Shown one piece after another: positions 1-64,000 of a stretch of 64,000 bases of DNA. The position numbers and the translations under genes are program-made. The DNA lies in contig NZ_FNKQ01000006.1 of assembly GCF_900100875.1 (NCBI RefSeq), positions 62,001 to 126,000 of the forward strand, written 5' to 3'. Source of the stretch: Halopelagius longus (GTDB lineage: Archaea; Halobacteriota; Halobacteria; Halobacteriales; Haloferacaceae). Every line of letters begins with the position of its first letter. Within the stretch, counting starts at the first letter, position 1. Under the pieces are notes generated by a model that ran no database searches, had not been told where the DNA came from, and worked only from the letters and a program-made list of their open reading frames with translations.

Positions 1-1
1 C

Positions 2-1351
2 CTCCTCCAGACGGCGTACAACCTCGCGGACACGTTCTGGCTCGGCCAGTACAGCACGAACGCCTTGGCGGCCATCAGCTTCGGCTTCCCGATGGTGTTC
101 CTGCTCATCTCGCTCGGGATGGGCCTCTCCGTCGCCGGGAGCGTCCTCGTCGCCCAACACGTCGGCGCGGACGAGGAGAGCGAAGCGGAGTACGCCGCCT
201 CCCAGACGGTGAGCATCACGCTCGTCGGGTCGGTGTTCCTCGGCGTCGCCGGCTTCTTCGCCGTCGGGACGTTTCTCGACCTTCTCGGGGCGTCGGAGGC
301 GGTGCTCCCCCTCGCGACGGACTACATGGAGGTCATCTCGCTCGGGTTGCCGTTCATGTTCGGCTTCCTCGTGTTCATCTCGCTGATGCGGGGGTACGGC
401 GACACCATCACGCCGATGCTCGTGATGTTCGGGTCGGTGGTGCTGAACATCTTCATCGACCCGTTCCTCATCTTCGGCTTCGAGAACAACCCGCTGTTCG
501 GCATGCTCGGCCTCCGCGGCGTCGAGTCGCAGTTGTTGGCGATGACCGGCTTCACAGGCTCGGGCATCGAAGGCGCGGCCATCGCCACGGTGTTCTCGCG
601 CGCGTTGGCGCTCGTCGTCGGCCTCGCAATCATGTTTCGGGGCGCTCGCGGCGTCCAGATCCGCCTCCCGCAGATGCGCCCGGACTTCTCGTTCGCGCGG
701 AAGCTGTTCGCCATCGGCGCTCCCGCCTCCGTCGAGGGGACGGGACGTGCGCTCTCTATCAACCTGCTCTTGGTCATCGTCGCCATGTTCCCGCCCACCG
801 TCGTCGCCGCGTACGGCATCGGGACGCGGGTGTTCTCGGTTATCTTCCTCCCCGCGATAGCCGTCGCCCGCGGCGTCGAGACGATGACCGGCCAGAACAT
901 CGGCGCGGGCAAGGAACACCGGGCCGAACAGAGTGCGAACTTCGCGGCGAAGGTGATGTTCGTCGTGCTGAGTCTGCTCGGCGTCGGCGCGTGGTTCGGC
1001 GCGCGGCCGGTCATCGCCGTCTTCACCACCGACCCGGCAGTCGTGGACGTGGGCGCGTCGTTCCTCCGCTACGTCGCGCCGACGTTCGGCTTCATCGGCA
1101 TCATGCGCTCGTACACGGGGAGCTTCCGCGGCGCGGGCGAGACGCTCACCGCGGCGGCCATCTCCATCACCATGCTCGGCTTCATCCGCCTCCCCGTCGC
1201 GTGGTTCGGCGCTCAGGAGTTCGGCTCGTCGGGTATCTGGCTCGCCTTCGCCGTCTCGAACGCCGTCGGCGCGGTCATCGCAGTCGCGTGGTACCGGCGG
1301 GGGACGTGGCAGGAGGGCTCTCTCACCCGTCCCACCCCGGCGGACGACTGA
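2..1351 (+). CDS. MATE family efflux transporter (5' end cut by window)
   Basis: Membrane exporter of the MATE family, which expels drugs or metabolites in exchange for Na+ or H+. The frame is open from base 2, so the true start lies outside the window. About 449 codons are present against roughly 460-500 for the family, so only a short N-terminus is missing. The first visible residues, NLADTFWLGQYSTNALAAIS, match the first-helix region typical of MATE proteins. Many hydrophobic helices follow in two related halves, with the family-like stretches LGMGLSVAGSVLVAQHVGA and TGQNIGAGKEHRAEQSAN at equivalent places in each half. A T-rich tract follows the stop codon. The substrate cannot be read from sequence. 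Confidence 0.9.
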   Translation, partial: LLQTAYNLADTFWLGQYSTNALAAISFGFPMVFLLISLGMGLSVAGSVLVAQHVGADEESEAEYAASQTVSITLVGSVFLGVAGFFAVGTFLDLLGASEAVLPLATDYMEVISLGLPFMFGFLVFISLMRGYGDTITPMLVMFGSVVLNIFIDPFLIFGFENNPLFGMLGLRGVESQLLAMTGFTGSGIEGAAIATVFSRALALVVGLAIMFRGARGVQIRLPQMRPDFSFARKLFAIGAPASVEGTGRALSINLLLVIVAMFPPTVVAAYGIGTRVFSVIFLPAIAVARGVETMTGQNIGAGKEHRAEQSANFAAKVMFVVLSLLGVGAWFGARPVIAVFTTDPAVVDVGASFLRYVAPTFGFIGIMRSYTGSFRGAGETLTAAAISITMLGFIRLPVAWFGAQEFGSSGIWLAFAVSNAVGAVIAVAWYRRGTWQEGSLTRPTPADD

Positions 1352-1381
1352 GAACCCGCCGTCGCCGCCGTACCGGACTTC

Positions 1382-1387
1382 TTTTTT
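1382..1387 (+). terminator. T-tract terminator after the MATE gene
   Basis: Six consecutive T residues lie 30 nt after the MATE stop codon and just before the next gene. Archaeal RNA polymerase terminates at such T-rich tracts. Confidence 0.45.
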
Positions 1388-1409
1388 GTGTGCCCCGCGA
1401 TGTTGTCGT

Positions 1410-1598
1410 ATGGGTTTTGGAAGCTACGACGAGTCCGAGCAACAGCAACCGACCGACAACGACGATGACGACGGTGAGGGCGTCAGCGTCCACGAGAACG
1501 ACCACGACGGATCCGTCAGCGTCGAGTCCGACGTTTCGACCGACGACCTGGTGAGTCGACTCGGCGAGATGCGCGACGACGAGGAAGACGAAGAGTAA
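1410..1598 (+). CDS. DUF5786 family small acidic protein
   Basis: A 62-residue, very acidic protein of the haloarchaeal DUF5786 family, recognised by its opening MGFGSYDESEQ and the block GVSVHENDHDGSVSVES followed by a short acidic helix (STDDLVSRLGEMRDDEEDEE). The start at 1410 is chosen because family members begin exactly at MGFGSYDES; an upstream in-frame ATG at 1386 would add eight atypical residues (CAPRCC...). There is no signal peptide or membrane segment, so it should be cytoplasmic. Its function is not known. It sits alone between the MATE gene and a convergent ferritin-like gene. Confidence 0.85.
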   Translation: MGFGSYDESEQQQPTDNDDDDGEGVSVHENDHDGSVSVESDVSTDDLVSRLGEMRDDEEDEE

Positions 1599-1817
1599 CG
1601 CGGTCCGTCGAGGGCGTCGGCCGAGCGTTCGAACGCGGTTCGCGGCGCTGACGATACGTGAGATGATTCCGAGAACGCGGTCGATTCCGGGTCTCGCGCT
1701 CGACCGAACCCGGTTTTCTAGGGTATCCCGCTACCTGCGGGGACGGTTCGTCGTGAGGGTGGAAGGGAGGACCGAGGGGACGTCACGGTACTCGCTATCG
1801 TCGCGTTCGTTCCCGCT

Positions 1818-2582
1818 TTACTCCGTCACGATGAACTGGCTCGCCGCGTCGAGGACTTCGTCCTTCGGCAGGGGGTCGTCGAACGCCTCGGGGAACCCTA
1901 TCTCTCCGCCGAGTTCGCGCACGAACGAGGCGTGACGTGCCTCGACGCTGTGGATGCTCAGTGCGGGCGGGAGGAGGCTCTCGTCCTCGATGGACGGTGC
2001 GGCACCCGCGTACGCCGCGACGCCGGTGTCTTCGAGTACCGCGGCGGTCTGGATGAACTCGGCCGGGTCCTCGACGGCCGACCCGAAGTCGAACTCGGGT
2101 TCTTCGACGGGTTCGCCGCCCAAGTCGTTGATGACCTCGGTGAGGTACTCCACGTGGGTCTCCTCGTGGTCTCGGATGACGGTGATTTCGTCGTAAATCC
2201 GCTCTCGAACCCACTCGGGCAGTTTATCGAGGTAGTCGCACAGCAACTCGTCTTGGTCCATGTTCTCCAGAGCCCGCCGGTAGAAGGCGGCCTCCAAGTA
2301 TTCGAGGGTGAGCGCGTAGTTCAGAATCGCGATGTCGTCCTCGAAGGCGTGGTCCATCGTCTCTTGCGGCGCCGATTCGTCGCTCTCGTCGTCGGTGGCC
2401 AGCACCGATCCGGTGCCGAACGCACCGCCGAGCGTGAGGGCACCAATCGTGCCTGCGGACCCCGCGAGGAATCGCCGGCGACTGTCGTTCGTTTCCGCGC
2501 TTTGCTTCGATTCTCGGTCCTCGTTTTGGTCGTCGTGCACCACACCGCACCCACGAACTGTCGCAGATTTGTTAGTTGACAT
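1818..2582 (-). CDS. Tat-exported ferritin-like domain protein
   Basis: A 254-residue protein with a twin-arginine signal (SRRRFLAGSAGTIGALTLGG, from about residue 34) followed by a four-helix ferritin-like domain. Candidate di-iron ligands are visible: Glu in ALTLEYLEAAFY, an ExxH in RDHEETHVEYL, Glu in VLEDTGVAAYAGA and a second ExxH in VEARHASFVREL. This pattern fits the Ferritin_2 type of exported haloarchaeal proteins. The start at 2582 is preferred because upstream in-frame codons lie in an AT-rich leader. The protein should fold in the cytoplasm and be exported. Whether it binds iron or acts as an oxidase is unknown. Confidence 0.82.
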   Translation of the reverse strand: MSTNKSATVRGCGVVHDDQNEDRESKQSAETNDSRRRFLAGSAGTIGALTLGGAFGTGSVLATDDESDESAPQETMDHAFEDDIAILNYALTLEYLEAAFYRRALENMDQDELLCDYLDKLPEWVRERIYDEITVIRDHEETHVEYLTEVINDLGGEPVEEPEFDFGSAVEDPAEFIQTAAVLEDTGVAAYAGAAPSIEDESLLPPALSIHSVEARHASFVRELGGEIGFPEAFDDPLPKDEVLDAASQFIVTE

Positions 2583-2682
2583 ATACTTAGAATATTTCTT
2601 ATAGAAAGTAGAGTTTAAACGTATTGTCGAATAAATTTGACTCACGTTGTACGAAGAAGGTGTCTCTCCGGTCGTACGTCGT

Positions 2683-2934
2683 TCATCTCTCCCGCGGCGC
2701 GTCCGAGAGGACGACGGCGTCGCCGTCGCTGAGACACGTCCCGCGGTCCGCGCGCCCGCCGTTCACCCGGTAGGTCAACTCGTCCGAGAACGCCCGGGGT
2801 TCGAAGTCGTCGAACTCGGCGGCGAGGCCGTCTACCACGTCGCCGACGGTGGAGGAGGGTTCGAGGACGCGGGTGAGCGAACGCTCCCCCACCGCCTCCG
2901 CGACGCCCCCGTAACACCGGATAGTAACTTCCAC
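2683..2934 (-). CDS. MoaD/ThiS-family ubiquitin-like protein without C-terminal Gly-Gly
   Basis: An 83-residue protein with a GTG start and the beta-grasp pattern of the MoaD/ThiS family: an opening strand MEVTIRCYGGVAEAVG, the helix STVGDVVDGLAAEF and a terminal LSDGDAVVLSDAP. MoaD, ThiS and archaeal SAMP proteins normally end in Gly-Gly, which is thiocarboxylated or conjugated. This one ends APRER, so it should not act as a sulfur carrier or modifier without trimming. It is separated by 100 nt from the ferritin-like gene on the same strand. The fold assignment is reasonable; the role is unknown. Confidence 0.7.
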   Translation of the reverse strand: MEVTIRCYGGVAEAVGERSLTRVLEPSSTVGDVVDGLAAEFDDFEPRAFSDELTYRVNGGRADRGTCLSDGDAVVLSDAPRER

Positions 2935-3226
2935 GCCGATTCACTGGGTGACCGCGGGAAAAGAACGTTACGAGTCCCGAAACGCCTGTCAGTCGGCCGC
3001 TCGGGTTCGGTCCGTTGTTGGTATTAAATTCACGTTTTAAATAAGGTACTTCTCCGTTTATCGGCCGACACGGCGCGGTACGCGCTCCACGACGGCAAAT
3101 CTTGGGAGTTCTGACGCCGTTCCTCGACGCTCCTATTACATTCGGGGTAACTAAGCGGATTCGACGTGTGGATTTGTATGTCTGTCAGAGCAATATCACT
3201 TCAAGAGATGTTGCGGACTCGATGAA
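2935..3226. other. Intergenic spacer with AT-rich stretches
   Basis: Spacer between the divergent MoaD-like gene and the nucleotide-sugar operon. It contains AT-rich tracts around 3020-3050 that could hold the promoter of the MoaD-like gene. I see no coding region or RNA gene in it. Confidence 0.4.
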
Positions 3227-3234
3227 ATTTAGAA
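3227..3234 (+). promoter_or_regulatory. TATA-like box (AAATTTAG) for the nucleotide-sugar operon
   Basis: The AT-rich octamer ends 25 nt before the ATG at 3260. That is the spacing expected when transcription starts at, or just before, a leaderless start codon in haloarchaea. It would make the leader ORF at 3260 the first translated codons of the operon. Confidence 0.4.
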
Positions 3235-3259
3235 ATGTGTGAATCACGGCCAAATACCC

Positions 3260-3289
3260 ATGAATTCCGGACCTGAGTGTAGTGAGTGA
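3260..3289 (+). CDS. Candidate 9-residue leader ORF coupled to the acyltransferase
   Basis: The ORF reads MNSGPECSE and ends TGATG, with the last base of its stop codon being the first base of the acyltransferase start. Its ATG lies 25 nt after a TATA-like box. The arrangement fits termination-reinitiation coupling, which is known in Haloferax. It could still be chance; see the finding on leader ORFs. Confidence 0.35.
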   Translation: MNSGPECSE

Positions 3290-3861
3290 TGACTGATCAA
3301 TTAGGTAGGGATTCAGACATACACGACGGGGTGACGCTCGGAGTGGGAGCGGGAGAGGATCCGGTAATCGGCGACGAGGCGACGATTCGCTCCGGGAGCA
3401 TCGTCTACTCGGACGTCGAGATCGGTGACGGATTCACGACCGGCCACAACGTTCTCGTCCGCGAGGAGACGACCATCGGTGACGACGTCTTGCTGGGCAC
3501 GGCCACCGTCGTCGACGGGCGGACGACCATCGGTTCCGGCGTGAGTCTCCAGACGCGCGTCTACGTTCCGGCGGAGACGACGATAGGCGACGACGTGTTC
3601 GTCGGCCCCGGCGCGGTGTTGACGAACGACCCGTACCCCGTTCGGCAGGACGTAGAGCTATCCGGGCCGACGCTGGAAGACCACGTTTCGGTCGGCGCGA
3701 ACGCGACGATTCTCCCCGACGTGACCGTCGGCGAGGGATCGTTCGTCTCCGCCGGGGCCGTCGTCACGGAGGACGTGCCCCCGGAGACGCTTGCAGTCGG
3801 TGTCCCCGCCGAACAGCGCCCCCTACCAGAACCACTCGACGAAGAAAACCACATCCGGTAA
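3289..3861 (+). CDS. Hexapeptide-repeat acyltransferase (WlbB/WbpD-like N-acetyltransferase)
   Basis: A 190-residue left-handed beta-helix protein built of hexapeptide repeats such as IGDEAT, IRSGSI, IGDGFT, IGDDVL, VGANAT and ILPDVTVGEG from about residue 20 to 170. It ends in the usual AVVTEDVPPETLAVGVPA element of sugar O/N-acetyltransferases. With the three downstream genes it most likely acetylates the 3-amino group of a UDP-3-amino-uronic acid using acetyl-CoA, as WlbB/WbpD do. ATG 3289 is preferred over the GTG three bases upstream. Its stop overlaps the next start by one base (TAATG), so translation is coupled. The exact sugar is inferred from the neighbours. Confidence 0.8.
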   Translation: MTDQLGRDSDIHDGVTLGVGAGEDPVIGDEATIRSGSIVYSDVEIGDGFTTGHNVLVREETTIGDDVLLGTATVVDGRTTIGSGVSLQTRVYVPAETTIGDDVFVGPGAVLTNDPYPVRQDVELSGPTLEDHVSVGANATILPDVTVGEGSFVSAGAVVTEDVPPETLAVGVPAEQRPLPEPLDEENHIR

Positions 3862-4940
3862 TGACGATATCAATCTCCAACCCGCAACTCGGGCAAGACG
3901 AGATAGAGCGCGTAACAGAGGTCATCGAGGGAGGTATGCTCGCCGACGGTCCGGAGGTCCGGGCCTTCGAAGACGAGTTCGCCTCGTACTGCGGTGCGGA
4001 GTACGCGGTAGCGACTGCGAACGGGACCACGGCGCTCCACGCTGCGCTCGAAGCGCTCGACGTCGGTCCCGGCGACCGAGTGGTGACGACGCCGTTCACG
4101 TTCATCGCCACCGCCAACGCCATCACGCTCTCCGGCGCGGAACCGGCGTTCGTCGATATCGACCCCGAGACGTACAACATCGACCCCGACCGACTGGAGC
4201 GACGCCTCCGCGACGGCGAACGGGTGGACGCCGTCGTCGCGGTTCACCTGTACGGCCTCCCGGCGGACGTGACGCGACTCCGGGAACTCGCAGACGAGTA
4301 CGACTTCTCGCTGGTCGAGGACGCCGCGCAGGCGCACGGCGCGACGGTGGACGGCGAACGCGTCGGCACCTTCGGCGACGCGGCGTGCTTCTCCTTCTAC
4401 CCGACGAAGAACATGACGACCGGCGAGGGCGGCATGATAACGACGGACGACCCCGACGTCGCCGCGAACGCCGCCCAGTTCGTCGACCACGGGCGCACCG
4501 AGGGCTACGAACACGCCGAGGTGGGCCACAACTTCCGGATGACGAGCATCGCCGCCGCCATCGGGCGCGTCCAACTCGACCGCCTGCCGACGTACACGGA
4601 GCGACGCCGGGAGAACGCCGAAACTCTCACCGAGGAACTGGCCGACTCGCCGGTCCGGACTCCGACGGTGCCGGACGGCCGAACGCACGTCTTTCACCAG
4701 TACACGATTCGCTACGAGGACCGGGACGCGCTCAAGTCGGAACTCGCCGAACGCGACGTGGACGCCGCCGTCTACTACCCGGTTCCGCTCCACCGGCAGG
4801 AAGCGTACGAGCACGTGACCGCCGACGCGCCGGAGAGCGAACGGGCGGCCGAGGAGGTTCTCTCGTTGCCCGTCCATCCGGGCGTCTCGTCGGACGACGC
4901 CCGCGACGTCGCGGGCGCGGTTCGGGAGGTGGTTCGATGA
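3861..4940 (+). CDS. DegT/DnrJ/EryC1/StrS aminotransferase (WlbC/WbpE-like)
   Basis: A 359-residue PLP-dependent sugar aminotransferase. The Schiff-base lysine is Lys183 in SFYPTKNMTTGEGG, and Asp154 and Gln157 in LVEDAAQAHG contact the cofactor. The substrate-binding glycine/serine stretch is NGTTALHAALEAL near residue 54. In WlbA/B/C/D-type pathways this enzyme converts a UDP-3-keto-uronic acid to the 3-amino sugar with glutamate as donor. It lies between the acetyltransferase (one-base overlap) and the oxidoreductase (ATGA overlap), which is the gene set expected for that pathway. Confidence 0.88.
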   Translation: MTISISNPQLGQDEIERVTEVIEGGMLADGPEVRAFEDEFASYCGAEYAVATANGTTALHAALEALDVGPGDRVVTTPFTFIATANAITLSGAEPAFVDIDPETYNIDPDRLERRLRDGERVDAVVAVHLYGLPADVTRLRELADEYDFSLVEDAAQAHGATVDGERVGTFGDAACFSFYPTKNMTTGEGGMITTDDPDVAANAAQFVDHGRTEGYEHAEVGHNFRMTSIAAAIGRVQLDRLPTYTERRRENAETLTEELADSPVRTPTVPDGRTHVFHQYTIRYEDRDALKSELAERDVDAAVYYPVPLHRQEAYEHVTADAPESERAAEEVLSLPVHPGVSSDDARDVAGAVREVVR

Positions 4941-5920
4941 GAGCACCGGACGTCACCGCAGGCGTCGTCGGCGTCGGGTCGATGGGGCAGAACCACGTGC
5001 AGGTGTACTCTGAACTCGCGAGCACCGACCTCGTGGGCGTGGCGGACGCCGACCGGGAACGGGCGCGGTCCGTCGCCGAGGAGTACGGCACGTCGGCGCT
5101 CTCTCAAGTGGAACTGCTCGAACGGGCGGACGTGGTGTCCATCGCCGTCCCGACGAAGTACCACGCGCCGATAGTCCGCGACTGCATCGACGCGGGCGTG
5201 GACGTCCTCGTGGAGAAGCCGTTCGTGGACGACGTGGAAGTGGGCAGAGAACTCGCCGCCTACGCCGACGAACGGGACGTGGTGCTGCAGGTGGGACACA
5301 TCGAACGGTTCAACCCCGCCGTCTCGGCGTTGTTCGACCTGCTGTCGGACATCGAACCCGTCGCCGTCACGGCGAACCGCCTCGGCCCGCCGTTGGAGGG
5401 CCGTCAGAGCGGCGACGACGTCGTGATGGACCTGATGATTCACGACATCGACGTGCTGTTGGCGATGGCCGGGTCGGAGATAGCGTCGCTGTCCGCCACC
5501 GGAACGGAGGACCAACGGTACGCGACGGCCCAGATAGCCTTCGAGGACGGACTCGTCAGCACGCTCCGGGCGAGTCGGATCACGCAGCGGAAGATTCGAA
5601 CGCTCGAAATCACGGCGGAAGAGTGCCTCGTCAACATCGACTACATCGACCAGTCGGTTCGCATCCACCGCCAGTCGCACCCCGAGTACAGGCGCGACGA
5701 CGGCACCATCCGCTACCGACACGAGAGCGTCACCGAACGCCCGATGGTGAACACGGGCGAACCGCTGAAGCGCGAACTCCAGTCGTTCGTGGAGGCGTCG
5801 GTGAACGGCGACGAACCCGTGGTCACCGCCGAGGACGGCATCCGCGCCATCGAAGTCGCACAGCGGATTCGAGACGAGGCGTCCGGGAAGCGCCCCGAAC
5901 AGATAGAGGCGCGGTGGTAG
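4937..5920 (+). CDS. Gfo/Idh/MocA family sugar oxidoreductase (WlbA/WbpB-like)
   Basis: A 327-residue NAD(P)-dependent oxidoreductase. The Rossmann motif is GVVGVGSMGQNH (residues 9-20), the family signature EKPF is at 93-96, and the catalytic-region motif DLMIHDID has His169. GHIERFNPA (120-128) is characteristic of WlbA-like UDP-sugar 3-dehydrogenases. It should oxidise C3 of a UDP-N-acetyl-glucosaminuronic acid, making the keto group that the upstream aminotransferase uses. The start at 4937 overlaps the upstream stop as ATGA. The gene is one base from the next start, so the four genes form one operon. Confidence 0.85.
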   Translation: MRAPDVTAGVVGVGSMGQNHVQVYSELASTDLVGVADADRERARSVAEEYGTSALSQVELLERADVVSIAVPTKYHAPIVRDCIDAGVDVLVEKPFVDDVEVGRELAAYADERDVVLQVGHIERFNPAVSALFDLLSDIEPVAVTANRLGPPLEGRQSGDDVVMDLMIHDIDVLLAMAGSEIASLSATGTEDQRYATAQIAFEDGLVSTLRASRITQRKIRTLEITAEECLVNIDYIDQSVRIHRQSHPEYRRDDGTIRYRHESVTERPMVNTGEPLKRELQSFVEASVNGDEPVVTAEDGIRAIEVAQRIRDEASGKRPEQIEARW

Positions 5921-5921
5921 C

Positions 5922-7268
5922 GTGACGGGACTCTACGACGCCCCCCTCTCGGAGGCGGAACGGCGCGAGGCGTTCCTCGATGGGTCGGTTCCGGTCGCCG
6001 TCTACGGACTCGGGAAGATGGGACTTCCCCTCGCGGGCGTCTACGCGGAGACGACGGGCAACGTCCTCGGCGTGGACATCGACGAGGACGTGGTCCGCGG
6101 TATCAACGACGGCGAGTGCCACGTGGACCGAGAGCCCGGACTGGACGAACTCGTCGCAGAACAGGTCGAACGCGGCCACCTCCGCGCGACGACGGCCATC
6201 GACGAGGCGGCGGCCGAGGCCGCCCACCACGTCGTCATCGTCCCGACGCCGTTGACGGACGACCGGACCCCGGACCTCTCTGCGTTGGAGGCGGTCGTCC
6301 GCGGTATCGGGTCGGGCATCGACCCCGGCGACACCGTCGTGGTGGAGTGCACCGTCCCGCCGGGGACGTGCGAGCAGATGGTCACCTCCCTCGTCCGCGA
6401 GGAGGGCGGCCTCGAACCCGGCGAGTACGGCGTCGCGTTCTGCCCGGAGCGGACCTCTAGCGGGCGAGCGCTGAAGGACATCCGCGGGTCGCACCCGAAG
6501 GTCGTCGGCGGCATCGACGACGAGAGCACCCGCGTCGCGGAACTCGTCTACGGCGAGATAACGACGAACGAGGTGCTCCCCGTCTCGGACGCGACGACGG
6601 CGGAGTCCGTCAAACTGTTCGAGGGGCTCTACCGCGACGTGAACATCGCCTTGGCGAACGAGTTGGCCCGCATCCGCGACGAACTCGACATCGACGTGAA
6701 CGAGGCCATCGAGACGGCCAACACGCAACCGTTCTGCGACATCCACGACCCCGGACCGGGCGTCGGCGGCCACTGCATCCCCTACTACCCGTACTTCGTC
6801 ACCACACGGGTGGAGAGCGAGACGCCGCTAATCCACACCGCTCGGGAGGTCAACGACAGCATGCCCGAGTTCACCGTCCGGAAGGTCCGCGAGGAACTCG
6901 ACGCGACCGGTCGCGACGCCGCCGACGCCACCGTCCTCGTGTTGGGCCTCACCTACCGTCCCGGCGTCGCGGAGACGGCGGCGACGCCCGCGAAACCCAT
7001 CATCGAGCGACTCTCCGGCCTCGGCGCGAGCGTCCTCGCCGCGGACCCGATGCTGTCGGGATCGGACTTCGAGGAGTTCGACGCCACGCCCGTCGAGAGC
7101 GACGAGGTGACGGAGACGGACCCCGACGCCGTCGTCCTCGTCACGCCCCACGAGGAGTTCCTGACGCTCGATTGGGACGCCTTCGACGACCTGGTGATAA
7201 TCGACGGGCGCGACGCTCTCGGCGAAACCGAGACGGGCCACCGCGTCTACACGATCGGAAGCGGGTGA
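5922..7268 (+). CDS. UDP-sugar 6-dehydrogenase (WbpA/WecC-type nucleotide sugar dehydrogenase)
   Basis: A 448-residue nucleotide-sugar dehydrogenase with a GTG start one base after the previous stop. It shows the NAD-binding motif VYGLGKMGLPLA (28-38), CPERTSSGRALKD (from 174), the substrate-binding block around Lys231 (ESVKLFEGLYRDVNIALANE) and the catalytic Cys285 in PGPGVGGHCIPYYP. These enzymes oxidise the 6-hydroxymethyl of UDP-GlcNAc or UDP-ManNAc to the uronic acid with two NAD+. Here it would provide the first step of the four-gene pathway. No 2-epimerase is present in the operon, so the final sugar could be gluco or, with an enzyme elsewhere, manno. Confidence 0.88.
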   Translation: MTGLYDAPLSEAERREAFLDGSVPVAVYGLGKMGLPLAGVYAETTGNVLGVDIDEDVVRGINDGECHVDREPGLDELVAEQVERGHLRATTAIDEAAAEAAHHVVIVPTPLTDDRTPDLSALEAVVRGIGSGIDPGDTVVVECTVPPGTCEQMVTSLVREEGGLEPGEYGVAFCPERTSSGRALKDIRGSHPKVVGGIDDESTRVAELVYGEITTNEVLPVSDATTAESVKLFEGLYRDVNIALANELARIRDELDIDVNEAIETANTQPFCDIHDPGPGVGGHCIPYYPYFVTTRVESETPLIHTAREVNDSMPEFTVRKVREELDATGRDAADATVLVLGLTYRPGVAETAATPAKPIIERLSGLGASVLAADPMLSGSDFEEFDATPVESDEVTETDPDAVVLVTPHEEFLTLDWDAFDDLVIIDGRDALGETETGHRVYTIGSG

Positions 7269-7370
7269 TGCCCGCCGCGACCGTCTCTCGCGTTCCGACT
7301 TCTCTTCGCTCCGTGGTCTCTCTTTGCTCTGTAACGCCGCTTCGCTCGGCGACTCCTCCCTTCTCGGCGG

Positions 7371-8768
7371 CTACCCGCCGACGTCCAACTGCTCGATAGA
7401 GAGGTTCTCCGTGTTGATGGAGGAGTTCACCTTCGAGATGGGCTGTCCGGTCACCTTGATGGTCGTTCCGACGACCGAGCAGTCCTTCGAGTCCACGAAC
7501 TTGAACCCGGTTCGTTGCTGGCCCTCTTGGACGACGCGGCAGTTCTCGAAGGAGGTACCGTCGCGCTGTTTGATGGCGACGGCGCGCCCGTACGCCGCCG
7601 CCCCGCTGACTTCGACGTTCTGGAACTTCGAACCGGTCGGCGCGCCGGACCGCTGAACCGGAAGCGCGTTGATGGCGTGGATGCCGTTTCGGTCCACCAC
7701 GATGTTCGTGTCGCGTACCGTCGCCCGGCCCGTGTCGGGGTGGAAGACGAGTGCGCCGAACCCGGTGCCGGCGTTCTTGCCCAGCCGTATCTTGCAGTTC
7801 TCGACGACCTGTCCGTGCTTCCCTCTGAGGCGGATGCCGCGGACGTTCAGCAACCCGTCGGGGTGCGGCGGCACCTTGTCTACGACGACGCGGGCGTTCT
7901 TGACCGTCGAATCGGTCGAACCGATGCGGATGTTCGCGATGTTGTTGTTCTTGTACACCCCTCCTTCGACGTGGACGGGGCCGTCCTGTCCTTGGAAGTT
8001 GGGTTCGCTCCGACCGGGCGCGGAGGCGTACAGGCCGTTGTTCGGGAAGTTCTCGACCTTGCAGTTCCGGATGACGATCTCTCCGGCGTGTTCCTTTCCG
8101 ACGTAGATTCCGATGGCGTTCCCGCCGTTGTGGCCGCCGTCCTTGGCGACGATGTTCTCGACGACGCCGCGACTCGACCCGTCGTGGACGTCGAAGTGGA
8201 ACGCCGCGGGATTGCTCGGCAGTCGCTTGTCCGGCATCTTCCCCTGTATGCGGAGGTTGCGCGCGACGAAGTTGCCGTTGCCGAGAATCTGGATGACGCC
8301 CCCGTGGCCGTCCTTCGTGAAGTCGAAGTTCATCCCGTCGATGTAGAAGTCCTCGACTTCGAGGAATCGAACGAACAGGTTGTCTATCTCCGTGGCCGGG
8401 ACGGTGGGGACGATAGTCGGCGCGGCCCCCTTCTCCGAAATCAGCCCGGTGTTCGTGTATCCGTTGAATTCCAGCTTCTGAACCGGGTACTTACCGCCCG
8501 GAAAGACCAGAAGCGTGTCGTCCGCGAGCAGATTGTTGAGTTGCTCGTCTATCGGTTCGTCGCCGCCCGGCGTAATCCCGGCGTCGGCGACGTTCTTCAC
8601 CGTGCCGAACCGACTCTGGAGCGACTCCGGCCGTTCGATGTTGGGGTTCGCGTCGGTCGGTCCCCCCGTTTCGCCGGTCGGCTCCGGTCCGGTGTCGCCG
8701 CCGCATCCGGCCACAGCGACGCCGAGGGCGGACAGTCCGCCGTACTTCAGGAACTGACGGCGGTTCAT
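7371..8768 (-). CDS. Tat lipoprotein with right-handed parallel beta-helix
   Basis: A 465-residue exported protein beginning MNRRQFLKYGGLSALGVAVAGCGG: a twin-arginine signal ending in a lipobox with Cys22, so it is probably a lipid-anchored surface protein. A Thr/Gly/Pro-rich spacer follows, then a long parallel beta-helix from about residue 60 to 440, seen as repeated turns rich in Asn and Gly (for example VVENIVAKDGG, VVENCKIRLGK, VRDTNIVVDRNG). The fold is shared by polysaccharide lyases and C5-epimerases, but I cannot identify a catalytic triad. The start at 8768 is set by the signal peptide. It ends head-to-head with the nucleotide-sugar operon. A role in processing or binding surface polysaccharide is inferred. 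Confidence 0.8.
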   Translation of the reverse strand: MNRRQFLKYGGLSALGVAVAGCGGDTGPEPTGETGGPTDANPNIERPESLQSRFGTVKNVADAGITPGGDEPIDEQLNNLLADDTLLVFPGGKYPVQKLEFNGYTNTGLISEKGAAPTIVPTVPATEIDNLFVRFLEVEDFYIDGMNFDFTKDGHGGVIQILGNGNFVARNLRIQGKMPDKRLPSNPAAFHFDVHDGSSRGVVENIVAKDGGHNGGNAIGIYVGKEHAGEIVIRNCKVENFPNNGLYASAPGRSEPNFQGQDGPVHVEGGVYKNNNIANIRIGSTDSTVKNARVVVDKVPPHPDGLLNVRGIRLRGKHGQVVENCKIRLGKNAGTGFGALVFHPDTGRATVRDTNIVVDRNGIHAINALPVQRSGAPTGSKFQNVEVSGAAAYGRAVAIKQRDGTSFENCRVVQEGQQRTGFKFVDSKDCSVVGTTIKVTGQPISKVNSSINTENLSIEQLDVGG

Positions 8769-9022
8769 TCCGCGTCCTCCTCGCGCGTAAAACTCGTCTC
8801 GACGCCGGTGCACACCTGCGGCTCCAACATGGTCTGTACTCTCCCCCACGAAGCCAATCGTTATGTCCCCTCTTCCGGTCGGAAAAACGCGACGTTTCGA
8901 CGATTAGTTTCGGGTTTCCGACCATTCCAGCGAACGCGCCCGAGCCGTCGGTTTCTCCGGACTGTCTCGGCTCGGAAGGTGTCGTTCGACAGACCGGCGT
9001 CGAATTGCGCGGCGCAAAAGAC

Positions 9023-9030
9023 TATATATT
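9023..9030 (+). promoter_or_regulatory. TATA box (TATATATT) of the small gene at 9051
   Basis: A canonical TATATATT lies 20 nt upstream of the ATG at 9051 in otherwise G+C-rich DNA. The spacing implies a leaderless transcript. Confidence 0.6.
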
Positions 9031-9050
9031 TCAGAGTGCGAACAGTTCGT

Positions 9051-9281
9051 ATGACGTACGACCCCGAGGACACCTCGAAGGGTGACGAGTACCGCCATCC
9101 CGACGGGACGCGCGAAGTCGTCTTCGCTCTCGCGGACGGGCGCGTTCTGACGGTGAAAGAGTATCCCGACGACGAGTCGTTCGACGACGGCGTGGCGGAC
9201 GCGACGTACGTGGGCGTCGAAGACGACATCGCCGACCTGCCGGACGCGTCGTCGTTCGAGGTGGACGGCGCCGAGGAGTGA
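9051..9281 (+). CDS. Small acidic conserved-looking protein, function unknown
   Basis: A 76-residue, strongly acidic protein starting MTYDPEDTSKGDEYRHPDG and containing VVFALADGRVLTVKEYPD, which looks like a short beta-sheet domain. There is no signal peptide or membrane helix. The start is well supported by the TATA box at leaderless spacing and by typical haloarchaeal composition. I do not recognise the family. It ends 15 nt from the end of the convergent GT2 gene. Confidence 0.65.
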   Translation: MTYDPEDTSKGDEYRHPDGTREVVFALADGRVLTVKEYPDDESFDDGVADATYVGVEDDIADLPDASSFEVDGAEE

Positions 9282-9296
9282 CGCGACGACCGACCG

Positions 9297-10253
9297 CTAG
9301 GCGTCTTCCTCGCGGTCGTAGCGCGCGTCGAGGTGGTCGTTGACGCGTTTGTCCGCCACCATCGCCACGAGGACGAGTGCGGCGCTGAGCGCGAATCTGA
9401 CGACGCCGCCGTTCGACTCGCCGTCGCGTTCGACGGCCGAACGCGCGACGCTCGCGACGCCGGCGAGTCCGGCGAACAGGCTCAGGCCGTACAGGGCCGC
9501 CGGGGCGTAGACGCCCGCCGGGAGGTACTGGAGGGTGATGCGCCACAGGAAGTTCCGCAGTAGCATCCCCGAGACGTTCGGAATGTACGTCGAGTACCGG
9601 ATGTGGCTCTCCTCGTCCTCGTAGATGCCCGGAACGGGCACGTCCGCGACGTGCATCTCCGCGACGTTGAGTTTCACGAGGAGGTCGTTGCAGTAGCCGT
9701 AGAACTCGTACATCTCCTCGATATCGACGGCCTCCAACGCCTCCAGCGAGATGGCCGTGTAGCCGTTCTGCGGGTCGCCGATGCCCCAGTATCCGCTCGA
9801 TATCTTCGTGAGGTACGTGAGGATGACGTTGCCGACGAACCGGAACGTCGGCATGTCCGCCCTGTCCTCGGCGTCCAGCAGTCGGTTGCCCTTCGCGTAG
9901 TCCGCCTCGCCCTCGATTATCGGGTCGATGACGGTGCTCAACTGGTCGGGGTCCATCTGTCCGTCCGCCCCCATCACCGTCGTCACGTCTATCTCCTCGT
10001 CTCTCGCCCGGAGGTAGCCGGTCTTGATGGCTCCCCCGACGCCGCGGTTCTCCTCGTGTTGAATCGGCACGACTCGCCCCTCGTCGTCCTCCTCGGCGAA
10101 TCGCCGAATCTCGTCCCACGTCCCGTCGGTGGAGGCGTCGTCGATGACGTACACCCTATCGACGAACTCGGGAACCGTCGCGAGGACGTCGTAGACGAAC
10201 GGTTCTTCGTTGTACGCTGGTACGACGACGCCGACTGTGTGTTCCTTGTACAT
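9297..10253 (-). CDS. Glycosyltransferase family 2 (polyprenyl-phosphate sugar synthase-like)
   Basis: A 318-residue GT2 enzyme. The N-terminal GT-A domain begins VGVVVPAYNEEPFVYDVL, has a DDAST motif and the metal-binding stretch MGADGQMDPDQL near residue 96, and GDPQNGYTAIS in the acceptor region, as in dolichol-phosphate mannose/glucose synthases. Two hydrophobic segments near the C-terminus (around PAALYGLSLFAGLAGVASVA and VRFALSAALVLVAMVA) anchor it in the membrane. It most likely loads a sugar from a nucleotide donor onto a dolichyl phosphate. It is preceded by a TAACAA promoter element, with an 81-nt gap to the start codon. Confidence 0.85.
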   Translation of the reverse strand: MYKEHTVGVVVPAYNEEPFVYDVLATVPEFVDRVYVIDDASTDGTWDEIRRFAEEDDEGRVVPIQHEENRGVGGAIKTGYLRARDEEIDVTTVMGADGQMDPDQLSTVIDPIIEGEADYAKGNRLLDAEDRADMPTFRFVGNVILTYLTKISSGYWGIGDPQNGYTAISLEALEAVDIEEMYEFYGYCNDLLVKLNVAEMHVADVPVPGIYEDEESHIRYSTYIPNVSGMLLRNFLWRITLQYLPAGVYAPAALYGLSLFAGLAGVASVARSAVERDGESNGGVVRFALSAALVLVAMVADKRVNDHLDARYDREEDA

Positions 10254-10334
10254 TGTCGTGAAAGTACGCCGCCGTCTCCGTCAGACCGCGCGGCGGATGT
10301 CCCGTATGCCGTCTTCGTACCCCTCCTCGGGGCA

Positions 10335-10352
10335 TTGTTATACTCTACATAC
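10335..10352 (-). promoter_or_regulatory. TAACAA-type promoter element upstream of the GT2 gene
   Basis: Read on the minus strand: GTATG, 7 nt, TAACAA. The element ends 81 nt before the GT2 start at 10253. It is one of nine copies of the bipartite element described in the findings. Confidence 0.5.
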
Positions 10353-10446
10353 AACTCGCGTGCGCGAGTCCCGCGTACCGTCCAACGGCTAACACGGCGT
10401 TAACGGCGTGCGAAGACGGTGTTCCGCGTCGAGAAGGCGCGAGCGG

Positions 10447-11463
10447 TCAGGCGCTTCCCTCCGAGACGTCGACGTACAGTCTGAGGGTCCGGTAGGCGTC
10501 TTCGGCGGTCGGGTCGGCCGGAGCGTCGCCGCGGTACAGCAGGTACGTCAGGCGGACGTCCTCACCGCTCGCCGCCGGCGTCACCGAGTGGTTGAGGTAC
10601 GCCGTCTCTCCGCTCTCGACGCTCGCGTTCAGGCGCCGCAACTCCTCGCTCGCGACCACCTCGGTGTCGTTTCCGCTTCCGTTGGTCCGGACTCGCTGTT
10701 GGAGGACGACGACGGTGTACTCCTGCGACTGCCCTTCGTGGTTCGCCACCGCCGCGGTCAACTGCGTCGGTTCGCCGACGGTGAGGTCGCGCGGGTAGTC
10801 GTTCGCGACGAGTTCGCCGGACTCGTTCTCCGAGAGGACGTAGAACTCGGTGAACGAGTCGCCCTGCGGGGACGGCGGCGCGGCGAGGGCGTACGCCGTC
10901 GTGGCGAGTGCGAGAAAGAGGCTCGCCGCCAAGACGACGTTCAGGGCAGTCCCGACGGTTGAGTCGCCGCGGAACGACCACCCGCCCGCGACGGCCGAGG
11001 GGACGGCGGGGGTAAAGCGCTCCCGCCGGGGGACCGACGACCGGCGCGCGACGGCGGCTACCGCGAACGCCAACGTGAGCGCCGTCACCGCGACGACCAT
11101 CGGGACGCGCCGGACGCCGAACGGGGTGAAGTTCACCGCCAGCGCCGTCGCCGAGACGAGTATCACGCTGGCGAGGACCGAGAGCACGACTCTCGCCGGC
11201 CCGTCGAGTCCCCGCGCCAACCGCGGAATCACCTCTTCGCCGTTCGCCTCCCGAACCGCGGCCCGCCTGACGTAGAGTGCGGAGACGAAGGCGTACCCCG
11301 GTAGGAAGACGAGGAGCGGTAACACGAAGACGACCTGAATCGGAGACCCCGAGAAAAAGGGGACGAAGACCATCGCGGCGGCCAGTAGCGTCGCCAGTAC
11401 GACGACGACCAAGTCCCACGGACGACCCGCGCGCGACGCCTGCGGCGTTCGCTTCTCTGCCAT
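10447..11463 (-). CDS. DUF1616 domain membrane protein
   Basis: A 338-residue membrane protein of the DUF1616 family. Paired N-terminal helices (VVVVLATLLAAAMVFVPFF and FVLPLLVFLPGYAFVSALYV, the second with the family-typical LPGYAFVSAL) are followed by two more helices, a further helix near residue 175, and an extracellular beta-rich domain ending YRGDAPADPTAEDAYRTLRL. DUF1616 proteins occur next to archaeal surface-glycan genes, but their biochemical role is unknown. The start at 11463 is chosen because it lies 26 nt after a TAACAA promoter element. An in-frame ATG at 11505 falls inside that element. A paralogue is at 56042. Confidence 0.82.
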   Translation of the reverse strand: MAEKRTPQASRAGRPWDLVVVVLATLLAAAMVFVPFFSGSPIQVVFVLPLLVFLPGYAFVSALYVRRAAVREANGEEVIPRLARGLDGPARVVLSVLASVILVSATALAVNFTPFGVRRVPMVVAVTALTLAFAVAAVARRSSVPRRERFTPAVPSAVAGGWSFRGDSTVGTALNVVLAASLFLALATTAYALAAPPSPQGDSFTEFYVLSENESGELVANDYPRDLTVGEPTQLTAAVANHEGQSQEYTVVVLQQRVRTNGSGNDTEVVASEELRRLNASVESGETAYLNHSVTPAASGEDVRLTYLLYRGDAPADPTAEDAYRTLRLYVDVSEGSA

Positions 11464-11489
11464 ACAGTCGCGTGATTCGGGAGGAGGCT

Positions 11490-11507
11490 TTGTTATACGA
11501 CGCATAG
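11490..11507 (-). promoter_or_regulatory. TAACAA-type promoter element of the DUF1616 gene
   Basis: Read on the minus strand: CTATG, 7 nt, TAACAA. It ends 26 nt before the ATG at 11463, the spacing of a leaderless haloarchaeal promoter. This fixes the start of the DUF1616 protein. Confidence 0.6.
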
Positions 11508-11564
11508 CGCCCGACGCCGGGCTTATTGGCGTCCGAGAGCGGGGGTCAGTGCGTCATCACCCCA

Positions 11565-13499
11565 CTACCCCACTACGATCGAACACATCTGCACGTCGCC
11601 GTTGTCGTACAGCATGTGCTGGTCCGGCGGACAGATCTGTCGCGACGAGAAGTCGCGTACCACGACGGAGTCTTCCTCGCCGGTCGCGTACATCGACGCG
11701 CCGTAGGACTGGTACTCCCTGTAGACGGTGACGCCCTGCGCGACGGGTTCACCCCGGTCGTTCAACTCTATCGGCACCGCCAAGTGCCCCCCGGCGCGCG
11801 TTATCATCGCTCGGTAGGGGTGGTCGGTGTAGAGCGGTGCGCTCGGCGACGGGTTCGTCGCCCGAATGGTGTTTATCGCCGCCAGTTCGGACTCCGTGTT
11901 CGAGTACCGCGGGTTGTAGTTATCGAACACCGGGTCGTCTATCGTCGCCTTGTCCGCGACGAGCATCGCGCCCGGGAACACCAGCGCGAACACCACGACT
12001 GCGGCGACGATGCCCCTCGAGGGGAGGTTGCGCGCCAGCGCGTACAGTCCGATGGTCCCGATGACGACCATCGGGACGTACATGAACGCTATCCAGCGAC
12101 CGGGGAGGAACGTCCGGATGCCGAACACGGGCAGGATGTACGCGAAGACCATCATCCCGACGGTGGCGGCGATGAGCGTCACGCCGGACTCGCGCAGGCG
12201 ACTGCGGTTGAGGACGACCAGCGAGCCGAACACCGTGAGGAAAAAGAGGAGGAAGAAGCCGAGTTCGTTGATGTAGGGGATGTACGGCGCCAGCGGACCC
12301 TGCGCCCCGGCCGCCGCGGCCGAACTGCTCCCGCCGGCGAGGTTGAGAAAGCCCGCGGAGCGAGCGAGCGTCACCTGAACGAGGACGAGCATCCGCGTGA
12401 CGAACGACGTTCCGCTTATCGGCGTCAGCATCCAGTCGACGACGAGGACGACGGTGTAGACGCCGACGACGCCGAGGAGTTTCTTCGGGTCGGTCGCGCG
12501 AACGCTCGACCACCCCGTCCGCGGAATCACGTCGTACGCGAACAGGAGCGTCGCCGCCGCCGCCGACAGGAGGAGCACGAGCGTCACGAACGCCGACACC
12601 TGGTGGGTGAGGATGACGCCGATGCCGAAGAACAACACCAGCCCGTAGTCGCGCGCCGTCGCGTCGAGGTGGAAGATGCGGACCAACGCGTACACGACGC
12701 CGAGGAACAGCGCCAGACCGAGGCTGGTCGGGATGAGGTGCAGTCCCCACCGAACGACGTGGTCGCCGACGGCGAACAGGCCCACCGCGAACACCGCCCA
12801 CCGGGGCGTGACGAAGAACCGCGAGATGCTGTAGACGAGGACGAAGAAGACGGACATGACCGTGCCGACGGTGAGGAACAGGGCCTGTCGCATCGAGACG
12901 CCGAGGAACTCGGTGGCGACGACGACGAGGAGGTGGTACAACGGGGCGGCGACGTACTTCACGTCGGAGATGGCAGACAGCGACCCCGCGCGGAGAATCG
13001 AGGCGGCGTACTCGCCGATGTGCGTCCAACTGTCGATGCCGATGAACCCCGGCGTGGTGTACAGGCCGACGAACCGGACGACGACGGCCAGCGCCGTTAT
13101 CTCCGCGAGCAACAGCCACGGCCTGAACTCGGCTTCGTCGGTGAACAGCGCCTGACAGAGGATGAGCGAGGCGACGACGCCGCTGGAAACGAGGAACAGG
13201 GGCGAGCGCGTCCCCGCCTGAATCGCGAGGAGGAGCAAGCCCGAGATACCGACCGCGACCGCCGCGACGGAGAGTTTCGTGAACGCGACGCCGAGGCGCG
13301 GCAGTTCCGTCTCTCGCCTGTCGTACCACGTGACGAACAGGTAGAGCAGACACGCCACGCCGAGAAGGACCGGAATCGTCGTGATGTAAATCTGCGAGGA
13401 GTAGAAGCGCAGGAAGAACAACAGGAAGGCGACTATCAGCCCGACCGCCGCCGCGAGAACGTCGAGTTGGCGGCTCAACAGGTCGTGGGTGTGCTTCAT
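11565..13499 (-). CDS. Large polytopic membrane protein, GT-C-like, surface-glycan associated
   Basis: A 644-residue protein with roughly a dozen or more transmembrane helices and a soluble C-terminal domain of about 110 residues. After the first hydrophobic block it carries GIDSWTHIGEY (Asp156, His160) and then PLYHLLVVVATEFLGV. GT-C glycosyltransferases put a catalytic acidic residue in the first extracellular loop, so DSWTH is a plausible active site. The protein at 40650 has the same two motifs in the same order. It could transfer or polymerise sugars from dolichyl-linked donors outside the cell. The start codon overlaps the GT4 stop (ATGA), so the two are co-translated. Confidence 0.7.
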   Translation of the reverse strand: MKHTHDLLSRQLDVLAAAVGLIVAFLLFFLRFYSSQIYITTIPVLLGVACLLYLFVTWYDRRETELPRLGVAFTKLSVAAVAVGISGLLLLAIQAGTRSPLFLVSSGVVASLILCQALFTDEAEFRPWLLLAEITALAVVVRFVGLYTTPGFIGIDSWTHIGEYAASILRAGSLSAISDVKYVAAPLYHLLVVVATEFLGVSMRQALFLTVGTVMSVFFVLVYSISRFFVTPRWAVFAVGLFAVGDHVVRWGLHLIPTSLGLALFLGVVYALVRIFHLDATARDYGLVLFFGIGVILTHQVSAFVTLVLLLSAAAATLLFAYDVIPRTGWSSVRATDPKKLLGVVGVYTVVLVVDWMLTPISGTSFVTRMLVLVQVTLARSAGFLNLAGGSSSAAAAGAQGPLAPYIPYINELGFFLLFFLTVFGSLVVLNRSRLRESGVTLIAATVGMMVFAYILPVFGIRTFLPGRWIAFMYVPMVVIGTIGLYALARNLPSRGIVAAVVVFALVFPGAMLVADKATIDDPVFDNYNPRYSNTESELAAINTIRATNPSPSAPLYTDHPYRAMITRAGGHLAVPIELNDRGEPVAQGVTVYREYQSYGASMYATGEEDSVVVRDFSSRQICPPDQHMLYDNGDVQMCSIVVG

Positions 13500-14437
13500 G
13501 CGCCCACCTCCGTTCTCGGGGCTCCGAGGACGCTCTCGTACACCGCGATGATGTTCTCTCCCATCCGTTCGAGGCTGTACTCCCGCACGTGCTCGCGCCC
13601 GTCGAACGCGTCGCCGTCGGTCACTGCGTCTGCGACGCCGCGGGCCAACTCTTCGTCGTCGTCGCTGACGACGGCGCCCGGAATATCGGCGGCGTACTCG
13701 GCGATGTCGCCCACGTCCGTCGTCACGACGGGGCGGTTACAGGCGAGTGCCTCCCGGACGGAGTTCGGCGACCCCTCCCACTTCGAGGTGAGAAGGAGGG
13801 CGTCGGCGGCGTTCACGTACGTCGGCATCCGTTCGTGCGGGACGCCCGAAATCGTCTGGAGTTCGATATCCTCGCCGAGTCGTCTCTCGGCGCGTTCGAC
13901 GACGCGTTTCGCCCGGGGGTAGTCCTTCGCGTCGCGCGCCGTGTCGTACGGGAACAGCACGTGGTTCTCGTCGCGCGTCCACCCGACTTCCTCCCGCGCC
14001 GGTCCCTTCGGCGCGGGCGAGAATAGGTCCATGTCGATGCCGTGCGGGACGACGGTGCACTCGACGCCGAGTTCCTCGCGCATCTCCTCGGACATCACGA
14101 TGACGGCGTCGGCCAACTGCGCGCACCACTCGCTGAGAGCGCCGTACTGCCCCATCACGTCCGACCCCCAAAGCGAGAGGACGACCGGACGGGTCGGTTG
14201 CGCGAGGGCGGCGGGGGCGGTCAGCCCGTAGTTCGCGTGTACGACGTCGTAGTCGCCGTTCCACGCCTCTCGCAGGGTGTCCCGGTAGAACGAGGCGTAC
14301 TGCCGGAGCGACCGGGTGCCCTCCGGCGGGCGCGGGACGGTCACCACGTCGCAGACGACGCCCTCGTCCTCCAACACGTCCACCTGCTGTTCGAAGAACG
14401 GTCTCCGCGTCGTGACGAGTTGCAGCGTTCGTATCAT
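13496..14437 (-). CDS. Glycosyltransferase family 4 (GT-B fold)
   Basis: A 313-residue GT4 glycosyltransferase. The N-terminal domain is short. The C-terminal donor-binding domain shows VLFPYDTARDAKDYPRAKRV, then the family pattern LLTSKWEGSPNSVREALACN with the donor-binding Glu, and VVTTDVGDIAEYAADIPGAVV. It should transfer a sugar from a nucleotide donor to a lipid-linked glycan on the cytoplasmic side. Its ATG overlaps the stop of a 28-codon leader ORF (ATGA), and its own stop overlaps the start of the GT-C-like gene. The promoter is a TAACAA element at 14601. Confidence 0.85.
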   Translation of the reverse strand: MIRTLQLVTTRRPFFEQQVDVLEDEGVVCDVVTVPRPPEGTRSLRQYASFYRDTLREAWNGDYDVVHANYGLTAPAALAQPTRPVVLSLWGSDVMGQYGALSEWCAQLADAVIVMSEEMREELGVECTVVPHGIDMDLFSPAPKGPAREEVGWTRDENHVLFPYDTARDAKDYPRAKRVVERAERRLGEDIELQTISGVPHERMPTYVNAADALLLTSKWEGSPNSVREALACNRPVVTTDVGDIAEYAADIPGAVVSDDDEELARGVADAVTDGDAFDGREHVREYSLERMGENIIAVYESVLGAPRTEVGA

Positions 14438-14520
14438 CTGTCGAATGCCCGCGAACGCGGCGTCTCTTCCGCAGCGTCGTGCTCTCTGGACGGACGGCGG
14501 CGGTGACGAACCGCGGACAT
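14434..14520 (-). CDS. Candidate leader ORF 2 (28 residues, Arg-rich) before the GT4 gene
   Basis: The ORF opens MSAVRHRRRPSREHD and ends RSRAFDR. Its ATG overlaps the stop of leader ORF 1 (TGATG), and its TGA overlaps the GT4 start (ATGA), so three reading frames are chained. The basic, Ser/Arg-rich composition is unlike normal haloarchaeal proteins. That could mean a regulatory peptide, or simply translation of non-coding DNA. Confidence 0.3.
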   Translation of the reverse strand: MSAVRHRRRPSREHDAAEETPRSRAFDR

Positions 14521-14573
14521 CACGTTCTCACCTGCCGTTCGGGGCGGTGAGCGGCGGAGACTTCTCTAAACAT
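14520..14573 (-). CDS. Candidate leader ORF 1 (17 residues) before the GT4 gene
   Basis: The ORF reads MFREVSAAHRPERQVRT. Its ATG lies 27 nt after the TAACAA element, the same spacing seen for the main start codons at 11463, 18881 and 21272, so it is well placed for leaderless translation. It ends TGATG on leader ORF 2. Confidence 0.35.
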   Translation of the reverse strand: MFREVSAAHRPERQVRT

Positions 14574-14600
14574 AACCGAAGATAGCGGTTTCCGGAGGTT

Positions 14601-14618
14601 TTGTTAATAGCGGGCTAC
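14601..14618 (-). promoter_or_regulatory. TAACAA-type promoter element of the GT4/GT-C operon
   Basis: Read on the minus strand: GTAGC, 7 nt, TAACAA. It lies 27 nt before the ATG of leader ORF 1 and 163 nt before the GT4 start. Confidence 0.5.
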
Positions 14619-14692
14619 ACCGTCTCCCCCGCGCTAACGGGCGTATAATAGTCCTTCTGCCGGGAAAGTCGGTGAGAACGATTGGTTCACGT

Positions 14693-15409
14693 TCACTCCG
14701 GCGGAATCTCCCACCGGGCGTCCGACCCGAGGGCCCACAGCGCTCGATTGACCGCGCCGCGAACGAGCACCGTCTTCCACGGCGTCAGGGAGTAGTAACT
14801 GCCCGAGGCGTTCTCGACGCCCTCGTAGCCGTCTTCGACCAAGAGCAGGGCCTCCCGAAGGAGCGTCGCCGTCGTCTCCGCGGACCGCCAGAGGATGTCC
14901 TTCGGCGTGTCGAACAGCCCGATTTTGAACCGGTCGCGACAGAGGATTCGGCCGTCGTCGAACTCCTCGGTGAGGAAGTGGACGGACGCGCCGCCCCACC
15001 GTTTGCCGTTGGCCCACTGGACCCTGTGCATCGCGGGCCCGCGGTAGTCCGGCAGGTACGACCCGTGGCAGTTCAGCGCCGCCGTCTCGGGCATCTCGAT
15101 CACGTCGCCCGGAATCAACTTCGTCCACCCGCAGGAGACCAGATACGCGAACGACTCCTCGTCCGTCACCGTCTCGACGGCGGCGGCGGGCGACCCCGGG
15201 TCCTCGGCGACGGCGTAGCGGACGCCTCGCCGCCGGAGCGAATCGACGAGTCGCCCCTCGGAGTCGTCCACGACCACCCGCGGGTCGTACCGCTCTTTAA
15301 ACGACGCACTCGAGAGGAGACTCTGTAACGTCACCGTCGCCTTCACCGCGTCCGCGGGCATCAGGAGGACGAGCGTTCGGCCGTCGGACTCCCCCTCAGA
15401 ACGGGTCAT
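14693..15409 (-). CDS. Formyltransferase-domain protein (sugar N-formyltransferase-like)
   Basis: A 238-residue protein with the formyltransferase fold used by methionyl-tRNA and sugar-amine formyltransferases. The catalytic Asn-His-Asp set is visible: Asn113 and His115 in NCHGSYLPDYRG, and Asp151 or Asp152 in TEEFDDGRIL. It is shorter than Met-tRNA formyltransferase (about 310 residues) and lacks that enzyme's C-terminal domain. Archaea do not formylate initiator tRNA, so a sugar amine or related amine is the likely acceptor, with 10-formyl-tetrahydrofolate or a folate substitute as donor. It is the last gene of a deacetylase, DUF354, ATP-grasp, formyltransferase operon, and overlaps the ATP-grasp gene by 14 nt. 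Confidence 0.8.
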   Translation of the reverse strand: MTRSEGESDGRTLVLLMPADAVKATVTLQSLLSSASFKERYDPRVVVDDSEGRLVDSLRRRGVRYAVAEDPGSPAAAVETVTDEESFAYLVSCGWTKLIPGDVIEMPETAALNCHGSYLPDYRGPAMHRVQWANGKRWGGASVHFLTEEFDDGRILCRDRFKIGLFDTPKDILWRSAETTATLLREALLLVEDGYEGVENASGSYYSLTPWKTVLVRGAVNRALWALGSDARWEIPPE

Positions 15410-16652
15410 CGCCGCCCCTCCAGAGGTTCAGCGCCCACCCCATCGACGTCGCCAGTCCGCCGGGTGCGACCCACGCGCGCAGGTCCCTCGGGTCGATATC
15501 GACGCGCGCGGGCGGCCACGCCAACGACGCCAGCGACCGGGGAAGCGACTCCTCCTCGTGTTTCAGCGAGAAGTACACCTCCCGGAGGGGGAACACCATC
15601 TCGCCCGTCTCCGACGGCGACCCCTCGAACGACTCCCGGGGAATGTCGAGACTGCTCGCGACGAGGGTGCTCGCGAAGCGATAGCCGTACCGACTCGCGA
15701 GGGCGTAGGAGGCCCAGAACTTGGGGTTTATCTCCATGAGCACCCACTCGCCGTTCGCCGCGCGCTTGTACTCGACCAACGCCACGCCGTTCCAATCGAG
15801 GGCTTCGAGGAGCGCCTTCGATTTGGCGGCGAGTTCCTCGTCCCGCAGAATCCGCACTCTCGTTCCGGTACCGCCCTCGCGGGGGATGGAGCGAACCTCG
15901 TCCTGTCCGAATTCGAGTTCCGGCGTCCCGTCGTCGAACAGGAGACCTATCGCGTACGTGTGACCGTCGCCTTCCACGTACTCTTGGACGATGATGTCGC
16001 CGCCCTCCTCGCGGTGGCGCAACTCCTCGTAGGCCTCCCAGAGGTCGTCCTCGCTCTCGACTTTCGAGACGATGTTCCGGCCGGCCTCCTTCTCGGCTTT
16101 CAGGAAGACGGGGTACGGCAGTTCGCTCGCGTCCAACTGCGGGTCGGCGTCCGGGCCGGTCGGCAGTCGGCCGTACTCCTCGGGCGTCCGGATGCCGACG
16201 CTCTCGGCGACGGCGGCGGTGTCGCCCTTGTCGAAGGCCGTCTCCAGAGCCTCCGAAGACGGAAGGCGGAACGCCACGCCGTCGGGAATCTCGTCTCGAA
16301 TCTCGTCTAACACCTCGACGGTGAGGTGGCCGACGGGCAGGACGACGTCGGGGTGGAACCGCTTTATGGCGCGGAGCACCGACGCGGCGTGCTTCGCTCT
16401 GTCCTCCTCGGCGGGCGGGACGACTACTCCCCGATCGCAGTACCGCGACTGCACGATGGGGTTCGTCTCCTCCTCGCCGACGCCGACGACTCTCGCGTCC
16501 AAGTCGCGGGAGAGTTCGGCGGCTATCTGCAGGGCGTACACGTGGTGTCTGCCGAGAATCATCACCGTCGGCGGCGCGTCGCGCTTCCGCGGTTCGTTCG
16601 CTTCGTTCGGCGGCGCGGCCGTCTCCTCGGCGGGTGCGGTAGCGTCGCTCAT
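15396..16652 (-). CDS. ATP-grasp carboxylate-amine ligase-like protein
   Basis: A 418-residue ATP-grasp enzyme. The N-terminal domain begins after a disordered Ala/Pro/Glu stretch with VMILGRHHVYALQIAAELSRD. The ATP-grasp domain has YPVFLKAEKEAGRNIVSKV, IIVQEYVEGDGHTYAIGLL and the metal-binding LMEINPKFWASYALAS near residue 315. ATP-grasp enzymes join a carboxylate to an amine through an acyl phosphate. Next to a deacetylase, which frees an amine, and a formyltransferase, it may attach an amino acid or other acid to an amino sugar. The start at 16652 overlaps the DUF354 stop (ATGA). The substrate is unknown. Confidence 0.8.
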   Translation of the reverse strand: MSDATAPAEETAAPPNEANEPRKRDAPPTVMILGRHHVYALQIAAELSRDLDARVVGVGEEETNPIVQSRYCDRGVVVPPAEEDRAKHAASVLRAIKRFHPDVVLPVGHLTVEVLDEIRDEIPDGVAFRLPSSEALETAFDKGDTAAVAESVGIRTPEEYGRLPTGPDADPQLDASELPYPVFLKAEKEAGRNIVSKVESEDDLWEAYEELRHREEGGDIIVQEYVEGDGHTYAIGLLFDDGTPELEFGQDEVRSIPREGGTGTRVRILRDEELAAKSKALLEALDWNGVALVEYKRAANGEWVLMEINPKFWASYALASRYGYRFASTLVASSLDIPRESFEGSPSETGEMVFPLREVYFSLKHEEESLPRSLASLAWPPARVDIDPRDLRAWVAPGGLATSMGWALNLWRGGDDPF

Positions 16653-17707
16653 CGGTGTGCGGCGTCGTAGACGAGGTCCAGCATGGTGTTCGTCACGTCC
16701 GGTTTGTCCTCGACGAGTCGCCGTCGCCGTTCCTCCCACGCGCCGTCGCTCTCGGGGTTCTCGACTATCTCGGAAATCTTCCGCATCGCGGCGTCCTCGT
16801 CGGCGTAGGAGAACAGCAGTCCGTACTCCTCCTCCAGTTCGACGAAGTTGTTCATGTCGCCGTCGCCGACGACGGAGTTCGCGCGTATCGCGGGCGTGCC
16901 GAGGAGTGCGGCCTCCGTGGGCATCGTCTGGGAGTCGCCGACGTACAGGTCCGCGTGGTACAGCAGGTCGTGAATCCGGTGGGCCGGAACGGAGATGCGG
17001 TACTCCTCGAACTCCGGGGGAAGTTCCTCCTCGCTCGTGATGTACACGTCGCCGCGTTCGGCGAGGTACTCGACGAGTTCTCGCTTCCCCTCCGGCGAGA
17101 GCCCCTGACTCCCCACGTCGTGGTAGGCGTCCCACCCCGCGAATCGGAGGACGAAGAACGGGTCGTCCGGTTCGACGCCGTACTCCCTGAGCACGTCGGC
17201 GTCGGGTTCGAACCAGTCGGGGTGGAGGTACGACAGTTCCTGAAAGCCGACGATGTCGTGTTTCCGGGCGGGGACGGGCACGTCGAATCCCGGCGGCGTG
17301 CATATCTTGTCCACGAACGGACAGGTCGCGCCGTGGTAGAGCGCCCGTATCGCCCGCGAGCGGAGGATGGTGTCCTTGAAGATGACGTTCCGACTGCCGG
17401 TCATCCGCGAGACGTGTACCGCGGGCGGATTGAGGCGACTCACTATCACGTCCGGGTCGAACGACCGGGCCAGAGAGAACATCTTCGCCTCCCGCTTGGC
17501 CCACTCGGCGGCGAGTGCGGGCGCGCCGCCGTCGCGTTCGGCGGTGAGGGGCGTGTGGTCGATGCCGTACTGGTCGAGGAGGTCTGTCGTTATCTCCTTC
17601 TCGCGGGACGTGACGTGGACGCCGTGTCCGTCGGCTTCGAGTTCCCAGTACGCGTTCTTGAACAGGTGAACCTGCGCCGGGTGGTTGACGTCGAACAGTA
17701 CTCTCAT
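16649..17707 (-). CDS. DUF354 family protein (GT-B glycosyltransferase-like)
   Basis: A 352-residue protein of the DUF354 family, which resembles UDP-GlcNAc 2-epimerase and GT-B glycosyltransferases. It opens MRVLFDVNHPAQVHLFKNAY, with the family DxxHPAxVHLF pattern, and contains GDSQTMPTEAALLGTPAIRA, the usual donor-site loop. Members are found in archaeal polysaccharide clusters and probably act as transferases or epimerases on nucleotide sugars. It starts one base after the deacetylase stop and overlaps the ATP-grasp start by four bases, so the genes are co-translated. Confidence 0.83.
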   Translation of the reverse strand: MRVLFDVNHPAQVHLFKNAYWELEADGHGVHVTSREKEITTDLLDQYGIDHTPLTAERDGGAPALAAEWAKREAKMFSLARSFDPDVIVSRLNPPAVHVSRMTGSRNVIFKDTILRSRAIRALYHGATCPFVDKICTPPGFDVPVPARKHDIVGFQELSYLHPDWFEPDADVLREYGVEPDDPFFVLRFAGWDAYHDVGSQGLSPEGKRELVEYLAERGDVYITSEEELPPEFEEYRISVPAHRIHDLLYHADLYVGDSQTMPTEAALLGTPAIRANSVVGDGDMNNFVELEEEYGLLFSYADEDAAMRKISEIVENPESDGAWEERRRRLVEDKPDVTNTMLDLVYDAAHR

Positions 17708-17708
17708 C

Positions 17709-18497
17709 TCATCTCACCAAGTTGAGCACGCGCTTGCCGGCGTTCATCGTGAAGTCCTTCGCGTTCTCGACGACCATCTCGGTGGAGTCCTTCGCCCAGC
17801 GGTTCGGGTGCGTGAGGAGACAGAGTCGGGGTATCTCCCGGTTTTCGAGGAGGCCGATGAGTTCGCTCGTCTCCCCGACCTGCCGTTGCTTTCCGTCCTC
17901 GCCGACGGTGTGGTCCTTTATCTTCAACGCGCCGTCCTCCCACGTCCGGCCGGTGTCGGAGAAGTAGATGACGTCGGCGAAGTCCATCGAGAGGTACGCC
18001 TCCCCGAGGAGGCCGTACTCCTCGAACTGCCCTTCGGGGGCGGATGCCCACATGTCGCGGTTATCGTACGACGTGAGCGGATTGCCGTGCATGCACGCCG
18101 TCCGAACCTCCGCGAGTTCGCGGAGGCGTTCGAGTTCGCTCCGGAAGCTATCGTGGGCCGCCGCCACGTCGCCCTCCGCCCGGTCCATGTCCTCGTAGTG
18201 GTAGCCGATTTCGTGGCCGAGCGCGTCGATTTGGCGTATCAAATCCGGGCGGAACACCTTCTCTATCGTCCGGAAGTAGTAGGTGCTCGGCACGTCGAGT
18301 CGGGCCTCCAGACGCGCCATCGCGAGCGCGTTCTCCGGCTTCCGGTCCACGTCGTGGCGGTGGACGACGAACCGTTCCGGCAACTCGTCCGCTCGCTTCC
18401 GCGTGAGGTACTGGCGGACGGTGAGGTGGTCGTACCCGGCGTCGAGACCCGCCCGCAGGAGTTCCTCGTACCTCTCGAACGTGAACTCCCCCATCAT
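17709..18497 (-). CDS. Polysaccharide deacetylase-like protein (NodB fold)
   Basis: A 262-residue protein with the divalent-metal site of the NodB/CE4 fold: RHDVD near residue 46 supplies the Asp pair and GHEIGYHYEDMD supplies the His. There is no signal peptide, so it works in the cytoplasm, probably on a nucleotide- or lipid-linked sugar rather than on finished polymer. It is the first gene of the operon with DUF354, ATP-grasp and formyltransferase genes. It starts with two ATG codons in a row, and the first overlaps the stop of a 59-residue leader ORF. The acetyl substrate is inferred from fold only. Confidence 0.75.
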   Translation of the reverse strand: MMGEFTFERYEELLRAGLDAGYDHLTVRQYLTRKRADELPERFVVHRHDVDRKPENALAMARLEARLDVPSTYYFRTIEKVFRPDLIRQIDALGHEIGYHYEDMDRAEGDVAAAHDSFRSELERLRELAEVRTACMHGNPLTSYDNRDMWASAPEGQFEEYGLLGEAYLSMDFADVIYFSDTGRTWEDGALKIKDHTVGEDGKQRQVGETSELIGLLENREIPRLCLLTHPNRWAKDSTEMVVENAKDFTMNAGKRVLNLVR

Positions 18498-18673
18498 CGG
18501 TCGTTCACCGCTCGATTCGCTCTCTCCGACCGTTCTCGCCGCCGTCGGCGAACGCTCCCGCTCCCCGCGCGGTCGTTTCGACCGCTCGCCCCGGTACGGC
18601 GACTCCCTCGCCCGGTTGCGAGCGGTCCGTCCGCGGGAGGAGACTCTCGCCCGACGTCCGTTCGTTGAATCAT
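18494..18673 (-). CDS. Candidate 59-residue Arg/Ser-rich leader ORF before the deacetylase operon
   Basis: It starts MIQRTDVGRESPP, six bases after a GGAG that can act as a ribosome site, and ends RSERANRAVNDR. Its TGA overlaps the deacetylase ATG (ATGA). The basic, low-complexity composition is not typical of haloarchaeal proteins, so it may be a non-functional frame, a regulatory leader or a small basic peptide. Confidence 0.3.
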   Translation of the reverse strand: MIQRTDVGRESPPADGPLATGRGSRRTGASGRNDRAGSGSVRRRRRERSERANRAVNDR

Positions 18674-18731
18674 GTGTCTCTCCTGTTGCGCGTTAGAGCG
18701 CGCTCGTAGACTCGGTGTCGGCCGGCGTCCT

Positions 18732-18749
18732 TTGTTATACAACGGGTAG
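18732..18749 (-). promoter_or_regulatory. TAACAA-type promoter element of the deacetylase operon
   Basis: Read on the minus strand: CTACC, 7 nt, TAACAA, 58 nt before the leader ORF ATG and 234 nt before the deacetylase start. It is one half of a divergent promoter pair with the element at 18838. Confidence 0.5.
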
Positions 18750-18837
18750 ATTTCACGCGCGGCGAAACGGACGCAGCGGTCGGTAGCGCTCCGATACGGC
18801 CGATACGTCGTTTCAATAATGCTGTATATTTAGGGGA

Positions 18838-18855
18838 ATACGCGCCCAATAACAA
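18838..18855 (+). promoter_or_regulatory. TAACAA-type promoter element of the plus-strand deacetylase
   Basis: ATACG, 7 nt, TAACAA, ending 25 nt before the ATG at 18881, which is leaderless spacing. A second AT-rich box (TATATTTA) lies just upstream at 18825-18832 and could contribute. Confidence 0.5.
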
Positions 18856-18880
18856 TCTCTCGATTGGGTGAGAACGTACC

Positions 18881-19783
18881 ATGGGTTCCGTCGTCATCTC
18901 CCTCGACGCCGAACTCGGGTGGGGGTACGTCGATTACGACGACCCGCCCGCCCGCGTCCGGCACGCGCGTTCCGGGTGGCGAACGCTGCTCTCGATGTTC
19001 GACGAGTACGACGTTCCCGCGACGTGGGCCGTCGTCGGTCACCTGATGCTCGAAGACTGCGACGGCGAACACGCGGACGTGCCCGCCTCGGAGGGGTGGT
19101 TCTCGAAGGAACGCGACTCCGGGCGGTTCGGCTCCGACCAGCGATTCGGCGGCGGACTCGTCAAGGCCGTCGCGGACGCGTCGGCGGACCACGAACTCGG
19201 CTCGCACTCCTTCTCGCATCCGGAGTTCGACCGGATCGACCGCGCGTGGGCGGACGCCGAAGTCGCGCGGTGCGTCGAACTCGCCGACGAACGCGGCTAC
19301 GACCTCGACTCCTTCGCCTTCCCGCGGAACAGCGTCGGCCACAGGGACGTGCTCGCGGAGCACGGCTTCACCTGTTACCGCGGCGTCTCGCCCGTCGTCG
19401 ACGCCGACTCGCCGCTGAAACCCCTCCGGACGTTGACCGGCGGGACGCCCCTCGACCGGCGGTCGTTGCTCGTCGCGCCGCGAACCGACGACCACGGACT
19501 CGTGAACGTCCCCGCGTCGCTGTACCTGTTCAGTTTCGAGGGGACGGCGCAGCGAATCGCCGACCCGATTCTCGGCGACCCCATCGTCCGGGCGGCGAGG
19601 CGCGGCATCGATCAAGCGGCCGACGGAGACGGCGTCTTCCACGTCTGGCTCCACCCGAACAACGTCTGGCGGGAGTACACCAGAGAGCGCGTGCGAGCGA
19701 TTCTGGAGTACCTGGACGAACGCCGCCGCGACTCCGCGCTGACCGTCGAGACGATGAACTCCGTCGCGGAAGCAGTTCGCTGA
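18881..19783 (+). CDS. Polysaccharide deacetylase family protein (NodB fold)
   Basis: A 300-residue protein that opens VVISLDAELGWGYVDYDDPP, with the first metal Asp of the NodB fold, followed by PATWAVVGHLML. The His-x3-His metal site is in GSHSFSHPEFD near residue 110, and FAFPRNSVGH is the next conserved block. There is no signal peptide. It resembles the cytoplasmic deacetylases of capsule and exopolysaccharide clusters. It is transcribed divergently from the deacetylase at 18497 and is probably leaderless, with the TAACAA element 25 nt upstream. It ends 12 nt from the convergent GT2 gene. Confidence 0.83.
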   Translation: MGSVVISLDAELGWGYVDYDDPPARVRHARSGWRTLLSMFDEYDVPATWAVVGHLMLEDCDGEHADVPASEGWFSKERDSGRFGSDQRFGGGLVKAVADASADHELGSHSFSHPEFDRIDRAWADAEVARCVELADERGYDLDSFAFPRNSVGHRDVLAEHGFTCYRGVSPVVDADSPLKPLRTLTGGTPLDRRSLLVAPRTDDHGLVNVPASLYLFSFEGTAQRIADPILGDPIVRAARRGIDQAADGDGVFHVWLHPNNVWREYTRERVRAILEYLDERRRDSALTVETMNSVAEAVR

Positions 19784-19795
19784 CTCTGATTTCGT

Positions 19796-20887
19796 CTACT
19801 CGCCCGCGGGCGTGTGCACCGACGGATCGGCGACCTGAACCGTCTCGATACGGTCCAGCGGATACTCGATCGCCGGGCGCGGCGGGTCGCGGAATCCCCA
19901 GATGATTCCGCACAGCGTCAGCATCTGTCCGAGGATGAGACTCACGGCCTCGGTGAACCCCTTCTCCGAGGCGAGCGCGTAGAACCCCGCCGCCGTCATT
20001 ACGAGCCACCCGACGAGGAGTGGCGGCGAGAGGAGCGAGAACGCGCCGAGCGCACCCCACGCCCCGACGAGCAGTTTGTTCCGCATCCGACGGAGGTGGC
20101 GCACCAACCGCCGCGGCGAGTCTGTCGACTTTCGAATCGCCTGTCCCGCCCCCGTGACGTACCCGTTCCGAAGCCTCCGGAGGGGTTCCGTCGGCCCGGA
20201 CGCGACCGGATGTTCCGCGACGACGACGGGGAGGCGACAGAGGCGGTACCCCGACTCGCCGAGTCGGAATCCGAGGTCGATGTCTTCGAGCGACCGGAGG
20301 AACGGGTCGAACCCGCCGACGGTTCGGAGCTTCTGCGCGTCGTACAGGGCCACGCCCCGAACCGCGCCGACGGTCACTACCTCGTCGTGGTCGCGGTTCT
20401 CGTTGAGGTGGCCGTCCACGGCGGCCACGTCGGGGCGCTCCCGGAGAAGGTCGCACGCCCGCGGTAACCAGCCGTCGGTGACGTCCATGTCGCCGTCGAC
20501 GAACAGGACGAACTCACCGTCCGCGGCGTGCGTTCCGACGTACCTCCCCGCCGAGGGCGTCGAGAGGTCGTCCGACGGTATCTGTAACACCGTGATTGGG
20601 TACTCGCGCGCGATATCGACGGTACCGTCCGACGAGTTCGAGTCCACGAGGATGACCTCGAACGGCATCCCCTCGCACAGCTCGAACACCGAGTCGAGAC
20701 ACCGGGAGATGCGGTCCGCCTCGTTGTACGTCACGACGACGACGGAGACGGTGGGGTTCGCCGCGTCGTCGTCGCCAGGTTCGATCCGGCGGGCTGCCGA
20801 GGTTCCCTCGGCAACGTCTTCGGACTGCGACGCGCCGCTTCCCGCGACCGGTTCCGAGCCGACGTTTCCGACGTTGCTATCGCTCAT
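19796..20887 (-). CDS. Glycosyltransferase family 2, membrane-anchored
   Basis: A 363-residue GT2 enzyme. After about 48 acidic, disordered residues the GT-A domain opens VSVVVVTYNEADRISRCLDSV. It has VDSNSSDGT, the metal-binding VDGDMDVTDGWL, and DPFLRSLEDIDLGFRLGESG (the ED acceptor motif). Hydrophobic segments around AWGALGAFSLLSPPLLVGWLV and the next helix anchor the C-terminus. It should add a sugar to a lipid-linked glycan at the cytoplasmic face. A TAACAA element lies 85 nt upstream. Confidence 0.85.
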   Translation of the reverse strand: MSDSNVGNVGSEPVAGSGASQSEDVAEGTSAARRIEPGDDDAANPTVSVVVVTYNEADRISRCLDSVFELCEGMPFEVILVDSNSSDGTVDIAREYPITVLQIPSDDLSTPSAGRYVGTHAADGEFVLFVDGDMDVTDGWLPRACDLLRERPDVAAVDGHLNENRDHDEVVTVGAVRGVALYDAQKLRTVGGFDPFLRSLEDIDLGFRLGESGYRLCRLPVVVAEHPVASGPTEPLRRLRNGYVTGAGQAIRKSTDSPRRLVRHLRRMRNKLLVGAWGALGAFSLLSPPLLVGWLVMTAAGFYALASEKGFTEAVSLILGQMLTLCGIIWGFRDPPRPAIEYPLDRIETVQVADPSVHTPAGE

Positions 20888-20908
20888 GAGTGTGTGGGAA
20901 CATAGATA

Positions 20909-20935
20909 TCAGACGCCTCTCCGGTTGTGCAACAT
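20909..20935 (-). CDS. Candidate 8-residue leader ORF upstream of the GT2 gene
   Basis: The ORF reads MLHNRRGV and starts 37 nt after the TAACAA element, the same distance as the leader ORF before the flippase. It ends 21 nt before the GT2 start, without overlap. A different open frame through this leader does end ATGA on the GT2 start, but its only ATG lies inside the promoter element. Confidence 0.2.
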   Translation of the reverse strand: MLHNRRGV

Positions 20936-20972
20936 GAACTGCTCGATTCGGTGTCTTCCTCGCGACGGTGTT

Positions 20973-20990
20973 TTGTTAGCCATCTCATAG
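20973..20990 (-). promoter_or_regulatory. TAACAA-type promoter element of the GT2 gene
   Basis: Read on the minus strand: CTATG, 7 nt, TAACAA, ending 85 nt before the GT2 start at 20887. Confidence 0.5.
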
Positions 20991-21226
20991 TAGTCGCGCG
21001 GTAGCGAACGCTTCCGATTACAGTCTCCTGAACCGACTCGAAGTCGTGTGTCCGCGACTGTGAGTCACTCTGCGGCGAGTTTCTTCCTCGTCGCAAACGT
21101 CGCCGCTCGCACCGACGACATCGACGCGAGCATCCGCGGAACGGCGGACCGCTTCGCCGCGGTCACCGTTTCGGGACGCGTTCGCGCGACGCTCGATTTG
21201 GCTGGCATGAATATTCCTGATCGACC
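20991..21226. other. Spacer between divergent TAACAA promoters
   Basis: About 235 nt separate the two divergent elements at 20973 and 21227. A 60-codon open frame (21048-21230) has no recognisable features and I do not call it a gene. Nothing else is seen. Confidence 0.35.
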
Positions 21227-21244
21227 ATAGGAACGCTATAACAA
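21227..21244 (+). promoter_or_regulatory. TAACAA-type promoter element of the AlkP/FemAB operon
   Basis: ATAGG, 7 nt, TAACAA, ending 27 nt before the ATG at 21272. This is the leaderless spacing, although a GGAG also sits immediately before the start. Confidence 0.6.
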
Positions 21245-21271
21245 AGCGAAATACGGCAATGGAAAGGAGTG

Positions 21272-22912
21272 ATGGATGGGAGCCGCGGAACCGACCTGAC
21301 GACGCTCTTAGTCGGTATCGATGCGGGCTGTCAGTCCGTGGTAGAACCGCTCTTCGAGGCCGGCGACCTTCCGAACCTCCGGTCGGTGTTTCGGGGCGGC
21401 GTCGGCGGACCGCTCGAATCCCAGATTCCGCCCTGGACGGCCAGCGCGTGGCCCTCGATGTACACGGGGAAGAACCCCGGTAAGCACGGCATCTTCGGAT
21501 TCCTCCACTTCGACGGCTACGAGGAGGACGTCGTCAACGCGACTCGGGTCCGCGAACCGTCCCTGTGGGAACTCCTCGACCACCACGGGCTGACGAGCGT
21601 CGTCGTCAACGTTCCGGTGACCTCTCCTCCGAAGTCGTTCGACGGGGCACTCGTTCCGGGCTACGTCGCGCCCGAGAACCCGCCGTGTCACCCCGAGGGC
21701 CTCCTCGAAGACGTCCGCGACGAACTCGGCGAGTACCGGGTGTACGCGGACGTAGACGAGACGAAAGACGAGGCGACGTACCGCTCTCTCGTCCGGTCGC
21801 GCGGCGAGGCGTTCCGCTACCTCGCCGACCGGTTCGACCCCGATTTCGGTTTCGTCGAGTTCCAACAGACCGACTCCGTGTTCCACGAACACCCGGGGGA
21901 CGAGGAACTCGTCCGCGCGGTGTACCGCGCGGTGGACGAACAGGTCGGCCAAATCCTCGACGCCTGCGACCCGGACAACGTCGTGGTGGCGAGCGACCAC
22001 GGGATGGGACCGTACGACCGCTACGAGTTCCGCGTCAACGAGTTCCTCCGCGACGAGGGCTACGTCGAGGCGACGCAGGGAGGCGAGGGGATGCCCTCGT
22101 GGGTGAAGATACGCGAAAACCGCCTCCACGGCGGTTCGGAGGAGGAACCGGCCGCGGGCGACGACGAAGACGGCCGGAGTCCGCTCGAAGTCGCCGTTTC
22201 GACGGCGGCGAGGTTCGGACTCACGACGGAACGAGTCGCCACCGCCCTGCGCAAGGTGGGCCTCGACTCCGTCGTAGCGCGCGTCGTCCCGGAGGGCGTC
22301 CAGAGCGCAGGGATGTCCCACGTCTCCTTTCCCGAGTCGAAGGCGTACATGCGCGACCTGATCGAACTCGGCGTCCGCATCAACCTGGAAGGCCGGGAGC
22401 CCGAGGGAACGGTCCCGCAGGAGAGGTACGAGGACGTGAGAGACGAACTGATCGAGGCCCTCAGTTCGGTTCGGACGCCCGACGGCGACCCCGTCTTCGA
22501 GGACGTGGCCCGCCGCGAGAAGTACTTCTACGGCCCGGAAGCGGAGAACGCGGTGGACGTGGTGACCGTCCCCTCGAACTTCGACCACTATCTCAGCGCG
22601 CAGTTGTACGGCGAGCAGTTCGGCGACCCGACCGAACCGTGGAACCACAAGCGGTTCGGCATCGTCGCCGCGCGGGGCGAGGCGGTGGACGAGTCGGCCG
22701 GGGTGCGCGGAGCGCACCTGTTCGACGTCGCACCGACGGTTCTGGCGACGTTCGGGCTTCCGGCGGACGTGCGGATGGACGGCGACCCGTTGGACGCGGT
22801 GGAGGCCGCCGGCGAGACGGAGTACCCCGACTTCGACTCCCGCGAGACCGTCGAAACGGACGACGACGCCGTGGAGAAGCGTCTCTCCGACTTGGGGTAC
22901 CTCGACAACTAA
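21272..22912 (+). CDS. AlkP-superfamily phosphodiesterase (type I phosphodiesterase/nucleotide pyrophosphatase-like)
   Basis: A 546-residue cytoplasmic member of the alkaline phosphatase superfamily. The metal ligands and nucleophile are visible: Asp in LLVGIDAGCQS, the Thr nucleophile in IPPWTASAWPSMYTGKNPGKHG, and SDHGMGPYDRYEFRVNEF. This pattern is that of PF01663 enzymes, which cleave phosphodiester or pyrophosphate bonds; it has Thr rather than a sulfatase Cys. It heads an operon with two FemAB-like genes (7-nt and 2-nt gaps), so it may process an activated intermediate of the same glycan modification. ATG 21272 is preferred to GTG 21269. The substrate is unknown. Confidence 0.8.
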   Translation: MDGSRGTDLTTLLVGIDAGCQSVVEPLFEAGDLPNLRSVFRGGVGGPLESQIPPWTASAWPSMYTGKNPGKHGIFGFLHFDGYEEDVVNATRVREPSLWELLDHHGLTSVVVNVPVTSPPKSFDGALVPGYVAPENPPCHPEGLLEDVRDELGEYRVYADVDETKDEATYRSLVRSRGEAFRYLADRFDPDFGFVEFQQTDSVFHEHPGDEELVRAVYRAVDEQVGQILDACDPDNVVVASDHGMGPYDRYEFRVNEFLRDEGYVEATQGGEGMPSWVKIRENRLHGGSEEEPAAGDDEDGRSPLEVAVSTAARFGLTTERVATALRKVGLDSVVARVVPEGVQSAGMSHVSFPESKAYMRDLIELGVRINLEGREPEGTVPQERYEDVRDELIEALSSVRTPDGDPVFEDVARREKYFYGPEAENAVDVVTVPSNFDHYLSAQLYGEQFGDPTEPWNHKRFGIVAARGEAVDESAGVRGAHLFDVAPTVLATFGLPADVRMDGDPLDAVEAAGETEYPDFDSRETVETDDDAVEKRLSDLGYLDN

Positions 22913-22919
22913 CAGAACA

Positions 22920-24032
22920 ATGGCAGACTTAGCGTTCCGAGCACACGACAGCATCGACGCGGTGAACGAAAACCAGTGGAACCACGTCGTCGAACACTCG
23001 ACGAACGGGAGCGTGTTCCACCGCTACGAGTGGCTGAAAGCGGTGGAGGACAGCCTCGACTACGAACCGAGACACGTCACCGTCGAGAAGAAGGGGAATC
23101 CGGTCGCGGTGTTTCCGAACTTCGTCACGGACATCGACTTACCGTCCGTCTCGTCGCTGTTCGAGAACACGCCGCTCTCGTCGGTCGGAGACGCCGCCAC
23201 GGCGATGCCGTCGCTCGAAGAGGCACCGCTCAGGCGGGTCATCTCCGCGACGCCGGGGTACGGCGGCCCGGCGATAACGACGAACGAGGAGGAGGTCCTC
23301 GAACTCCTGATGGAGAGCGTCGACGAAATCTGCGACGGGAACGTCCTCAACCACGTCATCAAGGCCAAGGAGACGGAGTACATGCGGTACGGGAAGTTCC
23401 TCGCAAAGCAGGGGTACCAGCCCAAACTGACCGACTGCCGCTTCGAGATAGACCTCACGTACGACTGGGACGACATCGAGGCGAACATGGCCAAAGAGCG
23501 GCGCAAGGCGGTCAGAAAGGGCCGGGAGTCGGGGACGACGGTCCGGGAGGTGGACCTGACGACCGACGAACTCAGAGAGACGTACCGCCAGTACCGGGCG
23601 AACATGACGCGCGTCCGCGGCCACGTCTACCCCTTCGAGTTCTTCGAGCGACTGGCGGAGGAGATTCCCGACCGCACGAAGATATTCGCCGCCGAAGCCG
23701 ACGGTGAGGACGTGGGTCGGTACGTCTACTTCCTCGACGACGAACGCGACACGCTCCACTACTACTTCCCGGCCATCGGCGACGAGTCGAACTTCGAGCA
23801 CTACCCCTCGGAACGCCTTCACGAACACGCCATCAAGTGGGGGAAAGAGCGGGGGTACAACTACTACGACTTCGGGAGCACCGGATCGACGTTCAAAGAC
23901 GGCGTGTTCCGGTACAAGGAGAAGTACGGCGGGCGACCGATTCCGACGCTCCAGTGGGAGAAGGGACAGTCGCCGCTGCTTTGGGGCGCGTACAAGCTGG
24001 CGCGGAGCGCCTACCGGAAGAAAGCATACTGA
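22920..24032 (+). CDS. FemAB-like GNAT-fold acyltransferase (first of a tandem pair)
   Basis: A 370-residue protein of the FemAB/GNAT class. The first half has FHRYEWLKAVEDSL and a GNAT-like beta segment. The second half has the acyl-donor core around KERRKAVRKGRESGTTVREV and ends YNYYDFGSTGSTFKDGVFRY, a hallmark of FemAB-like proteins. In bacteria FemAB proteins transfer amino acids from aminoacyl-tRNA to peptidoglycan bridges, and related proteins occur in exopolysaccharide clusters. Archaea such as this have no peptidoglycan, so a glycan acceptor is likely. It lies 7 nt after the AlkP gene and 2 nt before the second copy. Confidence 0.82.
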   Translation: MADLAFRAHDSIDAVNENQWNHVVEHSTNGSVFHRYEWLKAVEDSLDYEPRHVTVEKKGNPVAVFPNFVTDIDLPSVSSLFENTPLSSVGDAATAMPSLEEAPLRRVISATPGYGGPAITTNEEEVLELLMESVDEICDGNVLNHVIKAKETEYMRYGKFLAKQGYQPKLTDCRFEIDLTYDWDDIEANMAKERRKAVRKGRESGTTVREVDLTTDELRETYRQYRANMTRVRGHVYPFEFFERLAEEIPDRTKIFAAEADGEDVGRYVYFLDDERDTLHYYFPAIGDESNFEHYPSERLHEHAIKWGKERGYNYYDFGSTGSTFKDGVFRYKEKYGGRPIPTLQWEKGQSPLLWGAYKLARSAYRKKAY

Positions 24033-24034
24033 CA

Positions 24035-25045
24035 ATGAGCATCGAAATCGAAGAGATAGGCCGAGACGAGTACGGTACGTGGGATAGCTACGTCGAGCAG
24101 TCGCCGAATTCGAACCTGTTTCACCAGTCGAAGGCGCTGGAGCTCCAATCGGAGTTCTCCGGGGCCGAACTGCACGCCCTCGTCGGGTACAAGGGACAGG
24201 AACCGGTCGGTCTGTTCCCCCTCTTCGAGATGGAGAAGGGACCGTTCACGGCGGTGTTCTCACCGCCGCCGAAGCTGTGGATTCCCCGTCAGGGGCCCGC
24301 GCTTCTGAACATGCAGAAACTGAAGCGCCGGAAGCAGGAACGCCGCCTCAAGCGCTTCATCGACGGGTGCGTGGAGTGGCTCGACGAGAACGTCGACCAC
24401 GACTACGCGGAGATTCGAACCGCGGGCGACTACCACGACGCTCGTCCGTTCAAGTGGAACGGGAGCGAGGTCACACCCGAGTACACGTACGTCGTGGACC
24501 TGACCGTCGGCGAGGACGACCTGCTGGGGCAGTTCAGCAGCGACGCCCGCAGCAACATCCGCAACACCGACGAGGACTCCTACACCGTCGAGGAGGGGAC
24601 CGTCGAGGACGTAGACCGCATCCTCGAACAGGTGCGCGACCGGTACGAGGCGCAGGGGAAGGCGTTCAACATGGTCCGCGGGTTCGGCCGGAGCCTCTAC
24701 GAGGCGCTCCCGGAGGGGCAGATTCGCCCCTACGTCTGTCGCTCCGACGGCGAGTACCTCACGGGTATCCTCGCGTTCGAGTACGACGGGCGGACCCACC
24801 GCTGGCAGGGCGGCGTCAAGCCCGACTTCGACGTGGACATCCCCACCAACGACCTGCTCGATTGGCACATCATGAGCGACGCGATGGACCGCGGCCTCGA
24901 CCAGTACGACCTCGTCGGCGCGGGTAACCCGCGACTCAACGAGTACAAATCGAAGTTCGGACCCGAACTCGAACTGTTCTACGACATCGAGCACGGTTCC
25001 CGACCGGCGACGGTGCTGGTCGACCTCTACCGGCGGTTCGCCTAA
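24035..25045 (+). CDS. FemAB-like GNAT-fold acyltransferase (second of a tandem pair)
   Basis: A 336-residue paralogue of the preceding protein. It shows NLFHQSKALELQSEF near the N-terminus, EPVGLFPLFEMEKG, then the donor-site segment FSSDARSNIRNTDEDSYTV and the C-terminal LDQYDLVGAGNPRLNEYKSKFG typical of FemAB-like proteins. The two copies differ clearly in the middle region, so they probably use different acyl donors or acceptors. The start at 24035 is two bases after the first copy's stop. No signal peptide; cytoplasmic. Confidence 0.82.
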   Translation: MSIEIEEIGRDEYGTWDSYVEQSPNSNLFHQSKALELQSEFSGAELHALVGYKGQEPVGLFPLFEMEKGPFTAVFSPPPKLWIPRQGPALLNMQKLKRRKQERRLKRFIDGCVEWLDENVDHDYAEIRTAGDYHDARPFKWNGSEVTPEYTYVVDLTVGEDDLLGQFSSDARSNIRNTDEDSYTVEEGTVEDVDRILEQVRDRYEAQGKAFNMVRGFGRSLYEALPEGQIRPYVCRSDGEYLTGILAFEYDGRTHRWQGGVKPDFDVDIPTNDLLDWHIMSDAMDRGLDQYDLVGAGNPRLNEYKSKFGPELELFYDIEHGSRPATVLVDLYRRFA

Positions 25046-25456
25046 CCCCGCCTCGCACCGAGGCCGCGCGCCGGGTTCGACCCGCCCCTTCATCCCCGTT
25101 TTCGGTTCTAAGCCACCCTTTAGTGTCAGACGAATACAGTGTATTGGCAAATATTGCCGGTCGAAAATACGCCGCACGCGGCCTCGAAGTAATGTCATTA
25201 TGAATGTAGGAAATGGTAATTAATCCGGTAGGTGTGTTCAATTTATCAGATATGTAGTTTCGACACAACTCGCATCGAGGCGAGCGTGACGGGTCGCCAC
25301 AGTCCTGCGATAACTCCCTGTTAAGGGTTCGCCGATGGGGGTTCCGAGCCGCAAATTCGTACATTGGAATTTTAATGTTTTGGCGAAAATTTATTTGAAT
25401 CACAGTCTATTTTTAGTTACTATACTAGGTTCTGAAGTATTCATGGATGGGAAAAT
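25046..25456. other. AT-rich intergenic region
   Basis: About 410 nt between the FemAB operon and the beta-helix gene, clearly richer in A+T than its surroundings. It contains several TATA-like stretches (for example near 25390-25430). I see no gene or RNA in it. Confidence 0.4.
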
Positions 25457-25464
25457 TTATAACC
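25457..25464 (+). promoter_or_regulatory. TATA box (TTTATAAC) of the beta-helix gene at 25489
   Basis: The box ends 24 nt before the ATG, so the transcript is probably leaderless. It shares TATAAC with the glycan element but lacks the final AA. Confidence 0.5.
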
Positions 25465-25488
25465 TAATGCTCATCCTAAACGGGTGTA

Positions 25489-27186
25489 ATGAGGCGTGAA
25501 ACCGACGCGGCGCGAAGCACGGACGATACAGAGGGAGGCTCTCTCATGGGCCGTCGACCCTATCTCAAACTCGCGGGTGCGGCGGTCGGGGCAATTGCCC
25601 TCGGGAGTTCGAGTGCAAGTGCGGCAGATACGTCCGTCGTCGTCGTTGATGGACGGGGGGGAACCGACAAAACTCACTATGTCATCGAAGTGAGTGATTC
25701 GATAAAGAAGATTAACACTTCGGTCGCAGACACGCTGTCCGATTCGGTTTCGGACACGAAGGTCGAAGGGAGTGTCGCCGACGGCGTCGACGCTTTCGAG
25801 TACACCGGCCACATCACCGAGTTCGACTTCGACGGCTCGGCGAAGGTGACCACGAAACCGACGCTGAAGGACGTTTCGTCGGACCTCGTGCCGGAGGAGA
25901 CGAGCAAGAACAAGATCGAGGTCGTGAGCGACGGGTCGATAACGTACGAGTTCACCACCTCCGGGAAGATAACCAAGCTCTTCGACAACGGGAAGAAGAG
26001 CGCCGAGAAGGAGAACGACTCGGTCACGGAGAACGACGACGGGACGTGGTCGGCGTCCGGATTCACCGGGAACGGCTACGGCGACGGCTTCGAGTTCGAG
26101 GGCGAACTGAAGGCGTTCAGCCCGAACTCGGACGACTTCAGGCTCCTCCTCAACGGGAAGGAGGTGTCGCCCGAGGACTTCGGCGACGTCTCGAACGACT
26201 CCGGCTCCGACTCCGACTCCAGCAGTAGTTCCAGCGGTAGCAACGAGGCCCACATCGGCGGCGGCGAGGGCTACTCGAACGTGGTCCCCGAGTCCGAGGC
26301 GACGGAAGTCGTCTCGAGCCTCTCGGACCTCAAGAGCGCGCTCAACGGCGCGTCCAGCGGCGACGTGGTCTACGTCGCGGGCGACGCCGAAATCAACATG
26401 CGCGAGTCGAAGCTCACCGTCCCGAGCGGCGTCACGCTGGCCTCGAACCGGGGTATCGGCGGCGCGAAGGGCGCCCGACTCTACACCAAGGGCCACCCGT
26501 GGGGTATGCTCACGCTCCAGTCGAACTCCCGCGTGACCGGGCTCCGCATCGCCGGTCCCCGGTGGGACTGGGTCGACGAGACGGAGACCACGGAACTGGG
26601 ACTCGACGCGGCCGGCTCCGGCGTCGAAGTCGACAACATCGAAGGGTACGGGTGGGGCTACGCCGTCGTCCGAACCGCGGACGACACGCACGTCCACCAC
26701 TGTCACCTCCACCACTGCTCCCGCATGGGCCACGGGTACGGGATCGCAACCGAGGGTAGCGACTACCCCATCATCGAGTACAACAAGTTCGAGCACAACC
26801 GCCACAGCGTCCAAGGGAACGGCGGCGGCTACGAAATCCGGTACAACGTCGTCGACGTGCCGGCTATCAGCCACGTGTTCGACCAGCACCGCCCGGGCGG
26901 GAAGACGATGAAGATTCACCACAACACGGTTCGCGTGGTCAAGGACGAAGGCGGGCGCAGCGGTTCGGGCAACGCGCCGGCCGTCGCCATCCGGGGCGTC
27001 CCGGACGACGTCGCGGACATCCACGACAACTGGTTCTTCAACGACAAGAAACCGCGCAGCAGTCCCAGCGGATGGACCGACGAGGCCATCATCCAAGTCC
27101 ACACGGACAGCTGGCAGAACGTCGAGTTCAACAACAACCACTACGGTTCCGACGAACCGGCGTCGGACATCGGCCACCCGCGGTAA
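25489..27186 (+). CDS. Tat-exported beta-helix protein (pectate-lyase-like fold), two domains
   Basis: A 565-residue exported protein. A twin-arginine signal (GRRPYLKLAGAAVGAIALGS) starts near residue 21; there is an alternative ATG at residue 20. Residues of about 50-235 form a beta-rich domain, then a Ser/Asp linker (SDSDSSSSSSGS) leads into a right-handed beta-helix from about 260, opening LSDLKSALNGASSGDVVYVAG as in pectate-lyase-like proteins. Rungs with His/Asn stacks (HVHHCHLHHCSRMGHG, KIHHNTVRVV, IHDNWFFND) follow. Fold kin cleave or bind acidic polysaccharide, which fits a cluster that makes uronic sugars. No catalytic residue can be assigned. Confidence 0.8.
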   Translation: MRRETDAARSTDDTEGGSLMGRRPYLKLAGAAVGAIALGSSSASAADTSVVVVDGRGGTDKTHYVIEVSDSIKKINTSVADTLSDSVSDTKVEGSVADGVDAFEYTGHITEFDFDGSAKVTTKPTLKDVSSDLVPEETSKNKIEVVSDGSITYEFTTSGKITKLFDNGKKSAEKENDSVTENDDGTWSASGFTGNGYGDGFEFEGELKAFSPNSDDFRLLLNGKEVSPEDFGDVSNDSGSDSDSSSSSSGSNEAHIGGGEGYSNVVPESEATEVVSSLSDLKSALNGASSGDVVYVAGDAEINMRESKLTVPSGVTLASNRGIGGAKGARLYTKGHPWGMLTLQSNSRVTGLRIAGPRWDWVDETETTELGLDAAGSGVEVDNIEGYGWGYAVVRTADDTHVHHCHLHHCSRMGHGYGIATEGSDYPIIEYNKFEHNRHSVQGNGGGYEIRYNVVDVPAISHVFDQHRPGGKTMKIHHNTVRVVKDEGGRSGSGNAPAVAIRGVPDDVADIHDNWFFNDKKPRSSPSGWTDEAIIQVHTDSWQNVEFNNNHYGSDEPASDIGHPR

Positions 27187-27192
27187 CGCCGC

Positions 27193-28374
27193 TTACGGGC
27201 GTTCGACCGCGCTCGGACCGACGTTCGACCGACCGACGGAGGAGAGTTCGGACTCGGTAGCCGAGACGAGGCAGTCAACGGTTCCGTCGGGCATCTGGTG
27301 GTGAACGGGGAAGACGAGCGTCGAGGTGCGGAGGACGTTCGTCGCCGAGTACGCCTCCAGAACGCGTCTTCCTTCTTCGAGCGGCCAAATGTACCGAGTG
27401 ACGGGTAACCCGCGCTTCCGAAGCGACTGATACAGCTTCTCTCGACGCTCGTGTCCGCCCGGGAGTCGTACCGCGACGCCGAAGGGGCAGGCCCCCTCGT
27501 GCGCTTCGGGCGTCAGGACGGTCAGTTCCTCTATCTCCTCCAGACGTGTCCTGAGCCGTTCGTACAGGTCGCGCCTCGTCCGTTGCACGTCCGGCGGCGA
27601 GGTGTGGGTGAAGCCGACGTTCGATATCCACCCCGGGAGCTTCGGCGGCCACGCCTCCGCCGGCGGGTCGCATATCTTGCCGTAGTAGTACTCGAAGGTG
27701 TGGTACGCGCCGTTTCCGTTGAGCGACCTGACGAACGGCCGGGCGTCGACGCTGTCGATGGCCGTCGTCGCCGCCAGCGTCAGCAGGTCGGACATCTCCG
27801 ACACCTGATCTGTCGGCGGCACGGGCGCGGCGTCGCGCGTCACGAGGAGCCCCCCGTTCGGCGCCGGAAGCGTCTTGTGGAGGCTGTAGAGCGCCGCGTC
27901 GCCGGTGGACCCCAACAGCCGTCCGTCGGCGTCCCGACTGAACGCGGCCCGCGAGCAGTCCTCGATGACGGCGGCACCTACTTCGCGGGAGACGTCCACG
28001 AGTCGCCGGAAGTTCGGGTCGGCGAAGCCGAGGTAGTGGGCGAACAGGACGACGTCCGGTCGGACCTCCCGGATTCTGTCGGCCACCTCGTCGAACGGGT
28101 ACGACAACGACTCCGAAATCGGGTAGTACTCCACGTCCAACTCCGCCTTCCGAAACGGCCAGACCGCGCTCTCCGGGACGTACGCCGGGACGAGAGCCGT
28201 CCCCTCGCTCAGGTCGAGATTCTCCAGAAAGGCGTACGCGCCCGTCCGCCCGTACGCGTACAGTTCTTTTCGACCCGCCGGGACCCACTCGTCGTCGGCG
28301 AACCACGACGGAACCCCCGGGTCCCGGCCGTCGAGCCAACGGAGACGAACAGTCGGTTCGGTAGATACGAACAT
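27193..28374 (-). CDS. DegT/DnrJ/EryC1/StrS-type aminotransferase
   Basis: A 393-residue PLP enzyme of the sugar aminotransferase family but divergent. The lysine is Lys167 in LYSLHKTLPAPNGG and the cofactor Asp139 is in AAVIEDCSRAAF. ALVPAYVPESAVWPFRKAEL corresponds to the usual substrate-proximal segment. Unlike the copy at 3861 it has no other pathway gene beside it, so its keto-sugar is unknown; it may instead make an amino sugar for the flippase-linked glycan. The start at 28374 avoids an unlikely N-terminal extension from 28437. A 12-residue leader ORF ends 4 nt upstream. Confidence 0.8.
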   Translation of the reverse strand: MFVSTEPTVRLRWLDGRDPGVPSWFADDEWVPAGRKELYAYGRTGAYAFLENLDLSEGTALVPAYVPESAVWPFRKAELDVEYYPISESLSYPFDEVADRIREVRPDVVLFAHYLGFADPNFRRLVDVSREVGAAVIEDCSRAAFSRDADGRLLGSTGDAALYSLHKTLPAPNGGLLVTRDAAPVPPTDQVSEMSDLLTLAATTAIDSVDARPFVRSLNGNGAYHTFEYYYGKICDPPAEAWPPKLPGWISNVGFTHTSPPDVQRTRRDLYERLRTRLEEIEELTVLTPEAHEGACPFGVAVRLPGGHERREKLYQSLRKRGLPVTRYIWPLEEGRRVLEAYSATNVLRTSTLVFPVHHQMPDGTVDCLVSATESELSSVGRSNVGPSAVERP

Positions 28375-28378
28375 TATG

Positions 28379-28417
28379 TCAATTTTCGAGGAGTTCGGAT
28401 CGACGCGCGCCGAACAT
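28379..28417 (-). CDS. Candidate 12-residue leader ORF before the DegT aminotransferase
   Basis: The ORF reads MFGARRSELLEN. Its TGA is followed after 4 nt by the aminotransferase ATG, which is close enough for reinitiation. No promoter element of the TAACAA type is seen upstream. Confidence 0.2.
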   Translation of the reverse strand: MFGARRSELLEN

Positions 28418-28500
28418 TCCTCGGAAGTGACTGCCACTTACGGCGACAGATACATGGTTTTTCTCGTGATAACGGCTTTACTAGTCATTTAACTTACCTG

Positions 28501-30018
28501 TTACTCCTGGCGCCACTGTTGGACGCTCTGAGACCAGTTGTCGATGGGCGACGGGAAGTACGAGAGGACGTTCAGCACCTCCTCGACGCTGACCGCGCCG
28601 ACGGCGAGTGACGCGACGGCGTAGACGACGAATCCGACGACGGGGACGACGGCGAGCGCCGCCATATCGCTCGCGAGCACCCAGTCGGCGGCGTAGATGA
28701 CGGGCGCGGCGATAGCGCCCGCCGCGAGGATGCGCGGCGCGCGGAAGTCCTTCAGGGGGTAGTAGCCGAGGTGTCGGGCGCACCCGACGTGCATGAGGAG
28801 CATCGACCCGTACCCGATGCTCGTCGCCGTCGCCGCGCCTATCATCCCGAACCGGGGGATGAGCAGGTAGTTCAACACGAGGTTCAGTGCCGCCGACCCG
28901 GAGGTTGCGACGATGATGGGCTTCAGGTCGCCGTTCCCCTGACTGACGGCGTAAATCGGCCGCGCGAGGGCGAACCCGACGACGCCCGGAAGCAGGAACA
29001 GGAGCGGTCGAATCATCGGCACGAAGTCGGCACCGTAGTAGTAGGGTACGAACCGGTCCGCGAGGACGGCGACGCCGATGGACATCACGACGGCCAAAAG
29101 CGCCGTGTACCGGATGATACGGGTCGTCAGAGAGCTGATTCGGGCGTACTCTTCGTTCGACCAGAGCGTCGATGCGGAGTGGAGCAACAGGGCCTGCAAC
29201 GCGATGGGGACGAACCAGATGTACTCGGCGATGGAGAGGGCGGCGCGGTAGTACCCCGTCTCCTCGCTCCCCAGGAACATCCGCATCATGATGATGTCCG
29301 TGTGGTACAGCGACATCACCAACAGGACGAGCGCGATGTTCAGGACGTTGAACGTCAGGAGTTCGTTCCGCGACACCGACTCGGCGGTTCGCGAGACGAC
29401 TTCCCGGATCGACACCCGGTTGAGGATTATCCACAGTCCGATGACGGCGACGACGGCGTCGCCGAGGATGTTGCCGAGGAGGAACCCCTCGACGCCGAAC
29501 CCGAAGAAGTACCCCAGTCCGAGTCCGGTGCCGAAGAGCAGTATCTTGCCCACGACGCGGAGCGGTTCGGAGTACTCCTCCAAGCCGAACCCCATGAGCG
29601 TCCGTCGCGCGAACGCGCGGTACTGCGCGGCGACGACCAACGCGGCGAGGAGGTAGAAGTACAGGTCGAAGCGCGCGCCGAGTTGCCGTTCGACGATGCC
29701 GAGTCGCGTGACGCCGACGACGCAGACGACGCCGAGGGCGGCCAGTCCGGTCGCGAGCTTCAGGTAGAACCCGACGACGTTCGACCGCCACTCCTCGAAA
29801 TCTCGCTCTTCGGCGGCGAACTTCTGGACCCCCTCGGTGACGCCCGAACTGAAGAATATCATCATCACGGAGAACACCGACAGCAGGAAGGCGTAGTCCC
29901 CGTACCCGTCGGGGCCGAGAACGCGGACGACGAAGGGGAGGGCGACGATGGAGATGACGGAGGTGAGCATCTTCCCGCTGAATATCGAGAGAAAGCCCTT
30001 GACGATGCTCCGACTCAC
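28501..30018 (-). CDS. Wzx-type oligosaccharide flippase (MATE/MVF-like)
   Basis: A 505-residue polytopic protein of the polysaccharide-flippase family. It opens SRSIVKGFLSIFSGKMLTSV and then VRVLGPDGYGDYAFLLSVFS, as haloarchaeal Wzx-like proteins do, and has about 12-14 helices. It should flip a dolichyl-linked glycan from the inner to the outer face. The GTG start at 30018 is chosen because homologues begin at this position and because it overlaps the stop of a leader ORF as GTGA. A TTG at 30195 is in frame but would add 59 Arg-rich residues and lies only 6 nt after the promoter element. Confidence 0.85.
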   Translation of the reverse strand: MSRSIVKGFLSIFSGKMLTSVISIVALPFVVRVLGPDGYGDYAFLLSVFSVMMIFFSSGVTEGVQKFAAEERDFEEWRSNVVGFYLKLATGLAALGVVCVVGVTRLGIVERQLGARFDLYFYLLAALVVAAQYRAFARRTLMGFGLEEYSEPLRVVGKILLFGTGLGLGYFFGFGVEGFLLGNILGDAVVAVIGLWIILNRVSIREVVSRTAESVSRNELLTFNVLNIALVLLVMSLYHTDIIMMRMFLGSEETGYYRAALSIAEYIWFVPIALQALLLHSASTLWSNEEYARISSLTTRIIRYTALLAVVMSIGVAVLADRFVPYYYGADFVPMIRPLLFLLPGVVGFALARPIYAVSQGNGDLKPIIVATSGSAALNLVLNYLLIPRFGMIGAATATSIGYGSMLLMHVGCARHLGYYPLKDFRAPRILAAGAIAAPVIYAADWVLASDMAALAVVPVVGFVVYAVASLAVGAVSVEEVLNVLSYFPSPIDNWSQSVQQWRQE

Positions 30019-30164
30019 GGCGTTGGCTCCCGACTCGTCTCCGAACGCTTCCTCGACGCGCGGTTCGCCGAACGGTCGGAGAAGCCCGGCCCGGAACGCG
30101 GACTCACCGACCGGTGTTTCGACCCCTCGAACCGCCGGACGGTGACTCGCACTCTGTCGCGCAT
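30015..30164 (-). CDS. Candidate 49-residue Arg/Ser-rich leader ORF before the flippase
   Basis: It starts MRDRVRVTVRRFEGSK 37 nt after the TAACAA element and contains SDRSANRASRKRSE. Its TGA overlaps the flippase GTG start (GTGA). It resembles the leader ORF at 18494 in composition and in the phrase RS-x-x-ANRA-like, but low complexity makes that weak evidence. Confidence 0.3.
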   Translation of the reverse strand: MRDRVRVTVRRFEGSKHRSVSPRSGPGFSDRSANRASRKRSETSREPTP

Positions 30165-30201
30165 GGAGGTAGTGAGTGTGACGTACCCCGCGCAAGGGCG
30201 A

Positions 30202-30219
30202 TTGTTATATCTCGTATAA
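30202..30219 (-). promoter_or_regulatory. TAACAA-type promoter element of the flippase gene
   Basis: Read on the minus strand: TTATA, 7 nt, TAACAA. It lies 37 nt before the leader ORF ATG and 183 nt before the flippase GTG. Confidence 0.5.
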
Positions 30220-30428
30220 TCGAATCAGCCGAAAACGGCGGCGAAGAGTCTCCTACTGGTTATGTTCTGAACGATGTGTAAGTCGCTTCGAGGCGGGTGT
30301 CCGCGTCCCGGACGTCGCCCTCTCCGCCGCGTCCGTCGCGTCGGTCGCTCATCCCGAACCGGCCGACGGCGAACGGGGACCTCCCGAACCGTCGGTCTCC
30401 GCCGAGGAGTCGCCGTCGCCGCGGCGAC
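30220..30428. other. Spacer between flippase promoter and RHH-like gene
   Basis: About 210 nt of mostly G+C-rich DNA downstream of the RHH-like gene. Open frames here are Arg-rich shadows without support. Nothing else seen. Confidence 0.3.
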
Positions 30429-30668
30429 TCAGAGGCGGTCGTCTTCGATGTTTCCGGGGTCGTCTGCGGTGTCGAACAGGTTGTTCTCGGCTCCCTCCAT
30501 GAAGTCGTCACCGGGGGGCGAGTCGTCGACGACGTCGACGTTGTAGGCGTCGATACCCATGCTTATCAGTTCCTCTACCGCTTGTTCCTCTGTCACGAAC
30601 TCCTCGTCGACGAGGTGTTCGAATTCGCTGAGCAGTTCGTCGGGGAGCGACACTTCGACAACGGGCAT
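30429..30668 (-). CDS. Small ribbon-helix-helix-like protein with acidic tail
   Basis: A 79-residue protein. The first 42 residues (VEVSLPDELLSEFEHLVDE, then TEEQAVEELISMGIDAY) have the strand-helix-helix pattern of CopG/RHH DNA-binding proteins. The rest is a very acidic tail. Haloarchaea have many such small proteins, some treated as transcription factors and some as uncharacterised families. It lies between the flippase and epimerase genes, transcribed away from the epimerase. Regulation of neighbouring genes is possible but not shown. Confidence 0.55.
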   Translation of the reverse strand: MPVVEVSLPDELLSEFEHLVDEEFVTEEQAVEELISMGIDAYNVDVVDDSPPGDDFMEGAENNLFDTADDPGNIEDDRL

Positions 30669-30959
30669 AAAAGGGGATTTGCACTCCTCCTACTTGAACT
30701 GCAGGATAGGACAGTCGAACTGACACCGACGAGTCCCGCGAGAGGGGCCGACGGAGGGGCGGAGGCCGACGGCCGCCCGGTCGCCCGGTAAACGCCGCCT
30801 TAAAAGCGAACGCGGTCGCCGTCCACGTCGTCCCGCGCCGGCGTCGTCCCGCGCGCGAGACGGGTCACCGAACGCCGTACGTCCGCGAGTTGGGGGTGCC
30901 TCGCAGTCCCGGCGGACGGCCCGAAGACGCAAGTGTCGCTGATTTGTCCGTCCGATACG

Positions 30960-31883
30960 ATGCTCGAATCGAAACTGGAGGGCGCGTCCGTTCTCGTCAC
31001 CGGCGGCGCGGGGTTCATCGGCGGCCACATCGCCGAGACGCTGGCGGACCGGGCCGACGTCGCCGTCCTCGACGACTTCTCGACCGGTACGGAGGGGGCG
31101 GTTCCGTCGTCGGTCGAGACGTTCGAAGCCGACGTCAGGGACGCCGACGCCGTCGAGGACGCCGTCGCGGGGCGCGACGTGGTGTTCCACGAGGCGGCCA
31201 TCGTCGACGTCGCCCAGTCCGTCGAGACGCCGCGTCCGTGTCACGACGTGAACGTGGACGGGACGCTGAACGTGTTGGAGGCGGCGCGCGAACACGACGC
31301 TCGAACGGTCGTCGCGTCGAGTGCGGCGATATACGGCGCGCCGACGAGTACGCCGATAGACGAGTCAGAACCGACCGACCCCGCGTCCCCGTACGGCATC
31401 GACAAGCTCGCGGTGGACTACTACACGCGCCGGTATCACGACCTGTACGGACTCGATACGGTCGCACTCCGGTACTTCAACGCCTACGGGCCCGGGCAGT
31501 CGGCGGGCGACTACTCGGGCGTCATCGACGTGTTCTTCGAACAGGCGCGCGCGGGCGAGGCGCTGACCGTCCACGGCGACGGCGAACAGACGCGCGACTT
31601 CGTCCACGTCGACGACATCGTGCAGGCGAACCTGCTGGCCGCGACGACGGACGACGTCGGCGAGGCGTACAACGTCGGCACCGGCACCTCCGTCACGATA
31701 ACCGAACTCGCCGAGGAGGTCAAAGCCACCGTCGGGTCCGACTCGTCCGTCGTCCACACCGACCCCCGCGACGGAGACATCCGGCGAAGTTGCGCCGACA
31801 TCGCACGGGCGAGGCGAAAACTCGGCTACGAACCGACCGTCTCGTTGGGCGACGGCCTCTCGACTCTCGCCGAGGACGAGTGA
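30960..31883 (+). CDS. NAD-dependent sugar epimerase/dehydratase (GalE-like SDR)
   Basis: A 307-residue extended short-chain dehydrogenase. It has the NAD motif VLVTGGAGFIGGHIAE (from residue 11), VVASSAAIYG (the Ser/Thr catalytic strand), SPYGIDKLAVDYYTRRY with the YxxxK pair, and LRYFNAYGPGQSAGDYSGVI. The set is typical of UDP-glucose 4-epimerase and UDP-glucuronate epimerases. The start at 30960 is chosen over an upstream in-frame codon because it begins the conserved domain. Product sugar not determinable. It stands alone, diverging from the RHH-like gene. Confidence 0.85.
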   Translation: MLESKLEGASVLVTGGAGFIGGHIAETLADRADVAVLDDFSTGTEGAVPSSVETFEADVRDADAVEDAVAGRDVVFHEAAIVDVAQSVETPRPCHDVNVDGTLNVLEAAREHDARTVVASSAAIYGAPTSTPIDESEPTDPASPYGIDKLAVDYYTRRYHDLYGLDTVALRYFNAYGPGQSAGDYSGVIDVFFEQARAGEALTVHGDGEQTRDFVHVDDIVQANLLAATTDDVGEAYNVGTGTSVTITELAEEVKATVGSDSSVVHTDPRDGDIRRSCADIARARRKLGYEPTVSLGDGLSTLAEDE

Positions 31884-32167
31884 GCGCCGCGCCCGCTCAA
31901 AAATCCAGTTTCGAGACTATCTCTTCCTCCCCGATACGTTTACTCCCGCGTTAATTGCGATTTTGGTGGGTTCCGTCCCCTCCTCGATGCGACACCCCAA
32001 TTCAGACACTATTCTGATAGATATATTAGGGTCTGAGTGACTTGACACGACACATGAACGATCTGCCGGGCAAACGGGGTGAAAACGTCGCCGAGAGTCG
32101 ATTGAGTAATGTACGGGTCCCGAGAATACATCTCTCAACCCACATTCATCTCTCGATATGTGACCTA
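31884..32167. other. AT-rich intergenic region before the HprK-like gene
   Basis: About 285 nt. It contains an AT-rich box near 32020-32029 (ATATATTAGG) that could be a second promoter. A 98-codon minus-strand frame here lacks recognisable features and is not called. No RNA gene seen. Confidence 0.35.
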
Positions 32168-32185
32168 TTTTGGGTAATATAACAA
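32168..32185 (+). promoter_or_regulatory. TAACAA-type promoter element of the HprK-like gene
   Basis: TTTTG, 7 nt, TAACAA (full TATAACAA). It ends 29 nt before the ATG of a 20-residue leader ORF and 88 nt before the HprK-like start. This copy keeps the core but not the upstream TA. Confidence 0.5.
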
Positions 32186-32214
32186 TAGGTGGCTCTGGCC
32201 TATCGGAACCCACA

Positions 32215-32277
32215 ATGTACCGTTCTCAGAGGCAGTCTGCGGTCTTCGATACCGACGGAAGGAGAACGAACGAATGA
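32215..32277 (+). CDS. Candidate 20-residue leader ORF before the HprK-like gene
   Basis: The ORF reads MYRSQRQSAVFDTDGRRTNE and starts 29 nt after the TAACAA element. Its TGA overlaps the main start (ATGA). An AAGGAG sits inside the leader ORF 9 nt before the main ATG, so ribosomes could both terminate and reinitiate there. Confidence 0.35.
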   Translation: MYRSQRQSAVFDTDGRRTNE

Positions 32278-33416
32278 CACGACACTACTACGACTTCTTC
32301 GGTGACCTGCTGGTGGAGGTGGTCGGACGCGACGGCCGCACGGCCACCCAGTACCGGCGGATGTTCGACCACTTCAAAGTCTCTTCGCCCGACCGGGAAC
32401 CGGACATGGTGATTCGGGAGACGACGGACGACGTGGACCCGGAGACGGTTCTGGGCCTCCCGAACGACTACTACGGGTGGACGGGCGAGAAGTTCGTCGT
32501 CTGCAACGGCTCCGACTACATGGCGGCGCGACCCGGGTGGAACCAAGTGGACGTGACCACCGGCTTCGAACCGTTCTACCTCATCTACCCGATGGAGCTG
32601 AAGATTCGGCAGCAGAGAGTCGAACGGGAGCAGGCGCTCATCCACGCATCCGGCGTTCAGATAGAGGGACAGACGACGCTGTTTCCGGCGTGGCGCGGGG
32701 CCGGCAAGACGAACACGCTCCTCTCTCTCATCCGGCAGGGAGCGGGGTTCCTGTCGGACGACCGCCTCTGGGTCGGCGCGGACGGGTCCGCGTACGGCTA
32801 CCCCCTCGGAGTGAACCTCGGGCCGTACAACTTCGATTCGTTCCCGGAACTCGAACGCCAACAGGAGCACGACGGCCTCGAGGACAGAGTCCGTCAGGAG
32901 GTGTACGAGTTCCTCGACAAGCAGTTCGACAAGAGCGGGTCCCTGCCCGAGATGGGCATCGCCTACCTAAACGAGATGCTCCTGGCCGACGACGACCGGA
33001 CGTTCAACGACGTGGCGTCGGTGTACCCCGGCGCGGAGTTCGTCGAGGAGTCGACCGTGGACAACGTGATGTTCCTGCAGGCGGCACCGGACACCGACAC
33101 GGTAGCCGTCGAACGGATCTCGACCGACGAGGCGATGGCGGACGCCACCGCCATCTCCAACTTCGAGTGGGACGGCCGACTCCGGGAGTACTTCCACGCC
33201 TACGACTCCCTCGTCGAGGGCGGCAACATGGTCGAGACGTTAGAACAGGTCATCGAAGGCGAGCGAGCGGTGTTCCGCGAACTGTTCGAGGACGTGCCCA
33301 TCTACCGAGCGAACATCCCCCGGGTGCGTAACTGGGACGAACGCGGTCTTCACGCCGCCATGGCGGATACGGTGCAGTCGCTCGAAACGCGCGAAGCGGT
33401 ACAAACGATACACTAA
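32274..33416 (+). CDS. HprK-like P-loop protein of the glycan cluster
   Basis: A 380-residue soluble protein. Its central part resembles the P-loop domain of HPr kinase/phosphorylase: LIHASGVQIEGQTTLFPAWR leads into a Walker A, GAGKT (142-146), and then GAGFLSDDRLWVG, matching the HprK order of loop, P-loop helix and the acidic pair after the second strand. Flanking regions are not recognised. HprK-related kinases are known beside bacterial exopolysaccharide and peptide clusters, and might phosphorylate a sugar or protein. Archaea generally lack HPr, so another substrate is required. The start has an AAGGAG at 9-nt spacing and overlaps a leader ORF. Confidence 0.65.
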   Translation: MTRHYYDFFGDLLVEVVGRDGRTATQYRRMFDHFKVSSPDREPDMVIRETTDDVDPETVLGLPNDYYGWTGEKFVVCNGSDYMAARPGWNQVDVTTGFEPFYLIYPMELKIRQQRVEREQALIHASGVQIEGQTTLFPAWRGAGKTNTLLSLIRQGAGFLSDDRLWVGADGSAYGYPLGVNLGPYNFDSFPELERQQEHDGLEDRVRQEVYEFLDKQFDKSGSLPEMGIAYLNEMLLADDDRTFNDVASVYPGAEFVEESTVDNVMFLQAAPDTDTVAVERISTDEAMADATAISNFEWDGRLREYFHAYDSLVEGGNMVETLEQVIEGERAVFRELFEDVPIYRANIPRVRNWDERGLHAAMADTVQSLETREAVQTIH

Positions 33417-33566
33417 CCCGGAAACCGGTCTCTGGGATACGACCGTGAGACGGCGGCCGTCCGACTCTTCGTCGGGTTCCGCGACGCCGTCGCGTCGTCG
33501 TTTTCACTTCGTTCCGAACTGCGACGCCCACTCCGGTTTTCCCACCCTCATCTGTAATTTAACAGA

Positions 33567-33574
33567 TATATAAC
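33567..33574 (+). promoter_or_regulatory. TATA box (TATATAAC) upstream of the dockerin gene
   Basis: AT-rich box 42 nt before the leader ORF ATG at 33617 and about 200 nt before the metallophosphoesterase start. It would give a leader of roughly 175-180 nt before the main start. Confidence 0.4.
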
Positions 33575-33616
33575 TATCGGTGCTCCGGGAATACCGCCTC
33601 ATCAGAACTACTTGCG

Positions 33617-33769
33617 ATGCATAAGATAGAATCTCGTCTTACCAGTAAGAAAATAGAACTGTCTCGGGAGCTCTCTCCAGACTGCAGACGGTCGTCCGAG
33701 CGAGCGACGGACGGTCTCTCGGGGAGTCCCTCGCTAACCGCTCGGCCGTACGGTCGCGTGAGGGTGTGA
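33617..33769 (+). CDS. Candidate 50-residue leader ORF before the dockerin metallophosphoesterase
   Basis: It starts MHKIESRLTSKKIELSREL and ends LTARPYGRVRV, with a middle part DCRRSSERATDGLSG. Its TGA is 4 nt before the main ATG. It is Arg/Ser-rich like the leader ORFs at 18494 and 30015. It opens with several codons (AAG, ATA, AAA) that are not G+C-rich, so it is not simply an out-of-frame echo of G+C-rich DNA. Confidence 0.3.
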   Translation: MHKIESRLTSKKIELSRELSPDCRRSSERATDGLSGSPSLTARPYGRVRV

Positions 33770-33773
33770 ACGG

Positions 33774-35012
33774 ATGAGCAGTGATTCCGATACCGCCCGG
33801 TTGGCCCCGACGAGACGAACGGTTCTCGGAGCGCTCGGGGCCGGTGCCGGGTTGACGGCGTTCGGTTCGGCGCTCGGTTCCGCTCAGAGTTCGGACCACT
33901 GGACCATCGTCGTACTACCGGACACGCAGATTTACGCCAAGCGCCAGTCCCCGTACGCGGGCGACCAAACGCAGTGGATAGCCGACAACCGCGACTCCGA
34001 GAACATCGCCTTCGTGACTCACGCCGGCGACGTGGTCGACCACGGCGACGTCGATGCGGAGTGGAAGCACATGGACAAGGCGTTCTCGGCCCTCGACGGG
34101 ACGGTTCCGTACTCCGTGGTTCCGGGGAATCACGACTGGGCCGTTATGGCGGACCGGACTTCCTCAAGCGCCAAGTACAAAGAGTACTTCGGCCCCTCGC
34201 GGTACCAGGGTCGAAGCTGGTTCGGCGGCGCCGGACCGACTACCGACAACCAGAACCGGGAGAACCTCAACACCTACCAGTTGTTCTCCGCGGGCGGGCA
34301 CGACTTCCTCCACCTCGGACTGGAGTGGGAACCGCCGGGGAGCACGGACGACCCGTCGACGCCCCTCGGATGGGCGCAGCAGGTACTCGACAACAACCCG
34401 GACCGACCGACGATACTCACCACGCACTCGTACCTCAAAGTTGGCGGCGAACGGGCGAAGAGCGTTCAGGAGAAGAACGGGTACGGTAACGCCGGTCAGA
34501 CCGTCTGGGAGGAACTCGTCGCGCCGAACCCGCAGGTGTTCATGGTCGTCGGCGGCCACTGGCACAGCGGAAACGACGGCGAATCACACCGGGTCTCGAC
34601 GAACGATTCCGGAGGGAAGGTCTACGAGATACTGGCTAACTACCAGGACCGGACGAACGGCGGGTACGGTCTCCTCCAACGCGTCGAGTTCCGACCGGGA
34701 GGCGGTGACCCCGACCGCATCCAGGTGCGCACCTACTCGCCCTCTCGGGACGAGTTCGAGAAGGACGGCGACAGCGAGTACGGTTTCGACCTCTCCTTCG
34801 AGGAGCGCTTCGGAACGTCCGGCGGCGACGCCGCCGGCGGCGATGTCGACGGCGACGGCGACGTCGACGACGACGACGTTGAACTCGTCCAGCGGTCGGT
34901 AGCCGGCGAGGACGTGGGTATCGACGAAAGCGCGGCGGACGTCGACGGCGACGGAGACGTCGATATCGGCGACGTCGTCTCTATTCGGGACGCGACGGAG
35001 GGTGGCAAATGA
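33774..35012 (+). CDS. Tat-exported metallophosphoesterase with C-terminal dockerin
   Basis: A 412-residue exported enzyme. A twin-arginine signal (PTRRTVLGALGAGAGLTAFG) precedes a calcineurin-like phosphoesterase domain of residues 43 to about 325: DTQ at 50-52 (Gln where His is usual), GDVVDHG near 85, GNHD at 118-121, TTHSY and GGHWHSG. The C-terminal 55 residues form a type I-like dockerin: two Ca-binding loops, each DVDGDGDVD, spaced 33 residues apart. The cohesin gene starts inside its stop codon (ATGA), so the two products are co-translated. The substrate is unknown. Confidence 0.85.
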   Translation: MSSDSDTARLAPTRRTVLGALGAGAGLTAFGSALGSAQSSDHWTIVVLPDTQIYAKRQSPYAGDQTQWIADNRDSENIAFVTHAGDVVDHGDVDAEWKHMDKAFSALDGTVPYSVVPGNHDWAVMADRTSSSAKYKEYFGPSRYQGRSWFGGAGPTTDNQNRENLNTYQLFSAGGHDFLHLGLEWEPPGSTDDPSTPLGWAQQVLDNNPDRPTILTTHSYLKVGGERAKSVQEKNGYGNAGQTVWEELVAPNPQVFMVVGGHWHSGNDGESHRVSTNDSGGKVYEILANYQDRTNGGYGLLQRVEFRPGGGDPDRIQVRTYSPSRDEFEKDGDSEYGFDLSFEERFGTSGGDAAGGDVDGDGDVDDDDVELVQRSVAGEDVGIDESAADVDGDGDVDIGDVVSIRDATEGGK

Positions 35013-36415
35013 AACGCGCGAACGCGCTCGTGGTCGCCTGCGCCCTCGTCGTTCTGGTGGGTGCCCTACCTGTGGCGGTCACCTCGGCGGGATCCGCGTC
35101 GACGACGGCGATTACGCTCGGAGACAGCGCCACCGTCACCGATGACTCCGGCGAACAGACGGTAACGATGACCGTCCGGGCGGACGCGACGGGCGTGCGC
35201 GGCTATCAGGCGAACGTCACCTTCGACCCGAGCGTCGTACAGGTGCAGTCGGTCTCGAAGAGCGAGGACTTCGCGAAACCGGTCGCGAACGTGAACAACG
35301 AGGCGGGCTGGGTCTCGTTCAATCAGATCCGCTCGTCCGAAACTGACGGCCCGGCACTGGCGACGATTACGTTCACGGTGACCGGCGACGCGGGCGCTTC
35401 CACCGAAATCTCGTTCGTCGAGGAGGACACGAAGTTCGCCGACGGAAGCGGCGAGACGTTCTCGCCGCAGGCGTACAACGGCGTGGAGGTGACCGTCGAC
35501 GATTCGACGCCGACGTCCACCCCGAACGGGACGTCTACGGTCACGTCCACCCCGAACGGTACTGCTACGCCGAACACGACCGCCACGCCGAACGTGACGT
35601 CTACACCGAACACGACGTCTACGCCGAACGGGACGTCTACGGCCACGTCCACCCCGACCGATACGCCCTCTTCCACCCCGACCTCTACGGAGACTTCGGA
35701 GGATGGCGGTGACGGCGACGCTGTCGCCGACGAGGCGAACAGTGGTGGAAACGGAGGTAACGACAACGTGAACAGCGGTGGCGGAGGCGGCGGCGACGTC
35801 AACAGCGGCGGAGACGACGATGACGACGACGACGGCGGAGACGCCGGGGGCGGCGGAGACAGCGGTTCGGTCTCCACCGGCGAACCCTCGCTTGCCGTCA
35901 CGAACGTGACTCTCAACACGTCGTCGCCGGTCGAGGGTCGCCCGGTGACCGTCTCGGCCGTCGTCGAGAACACCGGCGACGCCGACGGGAAACTCGACAC
36001 GCAGGTGTACGTCGACGAGAACGCGACCGAAGCGAACCGGACCGTCGAGGTGGCGGCCGGAGAACAGCGCGAGGTGAACTTCTCGCTCCAGTTCGACTCG
36101 CCCGGGACGCACACCGTCGCAGTCGGTAACGCCTCCGTCGGCAACGTGAGCGTCCAAGCGGCGAACGCGACGGACACTCCCTCGTCCACGGCGACGGAGG
36201 CGTCACCCGAAACGGCGGATTCGACGGTGACCCAGTCTGCGACGGCGACGTCCGCGGAGGAGTCCCCCGCGTCGGCCGCGACCGAGACCGTAACCGAGTC
36301 CACCTCGGGCGAGGAGACGTCCGGGTCCGTACCCGGGTTCGGGTTCGGCATCACCGTCGGTACCCTCGTCACCCTCGCCGGATGGGCGGGGATGCGGCGT
36401 CGGAGGGATACCTGA
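35009..36415 (+). CDS. Cohesin-domain surface protein with CARDB domain and PGF-CTERM anchor
   Basis: A 468-residue exported protein. Sec signal peptide to about residue 28; cohesin domain of roughly 30-165 (TVRADATGVRGYQANVTFDP and GPALATITFTVTG are typical cohesin strands); a Thr/Pro linker with repeated Asn-x-Thr sequons; Gly/Asn/Asp-rich spacer; CARDB-like domain of about 290-385 (LAVTNVTLNTSSPVEGRPVT); Thr/Ser-rich stalk; and a C-terminal PGFGFGITVGTLV segment with a basic end, a PGF-CTERM sorting signal for archaeosortase. It should be anchored at the surface and hold the dockerin enzyme encoded just upstream. The pairing is inferred from domains and adjacency. Confidence 0.85.
   Translation: MKRANALVVACALVVLVGALPVAVTSAGSASTTAITLGDSATVTDDSGEQTVTMTVRADATGVRGYQANVTFDPSVVQVQSVSKSEDFAKPVANVNNEAGWVSFNQIRSSETDGPALATITFTVTGDAGASTEISFVEEDTKFADGSGETFSPQAYNGVEVTVDDSTPTSTPNGTSTVTSTPNGTATPNTTATPNVTSTPNTTSTPNGTSTATSTPTDTPSSTPTSTETSEDGGDGDAVADEANSGGNGGNDNVNSGGGGGGDVNSGGDDDDDDDGGDAGGGGDSGSVSTGEPSLAVTNVTLNTSSPVEGRPVTVSAVVENTGDADGKLDTQVYVDENATEANRTVEVAAGEQREVNFSLQFDSPGTHTVAVGNASVGNVSVQAANATDTPSSTATEASPETADSTVTQSATATSAEESPASAATETVTESTSGEETSGSVPGFGFGITVGTLVTLAGWAGMRRRRDT
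35511..35690 (+). repeat. Imperfect tandem repeat coding an Asn-x-Thr sequon array
   Basis: Short repeats of the type (ACG/ACC)CCGAACGGGACGTCT encode six N-x-T sequons (NGT, NGT, NTT, NVT, NTT, NGT) about 6-9 residues apart in the Thr/Pro linker of the cohesin protein. Copy-number change by slippage is likely. The Asn residues are potential N-glycosylation sites. Confidence 0.7.
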
Positions 36416-36797
36416 GAAGGGCGCTTACTACCTCATAGAATATCTGGGACGGCAGTAACCGCTCCTGTCGTCCTCGCAGTCGATGACTCCTCCGTTAAAT
36501 CGTGTCTGTCCTCGCCAGCACTGTCTCTCCTGTCTCGAAGAGTGGACACAGGCGGGCGAACGATCCGTCGTGAGAGCCGGATTGTTAACGCTGATCTGAC
36601 ATCTATGGGGATCGTCGAAGCTATTCCTTTTGATTGTTGAGTGAAGTGATCCGTCTTGAAAACATACGAGAGTCTGTTACTCGTCCTGGCCGGTCTATTG
36701 TACGAGGATACCCCGCCCGATGTCTGGTAATCTCATTGACTCGACTCCCCTGTAGGAATAGATATATTACATTCGCTGTCGGTGTTTTGATTGTTAA
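36416..36797. other. Intergenic region, transition to a different base composition
   Basis: About 380 nt with more A+T than the preceding genes. A TATA-like box, ATATATTA at 36762-36769, lies upstream of the ATG at 36798. No gene or RNA seen. Confidence 0.4.
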
Positions 36798-38213
36798 ATG
36801 ACAGATGTATTCCTCGTCACCGTCGATTCCCTTCGATACGATCGGTGTGGGTTCGCCGGTTATCGATACGATACAACCCCAACTCTCGACGCGCTTGCCG
36901 CTGAGGGCGTCACATTCACCCGCGCAATGGCCCCCGGCCCGCGGACAAGCGAGTCAGTCCCGGGAATTATTTCGTCGCGGCTGAGCGCCGACTGTGGGTA
37001 CATTGACGAAGAGTCGTATACGGCGCTTCCGCACGATACCGAGACACTCGCGAAGTGGTTGGGTGAAGTCGGCTACGAGACGCTGGCCATCCTATCGAAT
37101 CCGCAGCTCTCGCCCGCTCGTAACTTCGACTACGGGTTCGATACCTTCCGAAATCACCGTATCAACGAGCAGGGCGACCGCTTCACCGATGCAGGCGATG
37201 CGACGGCCGGTGGAAATGACGTTCTCGATACCGCGCGGGCACTCCTCCAACGCCTCAACGACTCCCCTCTTCCGCTCAACCCCACGCGCGTTGCCTATGT
37301 CGTTTATCGGCTCCGACAGTTGGCGGACTGGCCAACGGTTGACGGCGCAGCCGTCATCGATGACCTTCTCTCCGAAGTGGAGCACGCCGATACCCCTGTC
37401 TTCGCCTGGACGCATCTCAACGACCTTCACACGCCGCTACACCCCGAGCGGGTGCGCGCGGGTGGCCTCGTTGACGCGGGCAACATGCGGCAGTTCTGGG
37501 ACGACGCCAAGCGCGTTGAGCACACCCCCGCCCCGGGATATGAACGCGCCTACGACAGCATGGTGAGGTACGTCGACACCCAACTTGACCGCCTCGTAAC
37601 TCGGCTCAAAGAGCAAGGCCGATGGGACGATGCGCTCGTAATCGTGACCGCCGACCACGGCGAATCGATGCACGACCGAGGCTACTACGGCCACCACGCT
37701 GGGGCCAATCAACGATTGTGCTACTCCGACCGCGACTACCTCCACCACGACCTACTGCACGTCCCGCTCATCGTGAAGCCGCCGGGTGGCGCATCGGGGG
37801 CTGTCACCGAGCCCGTCTCGCTGTGTTGGTTGCACGAACTCATCGCCGATGCCGTGTCGCTTCCACGTGGCGACTTCCAGAACACGAGTGGGAGCGACCC
37901 CGGCCCACTCACCGCGTACGAGCCCGCTCAGCCGGTCGTTTCCGATTCGTTGACTGACCGCGGCCATACAGTCGTCGCACACAGCCCGGCCGGGACAGTC
38001 TACACTAACGCTGATCAGTCGACCGATTCGGGGTGGTGGTTTTTCCCACCGAACAACGGAGGCGAGCACAGCCCTCACTCCGTTAAGGATGCCCCCGACG
38101 AACTTCGGGCGGCATGTCAGTCCGCCAAAACGGACCCTGAAGCGGTTCCCGAGGTGAGCGCCCAGATTGACGCCGGCGCGCGGTCACGACTCCAAGAACT
38201 CGGCTATCTGTAA
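36798..38213 (+). CDS. AlkP-superfamily sulfatase-like hydrolase without formylglycine Cys
   Basis: A 471-residue sulfatase-like protein. The metal motif VFLVTVDSLRYDRCG is at the start; the nucleophile region reads AMAPGPRTSESVPGIISSRL, with no Cys/Ser-x-Pro-x-Arg formylglycine signature; the second metal site is IVTADHGESMHDRGYYGHH. It therefore fits phosphate-transfer relatives (phosphoglycerol or phosphoethanolamine type) better than true sulfatases, with Thr or Ser as nucleophile. It ends SRLQELGYL, a tail shared with haloarchaeal relatives. There is no signal peptide or membrane segment. Likely glycan or lipid-intermediate modification. Confidence 0.78.
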   Translation: MTDVFLVTVDSLRYDRCGFAGYRYDTTPTLDALAAEGVTFTRAMAPGPRTSESVPGIISSRLSADCGYIDEESYTALPHDTETLAKWLGEVGYETLAILSNPQLSPARNFDYGFDTFRNHRINEQGDRFTDAGDATAGGNDVLDTARALLQRLNDSPLPLNPTRVAYVVYRLRQLADWPTVDGAAVIDDLLSEVEHADTPVFAWTHLNDLHTPLHPERVRAGGLVDAGNMRQFWDDAKRVEHTPAPGYERAYDSMVRYVDTQLDRLVTRLKEQGRWDDALVIVTADHGESMHDRGYYGHHAGANQRLCYSDRDYLHHDLLHVPLIVKPPGGASGAVTEPVSLCWLHELIADAVSLPRGDFQNTSGSDPGPLTAYEPAQPVVSDSLTDRGHTVVAHSPAGTVYTNADQSTDSGWWFFPPNNGGEHSPHSVKDAPDELRAACQSAKTDPEAVPEVSAQIDAGARSRLQELGYL

Positions 38214-38530
38214 GTACGCCTGTCCTGGGTTCTACGCTATCCGGTCGTCACCGGTCCAGAACGCCAGCAGACAACACAGCACCATGTCGTCCTCGTGTAC
38301 TCTGCGTGGGTAAACGGCGGTGTGCTGACCGTGACTAAATTCAGATCCGAAGCAAGAAACTATTCTCAGTCATCACGCAAGTTTGTGATATCGATACATT
38401 CAGAGCTTTTCCACATTAGACCAGTGATGGCCGCAGACTGTAGACGCAAAAAACACGACAATTTGCCTGTAGTGCGGGAATATGACGTTCTTAGCGACTG
38501 ATCCGCATCCACACATCCGCTTCGTATTTT
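38214..38530. other. Intergenic region at the edge of the lower-G+C cassette
   Basis: About 315 nt between convergent genes. Composition falls toward 45-50% G+C. One 68-codon open frame has no recognisable features. Nothing else seen. Confidence 0.35.
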
Positions 38531-39673
38531 CTAGTCAGTAGTGACTACCTGACTGTAGATACGTATCACTTTGTCCGTCCGCTGCTCCCAGGTGAGGTTT
38601 TCTGTGATATAGTCACGAGCGTTCTTTGAGAGTCTCGTTCGTAACTCCGCGTCATCAAACAACTCGATGATTGCCTGCGCTACTTCGTCTGGATTGCCCG
38701 GTTCCAGGAGGATACCTGTTTCGTGATCGGTGACCACCTCAGGAACGCCAGCAATTGCCGTAACGACGGGAGGGACACCAGACGCCATAGCCTCTAGCAT
38801 TGTAAGTGGTAGTCCTTCAGAGTAAGACGGCCGACAAAGCACGCTCGCAAGATCGTACATCTCAGAGATGTCATCGACGTAATCGTAGATAGTCACAGAC
38901 TCGGAGAGCCCGGACGATTGAATCGATTTCCGGACTTTATCTCCCAAGGGACCACTCCCAACAAGATGGATCTCCGCATCCGGATGAGAGTCCAGGATCA
39001 ATGGGAGTGCAGTCAGTAGATCCTGGATCCCATTGTTATGAACGAATCGACCGATATACAAGAGGGATTTCCCGTTTGTTTGGCTCGGTGAAAATTCATT
39101 GATATCTACTGCATTCCGAACCACCGCCGTTCGCTTCGCGCCGAGTGATTGCGCGATCGGCTCGGCGGCAGCACTGACACAGATCACCTGTTCGCTCCGA
39201 GAGATTACGAATTGACTTACTGTCTGCTCAAACGTCTTCGCTGCGACACCTCCAAGACCGGATATCATCCCAATATCTCCGAGATGAAGCGTAGTCACCA
39301 GTTTGTAATCCGCGCGAATTGAGTAGAGCGCAGCGAGTACTGAGGTGTAGAAGAACCGGTTGTGGGCGTGTACGATGTCGGGCTGGAACTCTCGAAGGAC
39401 GTTCCTGAACTCACGCAAAGCAGAAACCGAGAACATACTTTGTAACCCGATAGTATCGGTGAGATCGAGAGCCGAAGCGGTATAGAATGAGATGTCAGGA
39501 ACATCCTCCAACTCGAAGTCCCGGGAGCCGTCATCTAACGTAAAAATCCCGACTGTAAATCCTTCGTCAACGAGATGAAGCGCTAATTTCTGTACCACCT
39601 GTTCAACGCCGCCGTCGCTCGGGGGTAAATAATCCGAAGTGAGAAGTATTCGATTCTCCTCCCGCTTATTCAT
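38531..39673 (-). CDS. Glycosyltransferase family 4 (GT-B fold), low-G+C cassette
   Basis: A 380-residue GT4 enzyme. It opens ILLTSDYLPPSDGGVEQVVQ, with the Gly-rich acceptor loop; has FQPDIVHAHNRFFYTSVLAA; then LLYIGRFVHNNGIQDLLTAL and LCRPSYSEGLPLTMLEAMASG with the donor-site Glu. The start at 39673 precedes this conserved opening; an upstream in-frame start at 39745 would add a hydrophobic, atypical 24 residues. G+C is clearly lower than in neighbours (27/60 at 39001-39060). It probably works with the GT-C-like protein and flippase of the same cassette. Confidence 0.85.
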   Translation of the reverse strand: MNKREENRILLTSDYLPPSDGGVEQVVQKLALHLVDEGFTVGIFTLDDGSRDFELEDVPDISFYTASALDLTDTIGLQSMFSVSALREFRNVLREFQPDIVHAHNRFFYTSVLAALYSIRADYKLVTTLHLGDIGMISGLGGVAAKTFEQTVSQFVISRSEQVICVSAAAEPIAQSLGAKRTAVVRNAVDINEFSPSQTNGKSLLYIGRFVHNNGIQDLLTALPLILDSHPDAEIHLVGSGPLGDKVRKSIQSSGLSESVTIYDYVDDISEMYDLASVLCRPSYSEGLPLTMLEAMASGVPPVVTAIAGVPEVVTDHETGILLEPGNPDEVAQAIIELFDDAELRTRLSKNARDYITENLTWEQRTDKVIRIYSQVVTTD

Positions 39674-39719
39674 ACAGTCTAGTAGATGGTCATCCCTAAA
39701 GTAGTAACCCTTGAGGAGG

Positions 39720-39947
39720 ATCGAGAACGAGCACAAGAGTACCAAGAACGGCTTCCTGGCGAAGAACGTCCTCGAACGACAACCGCGTCAGGCTCTTCTC
39801 CTTCGTATTCGTTGTCCTGCCGCACGATTTTGCGGTTCACTGATTTCCTCTTGGAAGCGTAAGTTGACGGTGACAGAGACTACGGTCTGTACTAACCGCC
39901 GGTGGTGTGACGAGTTAGCGTCCGCTACGCTGATTTCGGCTGATTAG
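39720..39947 (+). pseudogene. Decayed 3' end of an IS-type transposase
   Basis: Across three frames the DNA reads IENEHKSTKNGFLAKN, then SNDNRVRLFSFVFVVLPHDF, then RFTDFLLEA, stop, VDGDRDYGLY, then CDELASATLISAD, stop. I recognise this order as the C-terminal part of haloarchaeal IS transposases (IENEYKSIK, YRVRLFYFVFAVLLYN, RLTDFLLKAGVDG). At least two frameshifts and internal stops make it non-functional. Neither the 5' part nor terminal repeats were found. Confidence 0.6.
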
Positions 39948-40342
39948 TCGGTGGATCCATTCGGTTGCTTTCCGTGAGTGGAAACGCTCTCTGAGCGGGG
40001 AAGTTCGTACTGACCTCTCCTCCCTACGAGTTTGGTTCGGCAATCCACTCTGCACGCTATTGAACTGAGTGAATCGGTCCACTTGCAAATGAAAAGAACC
40101 GAAAAATGGTCATCCTCAGAAACTGTGAACTTGGTGGTATGGATATTCTGTATAGCGATATATGATATATCAGTTCCGCCTGCTGTAGTCCTCTGCTGAT
40201 ATCGCGATAGTGACGGCTTGTCCCGGTTGTTCGTAGTCTGGGACATCCCACATTTCCTTAAGACAATAAGCCAAAGTGGATTTGGACGGGGGAGTGCGGT
40301 CCCCCGAAGCACCGGTGCTCCAGCAGAGAGGACGCTGAGTAC
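39948..40342. other. Non-coding region next to the transposase remnant
   Basis: About 395 nt with mixed composition. Short open frames on both strands show no recognisable protein. It is probably debris of an insertion event. Confidence 0.35.
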
Positions 40343-40480
40343 TCAAGAGAACTGCAAAGCGTCCTCCTCGAAAAGAAGGCGATAACTCTTCGCGACGTCT
40401 GCCTTTTTGTCGAGGTATCGCTTCAGGATGTACGGTGCGACGAACCCTGCGTGGGCAATATGGAGAAGGCTGGTTCGAAG
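40343..40480 (-). pseudogene. Possible fragment of a lost gene (45 codons, 3' end)
   Basis: A minus-strand frame reads ...LLHIAHAGFVAPYILKR, then YLDKKADVAKSYRLLF, ending DALQFS and a stop, and is closed upstream by TAA. The composition looks like real protein and the frame has no start codon. It may be the C-terminus of a gene disrupted by the insertion event; I do not recognise the family. Confidence 0.25.
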
Positions 40481-40649
40481 TTAAGGACGAAGAAGAGATC
40501 GAGTAATCTAGTCTATCGACAATCCTCTGGTGAGTCTCTGCTTGGGAGTCAGCGCTTTTACGATAGGGGGGAACCTCTTTTGGGTCAAATCATTGATGGG
40601 ATGGGTACTCCTGATTTATTCCCTATAATTGAGATAACATGGCTGGTAC

Positions 40650-42350
40650 TCAACTAGTAGCCCCGCAGGCTGGCCGCTGTGAAAGGACGAAAGCGTTCGT
40701 ATCTCCGTTACTGTACACCTTCATTTGATTCAATTGAAATGCGTGTAAACACTGAATCGGTCTATCATCTGACTCAGACGCTGACTGTCTCGCTCGAGCC
40801 CGCTCGGCACCGTCAATTACATAGAGGGCCGATGGTGGTCGGTCAGTAACCTCCCACGAGTATGATCCGTTCTGAAGTCTCGTCGCTAGCATTCCGTTTA
40901 CGTCTCTCGCGGAAAGTTCCGTACTCGTCTCTCGACCGTACTTTCCGACAACGATCCAGTGTGTCATTGACGTTCCGACAATTTCAGTTGCAACGTGTTC
41001 GGTGGCCCATTCGACACCCACCACCTGTGGTTCCGTAGCACTATACTCAACACCACCAATTCCTGGCCAGAGGAATCCTGTCAAGAGACCGCTCGTGACA
41101 ATAAGAACTGCAAGTCCGATCGAAGCGAACTTCCGAGTTGGTGTCTGTGTGCTGAAAGCGTACGGGATAAGAGGAAGAAAGAATAGTGGCGCGAGGATGA
41201 ACAGCCGAGTCACACCGACGCCTGTAGGAAGGAATGAAAGGATCAAGAAGAGGCCGAAAACGCATAGCCCAGAAAGGACTGCGACAACGGATTCAGAAGC
41301 AAAGTGTCGTCTCCGGTACTGAACGACTAATGCGATGGTAGATGCAAGAGCAAGTGAAAGTAAAAAGGATGAGCGCAAGAGCAACTCTTGGAACTTCTTC
41401 GGGTCGCTGAATGCTTCCGCAATCAACCCAACACCTGCAGGCCCACCCGGACCAGTAACAGACGGTCCAAAGAACATCTCACTAAAGCCAAATATCAGGT
41501 TGTTAGAGAAGCCAGATGCAACGAACAGTACGTACGAGAGCTCAAGCCCGACGGCAATCAAGATATATATTGAGACGCTTGGACGGCCTATCGACAGCTG
41601 ACCGAAGCTCCTCCACTGTAGTGAACGTTTCAGGGCCATCGCGACGAGTACAATACTGACCGTGAGCAGGGCAATGAACGGATGAAAGAGAACCAAAGTT
41701 ACGAGAAGTAGACTAGACGCGATTTTCATCCCCGTTGAGCGTGACTGTGAAAGCCAGAAGCCGACCAAGAGGAACGGATACGCTAATGTGAATGGACGGG
41801 GGATGAATCCAACAAATAGTCCCGGTAGAATAACGATCGTTGCGGCTTGTTGAGCAGTTGTACTGGTATCAGTATAACGAGCAACGACAATCGTGAACAT
41901 CACTCCGACGGGAGCGACAAGAAGCATGAGCCCTGAGAGAACTGTGTGACTATCAAACCCAGTTATTAGTGAAATCTCGATGATGAGAATATGGAATAGG
42001 GGATATACGTTCTCTGTGAATGCGAGTCGTCGGTCATGAATATCACCGAGATGTCGCCAAGAATCGTGCACTCCCCAGGGAGTCGCCCAAAGGAACGAGT
42101 GAGAGATAACAGCGAATAAGAGCAGAACAGCGAATCCTCCAACGATTGTCCACGATAGTTGGTACTGATGAATTGCAGCGAGCATGCTCGCACACGCAAA
42201 TCCGATAAGAATCCAATAGAGTTCGAAGTTAGTGTAGATACCATCCCAAGGTCCGCTAGGAAGCGGCTGTATTGCCTGTGCTACTACGGCAACCGCTAGG
42301 CAGATAAAAGGAAGCGCCTCGAAGAACAGTTGACGTGACTGATTATTCAT
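40650..42350 (-). CDS. GT-C-like polytopic membrane protein, low-G+C cassette
   Basis: A 566-residue membrane protein with roughly a dozen helices and a soluble C-terminal part. It shares with the protein at 11565 the motif GVHDSWRHLGDI (Asp96, His100) followed by YPLFHILIIE. The two therefore appear to be distant paralogues with a likely catalytic loop outside the membrane, as in GT-C glycosyltransferases. It differs strongly in base composition (31/60 G+C at 41041-41100), pointing to separate acquisition. A 10-residue leader ORF overlaps its start (ATGA). Its substrate is unknown. Confidence 0.68.
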   Translation of the reverse strand: MNNQSRQLFFEALPFICLAVAVVAQAIQPLPSGPWDGIYTNFELYWILIGFACASMLAAIHQYQLSWTIVGGFAVLLLFAVISHSFLWATPWGVHDSWRHLGDIHDRRLAFTENVYPLFHILIIEISLITGFDSHTVLSGLMLLVAPVGVMFTIVVARYTDTSTTAQQAATIVILPGLFVGFIPRPFTLAYPFLLVGFWLSQSRSTGMKIASSLLLVTLVLFHPFIALLTVSIVLVAMALKRSLQWRSFGQLSIGRPSVSIYILIAVGLELSYVLFVASGFSNNLIFGFSEMFFGPSVTGPGGPAGVGLIAEAFSDPKKFQELLLRSSFLLSLALASTIALVVQYRRRHFASESVVAVLSGLCVFGLFLILSFLPTGVGVTRLFILAPLFFLPLIPYAFSTQTPTRKFASIGLAVLIVTSGLLTGFLWPGIGGVEYSATEPQVVGVEWATEHVATEIVGTSMTHWIVVGKYGRETSTELSARDVNGMLATRLQNGSYSWEVTDRPPSALYVIDGAERARARQSASESDDRPIQCLHAFQLNQMKVYSNGDTNAFVLSQRPACGATS

Positions 42351-42379
42351 TTATCAACTTCAACTACCTCTTCAGACAT
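42347..42379 (-). CDS. Candidate 10-residue leader ORF before the GT-C-like gene
   Basis: The ORF reads MSEEVVEVDK and its TGA overlaps the main ATG (ATGA). Unlike the others it is acidic and has no TAACAA element upstream. Confidence 0.25.
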   Translation of the reverse strand: MSEEVVEVDK

Positions 42380-42625
42380 TTTCAGTGTTTGGAAGTTGAG
42401 CGTAGAGGGTTGTCTTAGTCGAATGCACTAACTATGCATGGTTAAATTGGAACCCCTCATCGTTAAATCATGCCCCGTCACCGTAGATGCTATCATCAAC
42501 CGTTTGATTCGTTACGGAATGAGTTTGGACAACTCATTTCTTCAATCATGTAGAATACTGGTGCTGGTACCACATCTCATGAAGCTTTGTAAACACTAAT
42601 TTACTTCACTCTCACACACTTGAGT

Positions 42626-44161
42626 GTGAGTAAAACCCAGGGTTCGTTAACGAAGTTACTCAAGAGCGCAGGGATCGTCTTCGTCAGTACGGTAGTCGCT
42701 CGAGGGCTTGCTCTCGGTGCTGAAGTTTTCATAATTCGTTCGCTCTCGCCGGATGTGTTCGGTACTATCGCAGTCGCATACACCGTTGCGCTAGTGCTCG
42801 GCCGTCTCTCGCTGTTCGGCGTCCCCGCGGGGGTAACACGTTTCATTTCCGACGAATCATCTGAAGAGGAGCAGTGGACGGTTGTTAAGCACGGACTCTT
42901 GATTGTAGCTCCGTTGACTGTCACAGCAAGCCTCGTGCTCATCGTCTTTCCCGCATCCTTCGGGGAGTTGATGAACAGCGAGGGTATCAAACAGTATCTC
43001 ACAGTCTTCGCGTTGTTCGTCGTTGCGTTCCCAATTAGCAGGGTGATCATCGCCGTCCTACGAGCGCGGGGGGAAACTCTCTATGCGGGGCTCTCAAAGG
43101 ATCTTCTCTCCAGAGCCGGGGGGATAGTCCTATTCGCGGGGCTAGCCAGTGTCGGGATTACTGAAGTCGGTGCTGTAGCGTACTGGGTATCTCTTCCGAT
43201 AATCTCGATGGTATCGAGTGTGTACCTTCTCAACCGCAGACTCAGCGTTAGTGGTGTCCTCAAATCAACGATCGACTGGTCGTCACTTCGCGACCTCTGG
43301 TCGTTCTCGTGGCCGCTCGCGTTCAGTTCTTCGTTGCTCCTGTTCTTCTCGAATATGGACGTCCTTATGATTGAGTACTTCTTGGCCTCGGAGGCGGTGG
43401 GCTACTACCGGTCTATCCAACCGCTTCGTCAGGTAACCGGATTCGTGCTCAGTTCGTTCACCTTTCTCTACTTGCCGCTGGCAACACAGTACTTCTCGAA
43501 CGGTGATTTCGATACCCTCGCAGAGTTTTACAAGGTAACGACGAAGTGGATCACGGCACTCACACTTCCGTTAGTGCTTGTATTCTCCGTCTTCGCTGCC
43601 GATATCGTAAAAGTATTTTTCGGTCCGGCGTATCTTCCCGTGTCGGAGGTACTATCCGTATTGGTCGGAGGGTTGTTTTTCAATGTCCTTGTCGGTCCAA
43701 ACGGGGCAACCGCGAAGGCCATCGACCGCCCGCGAATCGAATTGGTCTCCGCCGCAGTCGGTTTCGTAGTCAATCTCGGGCTCAATATCATACTCATCCC
43801 ACGGTATGGGATCATGGGTGCCGCCGTCGCGACCGTCGCTGGCTTCGTAACCTACAACACGATGGAGATTACGTTTATCCGCCGGTCGATCGGTTGCCTT
43901 CCCTTCTCAGCCAACCAACTGAAACCACTCGCTCCGACCGTTGGGGCCGCGCTCCTCCTGAAGTGGTTCTTCGGAGGATCCGTCGGCTTCGCCGGCCTCA
44001 TCGCAATCGGGATGTTTCTTTCCGCTTTCCACCTCGTCTCGATGCTCGTCACCCGAAGCATCGACGAGAACGACATAGATCTGGTGAGACGGCTGGAGGA
44101 AAACCTCGGCAGAGAGATTCCGTATATTCGAGGAGCTCTCAATCGGTTTTCGAAAGGATAA
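42626..44161 (+). CDS. Wzx-type polysaccharide flippase, low-G+C cassette
   Basis: A 511-residue polytopic protein of the flippase family. It begins SKTQGSLTKLLKSAGIVFVS and has VIRSLSPDVFGTIAVAYTVA (the first-helix pair with the family Pro-Asp-x-Phe/Tyr-Gly), SNMDVLMIEYFLASEAVGYY and GPNGATAKAIDRPRIELVSA. It should flip lipid-linked sugars made by the cassette. Two starts are possible: GTG 42626 (used here) and TTG 42620 two codons upstream. It is the second Wzx in the window, after 28501. G+C is intermediate. Confidence 0.83.
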   Translation: MSKTQGSLTKLLKSAGIVFVSTVVARGLALGAEVFIIRSLSPDVFGTIAVAYTVALVLGRLSLFGVPAGVTRFISDESSEEEQWTVVKHGLLIVAPLTVTASLVLIVFPASFGELMNSEGIKQYLTVFALFVVAFPISRVIIAVLRARGETLYAGLSKDLLSRAGGIVLFAGLASVGITEVGAVAYWVSLPIISMVSSVYLLNRRLSVSGVLKSTIDWSSLRDLWSFSWPLAFSSSLLLFFSNMDVLMIEYFLASEAVGYYRSIQPLRQVTGFVLSSFTFLYLPLATQYFSNGDFDTLAEFYKVTTKWITALTLPLVLVFSVFAADIVKVFFGPAYLPVSEVLSVLVGGLFFNVLVGPNGATAKAIDRPRIELVSAAVGFVVNLGLNIILIPRYGIMGAAVATVAGFVTYNTMEITFIRRSIGCLPFSANQLKPLAPTVGAALLLKWFFGGSVGFAGLIAIGMFLSAFHLVSMLVTRSIDENDIDLVRRLEENLGREIPYIRGALNRFSKG

Positions 44162-44378
44162 ATCGAGCTAGTACGCCCATCCTGTGAAGAAACGATATGT
44201 GGGAGAGCGCCGCTCGTCACAGTCGCTATCACCAGAAGTGATTGTTATCTATCTGTAGGTTGATTTTCAACAGCGTCCTCGCACTGTTCGCAAGAACAAT
44301 TGTCGGTACCCGACTTACCTCTCAACCCTAGTTATGGGGAGTCACGTCGGTTAGATTCCAGTTGGGGGTTTCGGCGGC

Positions 44379-45530
44379 CTACGTTAGCTCCCCGTACACG
44401 TCTTCCAAGCGGTCGACGTTGTCCTCGATGTCGAACTGTTCGACCGCCACGGTCCGCGCGTTCTCGCTCATCTCCTCGACGAGGTCCGGGTCGTTCGCCA
44501 ACCGCTCCATGGCGTCCGCGAGTTCGGTGGCGTCGTCGGGTCGGACGAGCAGCCCGTTGTACCCGTCGGTGATTCCCTCCGCACGCTCGTTTATCTTCGT
44601 CGCGACGACCGGCGTTCCGGACGCCAACGCTTCGAGGACGGTCAACGTCGGGAACGTCTCCCCGCTCTTCGAGGTGAACAGGGACGCGGTCGAGGCGGCG
44701 TAGTAACTCGGCAGTAGATCGTCTTCGACGTACCCGAGCACCTCCACGTTCGGTAATCGGCGCGCCTGCGACTCGATTTCGGACCTGTCCGGGCCGGTCC
44801 CGGCGATCAGAATCTTCGCGTCCACGCCCCGCCGTTCGAGTTCGCGGGCCGCTTCGAGGAGGACGTCGACGCCCTTCTTGTACAGGAGTCGGGAGAGGCA
44901 GAAGAACGTCGGCCGGGAGTCGTCGACGCCGGTCGGTCGAACGTCGCCGCGTTCCGGGGCGAAGCGAGACACGTCGACGCCGTTGTACAGTACCTCGGGG
45001 TCGCACCCGTCGCAGATGTCCGTGACGTACTCCGAGATGTTTTCGCTGACGCAGACGGTTTTGTCCGCCCACGAGACGTTCTTCCGACCGACCAATCGGT
45101 CGTTGGCCCGTTCTACGGTCGACCACGGAAACGGGTACTCGACGAACGGGGTGTGCTGTTGCAGTACGACGGGGACGGCGTCCGAACTAAACATTTGAAC
45201 GAGTCCCGCCGTCATGTAGTTCATCCCGTGGACGTGCAGTACGTCGGTACCGCGTCCGTTCACCTCCCTCTCGACGACCTGCTTCAGGTCGGCCGGGTCG
45301 GGGAGCGGATACGGAATTCCGAGTCCTTCGAGCGGGTTGAACGCCCGATAGCGTTCGATTCGGTAGCCGTCTCGGCGCGCCGTGCGCCATTCGGCCTCGA
45401 CGTCGCTCGAAACCACCACCACGTCGTGACCGCGGTCGGCTAACCGCGTCGCGTGTTGTTGGGCGACGATTTCGATACCGCCGGTGTGCGGGTGGAAGTA
45501 GTGCGGCGCGATTACGATTCTCGTCTCGTA
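44379..45530 (-). CDS. Glycosyltransferase family 4 with disrupted or unusual start
   Basis: GT4 protein: HVHGMNYMTAGLVQMF, FFCLSRLLYKKGVDVLLEAA, LFTSKSGETFPTLTVLEALASG and the C-terminal FDIEDNVDRLEDVYGEL are visible. The conserved N-terminus (RIVIAPHYFHPHTGGIEIVA) is encoded from 45530 down, but that stretch has no ATG, GTG or TTG and is closed upstream by a TGA at 45531-45533. A GTG at 45534 would fit if one base were absent. The first usable in-frame codon is GTG 45422, which would drop the Gly-rich acceptor loop. So the gene is either frameshifted, uses a non-standard start or contains a base error. Confidence 0.75.
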   Translation of the reverse strand, partial: YETRIVIAPHYFHPHTGGIEIVAQQHATRLADRGHDVVVVSSDVEAEWRTARRDGYRIERYRAFNPLEGLGIPYPLPDPADLKQVVEREVNGRGTDVLHVHGMNYMTAGLVQMFSSDAVPVVLQQHTPFVEYPFPWSTVERANDRLVGRKNVSWADKTVCVSENISEYVTDICDGCDPEVLYNGVDVSRFAPERGDVRPTGVDDSRPTFFCLSRLLYKKGVDVLLEAARELERRGVDAKILIAGTGPDRSEIESQARRLPNVEVLGYVEDDLLPSYYAASTASLFTSKSGETFPTLTVLEALASGTPVVATKINERAEGITDGYNGLLVRPDDATELADAMERLANDPDLVEEMSENARTVAVEQFDIEDNVDRLEDVYGELT

Positions 45531-45604
45531 TCACGGCCGGACCGTCTGCGCGGACGGGGACAATGACGGGAACGCTCCGGACGTGTTGGGGTGTCGCACC
45601 ATCT

Positions 45605-46804
45605 TCACATGTTGTCTCCGGCGCTTATCGACGTGAACAGTTCGTCGGCCCGTTCCGTGAACTTCGCGAACGAGTGGTCCTCGGCGGTCTCTCGTCCCTG
45701 CTCCGCCATCCGAGAAATATCGTCGGGCGACCCCAACGTCTCTATCAGCACCGACCCGAGTTCTCCCGCGTCCTCCGGGTCGACGAGTCTCCCGTTGTCC
45801 CCGTCGACGACGTAATCGTGCACGCCGTATGTGTCCGTGCCGACGATCGGCGTTCCGGACGCGAGCGCCTCCAACCCGGTCGTTACGTAACCCTCCATCA
45901 GCGACGGGATGACGAACAGCGCGGACTCCGAGAGGAGGCGACGCTTCTCGCGTTCGCTCACGTAGCCCCGGAAATCGACGTTCTGCAGTCCGAGGCGCGC
46001 GGCCCGTTCGTGGAGTTCGTCCTCCTTGTATCCGGTTCCGGCCACGACGAGTTCGTACTCGTCGGACTCGGCCTCGACGCGACGCCACGCGTCCAGTAGC
46101 GTCCCGACGTTCTTGCGGCGGGTCAACCGCCCCAGATAGAGCACCGTCTTCGACTCGGGAGTCGGGTTGAAGTCGAACGCGTCGAGTTCGATGCAGGGGT
46201 TCAGTATCGCCGTCCGGTCGTGGCCGAGTCCGCCCTGCACCCGCGAGGCGGTACTCGGGCCCGCGCAGACGACGGTCGGGTCGTCCAAGTACGGGAGCGT
46301 GCGTTCGATGAGATGGATGATTCGACCCTTGTTCTCCCCGAGGAACCGGTTCGCCGACTCCAAGTACAGCGTGTGGACGAACAGCGCGTTCGAGACGGAG
46401 TCCGGCGAAAGGAAGTGCGCCGGGTAGAACGGGATGTGGGAGATGTCGTCGAGGACGACGTCGAACTCGACTTCTCGCACTAACTTCCTGAAGAAACTCG
46501 CACCGCGGACGGAGTTTAGTATCTTCGCGGCCGAAGAGTCGGGCGCGGCGTAGTCGAAGTCGTGGAACGTAACGTCGCTCTCCGTCGAGAGGTCGTTGTC
46601 CCCCGCGGACCCTCGGGGGGCCGGCGAGAGGAAGTGGACGTCCCACCCCACGTTCCGGAGGGCCTCTCCGACCTTCACCATCAACCTGTCCGCACCCCCC
46701 TCGAACTCGCTCCGAAGCGGTATCGAGGACCGAATCAGTATCCGTTTCGTGCGCGTCCTGTCCGCCTCGCGTTGCTGGGTGCGGGTCCCGGCGTCGGTTC
46801 TCAT
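45605..46804 (-). CDS. Glycosyltransferase family 4 (GT-B fold)
   Basis: A 399-residue GT4 enzyme. The N-terminus (RSSIPLRSEFEGGADRLMVK) has the Gly-rich acceptor loop; LYLGRLTRRKNVGTLLDAW, FVIPSLMEGYVTTGLEALASG with the donor Glu, and VGTDTYGVHDYVVDGDNG mark the donor domain. The start at 46804 overlaps the stop of the sulfatase-like gene as ATGA, so it is the second gene of that operon. The frame before this ATG is an open shadow of the upstream gene and is not included. Confidence 0.85.
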   Translation of the reverse strand: MRTDAGTRTQQREADRTRTKRILIRSSIPLRSEFEGGADRLMVKVGEALRNVGWDVHFLSPAPRGSAGDNDLSTESDVTFHDFDYAAPDSSAAKILNSVRGASFFRKLVREVEFDVVLDDISHIPFYPAHFLSPDSVSNALFVHTLYLESANRFLGENKGRIIHLIERTLPYLDDPTVVCAGPSTASRVQGGLGHDRTAILNPCIELDAFDFNPTPESKTVLYLGRLTRRKNVGTLLDAWRRVEAESDEYELVVAGTGYKEDELHERAARLGLQNVDFRGYVSEREKRRLLSESALFVIPSLMEGYVTTGLEALASGTPIVGTDTYGVHDYVVDGDNGRLVDPEDAGELGSVLIETLGSPDDISRMAEQGRETAEDHSFAKFTERADELFTSISAGDNM

Positions 46805-48267
46805 TGAATGTACCCCAACTGCTCTAAGGTGTCCTTGACGCCGTCGTTTATCTCGCCCGTGTCGACTCCGTCCGGTTGCTCGAACGAGTCCAACCACTCG
46901 TCGAGTTCGGTTTCGAGCCTCGTCACCTCTTTCGGTCGCTCCGAGGAGAGGTCCGTCTGCTCTCGGGGATCCGACTCCACGTCGTACAGTTCCTTCTCCC
47001 CGTCCGAACCGACGACGAGTTTGTAGCCGTCGCGCCGGATGCACCGGAGCGAACGGAGGTAGGAGTCGATAACGTCGTGCGGGTCGCCGACCCGTTTCTC
47101 GATAGCGTCCCGCGAGGGCATGGGAGAGAGGTACTCGGCGATGACGGTGTCTCGGTCGAACTCCGGGGAGAGCACCGACTGCCCCTGCGACTGACTCCTG
47201 AAGGACGGCGCTTCGACCCCGGCGACGTCGAGAAGCGTCGGGGCGACGTCCGGCAGTTGGACCAACCGGTCGTCGGTGCCGTGGTCGGTGAACGGGCCGC
47301 CGCCGACGACGAACGGGACGTGCAGCAACGTGTCGTAGAGGCAGTACTGGTGGTCCATCAGGCCGTGGTCGCCGAGGTTCTCGCCGTGGTCGCCGACGAC
47401 GACGAACACCGTCTCCTCGTCGCGTTCCCGAATCGTCTCCGCGAGTTCCCCGATTCGCTGGTCGAGGTACGCCGTCTCAGCCGCGTACAGCGCCCGAAGA
47501 ATCTCGAACTCGGAGTCGGAAATCTCCGCCTGTTCGGTGACGTACTTCCACGCGTTCTGTTCGACTTCGTTCGCCTCGCGGTAACTGACGCCCTCCGGGA
47601 GGAACCGTTCGGCGAACCGTTTCGGGGGTCTGTACTCGAGGTGGGGTTCCAGATAGTTGATGAACAGGAAGAAGGGGTCGTCGCCGTCGTGGTCGGACAG
47701 CAGACCTTCGGCCCGTTTGTTCGTCCGCCCCGCGCCGTCGTCGGGCGAGTAGTTGCTGTACCGAAACTTCGTGTACGCCGCGTTCACCGCGTTGGCTACC
47801 GGATTCCCCTGTATCAGCGTGCGGGCGACGGCGAACCACTTGTCCCTCCCTTGGTTCGTGAGTCCGACGCCGCCGACGTCGTTGTCGAACTGGAGAAGTT
47901 GCCAGTTCCGAACGAACGTGTCGAACCCCGCCTCGAACCCGAAGTTGTCGCTCACCCAGATGTTGTTCGAGATACCGAACGTCTCGTACCCGTTCTCCGA
48001 GAGCGTCCCGGCGAGCGTCTGAATGTCGTCCCTGAGGTGCTTGCTCTCCGCGTGGGCACCGTGCTTCGAGGGGTACGTCCCCGTGAACAGCGACGCGTGC
48101 GAGGGGAGCGTCCACGGAGACGCGCTGTACGCTTCCGAGAACTTCCCTCCGCGCTCCGCTAACCCCGATAGAAAGGGCGTGACCTCTCTCCCGTTGACCG
48201 CCGTGTCGACGAAATCGGACCGAGCCGTGTCCATCACGATAAGAACGATGTTTGGCGAATTCGGCAT
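46801..48267 (-). CDS. Sulfatase-like AlkP-superfamily hydrolase with Thr at the nucleophile position
   Basis: A 488-residue sulfatase-fold protein. IVLIVMDTARSDFVD gives the first metal ligands; YSASPWTLPSHASLFTGTYPSKHG has Thr where sulfatases have Cys or Ser for formylglycine; VFVVVGDHGENLGDHGLMDH is the second metal site; and PFFLFINYLEPHLEYRPP is the usual His loop. It ends KDTLEQLGYIQ. The Thr nucleophile points to a phosphotransferase or phosphodiesterase role, for example adding or removing a phospho-group on a glycan. No signal peptide or helix. It is co-translated with the GT4 gene. Confidence 0.8.
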   Translation of the reverse strand: MPNSPNIVLIVMDTARSDFVDTAVNGREVTPFLSGLAERGGKFSEAYSASPWTLPSHASLFTGTYPSKHGAHAESKHLRDDIQTLAGTLSENGYETFGISNNIWVSDNFGFEAGFDTFVRNWQLLQFDNDVGGVGLTNQGRDKWFAVARTLIQGNPVANAVNAAYTKFRYSNYSPDDGAGRTNKRAEGLLSDHDGDDPFFLFINYLEPHLEYRPPKRFAERFLPEGVSYREANEVEQNAWKYVTEQAEISDSEFEILRALYAAETAYLDQRIGELAETIRERDEETVFVVVGDHGENLGDHGLMDHQYCLYDTLLHVPFVVGGGPFTDHGTDDRLVQLPDVAPTLLDVAGVEAPSFRSQSQGQSVLSPEFDRDTVIAEYLSPMPSRDAIEKRVGDPHDVIDSYLRSLRCIRRDGYKLVVGSDGEKELYDVESDPREQTDLSSERPKEVTRLETELDEWLDSFEQPDGVDTGEINDGVKDTLEQLGYIQ

Positions 48268-48450
48268 TATCTGTTTACTGCCGTGTTCGCGTTCAGGTTA
48301 ACCTTATCGCTAAATTACAGGCTGAGTCACGGCTGATGCTATCTCACGAAATTCAGTTTTAGGATCTCTAGCCACCGTCTTCGGGCGATGAGTGGGTGGA
48401 CGGTGGAACATTGTTCTTGTCAGACAGGTAAGGAAATGCGCCTAGAGTGA

Positions 48451-48457
48451 ATATTTA
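48451..48457 (+). promoter_or_regulatory. TATA-like box (ATATTTA) of the GT4 gene at 48484
   Basis: The box ends 26 nt before the ATG, which is leaderless spacing. Confidence 0.5.
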
Positions 48458-48483
48458 GGTCGTACGGCTGATATCTCCGCACG

Positions 48484-49635
48484 ATGCGAATTGGACTGTT
48501 TACGACCCTCTTCCCGTCTAAGCCTCCCTTCGAGTTCGACGACTCGTACCAGTGGGGCGGAGTTGCGGAAGTCGTCTACGAACTCGCCCTCGAACTGAAC
48601 GAACGGGGGCACGACGTCTTCGTATTCAGCGCCTCTAACGGGCCGAAGGCGGTTCAGAGACACCAGAACGTGACCGTCTATCGGTTCGAGAAACACGTAG
48701 AGATGCGCTCGGCGTACCTCTCTGCGGACGTGTTGCACGGACCGCTCTCGGTGGACTTGGACGTGGTGCACCTGCACCGCGGCCTCCCGTCCGCCGCACT
48801 CGCCGGCACCCTCTACTCGCTCCGGCACGGCACGCCGACCGTCTTCACCGTCCACGGCAACATGGACCCCGGACCGCTCTTCTCGGCGAAGGGCGTCCTG
48901 CTACGCGGGTTCAACCTCGTCTCGCCGTGGTTGCTCTCGCGGGCGGACCGCGTGACGACGGTTACGTCCGGATTCAGAGAGTCGTCCCGGTACCTCTCGG
49001 CGTACGACGGCGACGTGCGGGTCATCCCGAACGGAGTATCGAAGGACGGAGAGGCGGTCCCCGTTCGCGACGCGAAGGAGGGGGTCGGTTCCGACGCGGA
49101 CGCCACGCACGTCCTGTTCGTCGGCAACCTCATGGAGCGAAAGCAACCGGACCTGTTGCTCGGGATGGCCGAGGAACTGCGAGACGAGTACTCCGACCTC
49201 CGAGTCGTCATCATCGGCGACGGACCGATGCGGTCCTCGCTGAAGCGGACAATCGAGGAGAGGGGCCTCTCCGACATCGTCCGACTGCTCGGGTTCGTGG
49301 ACGAGGCGACGAAGCTGCGATGGTACCGCGCGGCCGACGTCGTCTGCCTCCCGTCGACCGACGAATCGTTCGGTCTCACGCCGCTGGAGGCGGCGGCGCG
49401 TCGGACGGTCCCCGTGGTCAGCGACCTCCCCTGCTTCCGAGAGTACGTCGAAGACGGGGAAAACGGGATTATCACCGCTCCCACGGAGGAGGGAGTCGTC
49501 GAAGCGGTCAGGACGTTACTGGACGACCCGGAGCGGCGGCGGACGATGGCCGAACGCGCCGAGGAGAACGCGTCCGACTACGACTGGGAGGTGCTCGCCG
49601 ACGAGTACGTCGACGTGTACCGCTCGGTCGTCTGA
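48484..49635 (+). CDS. Glycosyltransferase family 4 (GT-B fold)
   Basis: A 383-residue GT4 enzyme. It opens MRIGLFTTLFPSKPPFEFDD, with YQWGGVAEVVYELALELNER as the Gly-rich acceptor helix. The donor domain has LFVGNLMERKQPDLLLGMA and CLPSTDESFGLTPLEAAARR, with the donor Glu, then CFREYVEDGENGII. It is probably leaderless, with a TATA-like box at 48451. Transcribed divergently from the sulfatase-like gene. It should add a hexose-type residue to a lipid-linked glycan. Confidence 0.87.
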   Translation: MRIGLFTTLFPSKPPFEFDDSYQWGGVAEVVYELALELNERGHDVFVFSASNGPKAVQRHQNVTVYRFEKHVEMRSAYLSADVLHGPLSVDLDVVHLHRGLPSAALAGTLYSLRHGTPTVFTVHGNMDPGPLFSAKGVLLRGFNLVSPWLLSRADRVTTVTSGFRESSRYLSAYDGDVRVIPNGVSKDGEAVPVRDAKEGVGSDADATHVLFVGNLMERKQPDLLLGMAEELRDEYSDLRVVIIGDGPMRSSLKRTIEERGLSDIVRLLGFVDEATKLRWYRAADVVCLPSTDESFGLTPLEAAARRTVPVVSDLPCFREYVEDGENGIITAPTEEGVVEAVRTLLDDPERRRTMAERAEENASDYDWEVLADEYVDVYRSVV

Positions 49636-49663
49636 CGAAGCAGGCAGTGACGACCCCGTGAAA

Positions 49664-49670
49664 CTATTTA
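49664..49670 (+). promoter_or_regulatory. TATA-like box (CTATTTA) of the AlkP-like gene at 49695
   Basis: It ends 24 nt before the ATG, so the transcript is probably leaderless. Confidence 0.5.
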
Positions 49671-49694
49671 TGCGGTAACATATTATCTCACTCT

Positions 49695-50612
49695 ATGGAT
49701 TTCAAGTGGTGGGTCTCCGAGACCGTTTCGAGGACGCAGGACGAGGGAATTCCAGGCGTACTGTGGGGTGCAGAGCGAGGATACCACAAACTGCTTCAGT
49801 TTTCGTCCACGCTTCGCCCGCCGGGAACGCCAATCTGGTCTCTGGAGTGGGACCTCCTCCTCGTTGTCGACGCCTGTCGGTTCGACCTGATGCGAGCGGT
49901 CGCGGACGAGTACGATTTCATCGATTCCGTGGACTCGACTCGGTCCGTAAACAGCGTCACCCGACTCTGGATGGAGGAGAACTTCGACGAGAAGTACGCG
50001 AACCAGCTCCACCGGACGACGTACATCACCGGAAACCCGTGGTCGAAAGAGAAGGTGAACGACGAGGCGTTCGACGACGTGGACCACGTCTGGGAGGACG
50101 CGTGGGTAGAACCCGGAACTGTCCCTCCGGAACCGATAACTGACGAGGTGATTCGACGCGGCCGCGACGACTCTCCGGACCGGATGATTGCCCACTACAT
50201 GCAGCCGCACGCGCCGTTCATCCCGGAACCGGATATGGGGCCGGGCAAACAGCTCGACGGCTTCCGAGAGCAGACCGAGGGGGACCTCTGGGAGGCGCTT
50301 CAGCGCGGAGAACTAACGGAAGGAGAGGTTTGGAAGGGGTATCTGGACAACCTTCGGCACGTGCTGGACGACATCGAGCGACTGCTGAAAAACGTCGACG
50401 CCGAGCGGGTGGTAATCACCTCGGACCACGGAAACGGGTTCGGCGAGTGGGGTATCTACGGCCATCCGCCCGACATGCCGCTGAACAGCCTCAGGACGGT
50501 TCCCGTCGTCCGAACCAGCGCGGAGGACACGGGCGAGTCGGTTCCCAGCGAGGAACGGGTGTCACACGACGTGAGCAGAAACGAGCAGTTGGAAGCGCTG
50601 GGATACGTGTAG
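49695..50612 (+). CDS. Small AlkP-superfamily sulfatase-like protein
   Basis: A 305-residue compact member of the alkaline phosphatase superfamily. WDLLLVVDACRFDLMRAV gives the first Asp, STRSVNSVTRLW could supply Ser or Thr as nucleophile, MIAHYMQPHAPFIP the His loop and VVITSDHGNGFGEWGIYGHP the second metal site. It ends RNEQLEALGYV, like the relatives at 36798 and 46801. It is shorter than sulfatases (about 450-500 residues) and lacks a formylglycine motif. Family members in haloarchaea are uncharacterised. Soluble; no signal peptide. Confidence 0.75.
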   Translation: MDFKWWVSETVSRTQDEGIPGVLWGAERGYHKLLQFSSTLRPPGTPIWSLEWDLLLVVDACRFDLMRAVADEYDFIDSVDSTRSVNSVTRLWMEENFDEKYANQLHRTTYITGNPWSKEKVNDEAFDDVDHVWEDAWVEPGTVPPEPITDEVIRRGRDDSPDRMIAHYMQPHAPFIPEPDMGPGKQLDGFREQTEGDLWEALQRGELTEGEVWKGYLDNLRHVLDDIERLLKNVDAERVVITSDHGNGFGEWGIYGHPPDMPLNSLRTVPVVRTSAEDTGESVPSEERVSHDVSRNEQLEALGYV

Positions 50613-50717
50613 CGACGCGTCGTCTCGCGGTGTCCGCCGCACCGAATCACCGGACGGGTGTCGCTCCGGGCGAGAACAAACCATATACATGCGGCCGCTG
50701 AACGCGGTAACCAGCCC

Positions 50718-51479
50718 ATGGAACGCGAGACGAGAGCGCGTACTATCGAGTCCGACACCGCCTCGGAGCGAGAGACGCTCCTCCGCTGTGTCGACGTCGT
50801 GCAGGAGTATCGCCGGGGCGGCGACGGGTCGTTCCTCCCGTGGCGCGAACGGGCGGGCGTCACCGTCCGCGCCCTCGACGGCGTCTCCCTCGGCGTCCGC
50901 GAGGGCGAGTTCGTCGGCATCGAGGGGCCGAGCGGAAGCGGCAAGTCCACGCTGGTTCACCTCTTGGCGGGGCTGTTGACGCCGACCAGCGGGCGAGTCG
51001 AACTCGCCGGCGTCGACATCAGCGACCGGTCGGCGCGGGAACGAAGTCGTCTCCGCCACCGGAACGTCGGACTCGTCTTTCAGCGCTTCCAACTCCTGCC
51101 GTCGCTGTCGGCGCGCGCCAACGTCGCCCTCCCCTTGGTTCAGTCGGGCGTTTCCAAGCGAGAGCGCCGAGAGCGCGCGTTCGACCTCCTCGAACGGGTC
51201 GGCCTCGGCGACAGAGCGACGCACACGCCCGGCCAACTCAGCGGCGGCGAACAGCAACGCGTCGCCATCGCGCGCGCCCTCGTCACCGACCCGCCGGTGT
51301 TGCTCATGGACGAACCGACCGGCGAACTCGACAGGGAGACGGGCTCGAACATCCTCGATCACGTCATCGAGTTCAGCGACGACCGGGTGGTGGTGGTCGC
51401 GTCCCACGACGAGAAGGTGCTCGATCGAACGGACCGCCGCGTCAGACTCGTGGACGGACGCAGGGACGACGCCCCATGA
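50718..51479 (+). CDS. ABC transporter ATP-binding protein (MacB/LolD type)
   Basis: A 253-residue ATPase. Walker [10 protein letters not shown] (70-78), the signature [15 protein letters not shown] (from about 174) and Walker [13 protein letters not shown] (from about 194) are intact. An insertion before the first conserved strand ([22 protein letters not shown]) is typical of MacB-type subunits. It pairs with the two permeases that follow (overlapping starts) to form an exporter of lipids, peptides or surface molecules. The start at 50718 is set by conservation. Confidence 0.9.
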
Positions 51480-52759
51480 CGGACGCGTCCGCCCTCGACG
51501 ACCCCGCTCGGTCGGGGTCCAGACTCGCACGGTGGCGCGGCGTCGTCGGGCTCGCGGTTCGGCGCATCCTCGGCCGTCTCACCTCCGACCTGCCGAACCG
51601 GACGGCGCTGACCGTCTCCATCGTCGCCATCACCGTCGCGTTGCTCGTCGTCGTCACCGGCCTCAGCTTCGGGCTCGCCACGGAGTCCACCGTCTACGGC
51701 GGCAACGTGGACTACTGGGTCGTCCCCGAGAGCGGGACGACGCAGACGACGGTGTTCAGCGCCGAGAGCGCGCAACTCGGCGGCGTCCACGCGAAGCAAA
51801 CCGAGATGCAGGAGGTGGCGGGCGTCACGAGCTCTACGCCCGTCCTCGTCGAACTGGTCAGGATGCGAGGCGAGGAGAGTCCCGAACCCGAGTTCGTCCT
51901 CGCAGTCGGCGTCGTCCCCTCGGAGAATCCGACCGCCGTCTCCGGCGTCTCCACCGCGGCGCTGTCGCCGGGCGACCCCTACTACGCGAACGGGTCGTAC
52001 GACGGCGATTTCACGGGCGAAGTCGTCCTCTCGCCGGGGGCCGCCGAGGCGTTGCAGGCCTCCGAGAACGACTCGCTTTCGGTCCTCGGACTGTCGTCCG
52101 GGCGGACGGACCGGCAGTTCTCGGTCACCGCTGTCAACGGAACCGGAAGCGGCGCACCGCAGGGCGAGGTTCCCATCGCCGTCTTCCACCTGAGCGAGTT
52201 GCAGACGCTCACCGGCGCCGACGAGGGTGACCTCGCGGACCAGTTCCTCGTCAGGACGAACGACCCGTCGGCGAAGTCCCAAATCGAGGAGGCCTACCCC
52301 GGGGCGAGCGTCGTCGCTCGCTCCGGTCTCGCGACGCGGAACCTGTTCGAGTCGGACGTGCCGTTGGCCGTCAGCGCCGCGGCGTTGGTCATCGCGCTCG
52401 TCGTCTCGACGCTGTTCTTAGCGACGACGATGGCGCTCGAAATCGACGCCGACCGCCACCGCTACGCGGTTCTCGCCTCCATCGGGTTCGCCACGCGGAC
52501 GCGACTCGCGCTCGTCGCGCTCTCGACGCTGACCGTCGCCGTCGTCGGGGGGGTGTTCGGCTGTCTCCTCGGCGGCGTCGGCATCGTCGTCCTGAACCGA
52601 CTCGTCCTCGCGCAGATGGGCGTCGAGTCGCTCGCGCTGTTCCCGCCGCTCCTCCCGGCGTACGCGATGCTCGTCGCCGTCGTCGTCGGCGTCGCCGCGA
52701 CGCCGTATCCGCTCGTCGTCGCGTGGCGCACGAATTCGGTCACGGAGGTGCTGCAGTGA
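51476..52759 (+). CDS. ABC transporter permease (FtsX/MacB-like)
   Basis: A 427-residue permease with one N-terminal helix (ALTVSIVAITVALLVVVTGLS), a large extracellular domain of about 250 residues, and three C-terminal helices (including SAAALVIALVVSTLFLATTM and the following FtsX-like YAVLASIGFATRTRLALVAL). The start overlaps the ATPase stop by ATGA. It forms a heterodimer with the next permease. The extracellular domain has several NGS/NGT sequons. The cargo is unknown. Confidence 0.85.
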   Translation: MTDASALDDPARSGSRLARWRGVVGLAVRRILGRLTSDLPNRTALTVSIVAITVALLVVVTGLSFGLATESTVYGGNVDYWVVPESGTTQTTVFSAESAQLGGVHAKQTEMQEVAGVTSSTPVLVELVRMRGEESPEPEFVLAVGVVPSENPTAVSGVSTAALSPGDPYYANGSYDGDFTGEVVLSPGAAEALQASENDSLSVLGLSSGRTDRQFSVTAVNGTGSGAPQGEVPIAVFHLSELQTLTGADEGDLADQFLVRTNDPSAKSQIEEAYPGASVVARSGLATRNLFESDVPLAVSAAALVIALVVSTLFLATTMALEIDADRHRYAVLASIGFATRTRLALVALSTLTVAVVGGVFGCLLGGVGIVVLNRLVLAQMGVESLALFPPLLPAYAMLVAVVVGVAATPYPLVVAWRTNSVTEVLQ

Positions 52760-53985
52760 TGCTCGGGAGTCGAATCCGCGCCGTCGCGGGCATCGCGTTC
52801 ACGCAACTGCGCCGCGCCCCCGAACGAACGACGCTCGCCGTCCTCGGCATCGCGCTGGCGGTGCTCCTGACGACGCTCCTCGCCAGCGTCGGGTTCGGAG
52901 TCATCGACACTGGCGAACAGAAGTTCGACGCCGCCGGGCGCGACATCTGGGTGACCGGAGGTCCGGTCGAGTTATCCGCCGAGGGCGGCGGTTCGTTGGA
53001 GAGCCAGTTCGTCAACGCCCACCGCCTCGGCAATCAGTTCCGGAAGCACGAGCAGGTGAAGACGTCCGCGCCGGTGTTGTTCCACGCGGTGTACGCGTCG
53101 TCGAACGACACGGAGCCGAAACTCCTGACCGGGGTCGGCATCCCCAACACCGGCAGCGTCGCGATTCAGAACGGGTCGGAGTTCTCTCGCGCCGACGTCC
53201 ACTACGCCAACGGGTCCTACGACGGTCCGATGACGCGGGAGGTGATCATCGACCCGCGGACGGCCGAGCTGCTGAACGTTTCCGTCGGGGACACCATCTA
53301 CGTCGGCGGCAGTCGGGAGACGGTCTCCGAGAACCGGTTCACCGTCGTCGGTATCTCGCCGACGTTCTCGAAGTTCCTCGGAACCCCGACGGTGGCTATC
53401 CACCTGAGCGAGCTCCAGACGGTCACCGGGACGGCCGGAACGGACCCGGCGACGTTCCTCACGCTCAGCCTTGAGGACGGCGCGGACCCGAAGGCGGTCA
53501 GCGAAGAGCTCGCCGCGGAGTACCCCGAGTACGAGTTCCGAACGAACCGCGAACAGCTCCAACAGATTATCCAGAAGAACGCGCTCGTCCTCGCGAGCGG
53601 GTTCGTCCTCGTCGGCCTCGCCGTCGTCGTCGGACTCGCCCTCACGGTGAACCTGCTGGCGATAGTCGTCTACCAGCAACGCGAGGAGTTCGCGGCGCTC
53701 CAAGCGATGGGTATCTCCCGCGGACTCCTCGTCGGCGTCGTCTCCGTGCAAGCGCTGCTCATCTGTCTCGCGGGCGGCGCCGCCGGACTCCTCGCGACGC
53801 CCGTCGCCGCCGGTCTCACGAACGAGCTCGTGATACGGTTGGTCGGCCTCGAATCGCTCCTGCGGACGCCGCCCCTCGTCTACGCCGTCGGCGGCGCGAT
53901 AGCGCTCGCGATCGGCACCGGAAGCGCCGCCGCCGTCGGGTGGCAGTTGTCTCGCATCCCGGCGTACGTCGACCTCCGGCGGTGA
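52759..53985 (+). CDS. ABC transporter permease, FtsX-like
   Basis: A 408-residue paralogue of the preceding permease: N-terminal helix (TTLAVLGIALAVLLTTLLAS), extracellular domain with YANGSYDGPMTREVIIDP, which also occurs in nearly the same form in the partner (YYANGSYDGDFTGEVVLSP), and three C-terminal helices with EEFAALQAMGISRGLLVGVV. The shared extracellular stretch supports duplication followed by divergence. The start overlaps the previous stop by one base (TGATG). Function: half of the membrane part of a MacB-like exporter. Confidence 0.85.
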   Translation: MLGSRIRAVAGIAFTQLRRAPERTTLAVLGIALAVLLTTLLASVGFGVIDTGEQKFDAAGRDIWVTGGPVELSAEGGGSLESQFVNAHRLGNQFRKHEQVKTSAPVLFHAVYASSNDTEPKLLTGVGIPNTGSVAIQNGSEFSRADVHYANGSYDGPMTREVIIDPRTAELLNVSVGDTIYVGGSRETVSENRFTVVGISPTFSKFLGTPTVAIHLSELQTVTGTAGTDPATFLTLSLEDGADPKAVSEELAAEYPEYEFRTNREQLQQIIQKNALVLASGFVLVGLAVVVGLALTVNLLAIVVYQQREEFAALQAMGISRGLLVGVVSVQALLICLAGGAAGLLATPVAAGLTNELVIRLVGLESLLRTPPLVYAVGGAIALAIGTGSAAAVGWQLSRIPAYVDLRR

Positions 53986-54164
53986 TTCGCCGGAGGACCG
54001 CCGCCATCTCGCGCCGCAAACGCCGCGAACGACCGCGTTCGACGGCTACGAATCGGGATCGTGATGTGAATAGAAAGCGGGTGTGAACCTCCCGGGAGGC
54101 AGACAATTGGTAATAACATACGTTTACGTTCGGTTACAGTAAATACACGATTACTGACAAAATA

Positions 54165-54172
54165 CTATAAAT
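54165..54172 (+). promoter_or_regulatory. TATA box (CTATAAAT) of the Tat protein at 54206
   Basis: It ends 33 nt before the ATG, implying a short leader of roughly 8-10 nt. Confidence 0.5.
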
Positions 54173-54205
54173 GTGAGGTCGTTGTCAGTTTAGACGAGAT
54201 ACACA

Positions 54206-55891
54206 ATGGCGGGTATACACAGGAGGACGTATCTTAGGGGACTAGTTGCCGCAGGTGTCGTCGCCGGTTCCACGACCGGTGTCGGTTCAGTCGCGGCCCA
54301 GTCCACTAGTGACGAAGAGATAGACAACGAAGAACTCCCGAAGGGTCGAGCCCTCGTCTGGGACGGCGACATGAACTCCGCGTACAACGCGGAGATGCAC
54401 GTCGTCGGGAAGTCGAACGGAACGCCGTGTTCCTGCGGCGGCTCGGATGAATCCGACTCTTCGGACCGGAAAGGCGTCGTCCACGTCACGTCCAACGGGA
54501 CGGAGACAGGAGACTACGCCCTCGGGATGGTCAACGTCGGTCGGCGTCTGTCCGACCCGTTCACCCTCGCGGAGGCGACGGCGGACCAAGCGGTCTCCTT
54601 CGACTACTACGAAGGGTCGCAGAACACCGGCGCCGCCCCCGACGAGGTGTACGTCATCGTCGAGACGGCCGGAAAAACGATCGACGAACTCGCGAACAAG
54701 CTGTACGGCGACGACTTCCTCAAGCTCGAACCCGAGCAGCAACTGAAAGTCGACGAAAAGTACCGCGCGCAGTTCGACGCGGACTACCAGTCGCTCGACG
54801 AGATTTCGCAGGACGCGTTCGGTCACAGCTACCTCGAACTGAGCGGACAGACGCTCGGGTCGTCGATTACGGCCAGGGTGTACGTCAACCAGTTCGACGA
54901 CAGCAAGCTGTCGAAGGACGAACTCGCGCAGATACGCTGGGATCAGTCCTACGATACCCTCTCGTCGACGCACCAGAGTCAGGTCGATAGCCTGTACGCG
55001 GCTCAGACCGTCGAAGGGAGCTCGGACGATAACGCGGGAACCCAGCGGTACCTCGCGGTCACGCACGTCGACGACAACGGCGACGCGAACTCGTCGTCGG
55101 ACTCCTCCGAGAACGGCGACAAGGAGTTCAACACGTTCAACGTCTCCAACGCCTTACAGGGCGGCCAAACGAACTGGATGGCCGTACCGGTCTCCAGCGA
55201 GAACCTGATGTCGACCGACGCGATCGAGGAGATCGCCTTCCAACTCCGCGACGAGCGGGAGACCTTCAGCAACTTCGTCGACCAGTACGGCGAAGACGCA
55301 GAGCTCGTCGGTGTCGGGTTCGGTCTCGGGTACACGACCCGACAGTCCGTCCTCGACATGTACTACGACGACCTGATGGTGAAGTACTCCGCAGACGGGA
55401 ACTCCAAGACGGCGACGTTCGACTTCCCGGCGACGGTTCCGGCTAACGTGAAGGCGTCGGACCGTCTCAACACCAAGAAGAGCGGGGCGTTCACCGTCAC
55501 CGCGGAACTCCAACAGGACGAAGCCGGCCTCGACCTCGAGGACGTCATCAAGAAGTCGGTCAGAATCGCCCCGTTCCAGTCGGTGGCACCACCGGTCGAC
55601 GTCGGCATCCCCGCCCGTAAGGTGACGGTTGAGGACGGAAAACTCACCGCGAAGTTCCCCGCCTCGAAGATTCCGGACCTCCTCGGAACCGGCGAGGACT
55701 GCAAGTTCGTACTCGCGGGCGAGTTCGACGTCGAAAGCGCCTCGTCGTTCTACGGCGTCGGCACGGTAGACGTGTTCACGCCCGGCGGCGGCGACTCCGA
55801 CGATAACTCGACCGACGACTCGGACGGAAACTCGACGTCGGAGTCGGACTTCGTCGAGTGGACGACGCAGGTGCTCGGTAACCTGTCCTAG
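54206..55891 (+). CDS. Tat-exported protein of unknown function
   Basis: A 561-residue exported protein with a twin-arginine signal (HRRTYLRGLVAAGVVAGS) and a mature part rich in Asp, Ser and Thr. A Cys pair in PCSCGGSDESDSS lies near residue 75. The middle part has several helical, charged segments, and the C-terminal part is beta-rich (ARKVTVEDGKLTAKFPASKI), ending in a Ser/Asp/Asn-rich tail (DSDDNSTDDSDGNSTSE) with sequons. I do not recognise a family. It sits after the ABC exporter on its own promoter and before a DUF1616 gene, so a surface-structure role is possible. No anchor is visible. Confidence 0.7.
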   Translation: MAGIHRRTYLRGLVAAGVVAGSTTGVGSVAAQSTSDEEIDNEELPKGRALVWDGDMNSAYNAEMHVVGKSNGTPCSCGGSDESDSSDRKGVVHVTSNGTETGDYALGMVNVGRRLSDPFTLAEATADQAVSFDYYEGSQNTGAAPDEVYVIVETAGKTIDELANKLYGDDFLKLEPEQQLKVDEKYRAQFDADYQSLDEISQDAFGHSYLELSGQTLGSSITARVYVNQFDDSKLSKDELAQIRWDQSYDTLSSTHQSQVDSLYAAQTVEGSSDDNAGTQRYLAVTHVDDNGDANSSSDSSENGDKEFNTFNVSNALQGGQTNWMAVPVSSENLMSTDAIEEIAFQLRDERETFSNFVDQYGEDAELVGVGFGLGYTTRQSVLDMYYDDLMVKYSADGNSKTATFDFPATVPANVKASDRLNTKKSGAFTVTAELQQDEAGLDLEDVIKKSVRIAPFQSVAPPVDVGIPARKVTVEDGKLTAKFPASKIPDLLGTGEDCKFVLAGEFDVESASSFYGVGTVDVFTPGGGDSDDNSTDDSDGNSTSESDFVEWTTQVLGNLS

Positions 55892-55912
55892 GGTCGACTG
55901 ACGAACCTTCCG

Positions 55913-55917
55913 TTTTT
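55913..55917 (+). terminator. T-tract after the Tat protein gene
   Basis: Five T residues followed by CTTTC lie about 22 nt after the stop codon. A second T6 tract at 56011-56016 precedes the next gene. Confidence 0.35.
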
Positions 55918-56041
55918 CTTTCGTCCCGCACGCTACCGACTCCCTCGGTAGTGGCGACTTCGCCGCCGCGAGTCGGAGTCGGTCGAACGTGTCGGTTCTC
56001 CACCCGATTCTTTTTTGTCCGTGGGTTCTGCCACACTCTGT

Positions 56042-57049
56042 ATGTCCCGTTCGAACGAGTGGTCGCTCCTCCTCCCGAAGTCCGTGCGAAGCGTTCCCGC
56101 GGACCTGGCGGCGGTTCTCGGAGTAACCCTCCTCACGGTCGCGGTCGTCTTTCTCCCGACCGTTCGGGAGACGCCGATTCGAATCGTCGTCGGCCTCGGA
56201 TTCGTCCTCTTCGTCCCGGGGTACGCGTTCGTCGCCGCCCTCTTCCCGGAACGGGGGCCAGAGTTGCATTCGGACGACGAGGGAACCGACGCCGAGGGTA
56301 TCGACGTGCTCGAACGAGTCGCCCTCTCGTTCGGGACGAGTATCGCAATCGCTCCCCTCGTCGGCCTCGCACTCAACTTCACCCTGTTGGGACTCCGTCT
56401 GACACCAATCGTGGCGACGCTCTCCGCGTTCATCGCCGTGATGGTGTTCGTCGCGGTACAGAGACGGTCGGAGTTATCCCCCGAGGACCGCTTCTACGTC
56501 CCGTACCGTCGGTGGGTCGCCTCGGCGCGAGACGGACTAGTTCGTCCCGACACTCGCACCGACATGGGGCTGAACGTCCTCCTCGCCGTCAGCGTCCTCC
56601 TCGCGGCCGGAAGCGTCGGATACTCCGTCGCGACGACACCGGACGGTTCGACGTTCAGCGAACTGTACCTCCTAACCGAGGACGAGTCGGGCGAACTCGT
56701 CGCCGACGACTATCCGACGGAGTTCACCCGCGGGGAGTCGAAACCGCTCGTCGTCGGCGTCGAGAACCACGAACGGACGACTCAATCGTACACCGTCGTC
56801 TCGGTACTGCAACGCGTCTCGGTCGAGAACAACACGACGACGGTACTCGAACAGCAGCGACTGCAGGAGTTCCAACCGACGCTCGAACACAACGAGACGT
56901 GGCGACAGCGACACTCGGTCGAGCCGACGATGTCGGGGGACCGTCTCCGATTAGTCTACCTCGTCTACCGCGGCGACGCGCCGGCCGACCCGACAGTCGA
57001 GAACGCCTACCGGGAGACGCACCTCTGGATAAACGTCTCGGAGCCCTGA
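56042..57049 (+). CDS. DUF1616 domain membrane protein (second copy)
   Basis: A 335-residue DUF1616 protein with the same plan as the copy at 10447: an N-terminal helix pair ending VLFVPGYAFVAALFP, two more helices, one further helix (NVLLAVSVLLAAGSVGYSVA) and an extracellular domain ending VYRGDAPADPTVENAYRETH. The last part is nearly identical in the two copies, while middle parts differ. The start at 56042 follows a T-rich tract by about 25 nt, so it may be leaderless. Function unknown; the family associates with archaeal surface glycan loci. Confidence 0.82.
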   Translation: MSRSNEWSLLLPKSVRSVPADLAAVLGVTLLTVAVVFLPTVRETPIRIVVGLGFVLFVPGYAFVAALFPERGPELHSDDEGTDAEGIDVLERVALSFGTSIAIAPLVGLALNFTLLGLRLTPIVATLSAFIAVMVFVAVQRRSELSPEDRFYVPYRRWVASARDGLVRPDTRTDMGLNVLLAVSVLLAAGSVGYSVATTPDGSTFSELYLLTEDESGELVADDYPTEFTRGESKPLVVGVENHERTTQSYTVVSVLQRVSVENNTTTVLEQQRLQEFQPTLEHNETWRQRHSVEPTMSGDRLRLVYLVYRGDAPADPTVENAYRETHLWINVSEP

Positions 57050-57071
57050 CCGCGGCGGAGCGCGGGATCGA

Positions 57072-57635
57072 CTACCGATTCCCGTACCCGACTTCGTCTC
57101 TCTCCGGCGACTTCCCGAAGAACACGTCGGCGACGCCGGGCATCCCGTCCCACACCCACACCGCGAGCGTGAACGCCGTGAGGACGACTCCGAGCGCCAG
57201 CATCGGGGACCACCGCCGGGTCAAGAAGAACTGCAGGAAGCTCGTGTGGTGACCGCTCGGGCCCGGGAAGATGGGCCAAAGCAGGAAGCCCACCTTTCCG
57301 AAGTTCCCGTGCAACACGGGGCCTAACACGTCGCCCACGAGGTGAGAGGTGTACCCCACTCCGAACGCGGTCACGAGGGTTCTGGAGCGAACGTCGTCGA
57401 AGACGGACCACAGGACGCCGAGGACGAGCGCGAACGTGAAAAGCGAGTGAGCGAAACTTCGCCCCGACGCCAACACGCCGAACGTCCACGCGGCGGGTTT
57501 GTCTATCAGGTCCGGGAACTGCGTCCCGAAAACGAGCGCGAGGACCGGAACGCCCGACGGCGGACGGTGCGTGCGGATTCGTGACCCGAACGAGTAGAGG
57601 AGGTAGCCGAACGCGGCGTGAGCCCACGGAAGCAT
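57072..57635 (-). CDS. Membrane-bound metal-dependent hydrolase (YdjM-like)
   Basis: A 187-residue membrane protein of the YdjM/LexA-binding, membrane-bound metal-dependent hydrolase family. It shows MLPWAHAAFGYLLYSFGSRI, GTQFPDLIDKPAAWTFG (Asp-rich ligand loop), RSFAHSLFTFALVLGVLW and GYTSHLVGDVLGP, with His and Asp spaced as in the family. About five helices. The substrate is unknown. It converges with the DUF1616 gene and diverges from a small membrane protein. Confidence 0.8.
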   Translation of the reverse strand: MLPWAHAAFGYLLYSFGSRIRTHRPPSGVPVLALVFGTQFPDLIDKPAAWTFGVLASGRSFAHSLFTFALVLGVLWSVFDDVRSRTLVTAFGVGYTSHLVGDVLGPVLHGNFGKVGFLLWPIFPGPSGHHTSFLQFFLTRRWSPMLALGVVLTAFTLAVWVWDGMPGVADVFFGKSPERDEVGYGNR

Positions 57636-57738
57636 CGTTTCCCCCTGCCTCTTCGACGTGCATAGGTGCTTCGCTCGTGTTGCCTGTCAACTCCGCGACC
57701 CGAAAGTTACGTATAGGTGGGGGCCGCCATCGACTACC

Positions 57739-58014
57739 ATGGCCGTCACACGACGCGAGCGGTTCGTCCACGCGCAACTCGGGTGGATGCTCGCCGGTAC
57801 GTTCGCACTGAGTGTTCTCGACGCGTTCTCGTACGAGCTGTTCTTCGTCGTCGCCCTCATCGGTTTTCTCGTCGTCACGGAACTCACCGCCCCGTTCTCG
57901 GTCACGCCGCGGTGGCGACGCCGATTGCGGTGGATAATCGCTCTCGGACTCGTCGGCTTCGGCTACGTCATCGTCCGCAGGATTCTCGACCTCCTCCCGC
58001 CGGGGGTGCTCTGA
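57739..58014 (+). CDS. Small two-to-three-helix membrane protein of the MoxR/DUF58 locus
   Basis: A 91-residue protein with helices around LGWMLAGTFALSVLDAFSY, FFVVALIGFLVVTELTAPF and RWIIALGLVGFGYVIVRRIL, and basic ends. It starts an operon with the DUF4350 gene (no gap) and MoxR. Haloarchaeal MoxR loci often have such a small protein first. Start at 57739 is set by the composition change and by MAVTRRERFVHAQL. Function unknown. Confidence 0.7.
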   Translation: MAVTRRERFVHAQLGWMLAGTFALSVLDAFSYELFFVVALIGFLVVTELTAPFSVTPRWRRRLRWIIALGLVGFGYVIVRRILDLLPPGVL

Positions 58015-59031
58015 GTGCGCCGCCCGGACGTCGACACTCCGCGGGCGCTCCTCGTCGCTCTCGTCGCCGTCTGCGCCGTCTCGCTCCTCTTCGCCGGCAC
58101 GATGTCGTCCGCCGCGTTCGGCGCGTTCAACGCGGGATGGGACGGCTCGTCGACGGTTCGAGACACGGCAAAGGAGGCCGGTGCGACGCCGACCGTCGCG
58201 CTCGAAACGACCGCGTACGCCGAGGCCGACCCGAGCGAGACGGTGGCGTTCGTCGTCGCGCCGGACGACGAGTACACCGACGCGGAGGCGGAGCGACTCC
58301 GCACCTTCGTCGAGGAGGGCGGAACGCTCGTCGTCGCGGAGGACTACGGGACCGTCGGAAACGACCTGTTGGCCGACATCGGCGCGGAGACGCGCTTCGA
58401 CGGACGGACGGTCCGCGACCTGCGTCACCACGGACCGACGACGGCGATGCCGGAGGCGACGAACGTCAGCGACGCCGAGACGACCGACGGAGTCGAGTCG
58501 ATCATGCTGAACTACGGCACGGTCCTCACCGGCGCGAACGGGACGGTGTTGGTGCGGACGTCCTCGTACGCGTACCTCGATACCGACGACGACGGCGAGG
58601 CCGACGAGGGCGAACCGTTCCGGTCGTATCCGGTCGTCGCCGCCGAAGAGGTGGGTTCGGGCCGCGTCGTCGCCGTCAGCGACCCGAGTCTGTTCATCAA
58701 CACGATGCAGAAGCGCGCGGACAATCCGCGCCTCGTCTCCGGACTCGTCGGCGACAGAGAGACCGTCCTCCTCGATTACTCCCACTCGGAGTCCCAACCC
58801 CCGATTCGCGTCGCTCTCATCCACCTCCGGGACTCGTCCGCCGCGCAGGTCGGCCTCGGCCTCTTCGGCTTGCTCGTCGTCGGCCTTCGGCAGTCGGGGC
58901 GTCTGCACCTCCCGACGCTCTCGTCCGGACGCGGCGAACCGGCGTCTCCGGGAGACGGAGGAGGCGACGGCGAGGCGGAATCGATAGCAGAACCTAACAC
59001 CCATCGGAGAGAAGGGGGAAATCATGAGTGA
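58015..59031 (+). CDS. DUF4350 domain membrane protein
   Basis: A 338-residue protein with a GTG start directly after the previous stop. N-terminal helix (LLVALVAVCAVSLLFAGTM), then a domain with the DUF4350 pattern (ETVAFVVAPDDEYTDAEAER, FVEEGGTLVVAEDYGTVGND, GSGRVVAVSDPSLFINTM), a second helix (AQVGLGLFGLLVVGLRQSG) and an acidic tail. In other organisms DUF4350 proteins are encoded with MoxR ATPases and DUF58 proteins and may act on cell-surface or membrane-protein maturation. It overlaps MoxR by 8 nt. Confidence 0.85.
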   Translation: MRRPDVDTPRALLVALVAVCAVSLLFAGTMSSAAFGAFNAGWDGSSTVRDTAKEAGATPTVALETTAYAEADPSETVAFVVAPDDEYTDAEAERLRTFVEEGGTLVVAEDYGTVGNDLLADIGAETRFDGRTVRDLRHHGPTTAMPEATNVSDAETTDGVESIMLNYGTVLTGANGTVLVRTSSYAYLDTDDDGEADEGEPFRSYPVVAAEEVGSGRVVAVSDPSLFINTMQKRADNPRLVSGLVGDRETVLLDYSHSESQPPIRVALIHLRDSSAAQVGLGLFGLLVVGLRQSGRLHLPTLSSGRGEPASPGDGGGDGEAESIAEPNTHRREGGNHE

Positions 59032-59992
59032 CCCCGCAGAGCTCTACGACTCGATTCGCGAAGAGGTCAGTACCGTCCTCATCGGGAACGAACGGATTCT
59101 CGAAGGACTGACCGTCTCGCTTCTCACTCGCGGCCATCTCCTCCTCGAAGGCGTCCCCGGAATCGGAAAGACGATGACCGCCAACCTGTTCGCGCGGGCG
59201 ACGGGACTCGACTACAATCGTATCCAGTTCACACCGGACATCCTCCCGGCGGACATCACCGGCACGGAGATATACCGCGAGCAGACCGCCGAGTTCGAGG
59301 TACGCCGCGGCCCCGTCTTCTCGAATCTGGTCGTCGCAGACGAGATAAACCGCGCGACGCCGAAAGCGCAGAGCGCACTCCTCGAATCGATGCAGGAGAG
59401 GCAGGTGACCATCGGCGGGGAGACGTTCTCGCTCCCGAACCCGTTCATGGTCGTCGCGACGCAGAACCCGATAGAGATGGACGGGACCTTCGAACTCCCG
59501 GAGGCCCAACGCGACCGGTTCCAACTGAAGTACACGATGGAACATCTCGAGTGGGACGACGAACGGGAGTTCATCGACCGGTTCCACGCCAATCCGGAAC
59601 TCGGCGCGGGCGACGTCCAACGCGTCGTCAGCGTCGACGACTTACTGGCGGCCCAGAGCGCCGTCGAATCGGTCCACGTCGCCGAACCCGTCCGCGAGTT
59701 CCTCTTGGAGGTGGTTACCGCGACGCGGGAGTCCGAGGAGATTCTGCACGGCGCGTCCACGCGGGCGACGCTCTCGCTTCTCAACGCCACGAAGGCGTAC
59801 GCGGCGATTCACGGGCGCAACTACGTCATCCCCGACGACGTTCTCACGATGGTCAAACCCGCGTTCGTCCACCGCATCATCCTCACGACGGACGCCGAAC
59901 TGAACGAACGCGACCCCGCGGACGTCCTCGGAACCGTCGTCGAATCGGTAGACCCGCCCGAAGTGAGTATCGGCGTCCCCGAGGAGCAGTAA
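59024..59992 (+). CDS. MoxR-family AAA+ ATPase
   Basis: A 322-residue AAA+ ATPase of the MoxR/RavA class. Walker A GVPGIGKT (43-50), Walker B LVVADEINRATPKAQSALLE, sensor region VVATQNPIEMDGTFELPEAQ and the lid domain are all present. MoxR ATPases act as chaperones that insert metals or assemble complexes, usually with DUF58 (von Willebrand-like) partners, which is found here at 61715 on the other strand. A G-rich ribosome site (GAAGGGGGAA) precedes the ATG. Confidence 0.9.
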   Translation: MSDPAELYDSIREEVSTVLIGNERILEGLTVSLLTRGHLLLEGVPGIGKTMTANLFARATGLDYNRIQFTPDILPADITGTEIYREQTAEFEVRRGPVFSNLVVADEINRATPKAQSALLESMQERQVTIGGETFSLPNPFMVVATQNPIEMDGTFELPEAQRDRFQLKYTMEHLEWDDEREFIDRFHANPELGAGDVQRVVSVDDLLAAQSAVESVHVAEPVREFLLEVVTATRESEEILHGASTRATLSLLNATKAYAAIHGRNYVIPDDVLTMVKPAFVHRIILTTDAELNERDPADVLGTVVESVDPPEVSIGVPEEQ

Positions 59993-60286
59993 CGCCGGTT
60001 CGGCCGCGCCGAACCCGTCGCGTCGTCTCACTCTACGCTCCCCGGGACAGTTTCTGCAGCCGCTGCAAATCGAATGCACCCCCTCGTAACGACCGGTACC
60101 GTAAGTGGAGCATACTCCGATTAACCTCCTAGTAAAGGATTTGGCCGCCGAAGAGACATTCAGGTATGTAATGTTTCTTAATTCACACTTGGCGTTACAG
60201 TGTTACGTTCGTAAATGTCCGCTCGGTTACATCGAGTATGGAGACGGTCGATCGGGAGAATCTACCTCGATGTTTAGTTCCGGCCG
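59993..60286. other. Spacer between convergent genes
   Basis: About 290 nt between two converging operons, with an AT-rich part around 60110-60200. No gene or RNA is seen; it probably holds terminators for both sides. Confidence 0.3.
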
Positions 60287-61270
60287 TCACTCGTTCCGGA
60301 CGGACTCGTTCGCCGCGTCGTCCGTCGCCCGTCGGTCGACGGACCACCGGTAGTTCAGCACGACCATCCCGGAGTCGTGTTGCGACGTCTCGGCGGTGAC
60401 GCTCGTTCCGAACTCGGTCGCGAGTCCGATAGCGAGGAACGAACCGACGGGGTGGTCGAAGTCGGCGGACGGGCCGAACGCCGGTTCGGAGAGTTCGACG
60501 GTGGCGCGGGCGCCGTCCGCCGTAGTTTCGATCGATGACTCGGCGGAGCGGGCGAGTTCGAACGTCTCGACGACCGCCTCTGTGAGGCGGGCGACGACGG
60601 CCTCCGGTTCGGTCACCCCGTCCGCCGAATCGGTCTCGGCGAACTCGCGGTACAGTTCCGCACCGCTCGGGACGAGTGCCACGCCGGACGTCGTGGCGTC
60701 GTCCGTGACGACGAACGGGCCGTCGAGTTCGGCGTCGGAGGGGACGCCCTCGACCGGCGTTCGGGGGACGTACACGCGCGGGCCGTCCTCCGTCCGAACG
60801 TACGTCCGCCGGTCCGAGAGGTTCAACCGGTCGACGATGGCGCGTTCGTTCCGCAGTAGCGGCGAAACCACCGCCTCGCCGACGTCCGCGGGGACGAACC
60901 GCTCCGGCGTGAGATACCACGTCAACACCGCGGCGAAGACGCCCGTCGCCGCGACGGCGACGAGGGGGCCGCGAACCATCGGAACGAGGGCGGCGACGCC
61001 GCCGGCGAGGAGGCCGACGACCGCCAGACCGAGCGCCGTCCGCCGGTGTTTCGACCGGCGAGTCTGGGCGTACCGCTCCCGGAGGCGTTCGTTCTCGGCG
61101 CGGAGTCTGCGCACCTCGGCGGGGTCCACGAGGCCGTCGGCCTCGCCGTTTCGGCCCTCGGTCCGTCGAGTGCCGCGGGTACTCTCCCCGTCCGTCGTCG
61201 TCCGTCGGTCGGGGTTCCACTCCGACGCGCCGTTTCTGATTCGTCGTTCTCTGTCGCTGTCGTTGCTCAC
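60287..61270 (-). CDS. Membrane protein of the MoxR/DUF58 locus with coiled coil
   Basis: A 327-residue protein: an Arg/Glu-rich disordered N-terminus, a coiled coil (VRRLRAENERLRERYAQT), two helices (ALGLAVVGLLAGGVAALVP, VAVAATGVFAAVLTWYLTP) and a C-terminal domain with EPAFGPSADFDHPVGSFLAI. It starts with GTG and overlaps the upstream gene as GTGA. Similar proteins occur in haloarchaeal DUF58 loci; I do not recognise a named domain. It is the last gene of the operon DUF58, small membrane protein, this gene. Confidence 0.7.
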   Translation of the reverse strand: MSNDSDRERRIRNGASEWNPDRRTTTDGESTRGTRRTEGRNGEADGLVDPAEVRRLRAENERLRERYAQTRRSKHRRTALGLAVVGLLAGGVAALVPMVRGPLVAVAATGVFAAVLTWYLTPERFVPADVGEAVVSPLLRNERAIVDRLNLSDRRTYVRTEDGPRVYVPRTPVEGVPSDAELDGPFVVTDDATTSGVALVPSGAELYREFAETDSADGVTEPEAVVARLTEAVVETFELARSAESSIETTADGARATVELSEPAFGPSADFDHPVGSFLAIGLATEFGTSVTAETSQHDSGMVVLNYRWSVDRRATDDAANESVRNE

Positions 61271-61728
61271 GTTCCTTCCTCCGTTAGTAAACCGAGTCGC
61301 AGTGCGCCGTGACGGTGCAGTATATAGCCGATACCCCCGACGACGGCGACGAGCCCAGCCCCCGCCCAGAGCGTACCGAAGTCACGGGCGACGACGGAGA
61401 CGCCCGCGGTGAAGACGAAGATGGCGACGGCCAACGGCGCTCCGTCCCTCGCGCGGCGACTCGCGTCGAGTTCGGTGACGAGGTACGCGAACGACCCCGC
61501 TTCGAGGAGCGTTACGGTCGCTATCGTCGGCTCCATCGTCAGCCCGAGGATCACGAGATGCGCGAACGCGACGCCGTAGTACCGCGTACTCGCCGCGGTT
61601 GCGATGCCGACGGTCACCGCGAGGAGGACGCCGCCGAGGCCCGCGAGCGACCAGCAGGCCACCGCGATGCTCGCCGTGCCGCCGACGAGGGAGACGAATC
61701 GAACCGCCCGTTCTCTACGTCCGGGCAC
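61267..61728 (-). CDS. Small polytopic membrane protein of the DUF58 operon
   Basis: A 153-residue protein with about five helices, including FVSLVGGTASIAVACWSLAG, GVLLAVTVGIATAASTRYY and ILGLTMEPTIATVTLLEAGS. The GTG start at 61728 is chosen because it overlaps the DUF58 stop region by 14 nt and begins just before the first helix; the frame is open further upstream (to 61812) but that part is an Arg-rich shadow. Typical of haloarchaeal DUF58 loci; function unknown. Confidence 0.65.
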   Translation of the reverse strand: MPGRRERAVRFVSLVGGTASIAVACWSLAGLGGVLLAVTVGIATAASTRYYGVAFAHLVILGLTMEPTIATVTLLEAGSFAYLVTELDASRRARDGAPLAVAIFVFTAGVSVVARDFGTLWAGAGLVAVVGGIGYILHRHGALRLGLLTEEGT

Positions 61729-63181
61729 GGCTCTCGCCTCCGTTCTGACCGCCGGTGTCGCGTCGGCTCCGCCCGACTTCGAGAACCGCCTCGCGCGTCC
61801 GCCCGGGCGCAACCTCGTACGCCCGGACGCCGGGCATCGCGTCGAGTTGCTTCCGGAAGCGCTCGAAGTCGGCGTAGCGCTCGTACGTCCGGTCGTCGGC
61901 CGGGTGACTGCCGTCGAACAGGACCGTCGGCGTCAGGAAGACGGTGACGAGCGTTCCCTCTCGGACGGTCGCTTTCACCGCCTCCCGCGTCTCCTGCGGA
62001 TGGGTGTCGTCCGTACAGAGGACGGTCCACCCGCGCGCCGGTTCGGCCGTCGTCTTCACCCGGAGCCCGTTGAACAGCGGGTCCGAGTTGAACCGCCGCG
62101 TGTACGACTCGAACGGTTCGAAGAACGGTCGCAGCGCCGCGGCGAACTCGTCGTCCCGTCTGCTCAGTTTCGCCTCGATGCGCCGGGCCGCGTTCGAGGG
62201 CGTCCCCGTCCACCCCTCGGACCTTCGCACTGCACCGACTCGGGCGTCGCCTCCGCCCTCGGAGTTCAGAATCCGGCGACATCGGCCGTAGTGGCGCGGC
62301 GCCTCTCGCATCTCCGTATCGACTCGGATGCCGTCCTCGTCGATGAGCGTCAGGCCCACCGGGTCGCGGTTGCGTTCGAGCAACCGAACGATACCGAGGA
62401 GGACTTCGCGCAGGTAGTCCGACTTCCGCCGCCCGGGCCGACCGTCGGCCATCGACTCGCGGCGGTCGAGGAACATCCGCGTTCGGTGGGCCGTCTCGTC
62501 TTCGAGTTCCCGGACGTACGCGTCGCCGAGTCGAGCGGTCGAATTCCAGTCGATTCGGCTCACGGAGTCGCCGGGGACGTACTGTCGAATGCCGACGACG
62601 TCCGTTCCGGCCCCGCTCTGTCCGCTGGGGTGGTCGCCGTACATCTTCGCCGCGAAGTCCTCGCCGCCGACCTGCAGGTCGGACGGCGACGCGGTTTCGA
62701 CGACGACGCTCGCGCGTTCGGGGCGTTCGACCGCCTGTTCGAAGAGTCCGCTCCCGTCCGTGTAGGTACACGTCACTTCGGGTATCTCGTAGCGACCCCC
62801 GAGGGGCGCGGAGAACTCGCACGTCGTCTCTCTCCGCTCGTCTCCCGAACCGAGCGTCAGCGTCGGATGTTCGCCGCTGACGCCGACGGGCCATCCGACC
62901 GCCGCCGAGACGGGCAGGTCCGACGCTTCGTCGGACTCGACGGTGACCGCCACCGTTCCCGGTTCCTTCGGGCGGAGCGTGGGACGCGCCGGCGTCACCG
63001 TCACCGACAGGGAGTCGTCGCACTCGACGAAGCGCGCCGCGGCACGATGCTGAGCGACGAGTAGCCACGCACAGAGAGTCGCCGCGCCCGCGACGGCTAA
63101 CGGCCTATCGCCTAGCGCGCCGACGAGAAGCAAAGTTCCGGCCGTACCGACGACTGCGTGTCCTCGTCGGGTCAACTCCAT
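61715..63181 (-). CDS. DUF58 domain-containing protein
   Basis: A 488-residue protein with two N-terminal hydrophobic segments (GHAVVGTAGTLLLVGALGD, LAVAGAATLCAWLLVAQHR), a beta-rich domain, and the DUF58 region with GTDVVGIRQYVPGDSVSRIDWNS, the family signature (GDSVRxIDWxxxAR), near residue 200. A von Willebrand-like part with RMFLDRRESMADGRPGRRKS follows. DUF58 proteins partner with MoxR ATPases; a MoxR gene is encoded 1.7 kb away on the other strand. Starts the minus-strand operon and diverges from the gene at 63239. Confidence 0.87.
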   Translation of the reverse strand: MELTRRGHAVVGTAGTLLLVGALGDRPLAVAGAATLCAWLLVAQHRAAARFVECDDSLSVTVTPARPTLRPKEPGTVAVTVESDEASDLPVSAAVGWPVGVSGEHPTLTLGSGDERRETTCEFSAPLGGRYEIPEVTCTYTDGSGLFEQAVERPERASVVVETASPSDLQVGGEDFAAKMYGDHPSGQSGAGTDVVGIRQYVPGDSVSRIDWNSTARLGDAYVRELEDETAHRTRMFLDRRESMADGRPGRRKSDYLREVLLGIVRLLERNRDPVGLTLIDEDGIRVDTEMREAPRHYGRCRRILNSEGGGDARVGAVRRSEGWTGTPSNAARRIEAKLSRRDDEFAAALRPFFEPFESYTRRFNSDPLFNGLRVKTTAEPARGWTVLCTDDTHPQETREAVKATVREGTLVTVFLTPTVLFDGSHPADDRTYERYADFERFRKQLDAMPGVRAYEVAPGRTREAVLEVGRSRRDTGGQNGGESRART

Positions 63182-63238
63182 GGCTACTCATCTGAGCGTC
63201 TTCCATTGAATGTTTTGCTCTCGACAACGGAAGAACAT

Positions 63239-64000
63239 ATGTGCAGTGACCGCGAGGATAGCACTGTGCAAGGCTCTCACCGATGGGTCGCGGTCAGCCT
63301 TCTGGTCGCCCTCGCCGTCGTAGTGAGCGGAGTCGCCGGCCCCGTGACGGCGCAAACGCAGGACGCCGGACCGCGGGACTCCGACGGGTTCGCACAGCAG
63401 TCGACGCCCGAGAACGCCACCGGTACGGCCGAGGCCGCCAACAACTCGACCGCCCGTCACGTGAACCCAGACAACGCGACGGACGAGGAGACGATCTCGG
63501 AACTCGAACGCGTTCTCGCCGAACGGCTCTCCGGCCGTCTCAACGAGAGCGCCGCCCGACTCAGCGAGGGCGAGTACAACCGCGCGCAGGGAGAACTCGA
63601 CGAGGAGTACGCCGACTTGCTGAGCAAGTACGCCGAAATCGAAGCGGAACGGGGCAACGAAGAACTCGCGAGCGAGTTCGAGCGCGCGGCGATAGAACAG
63701 CGGAACCTCACTCTGGCGGCACAGGAGTTCAACGAGACACTCGAAGCGTATCAGGAAGCCAAACGACGGGGCGACGAGGAAGAGGCCCGTCGACTGGCCC
63801 ACCGACTGAACAACATCTCGACGCGAGCGAACGTGTCCGAGGACCGCGTCAGAGAGGCGTACACGAATCTGAGCCGGGAGACGGACGAGAATTTCTCCGA
63901 GGCGCGGACCCGCGTCGCGGCCGTCGAGGAGAACCTCACCAGCACCCGGAACGAAATCGTGGCGGCCGAACTGCGGGCGACGAGGCTGACGCTCACCACC
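63239..64000 (+). CDS. Secreted coiled-coil protein (3' end beyond the window)
   Basis: A frame open from ATG 63239 to the end of the window (254 codons), so the C-terminus is missing. A Sec signal (WVAVSLLVALAVVVSGVAG, cleaved near VTAQT) is followed by a Thr/Asn-rich stretch with N-glycosylation sequons (PENATGTAEAANNSTA) and then a long, highly charged helix-forming region (ISELERVLAERLSGRLNESA, NLTLAAQEFNETLEAYQEAK) rich in Glu, Arg and Ala, likely a coiled coil. Divergent from the DUF58 operon. Family not recognised; probably a surface protein linked to the MoxR/DUF58 system. Confidence 0.75.
   Translation, partial: MCSDREDSTVQGSHRWVAVSLLVALAVVVSGVAGPVTAQTQDAGPRDSDGFAQQSTPENATGTAEAANNSTARHVNPDNATDEETISELERVLAERLSGRLNESAARLSEGEYNRAQGELDEEYADLLSKYAEIEAERGNEELASEFERAAIEQRNLTLAAQEFNETLEAYQEAKRRGDEEEARRLAHRLNNISTRANVSEDRVREAYTNLSRETDENFSEARTRVAAVEENLTSTRNEIVAAELRATRLTLTT

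Follow-up and report, generated by a model that had tools for sequence, protein, structure and literature searches.

A TATA-positioned element upstream of haloarchaeal surface-glycan genes whose spelling follows the type of a nearby DUF7344 gene

The stretch of DNA analysed here (the window) comprises 64,000 nucleotides of Halopelagius longus and corresponds to C6:62001-126000; contig C6 is 188 kb long, or 4.9% of the 3.87-Mb genome, and gene calls place its glycan genes in several blocks. A sequence-only reading of the window had described nine copies of a bipartite element, TA followed by TAACAA, each pointing toward a glycan gene. All nine were confirmed at the positions and strands claimed, as were the distances given from the core to three main ATGs and two leader-ORF ATGs (Table 1). 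In eight of the nine, TA precedes TAACAA by exactly 9 nt and TATAACAA by 7 nt; the exception is the site at 32180, where the upstream TA is absent and TATAACAA is present; at six of the nine sites TAACAA falls within TATAACAA. The window contains nine matches to the strict pattern TA-N9-TAACAA where 0.10 would be expected, and none of 100 shuffles gave more than one match. The earlier claim that the element is confined to the glycan region held for this strict form in eight of the nine matches, which are the sites already described, but not for the ninth, at 2569, nor for TAACAA alone, which occurs 16 times (4.5 expected). Since the 2569 match lacks the A before TAACAA and has a ferritin-like gene downstream, it is probably due to chance. 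Six of the TAACAA copies lie at 36-44 kb of the window and have no correctly placed upstream TA. The overlapping segment 38001-44000 has a GC content of about 0.50-0.52 compared with 0.65 around it, carries a glycosyltransferase gene, one for a large membrane protein and further genes likely to be for glycans, and looks like acquired DNA. An Rfam search returned no match, and an ARAGORN call of tRNA-Gly on the minus strand at 14909-15005, within the formyltransferase-like gene 14693-15409, is probably false.

Table 1. Elements, associated genes and candidate regulators (window coordinates unless prefixed C6)
Feature	Position	Strand	Context
Element TATGTAGAGTATAACAA	10335..10351	-	Precedes GT2 glycosyltransferase gene 9297-10253; 81 nt to ATG
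Element TATGCGTCGTATAACAA	11490..11506	-	26 nt before ATG 11463, DUF1616 gene 10447-11463
Element TAGCCCGCTATTAACAA	14601..14617	-	27 nt before 17-codon leader ORF (ATG 14573), then GT1/GT4 gene 13496-14437
Element TACCCGTTGTATAACAA	18732..18748	-	Precedes gene 17709-18497 (no Pfam match; deacetylase-like by inspection)
Element TACGCGCCCAATAACAA	18839..18855	+	25 nt before ATG 18881, polysaccharide deacetylase; 27 nt to ATG in G077 homologue
Element TATGAGATGGCTAACAA	20973..20989	-	Precedes GT2 gene 19796-20887; 85 nt to ATG, short ORF at 37 nt
Element TAGGAACGCTATAACAA	21228..21244	+	27 nt before ATG 21272, type I phosphodiesterase gene; 28 nt in G077 homologue
Element TATACGAGATATAACAA	30202..30218	-	Precedes flippase gene 28501-29970
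TATAACAA at 32178-32185, no TA at -17/-16	32169..32185	+	29 nt before 20-codon leader ORF (ATG 32215)
Gene, no Pfam match	32274-33416		Follows 20-codon leader ORF (ATG 32215)
Strict TA-N9-TAACAA without A at -7	2569..2585	-	Precedes ferritin-like TAT gene 1818-2543
New C6 site	C6:7542		Before GlmU-like enzyme (Pfam)
New C6 site	C6:14902		Before nucleotidyltransferase (Pfam)
New C6 site	C6:15976		Before phosphomannomutase-type enzyme (Pfam)
New C6 sites	C6:153631 and 155099		Before two deacetylase lipoproteins (Pfam)
New C6 site	C6:166817		Before GT2 (Pfam)
New C6 site	C6:176958		Before DUF354 (Pfam)
New C6 site	C6:183067		Before flippase (Pfam)
202-aa DUF7344	C6:9144-9752
178-aa DUF7344 paralogue	C6:10106-10642
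PadR protein	C6:10991-11269

We also examined the distribution of the element in the rest of the genome, using as controls 19 stretches of 20 kb (380 kb) from other contigs together with genome-wide pattern searches. Twelve of the 20 genomic copies of TATAACAA are on C6, as are 10 of the 13 matches to TA-N8-ATAAYAA (binomial about 2e-11 in each case). The genome total of the latter is hardly above the 11 obtained with a reversed control, and the signal is therefore the concentration on C6. As a control for spacing, N6 in place of N7 before TATAACAA gave no match in the genome. A weight matrix was built from the nine sites, as proposed with the original observation; scores of at least 12 occurred upstream of 16 of the 148 C6 genes and of only 1 of 321 control genes (Fisher 7e-8, or 5e-6 after removal of four of these 16 genes to allow for the sites from which the matrix was built). 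Further copies were found in the C6 glycan blocks beyond the window, mostly with an ATG 25-30 nt downstream, so the regulon exceeds the set first described (Table 1).

The suggestion of a glycan regulon was supported in this genome, and the element is conserved across haloarchaea. It recurs in glycan or exopolysaccharide (EPS) clusters throughout the order, on large secondary replicons of many species, among them Halobaculum, Haloferax mediterranei (pHME505), H. larsenii, H. lucentense, Haladaptatus, Halorientalis, Haloarcula, Haloterrigena, Halorussus, Salinigranum and plasmids of Haloprofundus, and TANNNGNNNNATAACAAW is present in 291 of 392 genomes of the order. Within f17, a family judged to contain Halorussus, 28 genomes hold 187 copies of TANNNGNNNNATAACAAW compared with 15 of the reversed control. 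In f17 and other families the element also stands before chromosomal genes not obviously concerned with glycans, and we therefore rejected a glycan-only role for the order as a whole. At five f17 loci (L197, L201, L203, L212 and L214) it stands before further conserved genes of the chromosome whose products are probably surface or secreted proteins, possibly a wider envelope regulon.

Across the order the element reads TAnnCGnnnTATAACAAWnCC, with TAACAA ending 26-28 nt before the ATG. Among 721 genes of glycan loci from this and related genomes, part of which were picked by the motif itself, this distance peaks at 26, 27 and 28 nt (12, 20 and 13 genes, respectively), compared with none of 321 control genes at 26-28 nt and two matches among them at any distance. 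Because some loci had been chosen by motif, the spacing test was repeated on independently chosen loci; homologues of the deacetylase gave four records with few sites, and sampling was hence based on the regulator described below and on GT2. Loci chosen by homology held 13 TAAYAA sites at 25-29 nt, against 1.3 expected per 5-nt bin, and at loci chosen by the regulator (DUF7344) only, 29 of 50 long-ORF starts lay 24-31 nt downstream. A logo of sites selected only for core and spacing has T at -17 (65%), A at -16 (87%), G at -12 (72%) and A at -7 (89%); the commonest bases from -12 to -8 are G, C, C, C and T rather than the CGAAA of a BRE, and the logo contains neither a second AT-rich box nor an ordinary TATA box beside the element. 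Ordinary TATA-like hexamers in control genes of H. longus end 24 nt before the ATG (10 of 20), which places the element about 3 nt further upstream; TAACAA at 26-28 nt thus differs from a TTTAWA-like TATA box at about 24 nt. These results support the proposal of a shared, non-consensus promoter element at a fixed 26-28 nt from leaderless-type starts.

The accompanying remark on leader ORFs was likewise supported. Where no long ORF begins at the predicted distance, short-ORF ATGs are enriched 25-34 nt downstream of the element, with 42 in two 5-nt bins compared with about 4 per bin elsewhere. These ORFs, of about 6-58 codons, have the main gene further down, as at 14573 and 32215 in the window, and may be leader peptides on leaderless transcripts. 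In three Halobaculum clusters (L115:11700-13300, L117:10700-11500 and L127:13150-14400) an ORF of 52-60 codons with a zinc-finger-like CPxC start begins 25 nt after a CTAACAA box that has no upstream TA.

Outside the window, at C6:9144-11269, a PadR gene and two DUF7344 genes lie in a row beside glmS- and glmU-like genes, an arrangement conserved in G001, G025 and G086. Both DUF7344 proteins have C-terminal hydrophobic segments. Two features of transmembrane one-component transcription regulators (TTRs; PMC10269533) are predicted for the 202-aa type: a DNA-binding domain (PF24035, DUF7344, E 1e-27) and transmembrane segments, with C-terminal 19-residue hydropathy peaks of 1.6-3.2 in 16 of 16 orthologues. 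As to a third, the binding and regulation of target promoters, the observations that bear on it are the co-segregation and the placement of sites described below. An AlphaFold2 model of a paralogue from locus L133 has the winged-helix order and two long C-terminal helices; its best matches are weak (E 0.05 or worse) and include winged helices of the MarR/PadR type, and a PDB sequence search with the regulator found no match. In the H. longus genome, 31 matches to DUF7344 score above the cut-off. An orthologue of the 202-aa type occurs in most glycan clusters found by homology, and no DUF7344 was found in some of the motif-bearing stretches fetched (18-40 kb).

The clusters are almost exclusively of one of two spellings, C-type (ATAACAA) or T-type (ATAATAA), even where two lie within one genome. 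In G010 and G117, both judged to be Haloprofundus, the cluster on the plasmid has C-type sites only (6 and 8, respectively), and that on the chromosome T-type sites only (4 in each). Two clusters of one cell therefore differ in spelling, which indicates that specificity goes with the cluster rather than with the general transcription factors. The DUF7344 proteins of T-type clusters fall in one subclade; in Haloferax mediterranei the T-type DUF7344 gene is at 440347-440949 of the pHME505 record. In C-type clusters, PadR and additional DUF7344 paralogues are present as well. We compared 68 regulators, from 59 loci fetched only by regulator homology and nine earlier clusters. Regulators with a Lys at a discriminating position (K-type) go with 29 clusters of C-type and 2 of T-type, and those with a Gln (Q-type) with 20 of T-type and 2 of C-type (Fisher 2e-10, for loci that are not independent); four loci thus mismatch their regulator type, and 15 had no strict site or were tied. 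Both types are found in several families and also within individual genomes; it is therefore the regulator, and not the taxon, that the spelling follows. However, K- and Q-type regulators split only once on the tree (support 100/100), and the covariation therefore amounts to one evolutionary switch; any other gene inherited along with the clusters would show the same co-segregation. Five residues discriminate the two types perfectly. Comparison with the modelled L133 paralogue puts one of them, K90/Q, at the beginning of the predicted recognition helix. Lys-G and Gln-A contacts are a textbook pairing preference, and they would fit the C-to-T change as read on the other strand. On f17 chromosomes, a conserved C-type site, TAAATGGTGAATAACAAA or a near copy of it, stands just upstream of a free-standing K-type DUF7344 gene, as seen by locus in six genomes and by matching coordinates in others. 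This position ties DUF7344 to the element and looks like autoregulation.

We consider the chances about even that the element is the operator and core promoter of a cluster-encoded, membrane-bound winged-helix regulator, which probably activates transcription. The element (TA at -17/-16, G at -12 and the core ATAACAAW) would serve as both operator and core-promoter element of surface-glycan and EPS clusters, and would be read by the DUF7344 protein of the same cluster, a winged-helix protein with predicted membrane helices (here the 202-aa protein). DUF7344 would cover about 17 bp, roughly from -43 to -27 before the start codon, and when bound would most likely recruit TBP/TFB to a poor TATA-like box, so that dispersed glycan units could be transcribed as leaderless messages from one membrane signal. 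That DUF7344 binds DNA, resides in the membrane, activates and responds to a signal is our inference. TBP does not select for a box with a fixed G-C pair. We argue that a major-groove reader, and not TBP, fixes the sequence of the element, because the box has a fixed C-G pair, no consensus TATA and a base that tracks the regulator.

Activation is preferred because the promoters are without strong core elements, although an element that overlaps the TATA position could as well be bound by a repressor. In repression by occlusion, which we regard as less likely, the linked DUF7344 would sit on a TATA variant and block TBP/TFB until a surface signal released it. The element is nearly in TATA register, binding over a core promoter commonly represses, and the element before the f17 DUF7344 genes would be simple negative feedback, but the C-type box keeps a G-C pair and lacks a consensus TATA, which would be odd in a promoter that is strong when free. 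Less probable still is that the PadR protein or the 178-aa DUF7344 reads the element and the 202-aa protein merely co-travels. Both genes adjoin that of the 202-aa protein in its own genus and in g25, and the 178-aa gene has a conserved element-like site upstream of it. However, PadR occurs in just 5 of 34 loci tested, and only one DUF7344 is present in the stretches fetched for T-type clusters. PadR is absent from the Haloferax and Halobaculum stretches and was rejected as the regulator for this reason. The first reading had proposed a particular TBP/TFB pair or an activator, and the activator, for which a linked DUF7344 is the candidate, is the better half: a special TBP/TFB pair using the element as an alternative core promoter is improbable despite the 8 TFB-like and 3 TBP-like genes of this genome, the near-TATA position and the copies upstream of varied genes on the main chromosomes of other families, since C6 has no TFB or TBP gene, two clusters in one genome have different but internally uniform spellings, and the type follows a cluster-linked protein.

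The proposed DUF7344 regulator resembles ArnR/ArnR1 of Sulfolobus acidocaldarius (PMC6396743) and the TTRs (PMC10269533), which are likewise one-component proteins with a DNA-binding domain and membrane helices that control surface structures. DUF7344 differs from them as a distinct Pfam family, whose name is absent from PMC10269533, with polysaccharide clusters as putative targets and a TATA-replacing element as candidate operator. The haloarchaeal core promoter consists of a BRE (CGAAA) and a TATA box (TTWT) (PMC4983044) and, like the element, lies at a fixed distance from leaderless-type starts; the element, in contrast, reads ATAAYAA, in which Y is a fixed C or T, stops about 27 nt before the ATG instead of 24, and has an extra TA about one helical turn upstream and no CGAAA. 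In Haloferax volcanii the Lrp/AsnC-like CsmR has a palindromic operator, TATCA(N4)TGATA, upstream of BRE/TATA (PMC13286277). Both are haloarchaeal regulon motifs near core promoter elements, but our element occupies the TATA position and has no inverted repeat by inspection, and neither the C-type nor the T-type logo reproduces the published palindrome. No separate TATA box is seen with the element, in which it differs from a further class of haloarchaeal sites. These are the upstream activating sequences of Bat and GvpE, where the activator site stands beside BRE/TATA, upstream of a separate TATA box. In the open-licence literature searched, DUF7344 was not named, the motif was not paired with haloarchaea, and no regulator was found assigned to haloarchaeal EPS or surface-glycan clusters.

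Since the spelling follows the type of the nearby DUF7344 gene, our results suggest an undescribed switch for building the outer polysaccharide of the cell. If this is correct, a function would be assigned to a domain of unknown function with 31 copies in one genome, the co-ordination of dispersed megaplasmid glycan genes would be explained, and a two-letter recognition rule could be tested in Haloferax mediterranei, which is genetically tractable and carries a T-type cluster. More tentatively, DUF7344 proteins may be order-wide haloarchaeal envelope regulators whose operator replaces the TATA box, with a regulator-operator pair for each cluster and a Lys or Gln in the recognition helix setting TAACAA or TAATAA. 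Were the Lys/Gln reading true, two polysaccharide programmes could be run separately in one cell and could be passed from species to species as self-regulated units.

Follow-up and report, generated by a model that had tools for sequence, protein, structure and literature searches.

The gene pair and its domains

Two overlapping genes on the forward strand of the window (the whole 64,000 nucleotide stretch of Halopelagius longus DNA that was analysed) encode a metallophosphoesterase with a C-terminal dockerin and a protein with a cohesin domain. The first gene (33774..35012) gives a protein of 412 aa with predicted Tat export, identified from its ORF, Pfam, homologues and a structure model; the second (35009..36415) gives a cohesin and CARDB protein of 468 aa, a putative surface anchor identified from its ORF, Pfam and a structure model. 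A first-pass annotation of this DNA had the two genes overlapping by ATGA, and both ORFs are indeed present and have these four nucleotides (35009..35012) in common. Upstream on the same strand lies a gene for an HprK-related kinase of 380 aa (32274..33416), which a survey of homologues found to be linked to the pair in relatives.

The metallophosphoesterase domain covers aa 43-346 (33900..34811) and matches Pfam Metallophos (PF00149) with an E-value of 4.3e-14 and 53.8 bits. D50, D86, H120, H218 and H262 do not vary among 43 archaeal and bacterial homologues, and N119 hardly does; Q52 is also conserved, the enzyme having a Gln where the usual D-x-H has its first His. The AlphaFold model has a mean pLDDT of 90, with the domain mostly at 90 or above, and resembles Lmo2642 (VIA Z 20.7), GpdQ (19.7) and the purple acid phosphatases (about 20). 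By fold and by metal-ligand motifs it is thus a calcineurin-like metallophosphoesterase (PF00149), which is probably catalytically active and may act on a phosphorylated substrate at the surface or outside the cell. Orthologues were found in 26 of 391 sampled Halobacteria. The idea that the enzyme family is limited to archaea was rejected, as there are many bacterial homologues, especially in Planctomycetota; none of the bacterial homologues retrieved has a dockerin or an adjoining cohesin.

The dockerin occupies aa 355-412 (34836..35009) and has two 12-residue calcium loops, DVDGDGDVDDDD (aa 357-368, 34842-34877) and DVDGDGDVDIGD (aa 389-400, 34938-34973), in both of which all acidic calcium positions are intact. 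The loop motif is found in no other ORF of at least 150 aa in the window. Pfam Dockerin_1 (PF00404) matches the whole protein at 1.3e-4 and 22.5 bits, just below the cut-off of 22.9, and in the genome scan the same dockerin scores 26.8 bits, above it; the sequence also matches solved dockerins. With its duplicated loops and profile match the domain is a type I dockerin, and the two-loop dockerin that had been read at the end of the enzyme is therefore complete. In an alignment of 24 sequences the acidic positions of loop 1 (D357, D359, D361, D363, D365 and D368) are invariant, and positions 10-11 differ between the loops, being mostly x-D in loop 1 and I-G/A/T/S in loop 2. A difference this consistent suggests a single binding orientation, the mode of binding not being readable from sequence alone.

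The cohesin domain of the second protein (aa 42-164, 35132..35500) matches Pfam Cohesin (PF00963) at 2.8e-10, scoring 41 bits where the cut-off is 24.1. In the structure model its pLDDT is above 90, and it aligns over 127-133 residues with known cohesins, with VIA Z of 12-15 to many solved ones, including 15.1 to 4uyq and 14.3 to 2xdh of Archaeoglobus fulgidus (3.1 A over 127 residues). Profile and fold together place it in PF00963. Y66 Q67, F88, P91 and N105 Q106 are invariant in the alignment, and the conserved Y66 Q67 and N105 Q106 are candidates for the interface with the dockerin. The protein begins with a Sec-like signal, and the cohesin is followed by a long stalk rich in Thr, Pro, Gly and Asp, a CARDB domain (aa 293-374, 35885..36130; Pfam 2.3e-7, VIA Z 12.3 to 3idu) and a tail (36332..36412) consisting of PGF, a hydrophobic transmembrane stretch and RRRR. 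The earlier description of the downstream gene as cohesin plus CARDB is thereby borne out.

The same cannot be said in full of its PGF-CTERM anchor. The motif PGF, the transmembrane segment and RRRR are all there, but the window protein is missed by the curated NCBIfam model PGF_CTERM (TIGR04126), which picks up 2 of 18 relatives; the tails of all 18 have a transmembrane segment and basic residues, and 13 of them have PGF. As the curated model misses this tail and the PGF motif varies among relatives, the protein may be held by an ordinary transmembrane segment. An archaeosortase A gene is present in the genome (G000:C2:877667-878823), where it adjoins a gene with a strong PGF-CTERM end, and the enzyme it encodes could possibly process the tail of the cohesin protein. 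In Halogeometricum pallidum one copy of the cohesin gene (L077:4703-6244, G358:C21) shifts frame after the cohesin domain, with CARDB and the PGF tail lying in another frame; this genome also carries a second, intact pair (L076).

Export of the two proteins appears to follow different routes. The enzyme has PTRRTVLG at aa 12-19 of its Tat signal region (33774..33878), a S/T-R-R-x-hydrophobic motif ahead of a mild hydrophobic stretch, and is accordingly a predicted Tat substrate; the twin arginine is invariant in the alignment and the motif is present in all 24 dockerin-bearing enzymes, the match to TIGR01409 being weak (E 0.24). The cohesin protein has a Sec-type signal peptide region (35009..35092); each of the 24 partner cohesins has a Sec-like N-terminus, and none shows the Tat consensus. 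The two signal types that had been proposed from the window, Tat for the enzyme and Sec for its partner, are thus what the sequences hold, and if both signals work the two proteins would be assembled outside the cell.

Joint inheritance of dockerin and cohesin

Of 101 distinct phosphatase homologues, 24 have a dockerin and 77 do not. A cohesin gene lies directly downstream in 24/24 of the former and 0/77 of the latter, which rejects chance adjacency, and a search of all 101 for either domain kept in the absence of its counterpart found no case. The spacing of the two genes is also largely kept, being -4 nt in 19 of the 24 pairs and -1 nt in 2, with the remainder at 0, +2 or +6. In Haloferax, overlaps of -4 and -1 nt are known to couple translation, with an enrichment among genes for the subunits of complexes (PMC10666635), and the ATGA probably couples translation here, so that enzyme and cohesin protein would be made in proportion.

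A maximum-likelihood tree was built from the catalytic domain, with the dockerin and cohesin domains left out. On this tree the joint dockerin/cohesin state changes five times, at least 3 of them on well-supported branches, and both modules change together at every such change. In Halogranum rubrum the pair is present at one paralogue and absent from another, and of the sister loci L080 and L078 the first has it and the second lacks it. A phylogenetic sign test gave p 0.25, a test that is underpowered because there are only 3 supported independent changes. The distances of dockerin and cohesin correlate beyond the divergence of the enzyme (partial Mantel r 0.33, p 0.0002), as co-evolving partners would give, a value that co-inheritance of adjacent genes can inflate.

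It is conceivable that the two domains persist only by co-inheritance of their genes and that binding has been lost, and the title of Bayer et al. 1999 first termed the A. fulgidus modules an 'enigmatic vestige'. We regard this as highly improbable for the present pair, as the calcium ligands and the YQ and NQ positions of the cohesin are invariant across divergent sequences, dockerin and cohesin are lost together, and binding between the A. fulgidus cohesin and dockerin has since been demonstrated (PMC9012536, PMC9705933).

The genome from which the window comes (3.87 Mb and 99.8% complete) contains a single dockerin and a single cohesin above the Pfam cut-offs, encoded by the two adjacent genes. 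Models specific to this family were built from the orthologues and run on the genome; the dockerin model found its own dockerin at 1.2e-22, with the next match partial at 0.033, and the cohesin model found its own cohesin at 4.4e-56 and no second match in the genome. If the dockerin binds any cohesin of its own cell it must therefore be this one. A cellulosome, in which a scaffoldin of several cohesins gathers several enzymes, is not what a genome with one cohesin and one dockerin encodes.

Calcium stabilises dockerin folds, and the dockerin might on that account be a calcium-stabilised tail, or a substrate-binding one, with the neighbouring cohesin having another partner or a purely structural role. 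Cohesins and dockerins of archaea have been on record since 1999 with no clear role, and haloarchaeal papers, among them those on glycosidases, often assign type I dockerins a part in substrate binding (PMC10963439, PMC13260240). For this enzyme such a role is unlikely, as the dockerin never occurs without an adjoining cohesin in the 24 loci, the genome offers no alternative partner for either module, and most of the longer orthologues already have a separate carbohydrate-binding domain, CBM96. Dockerin-less homologues (L078, L084, L085 and L091) have CBM96-like domains at the C-terminus, perhaps another means of keeping the enzyme near glycans, and in a further homologue (L093) there is instead a GH16 domain, placed N-terminally.

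The linked kinase and the varying neighbourhood

A homologue of the kinase lies near 20 of the 24 pair loci within the region retrieved. It is present in 19/21 genomes with the pair and 5/370 without it (Fisher p 9e-26, uncorrected for phylogeny). Against HprK-related kinase B (TIGR04355) the window kinase scores 27 bits, far from the curated cut-off of 200, and is thus not a member, yet all 12 members of the kinase family match this model over the P-loop region, the best at 2.7e-8; judged by these matches, the kinase is related to the TIGR04355 equivalog and lies outside it. With the kinase alignment as query, a sequence search against solved structures gave no significant match (HprK at E 0.64).

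Flippase, epimerase, aminotransferase, sulfatase and glycosyltransferase genes surround the pair in the window, and here the first-pass placement of it within a glycan locus is sound. It does not carry over to all relatives, for in Haloarcula the unit adjoins genes for EF-1alpha-type and other GTPases, whilst in others glycosyltransferase or flippase genes are found around it. A glycan locus was consequently rejected as the conserved setting, since beyond the kinase the neighbourhood varies; as far as gene order tells, the unit is kinase, phosphatase and cohesin socket, with the glycan locus only its local setting.

The adjoining kinase is probably a functional partner that acts inside the cell. 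One way in which this could work is for a compound destined for secretion or for the surface (a glycan, glycolipid or small molecule) to be phosphorylated by the kinase while still in the cell and dephosphorylated by the tethered phosphatase only once exported, so that it would become active or mature nowhere but at the surface. This three-gene phosphate mask is rather unlikely.

A predicted surface tether and its known counterparts

The reading best supported by these observations is that of a co-translated enzyme and anchor which meet outside the cell, and the pair is probably a dedicated tether at the surface, with one enzyme and one socket. The metallophosphoesterase would fold in the cytoplasm and leave by Tat, having no anchor of its own but a terminal dockerin filled with calcium. 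The cohesin protein would leave unfolded by Sec and stay at the membrane by its C-terminal segment, its Thr/Pro/Gly-rich stalk and CARDB domain perhaps keeping the cohesin off the surface. Dockerin and cohesin would meet only outside, and the phosphatase would thereby be kept at the cell surface. If this is true, a folded, Tat-exported enzyme is anchored by giving the membrane anchor to a Sec-exported partner.

The pair might also bind and yet fasten the enzyme to other cells nearby, or to the S-layer or matrix, and not to the cell that produces it; CARDB domains have been linked to adhesion (PMC5244752) and the stalk is long and rich in Thr and Pro. Such attachment is very unlikely, given that nearly all partners checked end in a hydrophobic segment and basic residues, that is in a membrane tail, and that -4 overlaps favour production of both proteins in one cell.

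Binding of archaeal cohesins and dockerins outside cellulosomes is already known (PMC9012536, PMC9705933). In A. fulgidus (2xdh) there is the same archaeal cohesin fold and a non-cellulosomal pair, for which binding has been shown (PMC9705933) whereas here it is predicted. The present system differs in that the dockerin belongs to a predicted Tat phosphatase and the cohesin to a second protein with a predicted anchor at its C-terminus; the two modules occur 1:1, their genes overlap by 4 nt, and a kinase gene is linked to them. The A. fulgidus genes AF2375 and AF2376 are, we presume, adjacent. The dockerin and cohesin proteins of ANME are likewise archaeal and of non-cellulolytic use, but there dockerins are numerous and a protein can have as many as five cohesins (PMC9012536), in contrast to the single dedicated pair found here. 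With the clostridial cellulosome the pair shares the predicted use of a cohesin to keep a dockerin-bearing enzyme at the cell surface, whilst having only one enzyme and one cohesin and no multi-cohesin scaffoldin, glycoside hydrolase, SLH or sortase anchor.

What appears to be new is a minimal, exclusive and translationally overlapping pair on a phosphatase, with strict joint inheritance, a Tat/Sec split and a linked kinase. A literature search, mostly outside subscription journals, found no published description of a phosphatase-dockerin/cohesin pair, and nothing on dockerins with metallophosphoesterases or cohesins with haloarchaea. A genome with one dockerin and one cohesin, on overlapping genes that are lost jointly, is the cleanest natural test case for the role of these modules.

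Other haloarchaea have cohesins in quite different arrangements. A two-gene unit (L100:1108-5292, L101:2559-6699, L105:407-4562 and L102:290-6251) recurs in several genera, in which a secreted protein of about 1100-1460 aa with cohesin and dockerin (an S8 subtilase in the one scanned) is followed by a tailed cohesin protein. These subtilase units resemble the present pair in having a secreted dockerin enzyme and then a cohesin gene with a hydrophobic or PGF tail, and differ in that the subtilases bear both cohesin and dockerin, have Sec-like and not Tat N-termini, and are encoded by genes without overlap. There are also two haloarchaeal scaffoldins with PGF-type tails (MPGF), one of 14 cohesins (L098:5162-11425, minus strand, G208:C1) and one of 8 (L096:15566-19342, plus strand, G043:C1). 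Both sit in arrays with S8 subtilases that carry a C-terminal cohesin and dockerin and with small PGF-tailed cohesin proteins, arrays that are, on domain content, a predicted archaeal cellulosome-like protease complex. A paper of 2022 that cites a 2009 survey (PMC9012536) states that archaea lacked scaffoldins of this kind, ANME having five cohesins at most, and the scaffoldins of 14 and 8 cohesins may be more striking than the phosphatase pair.
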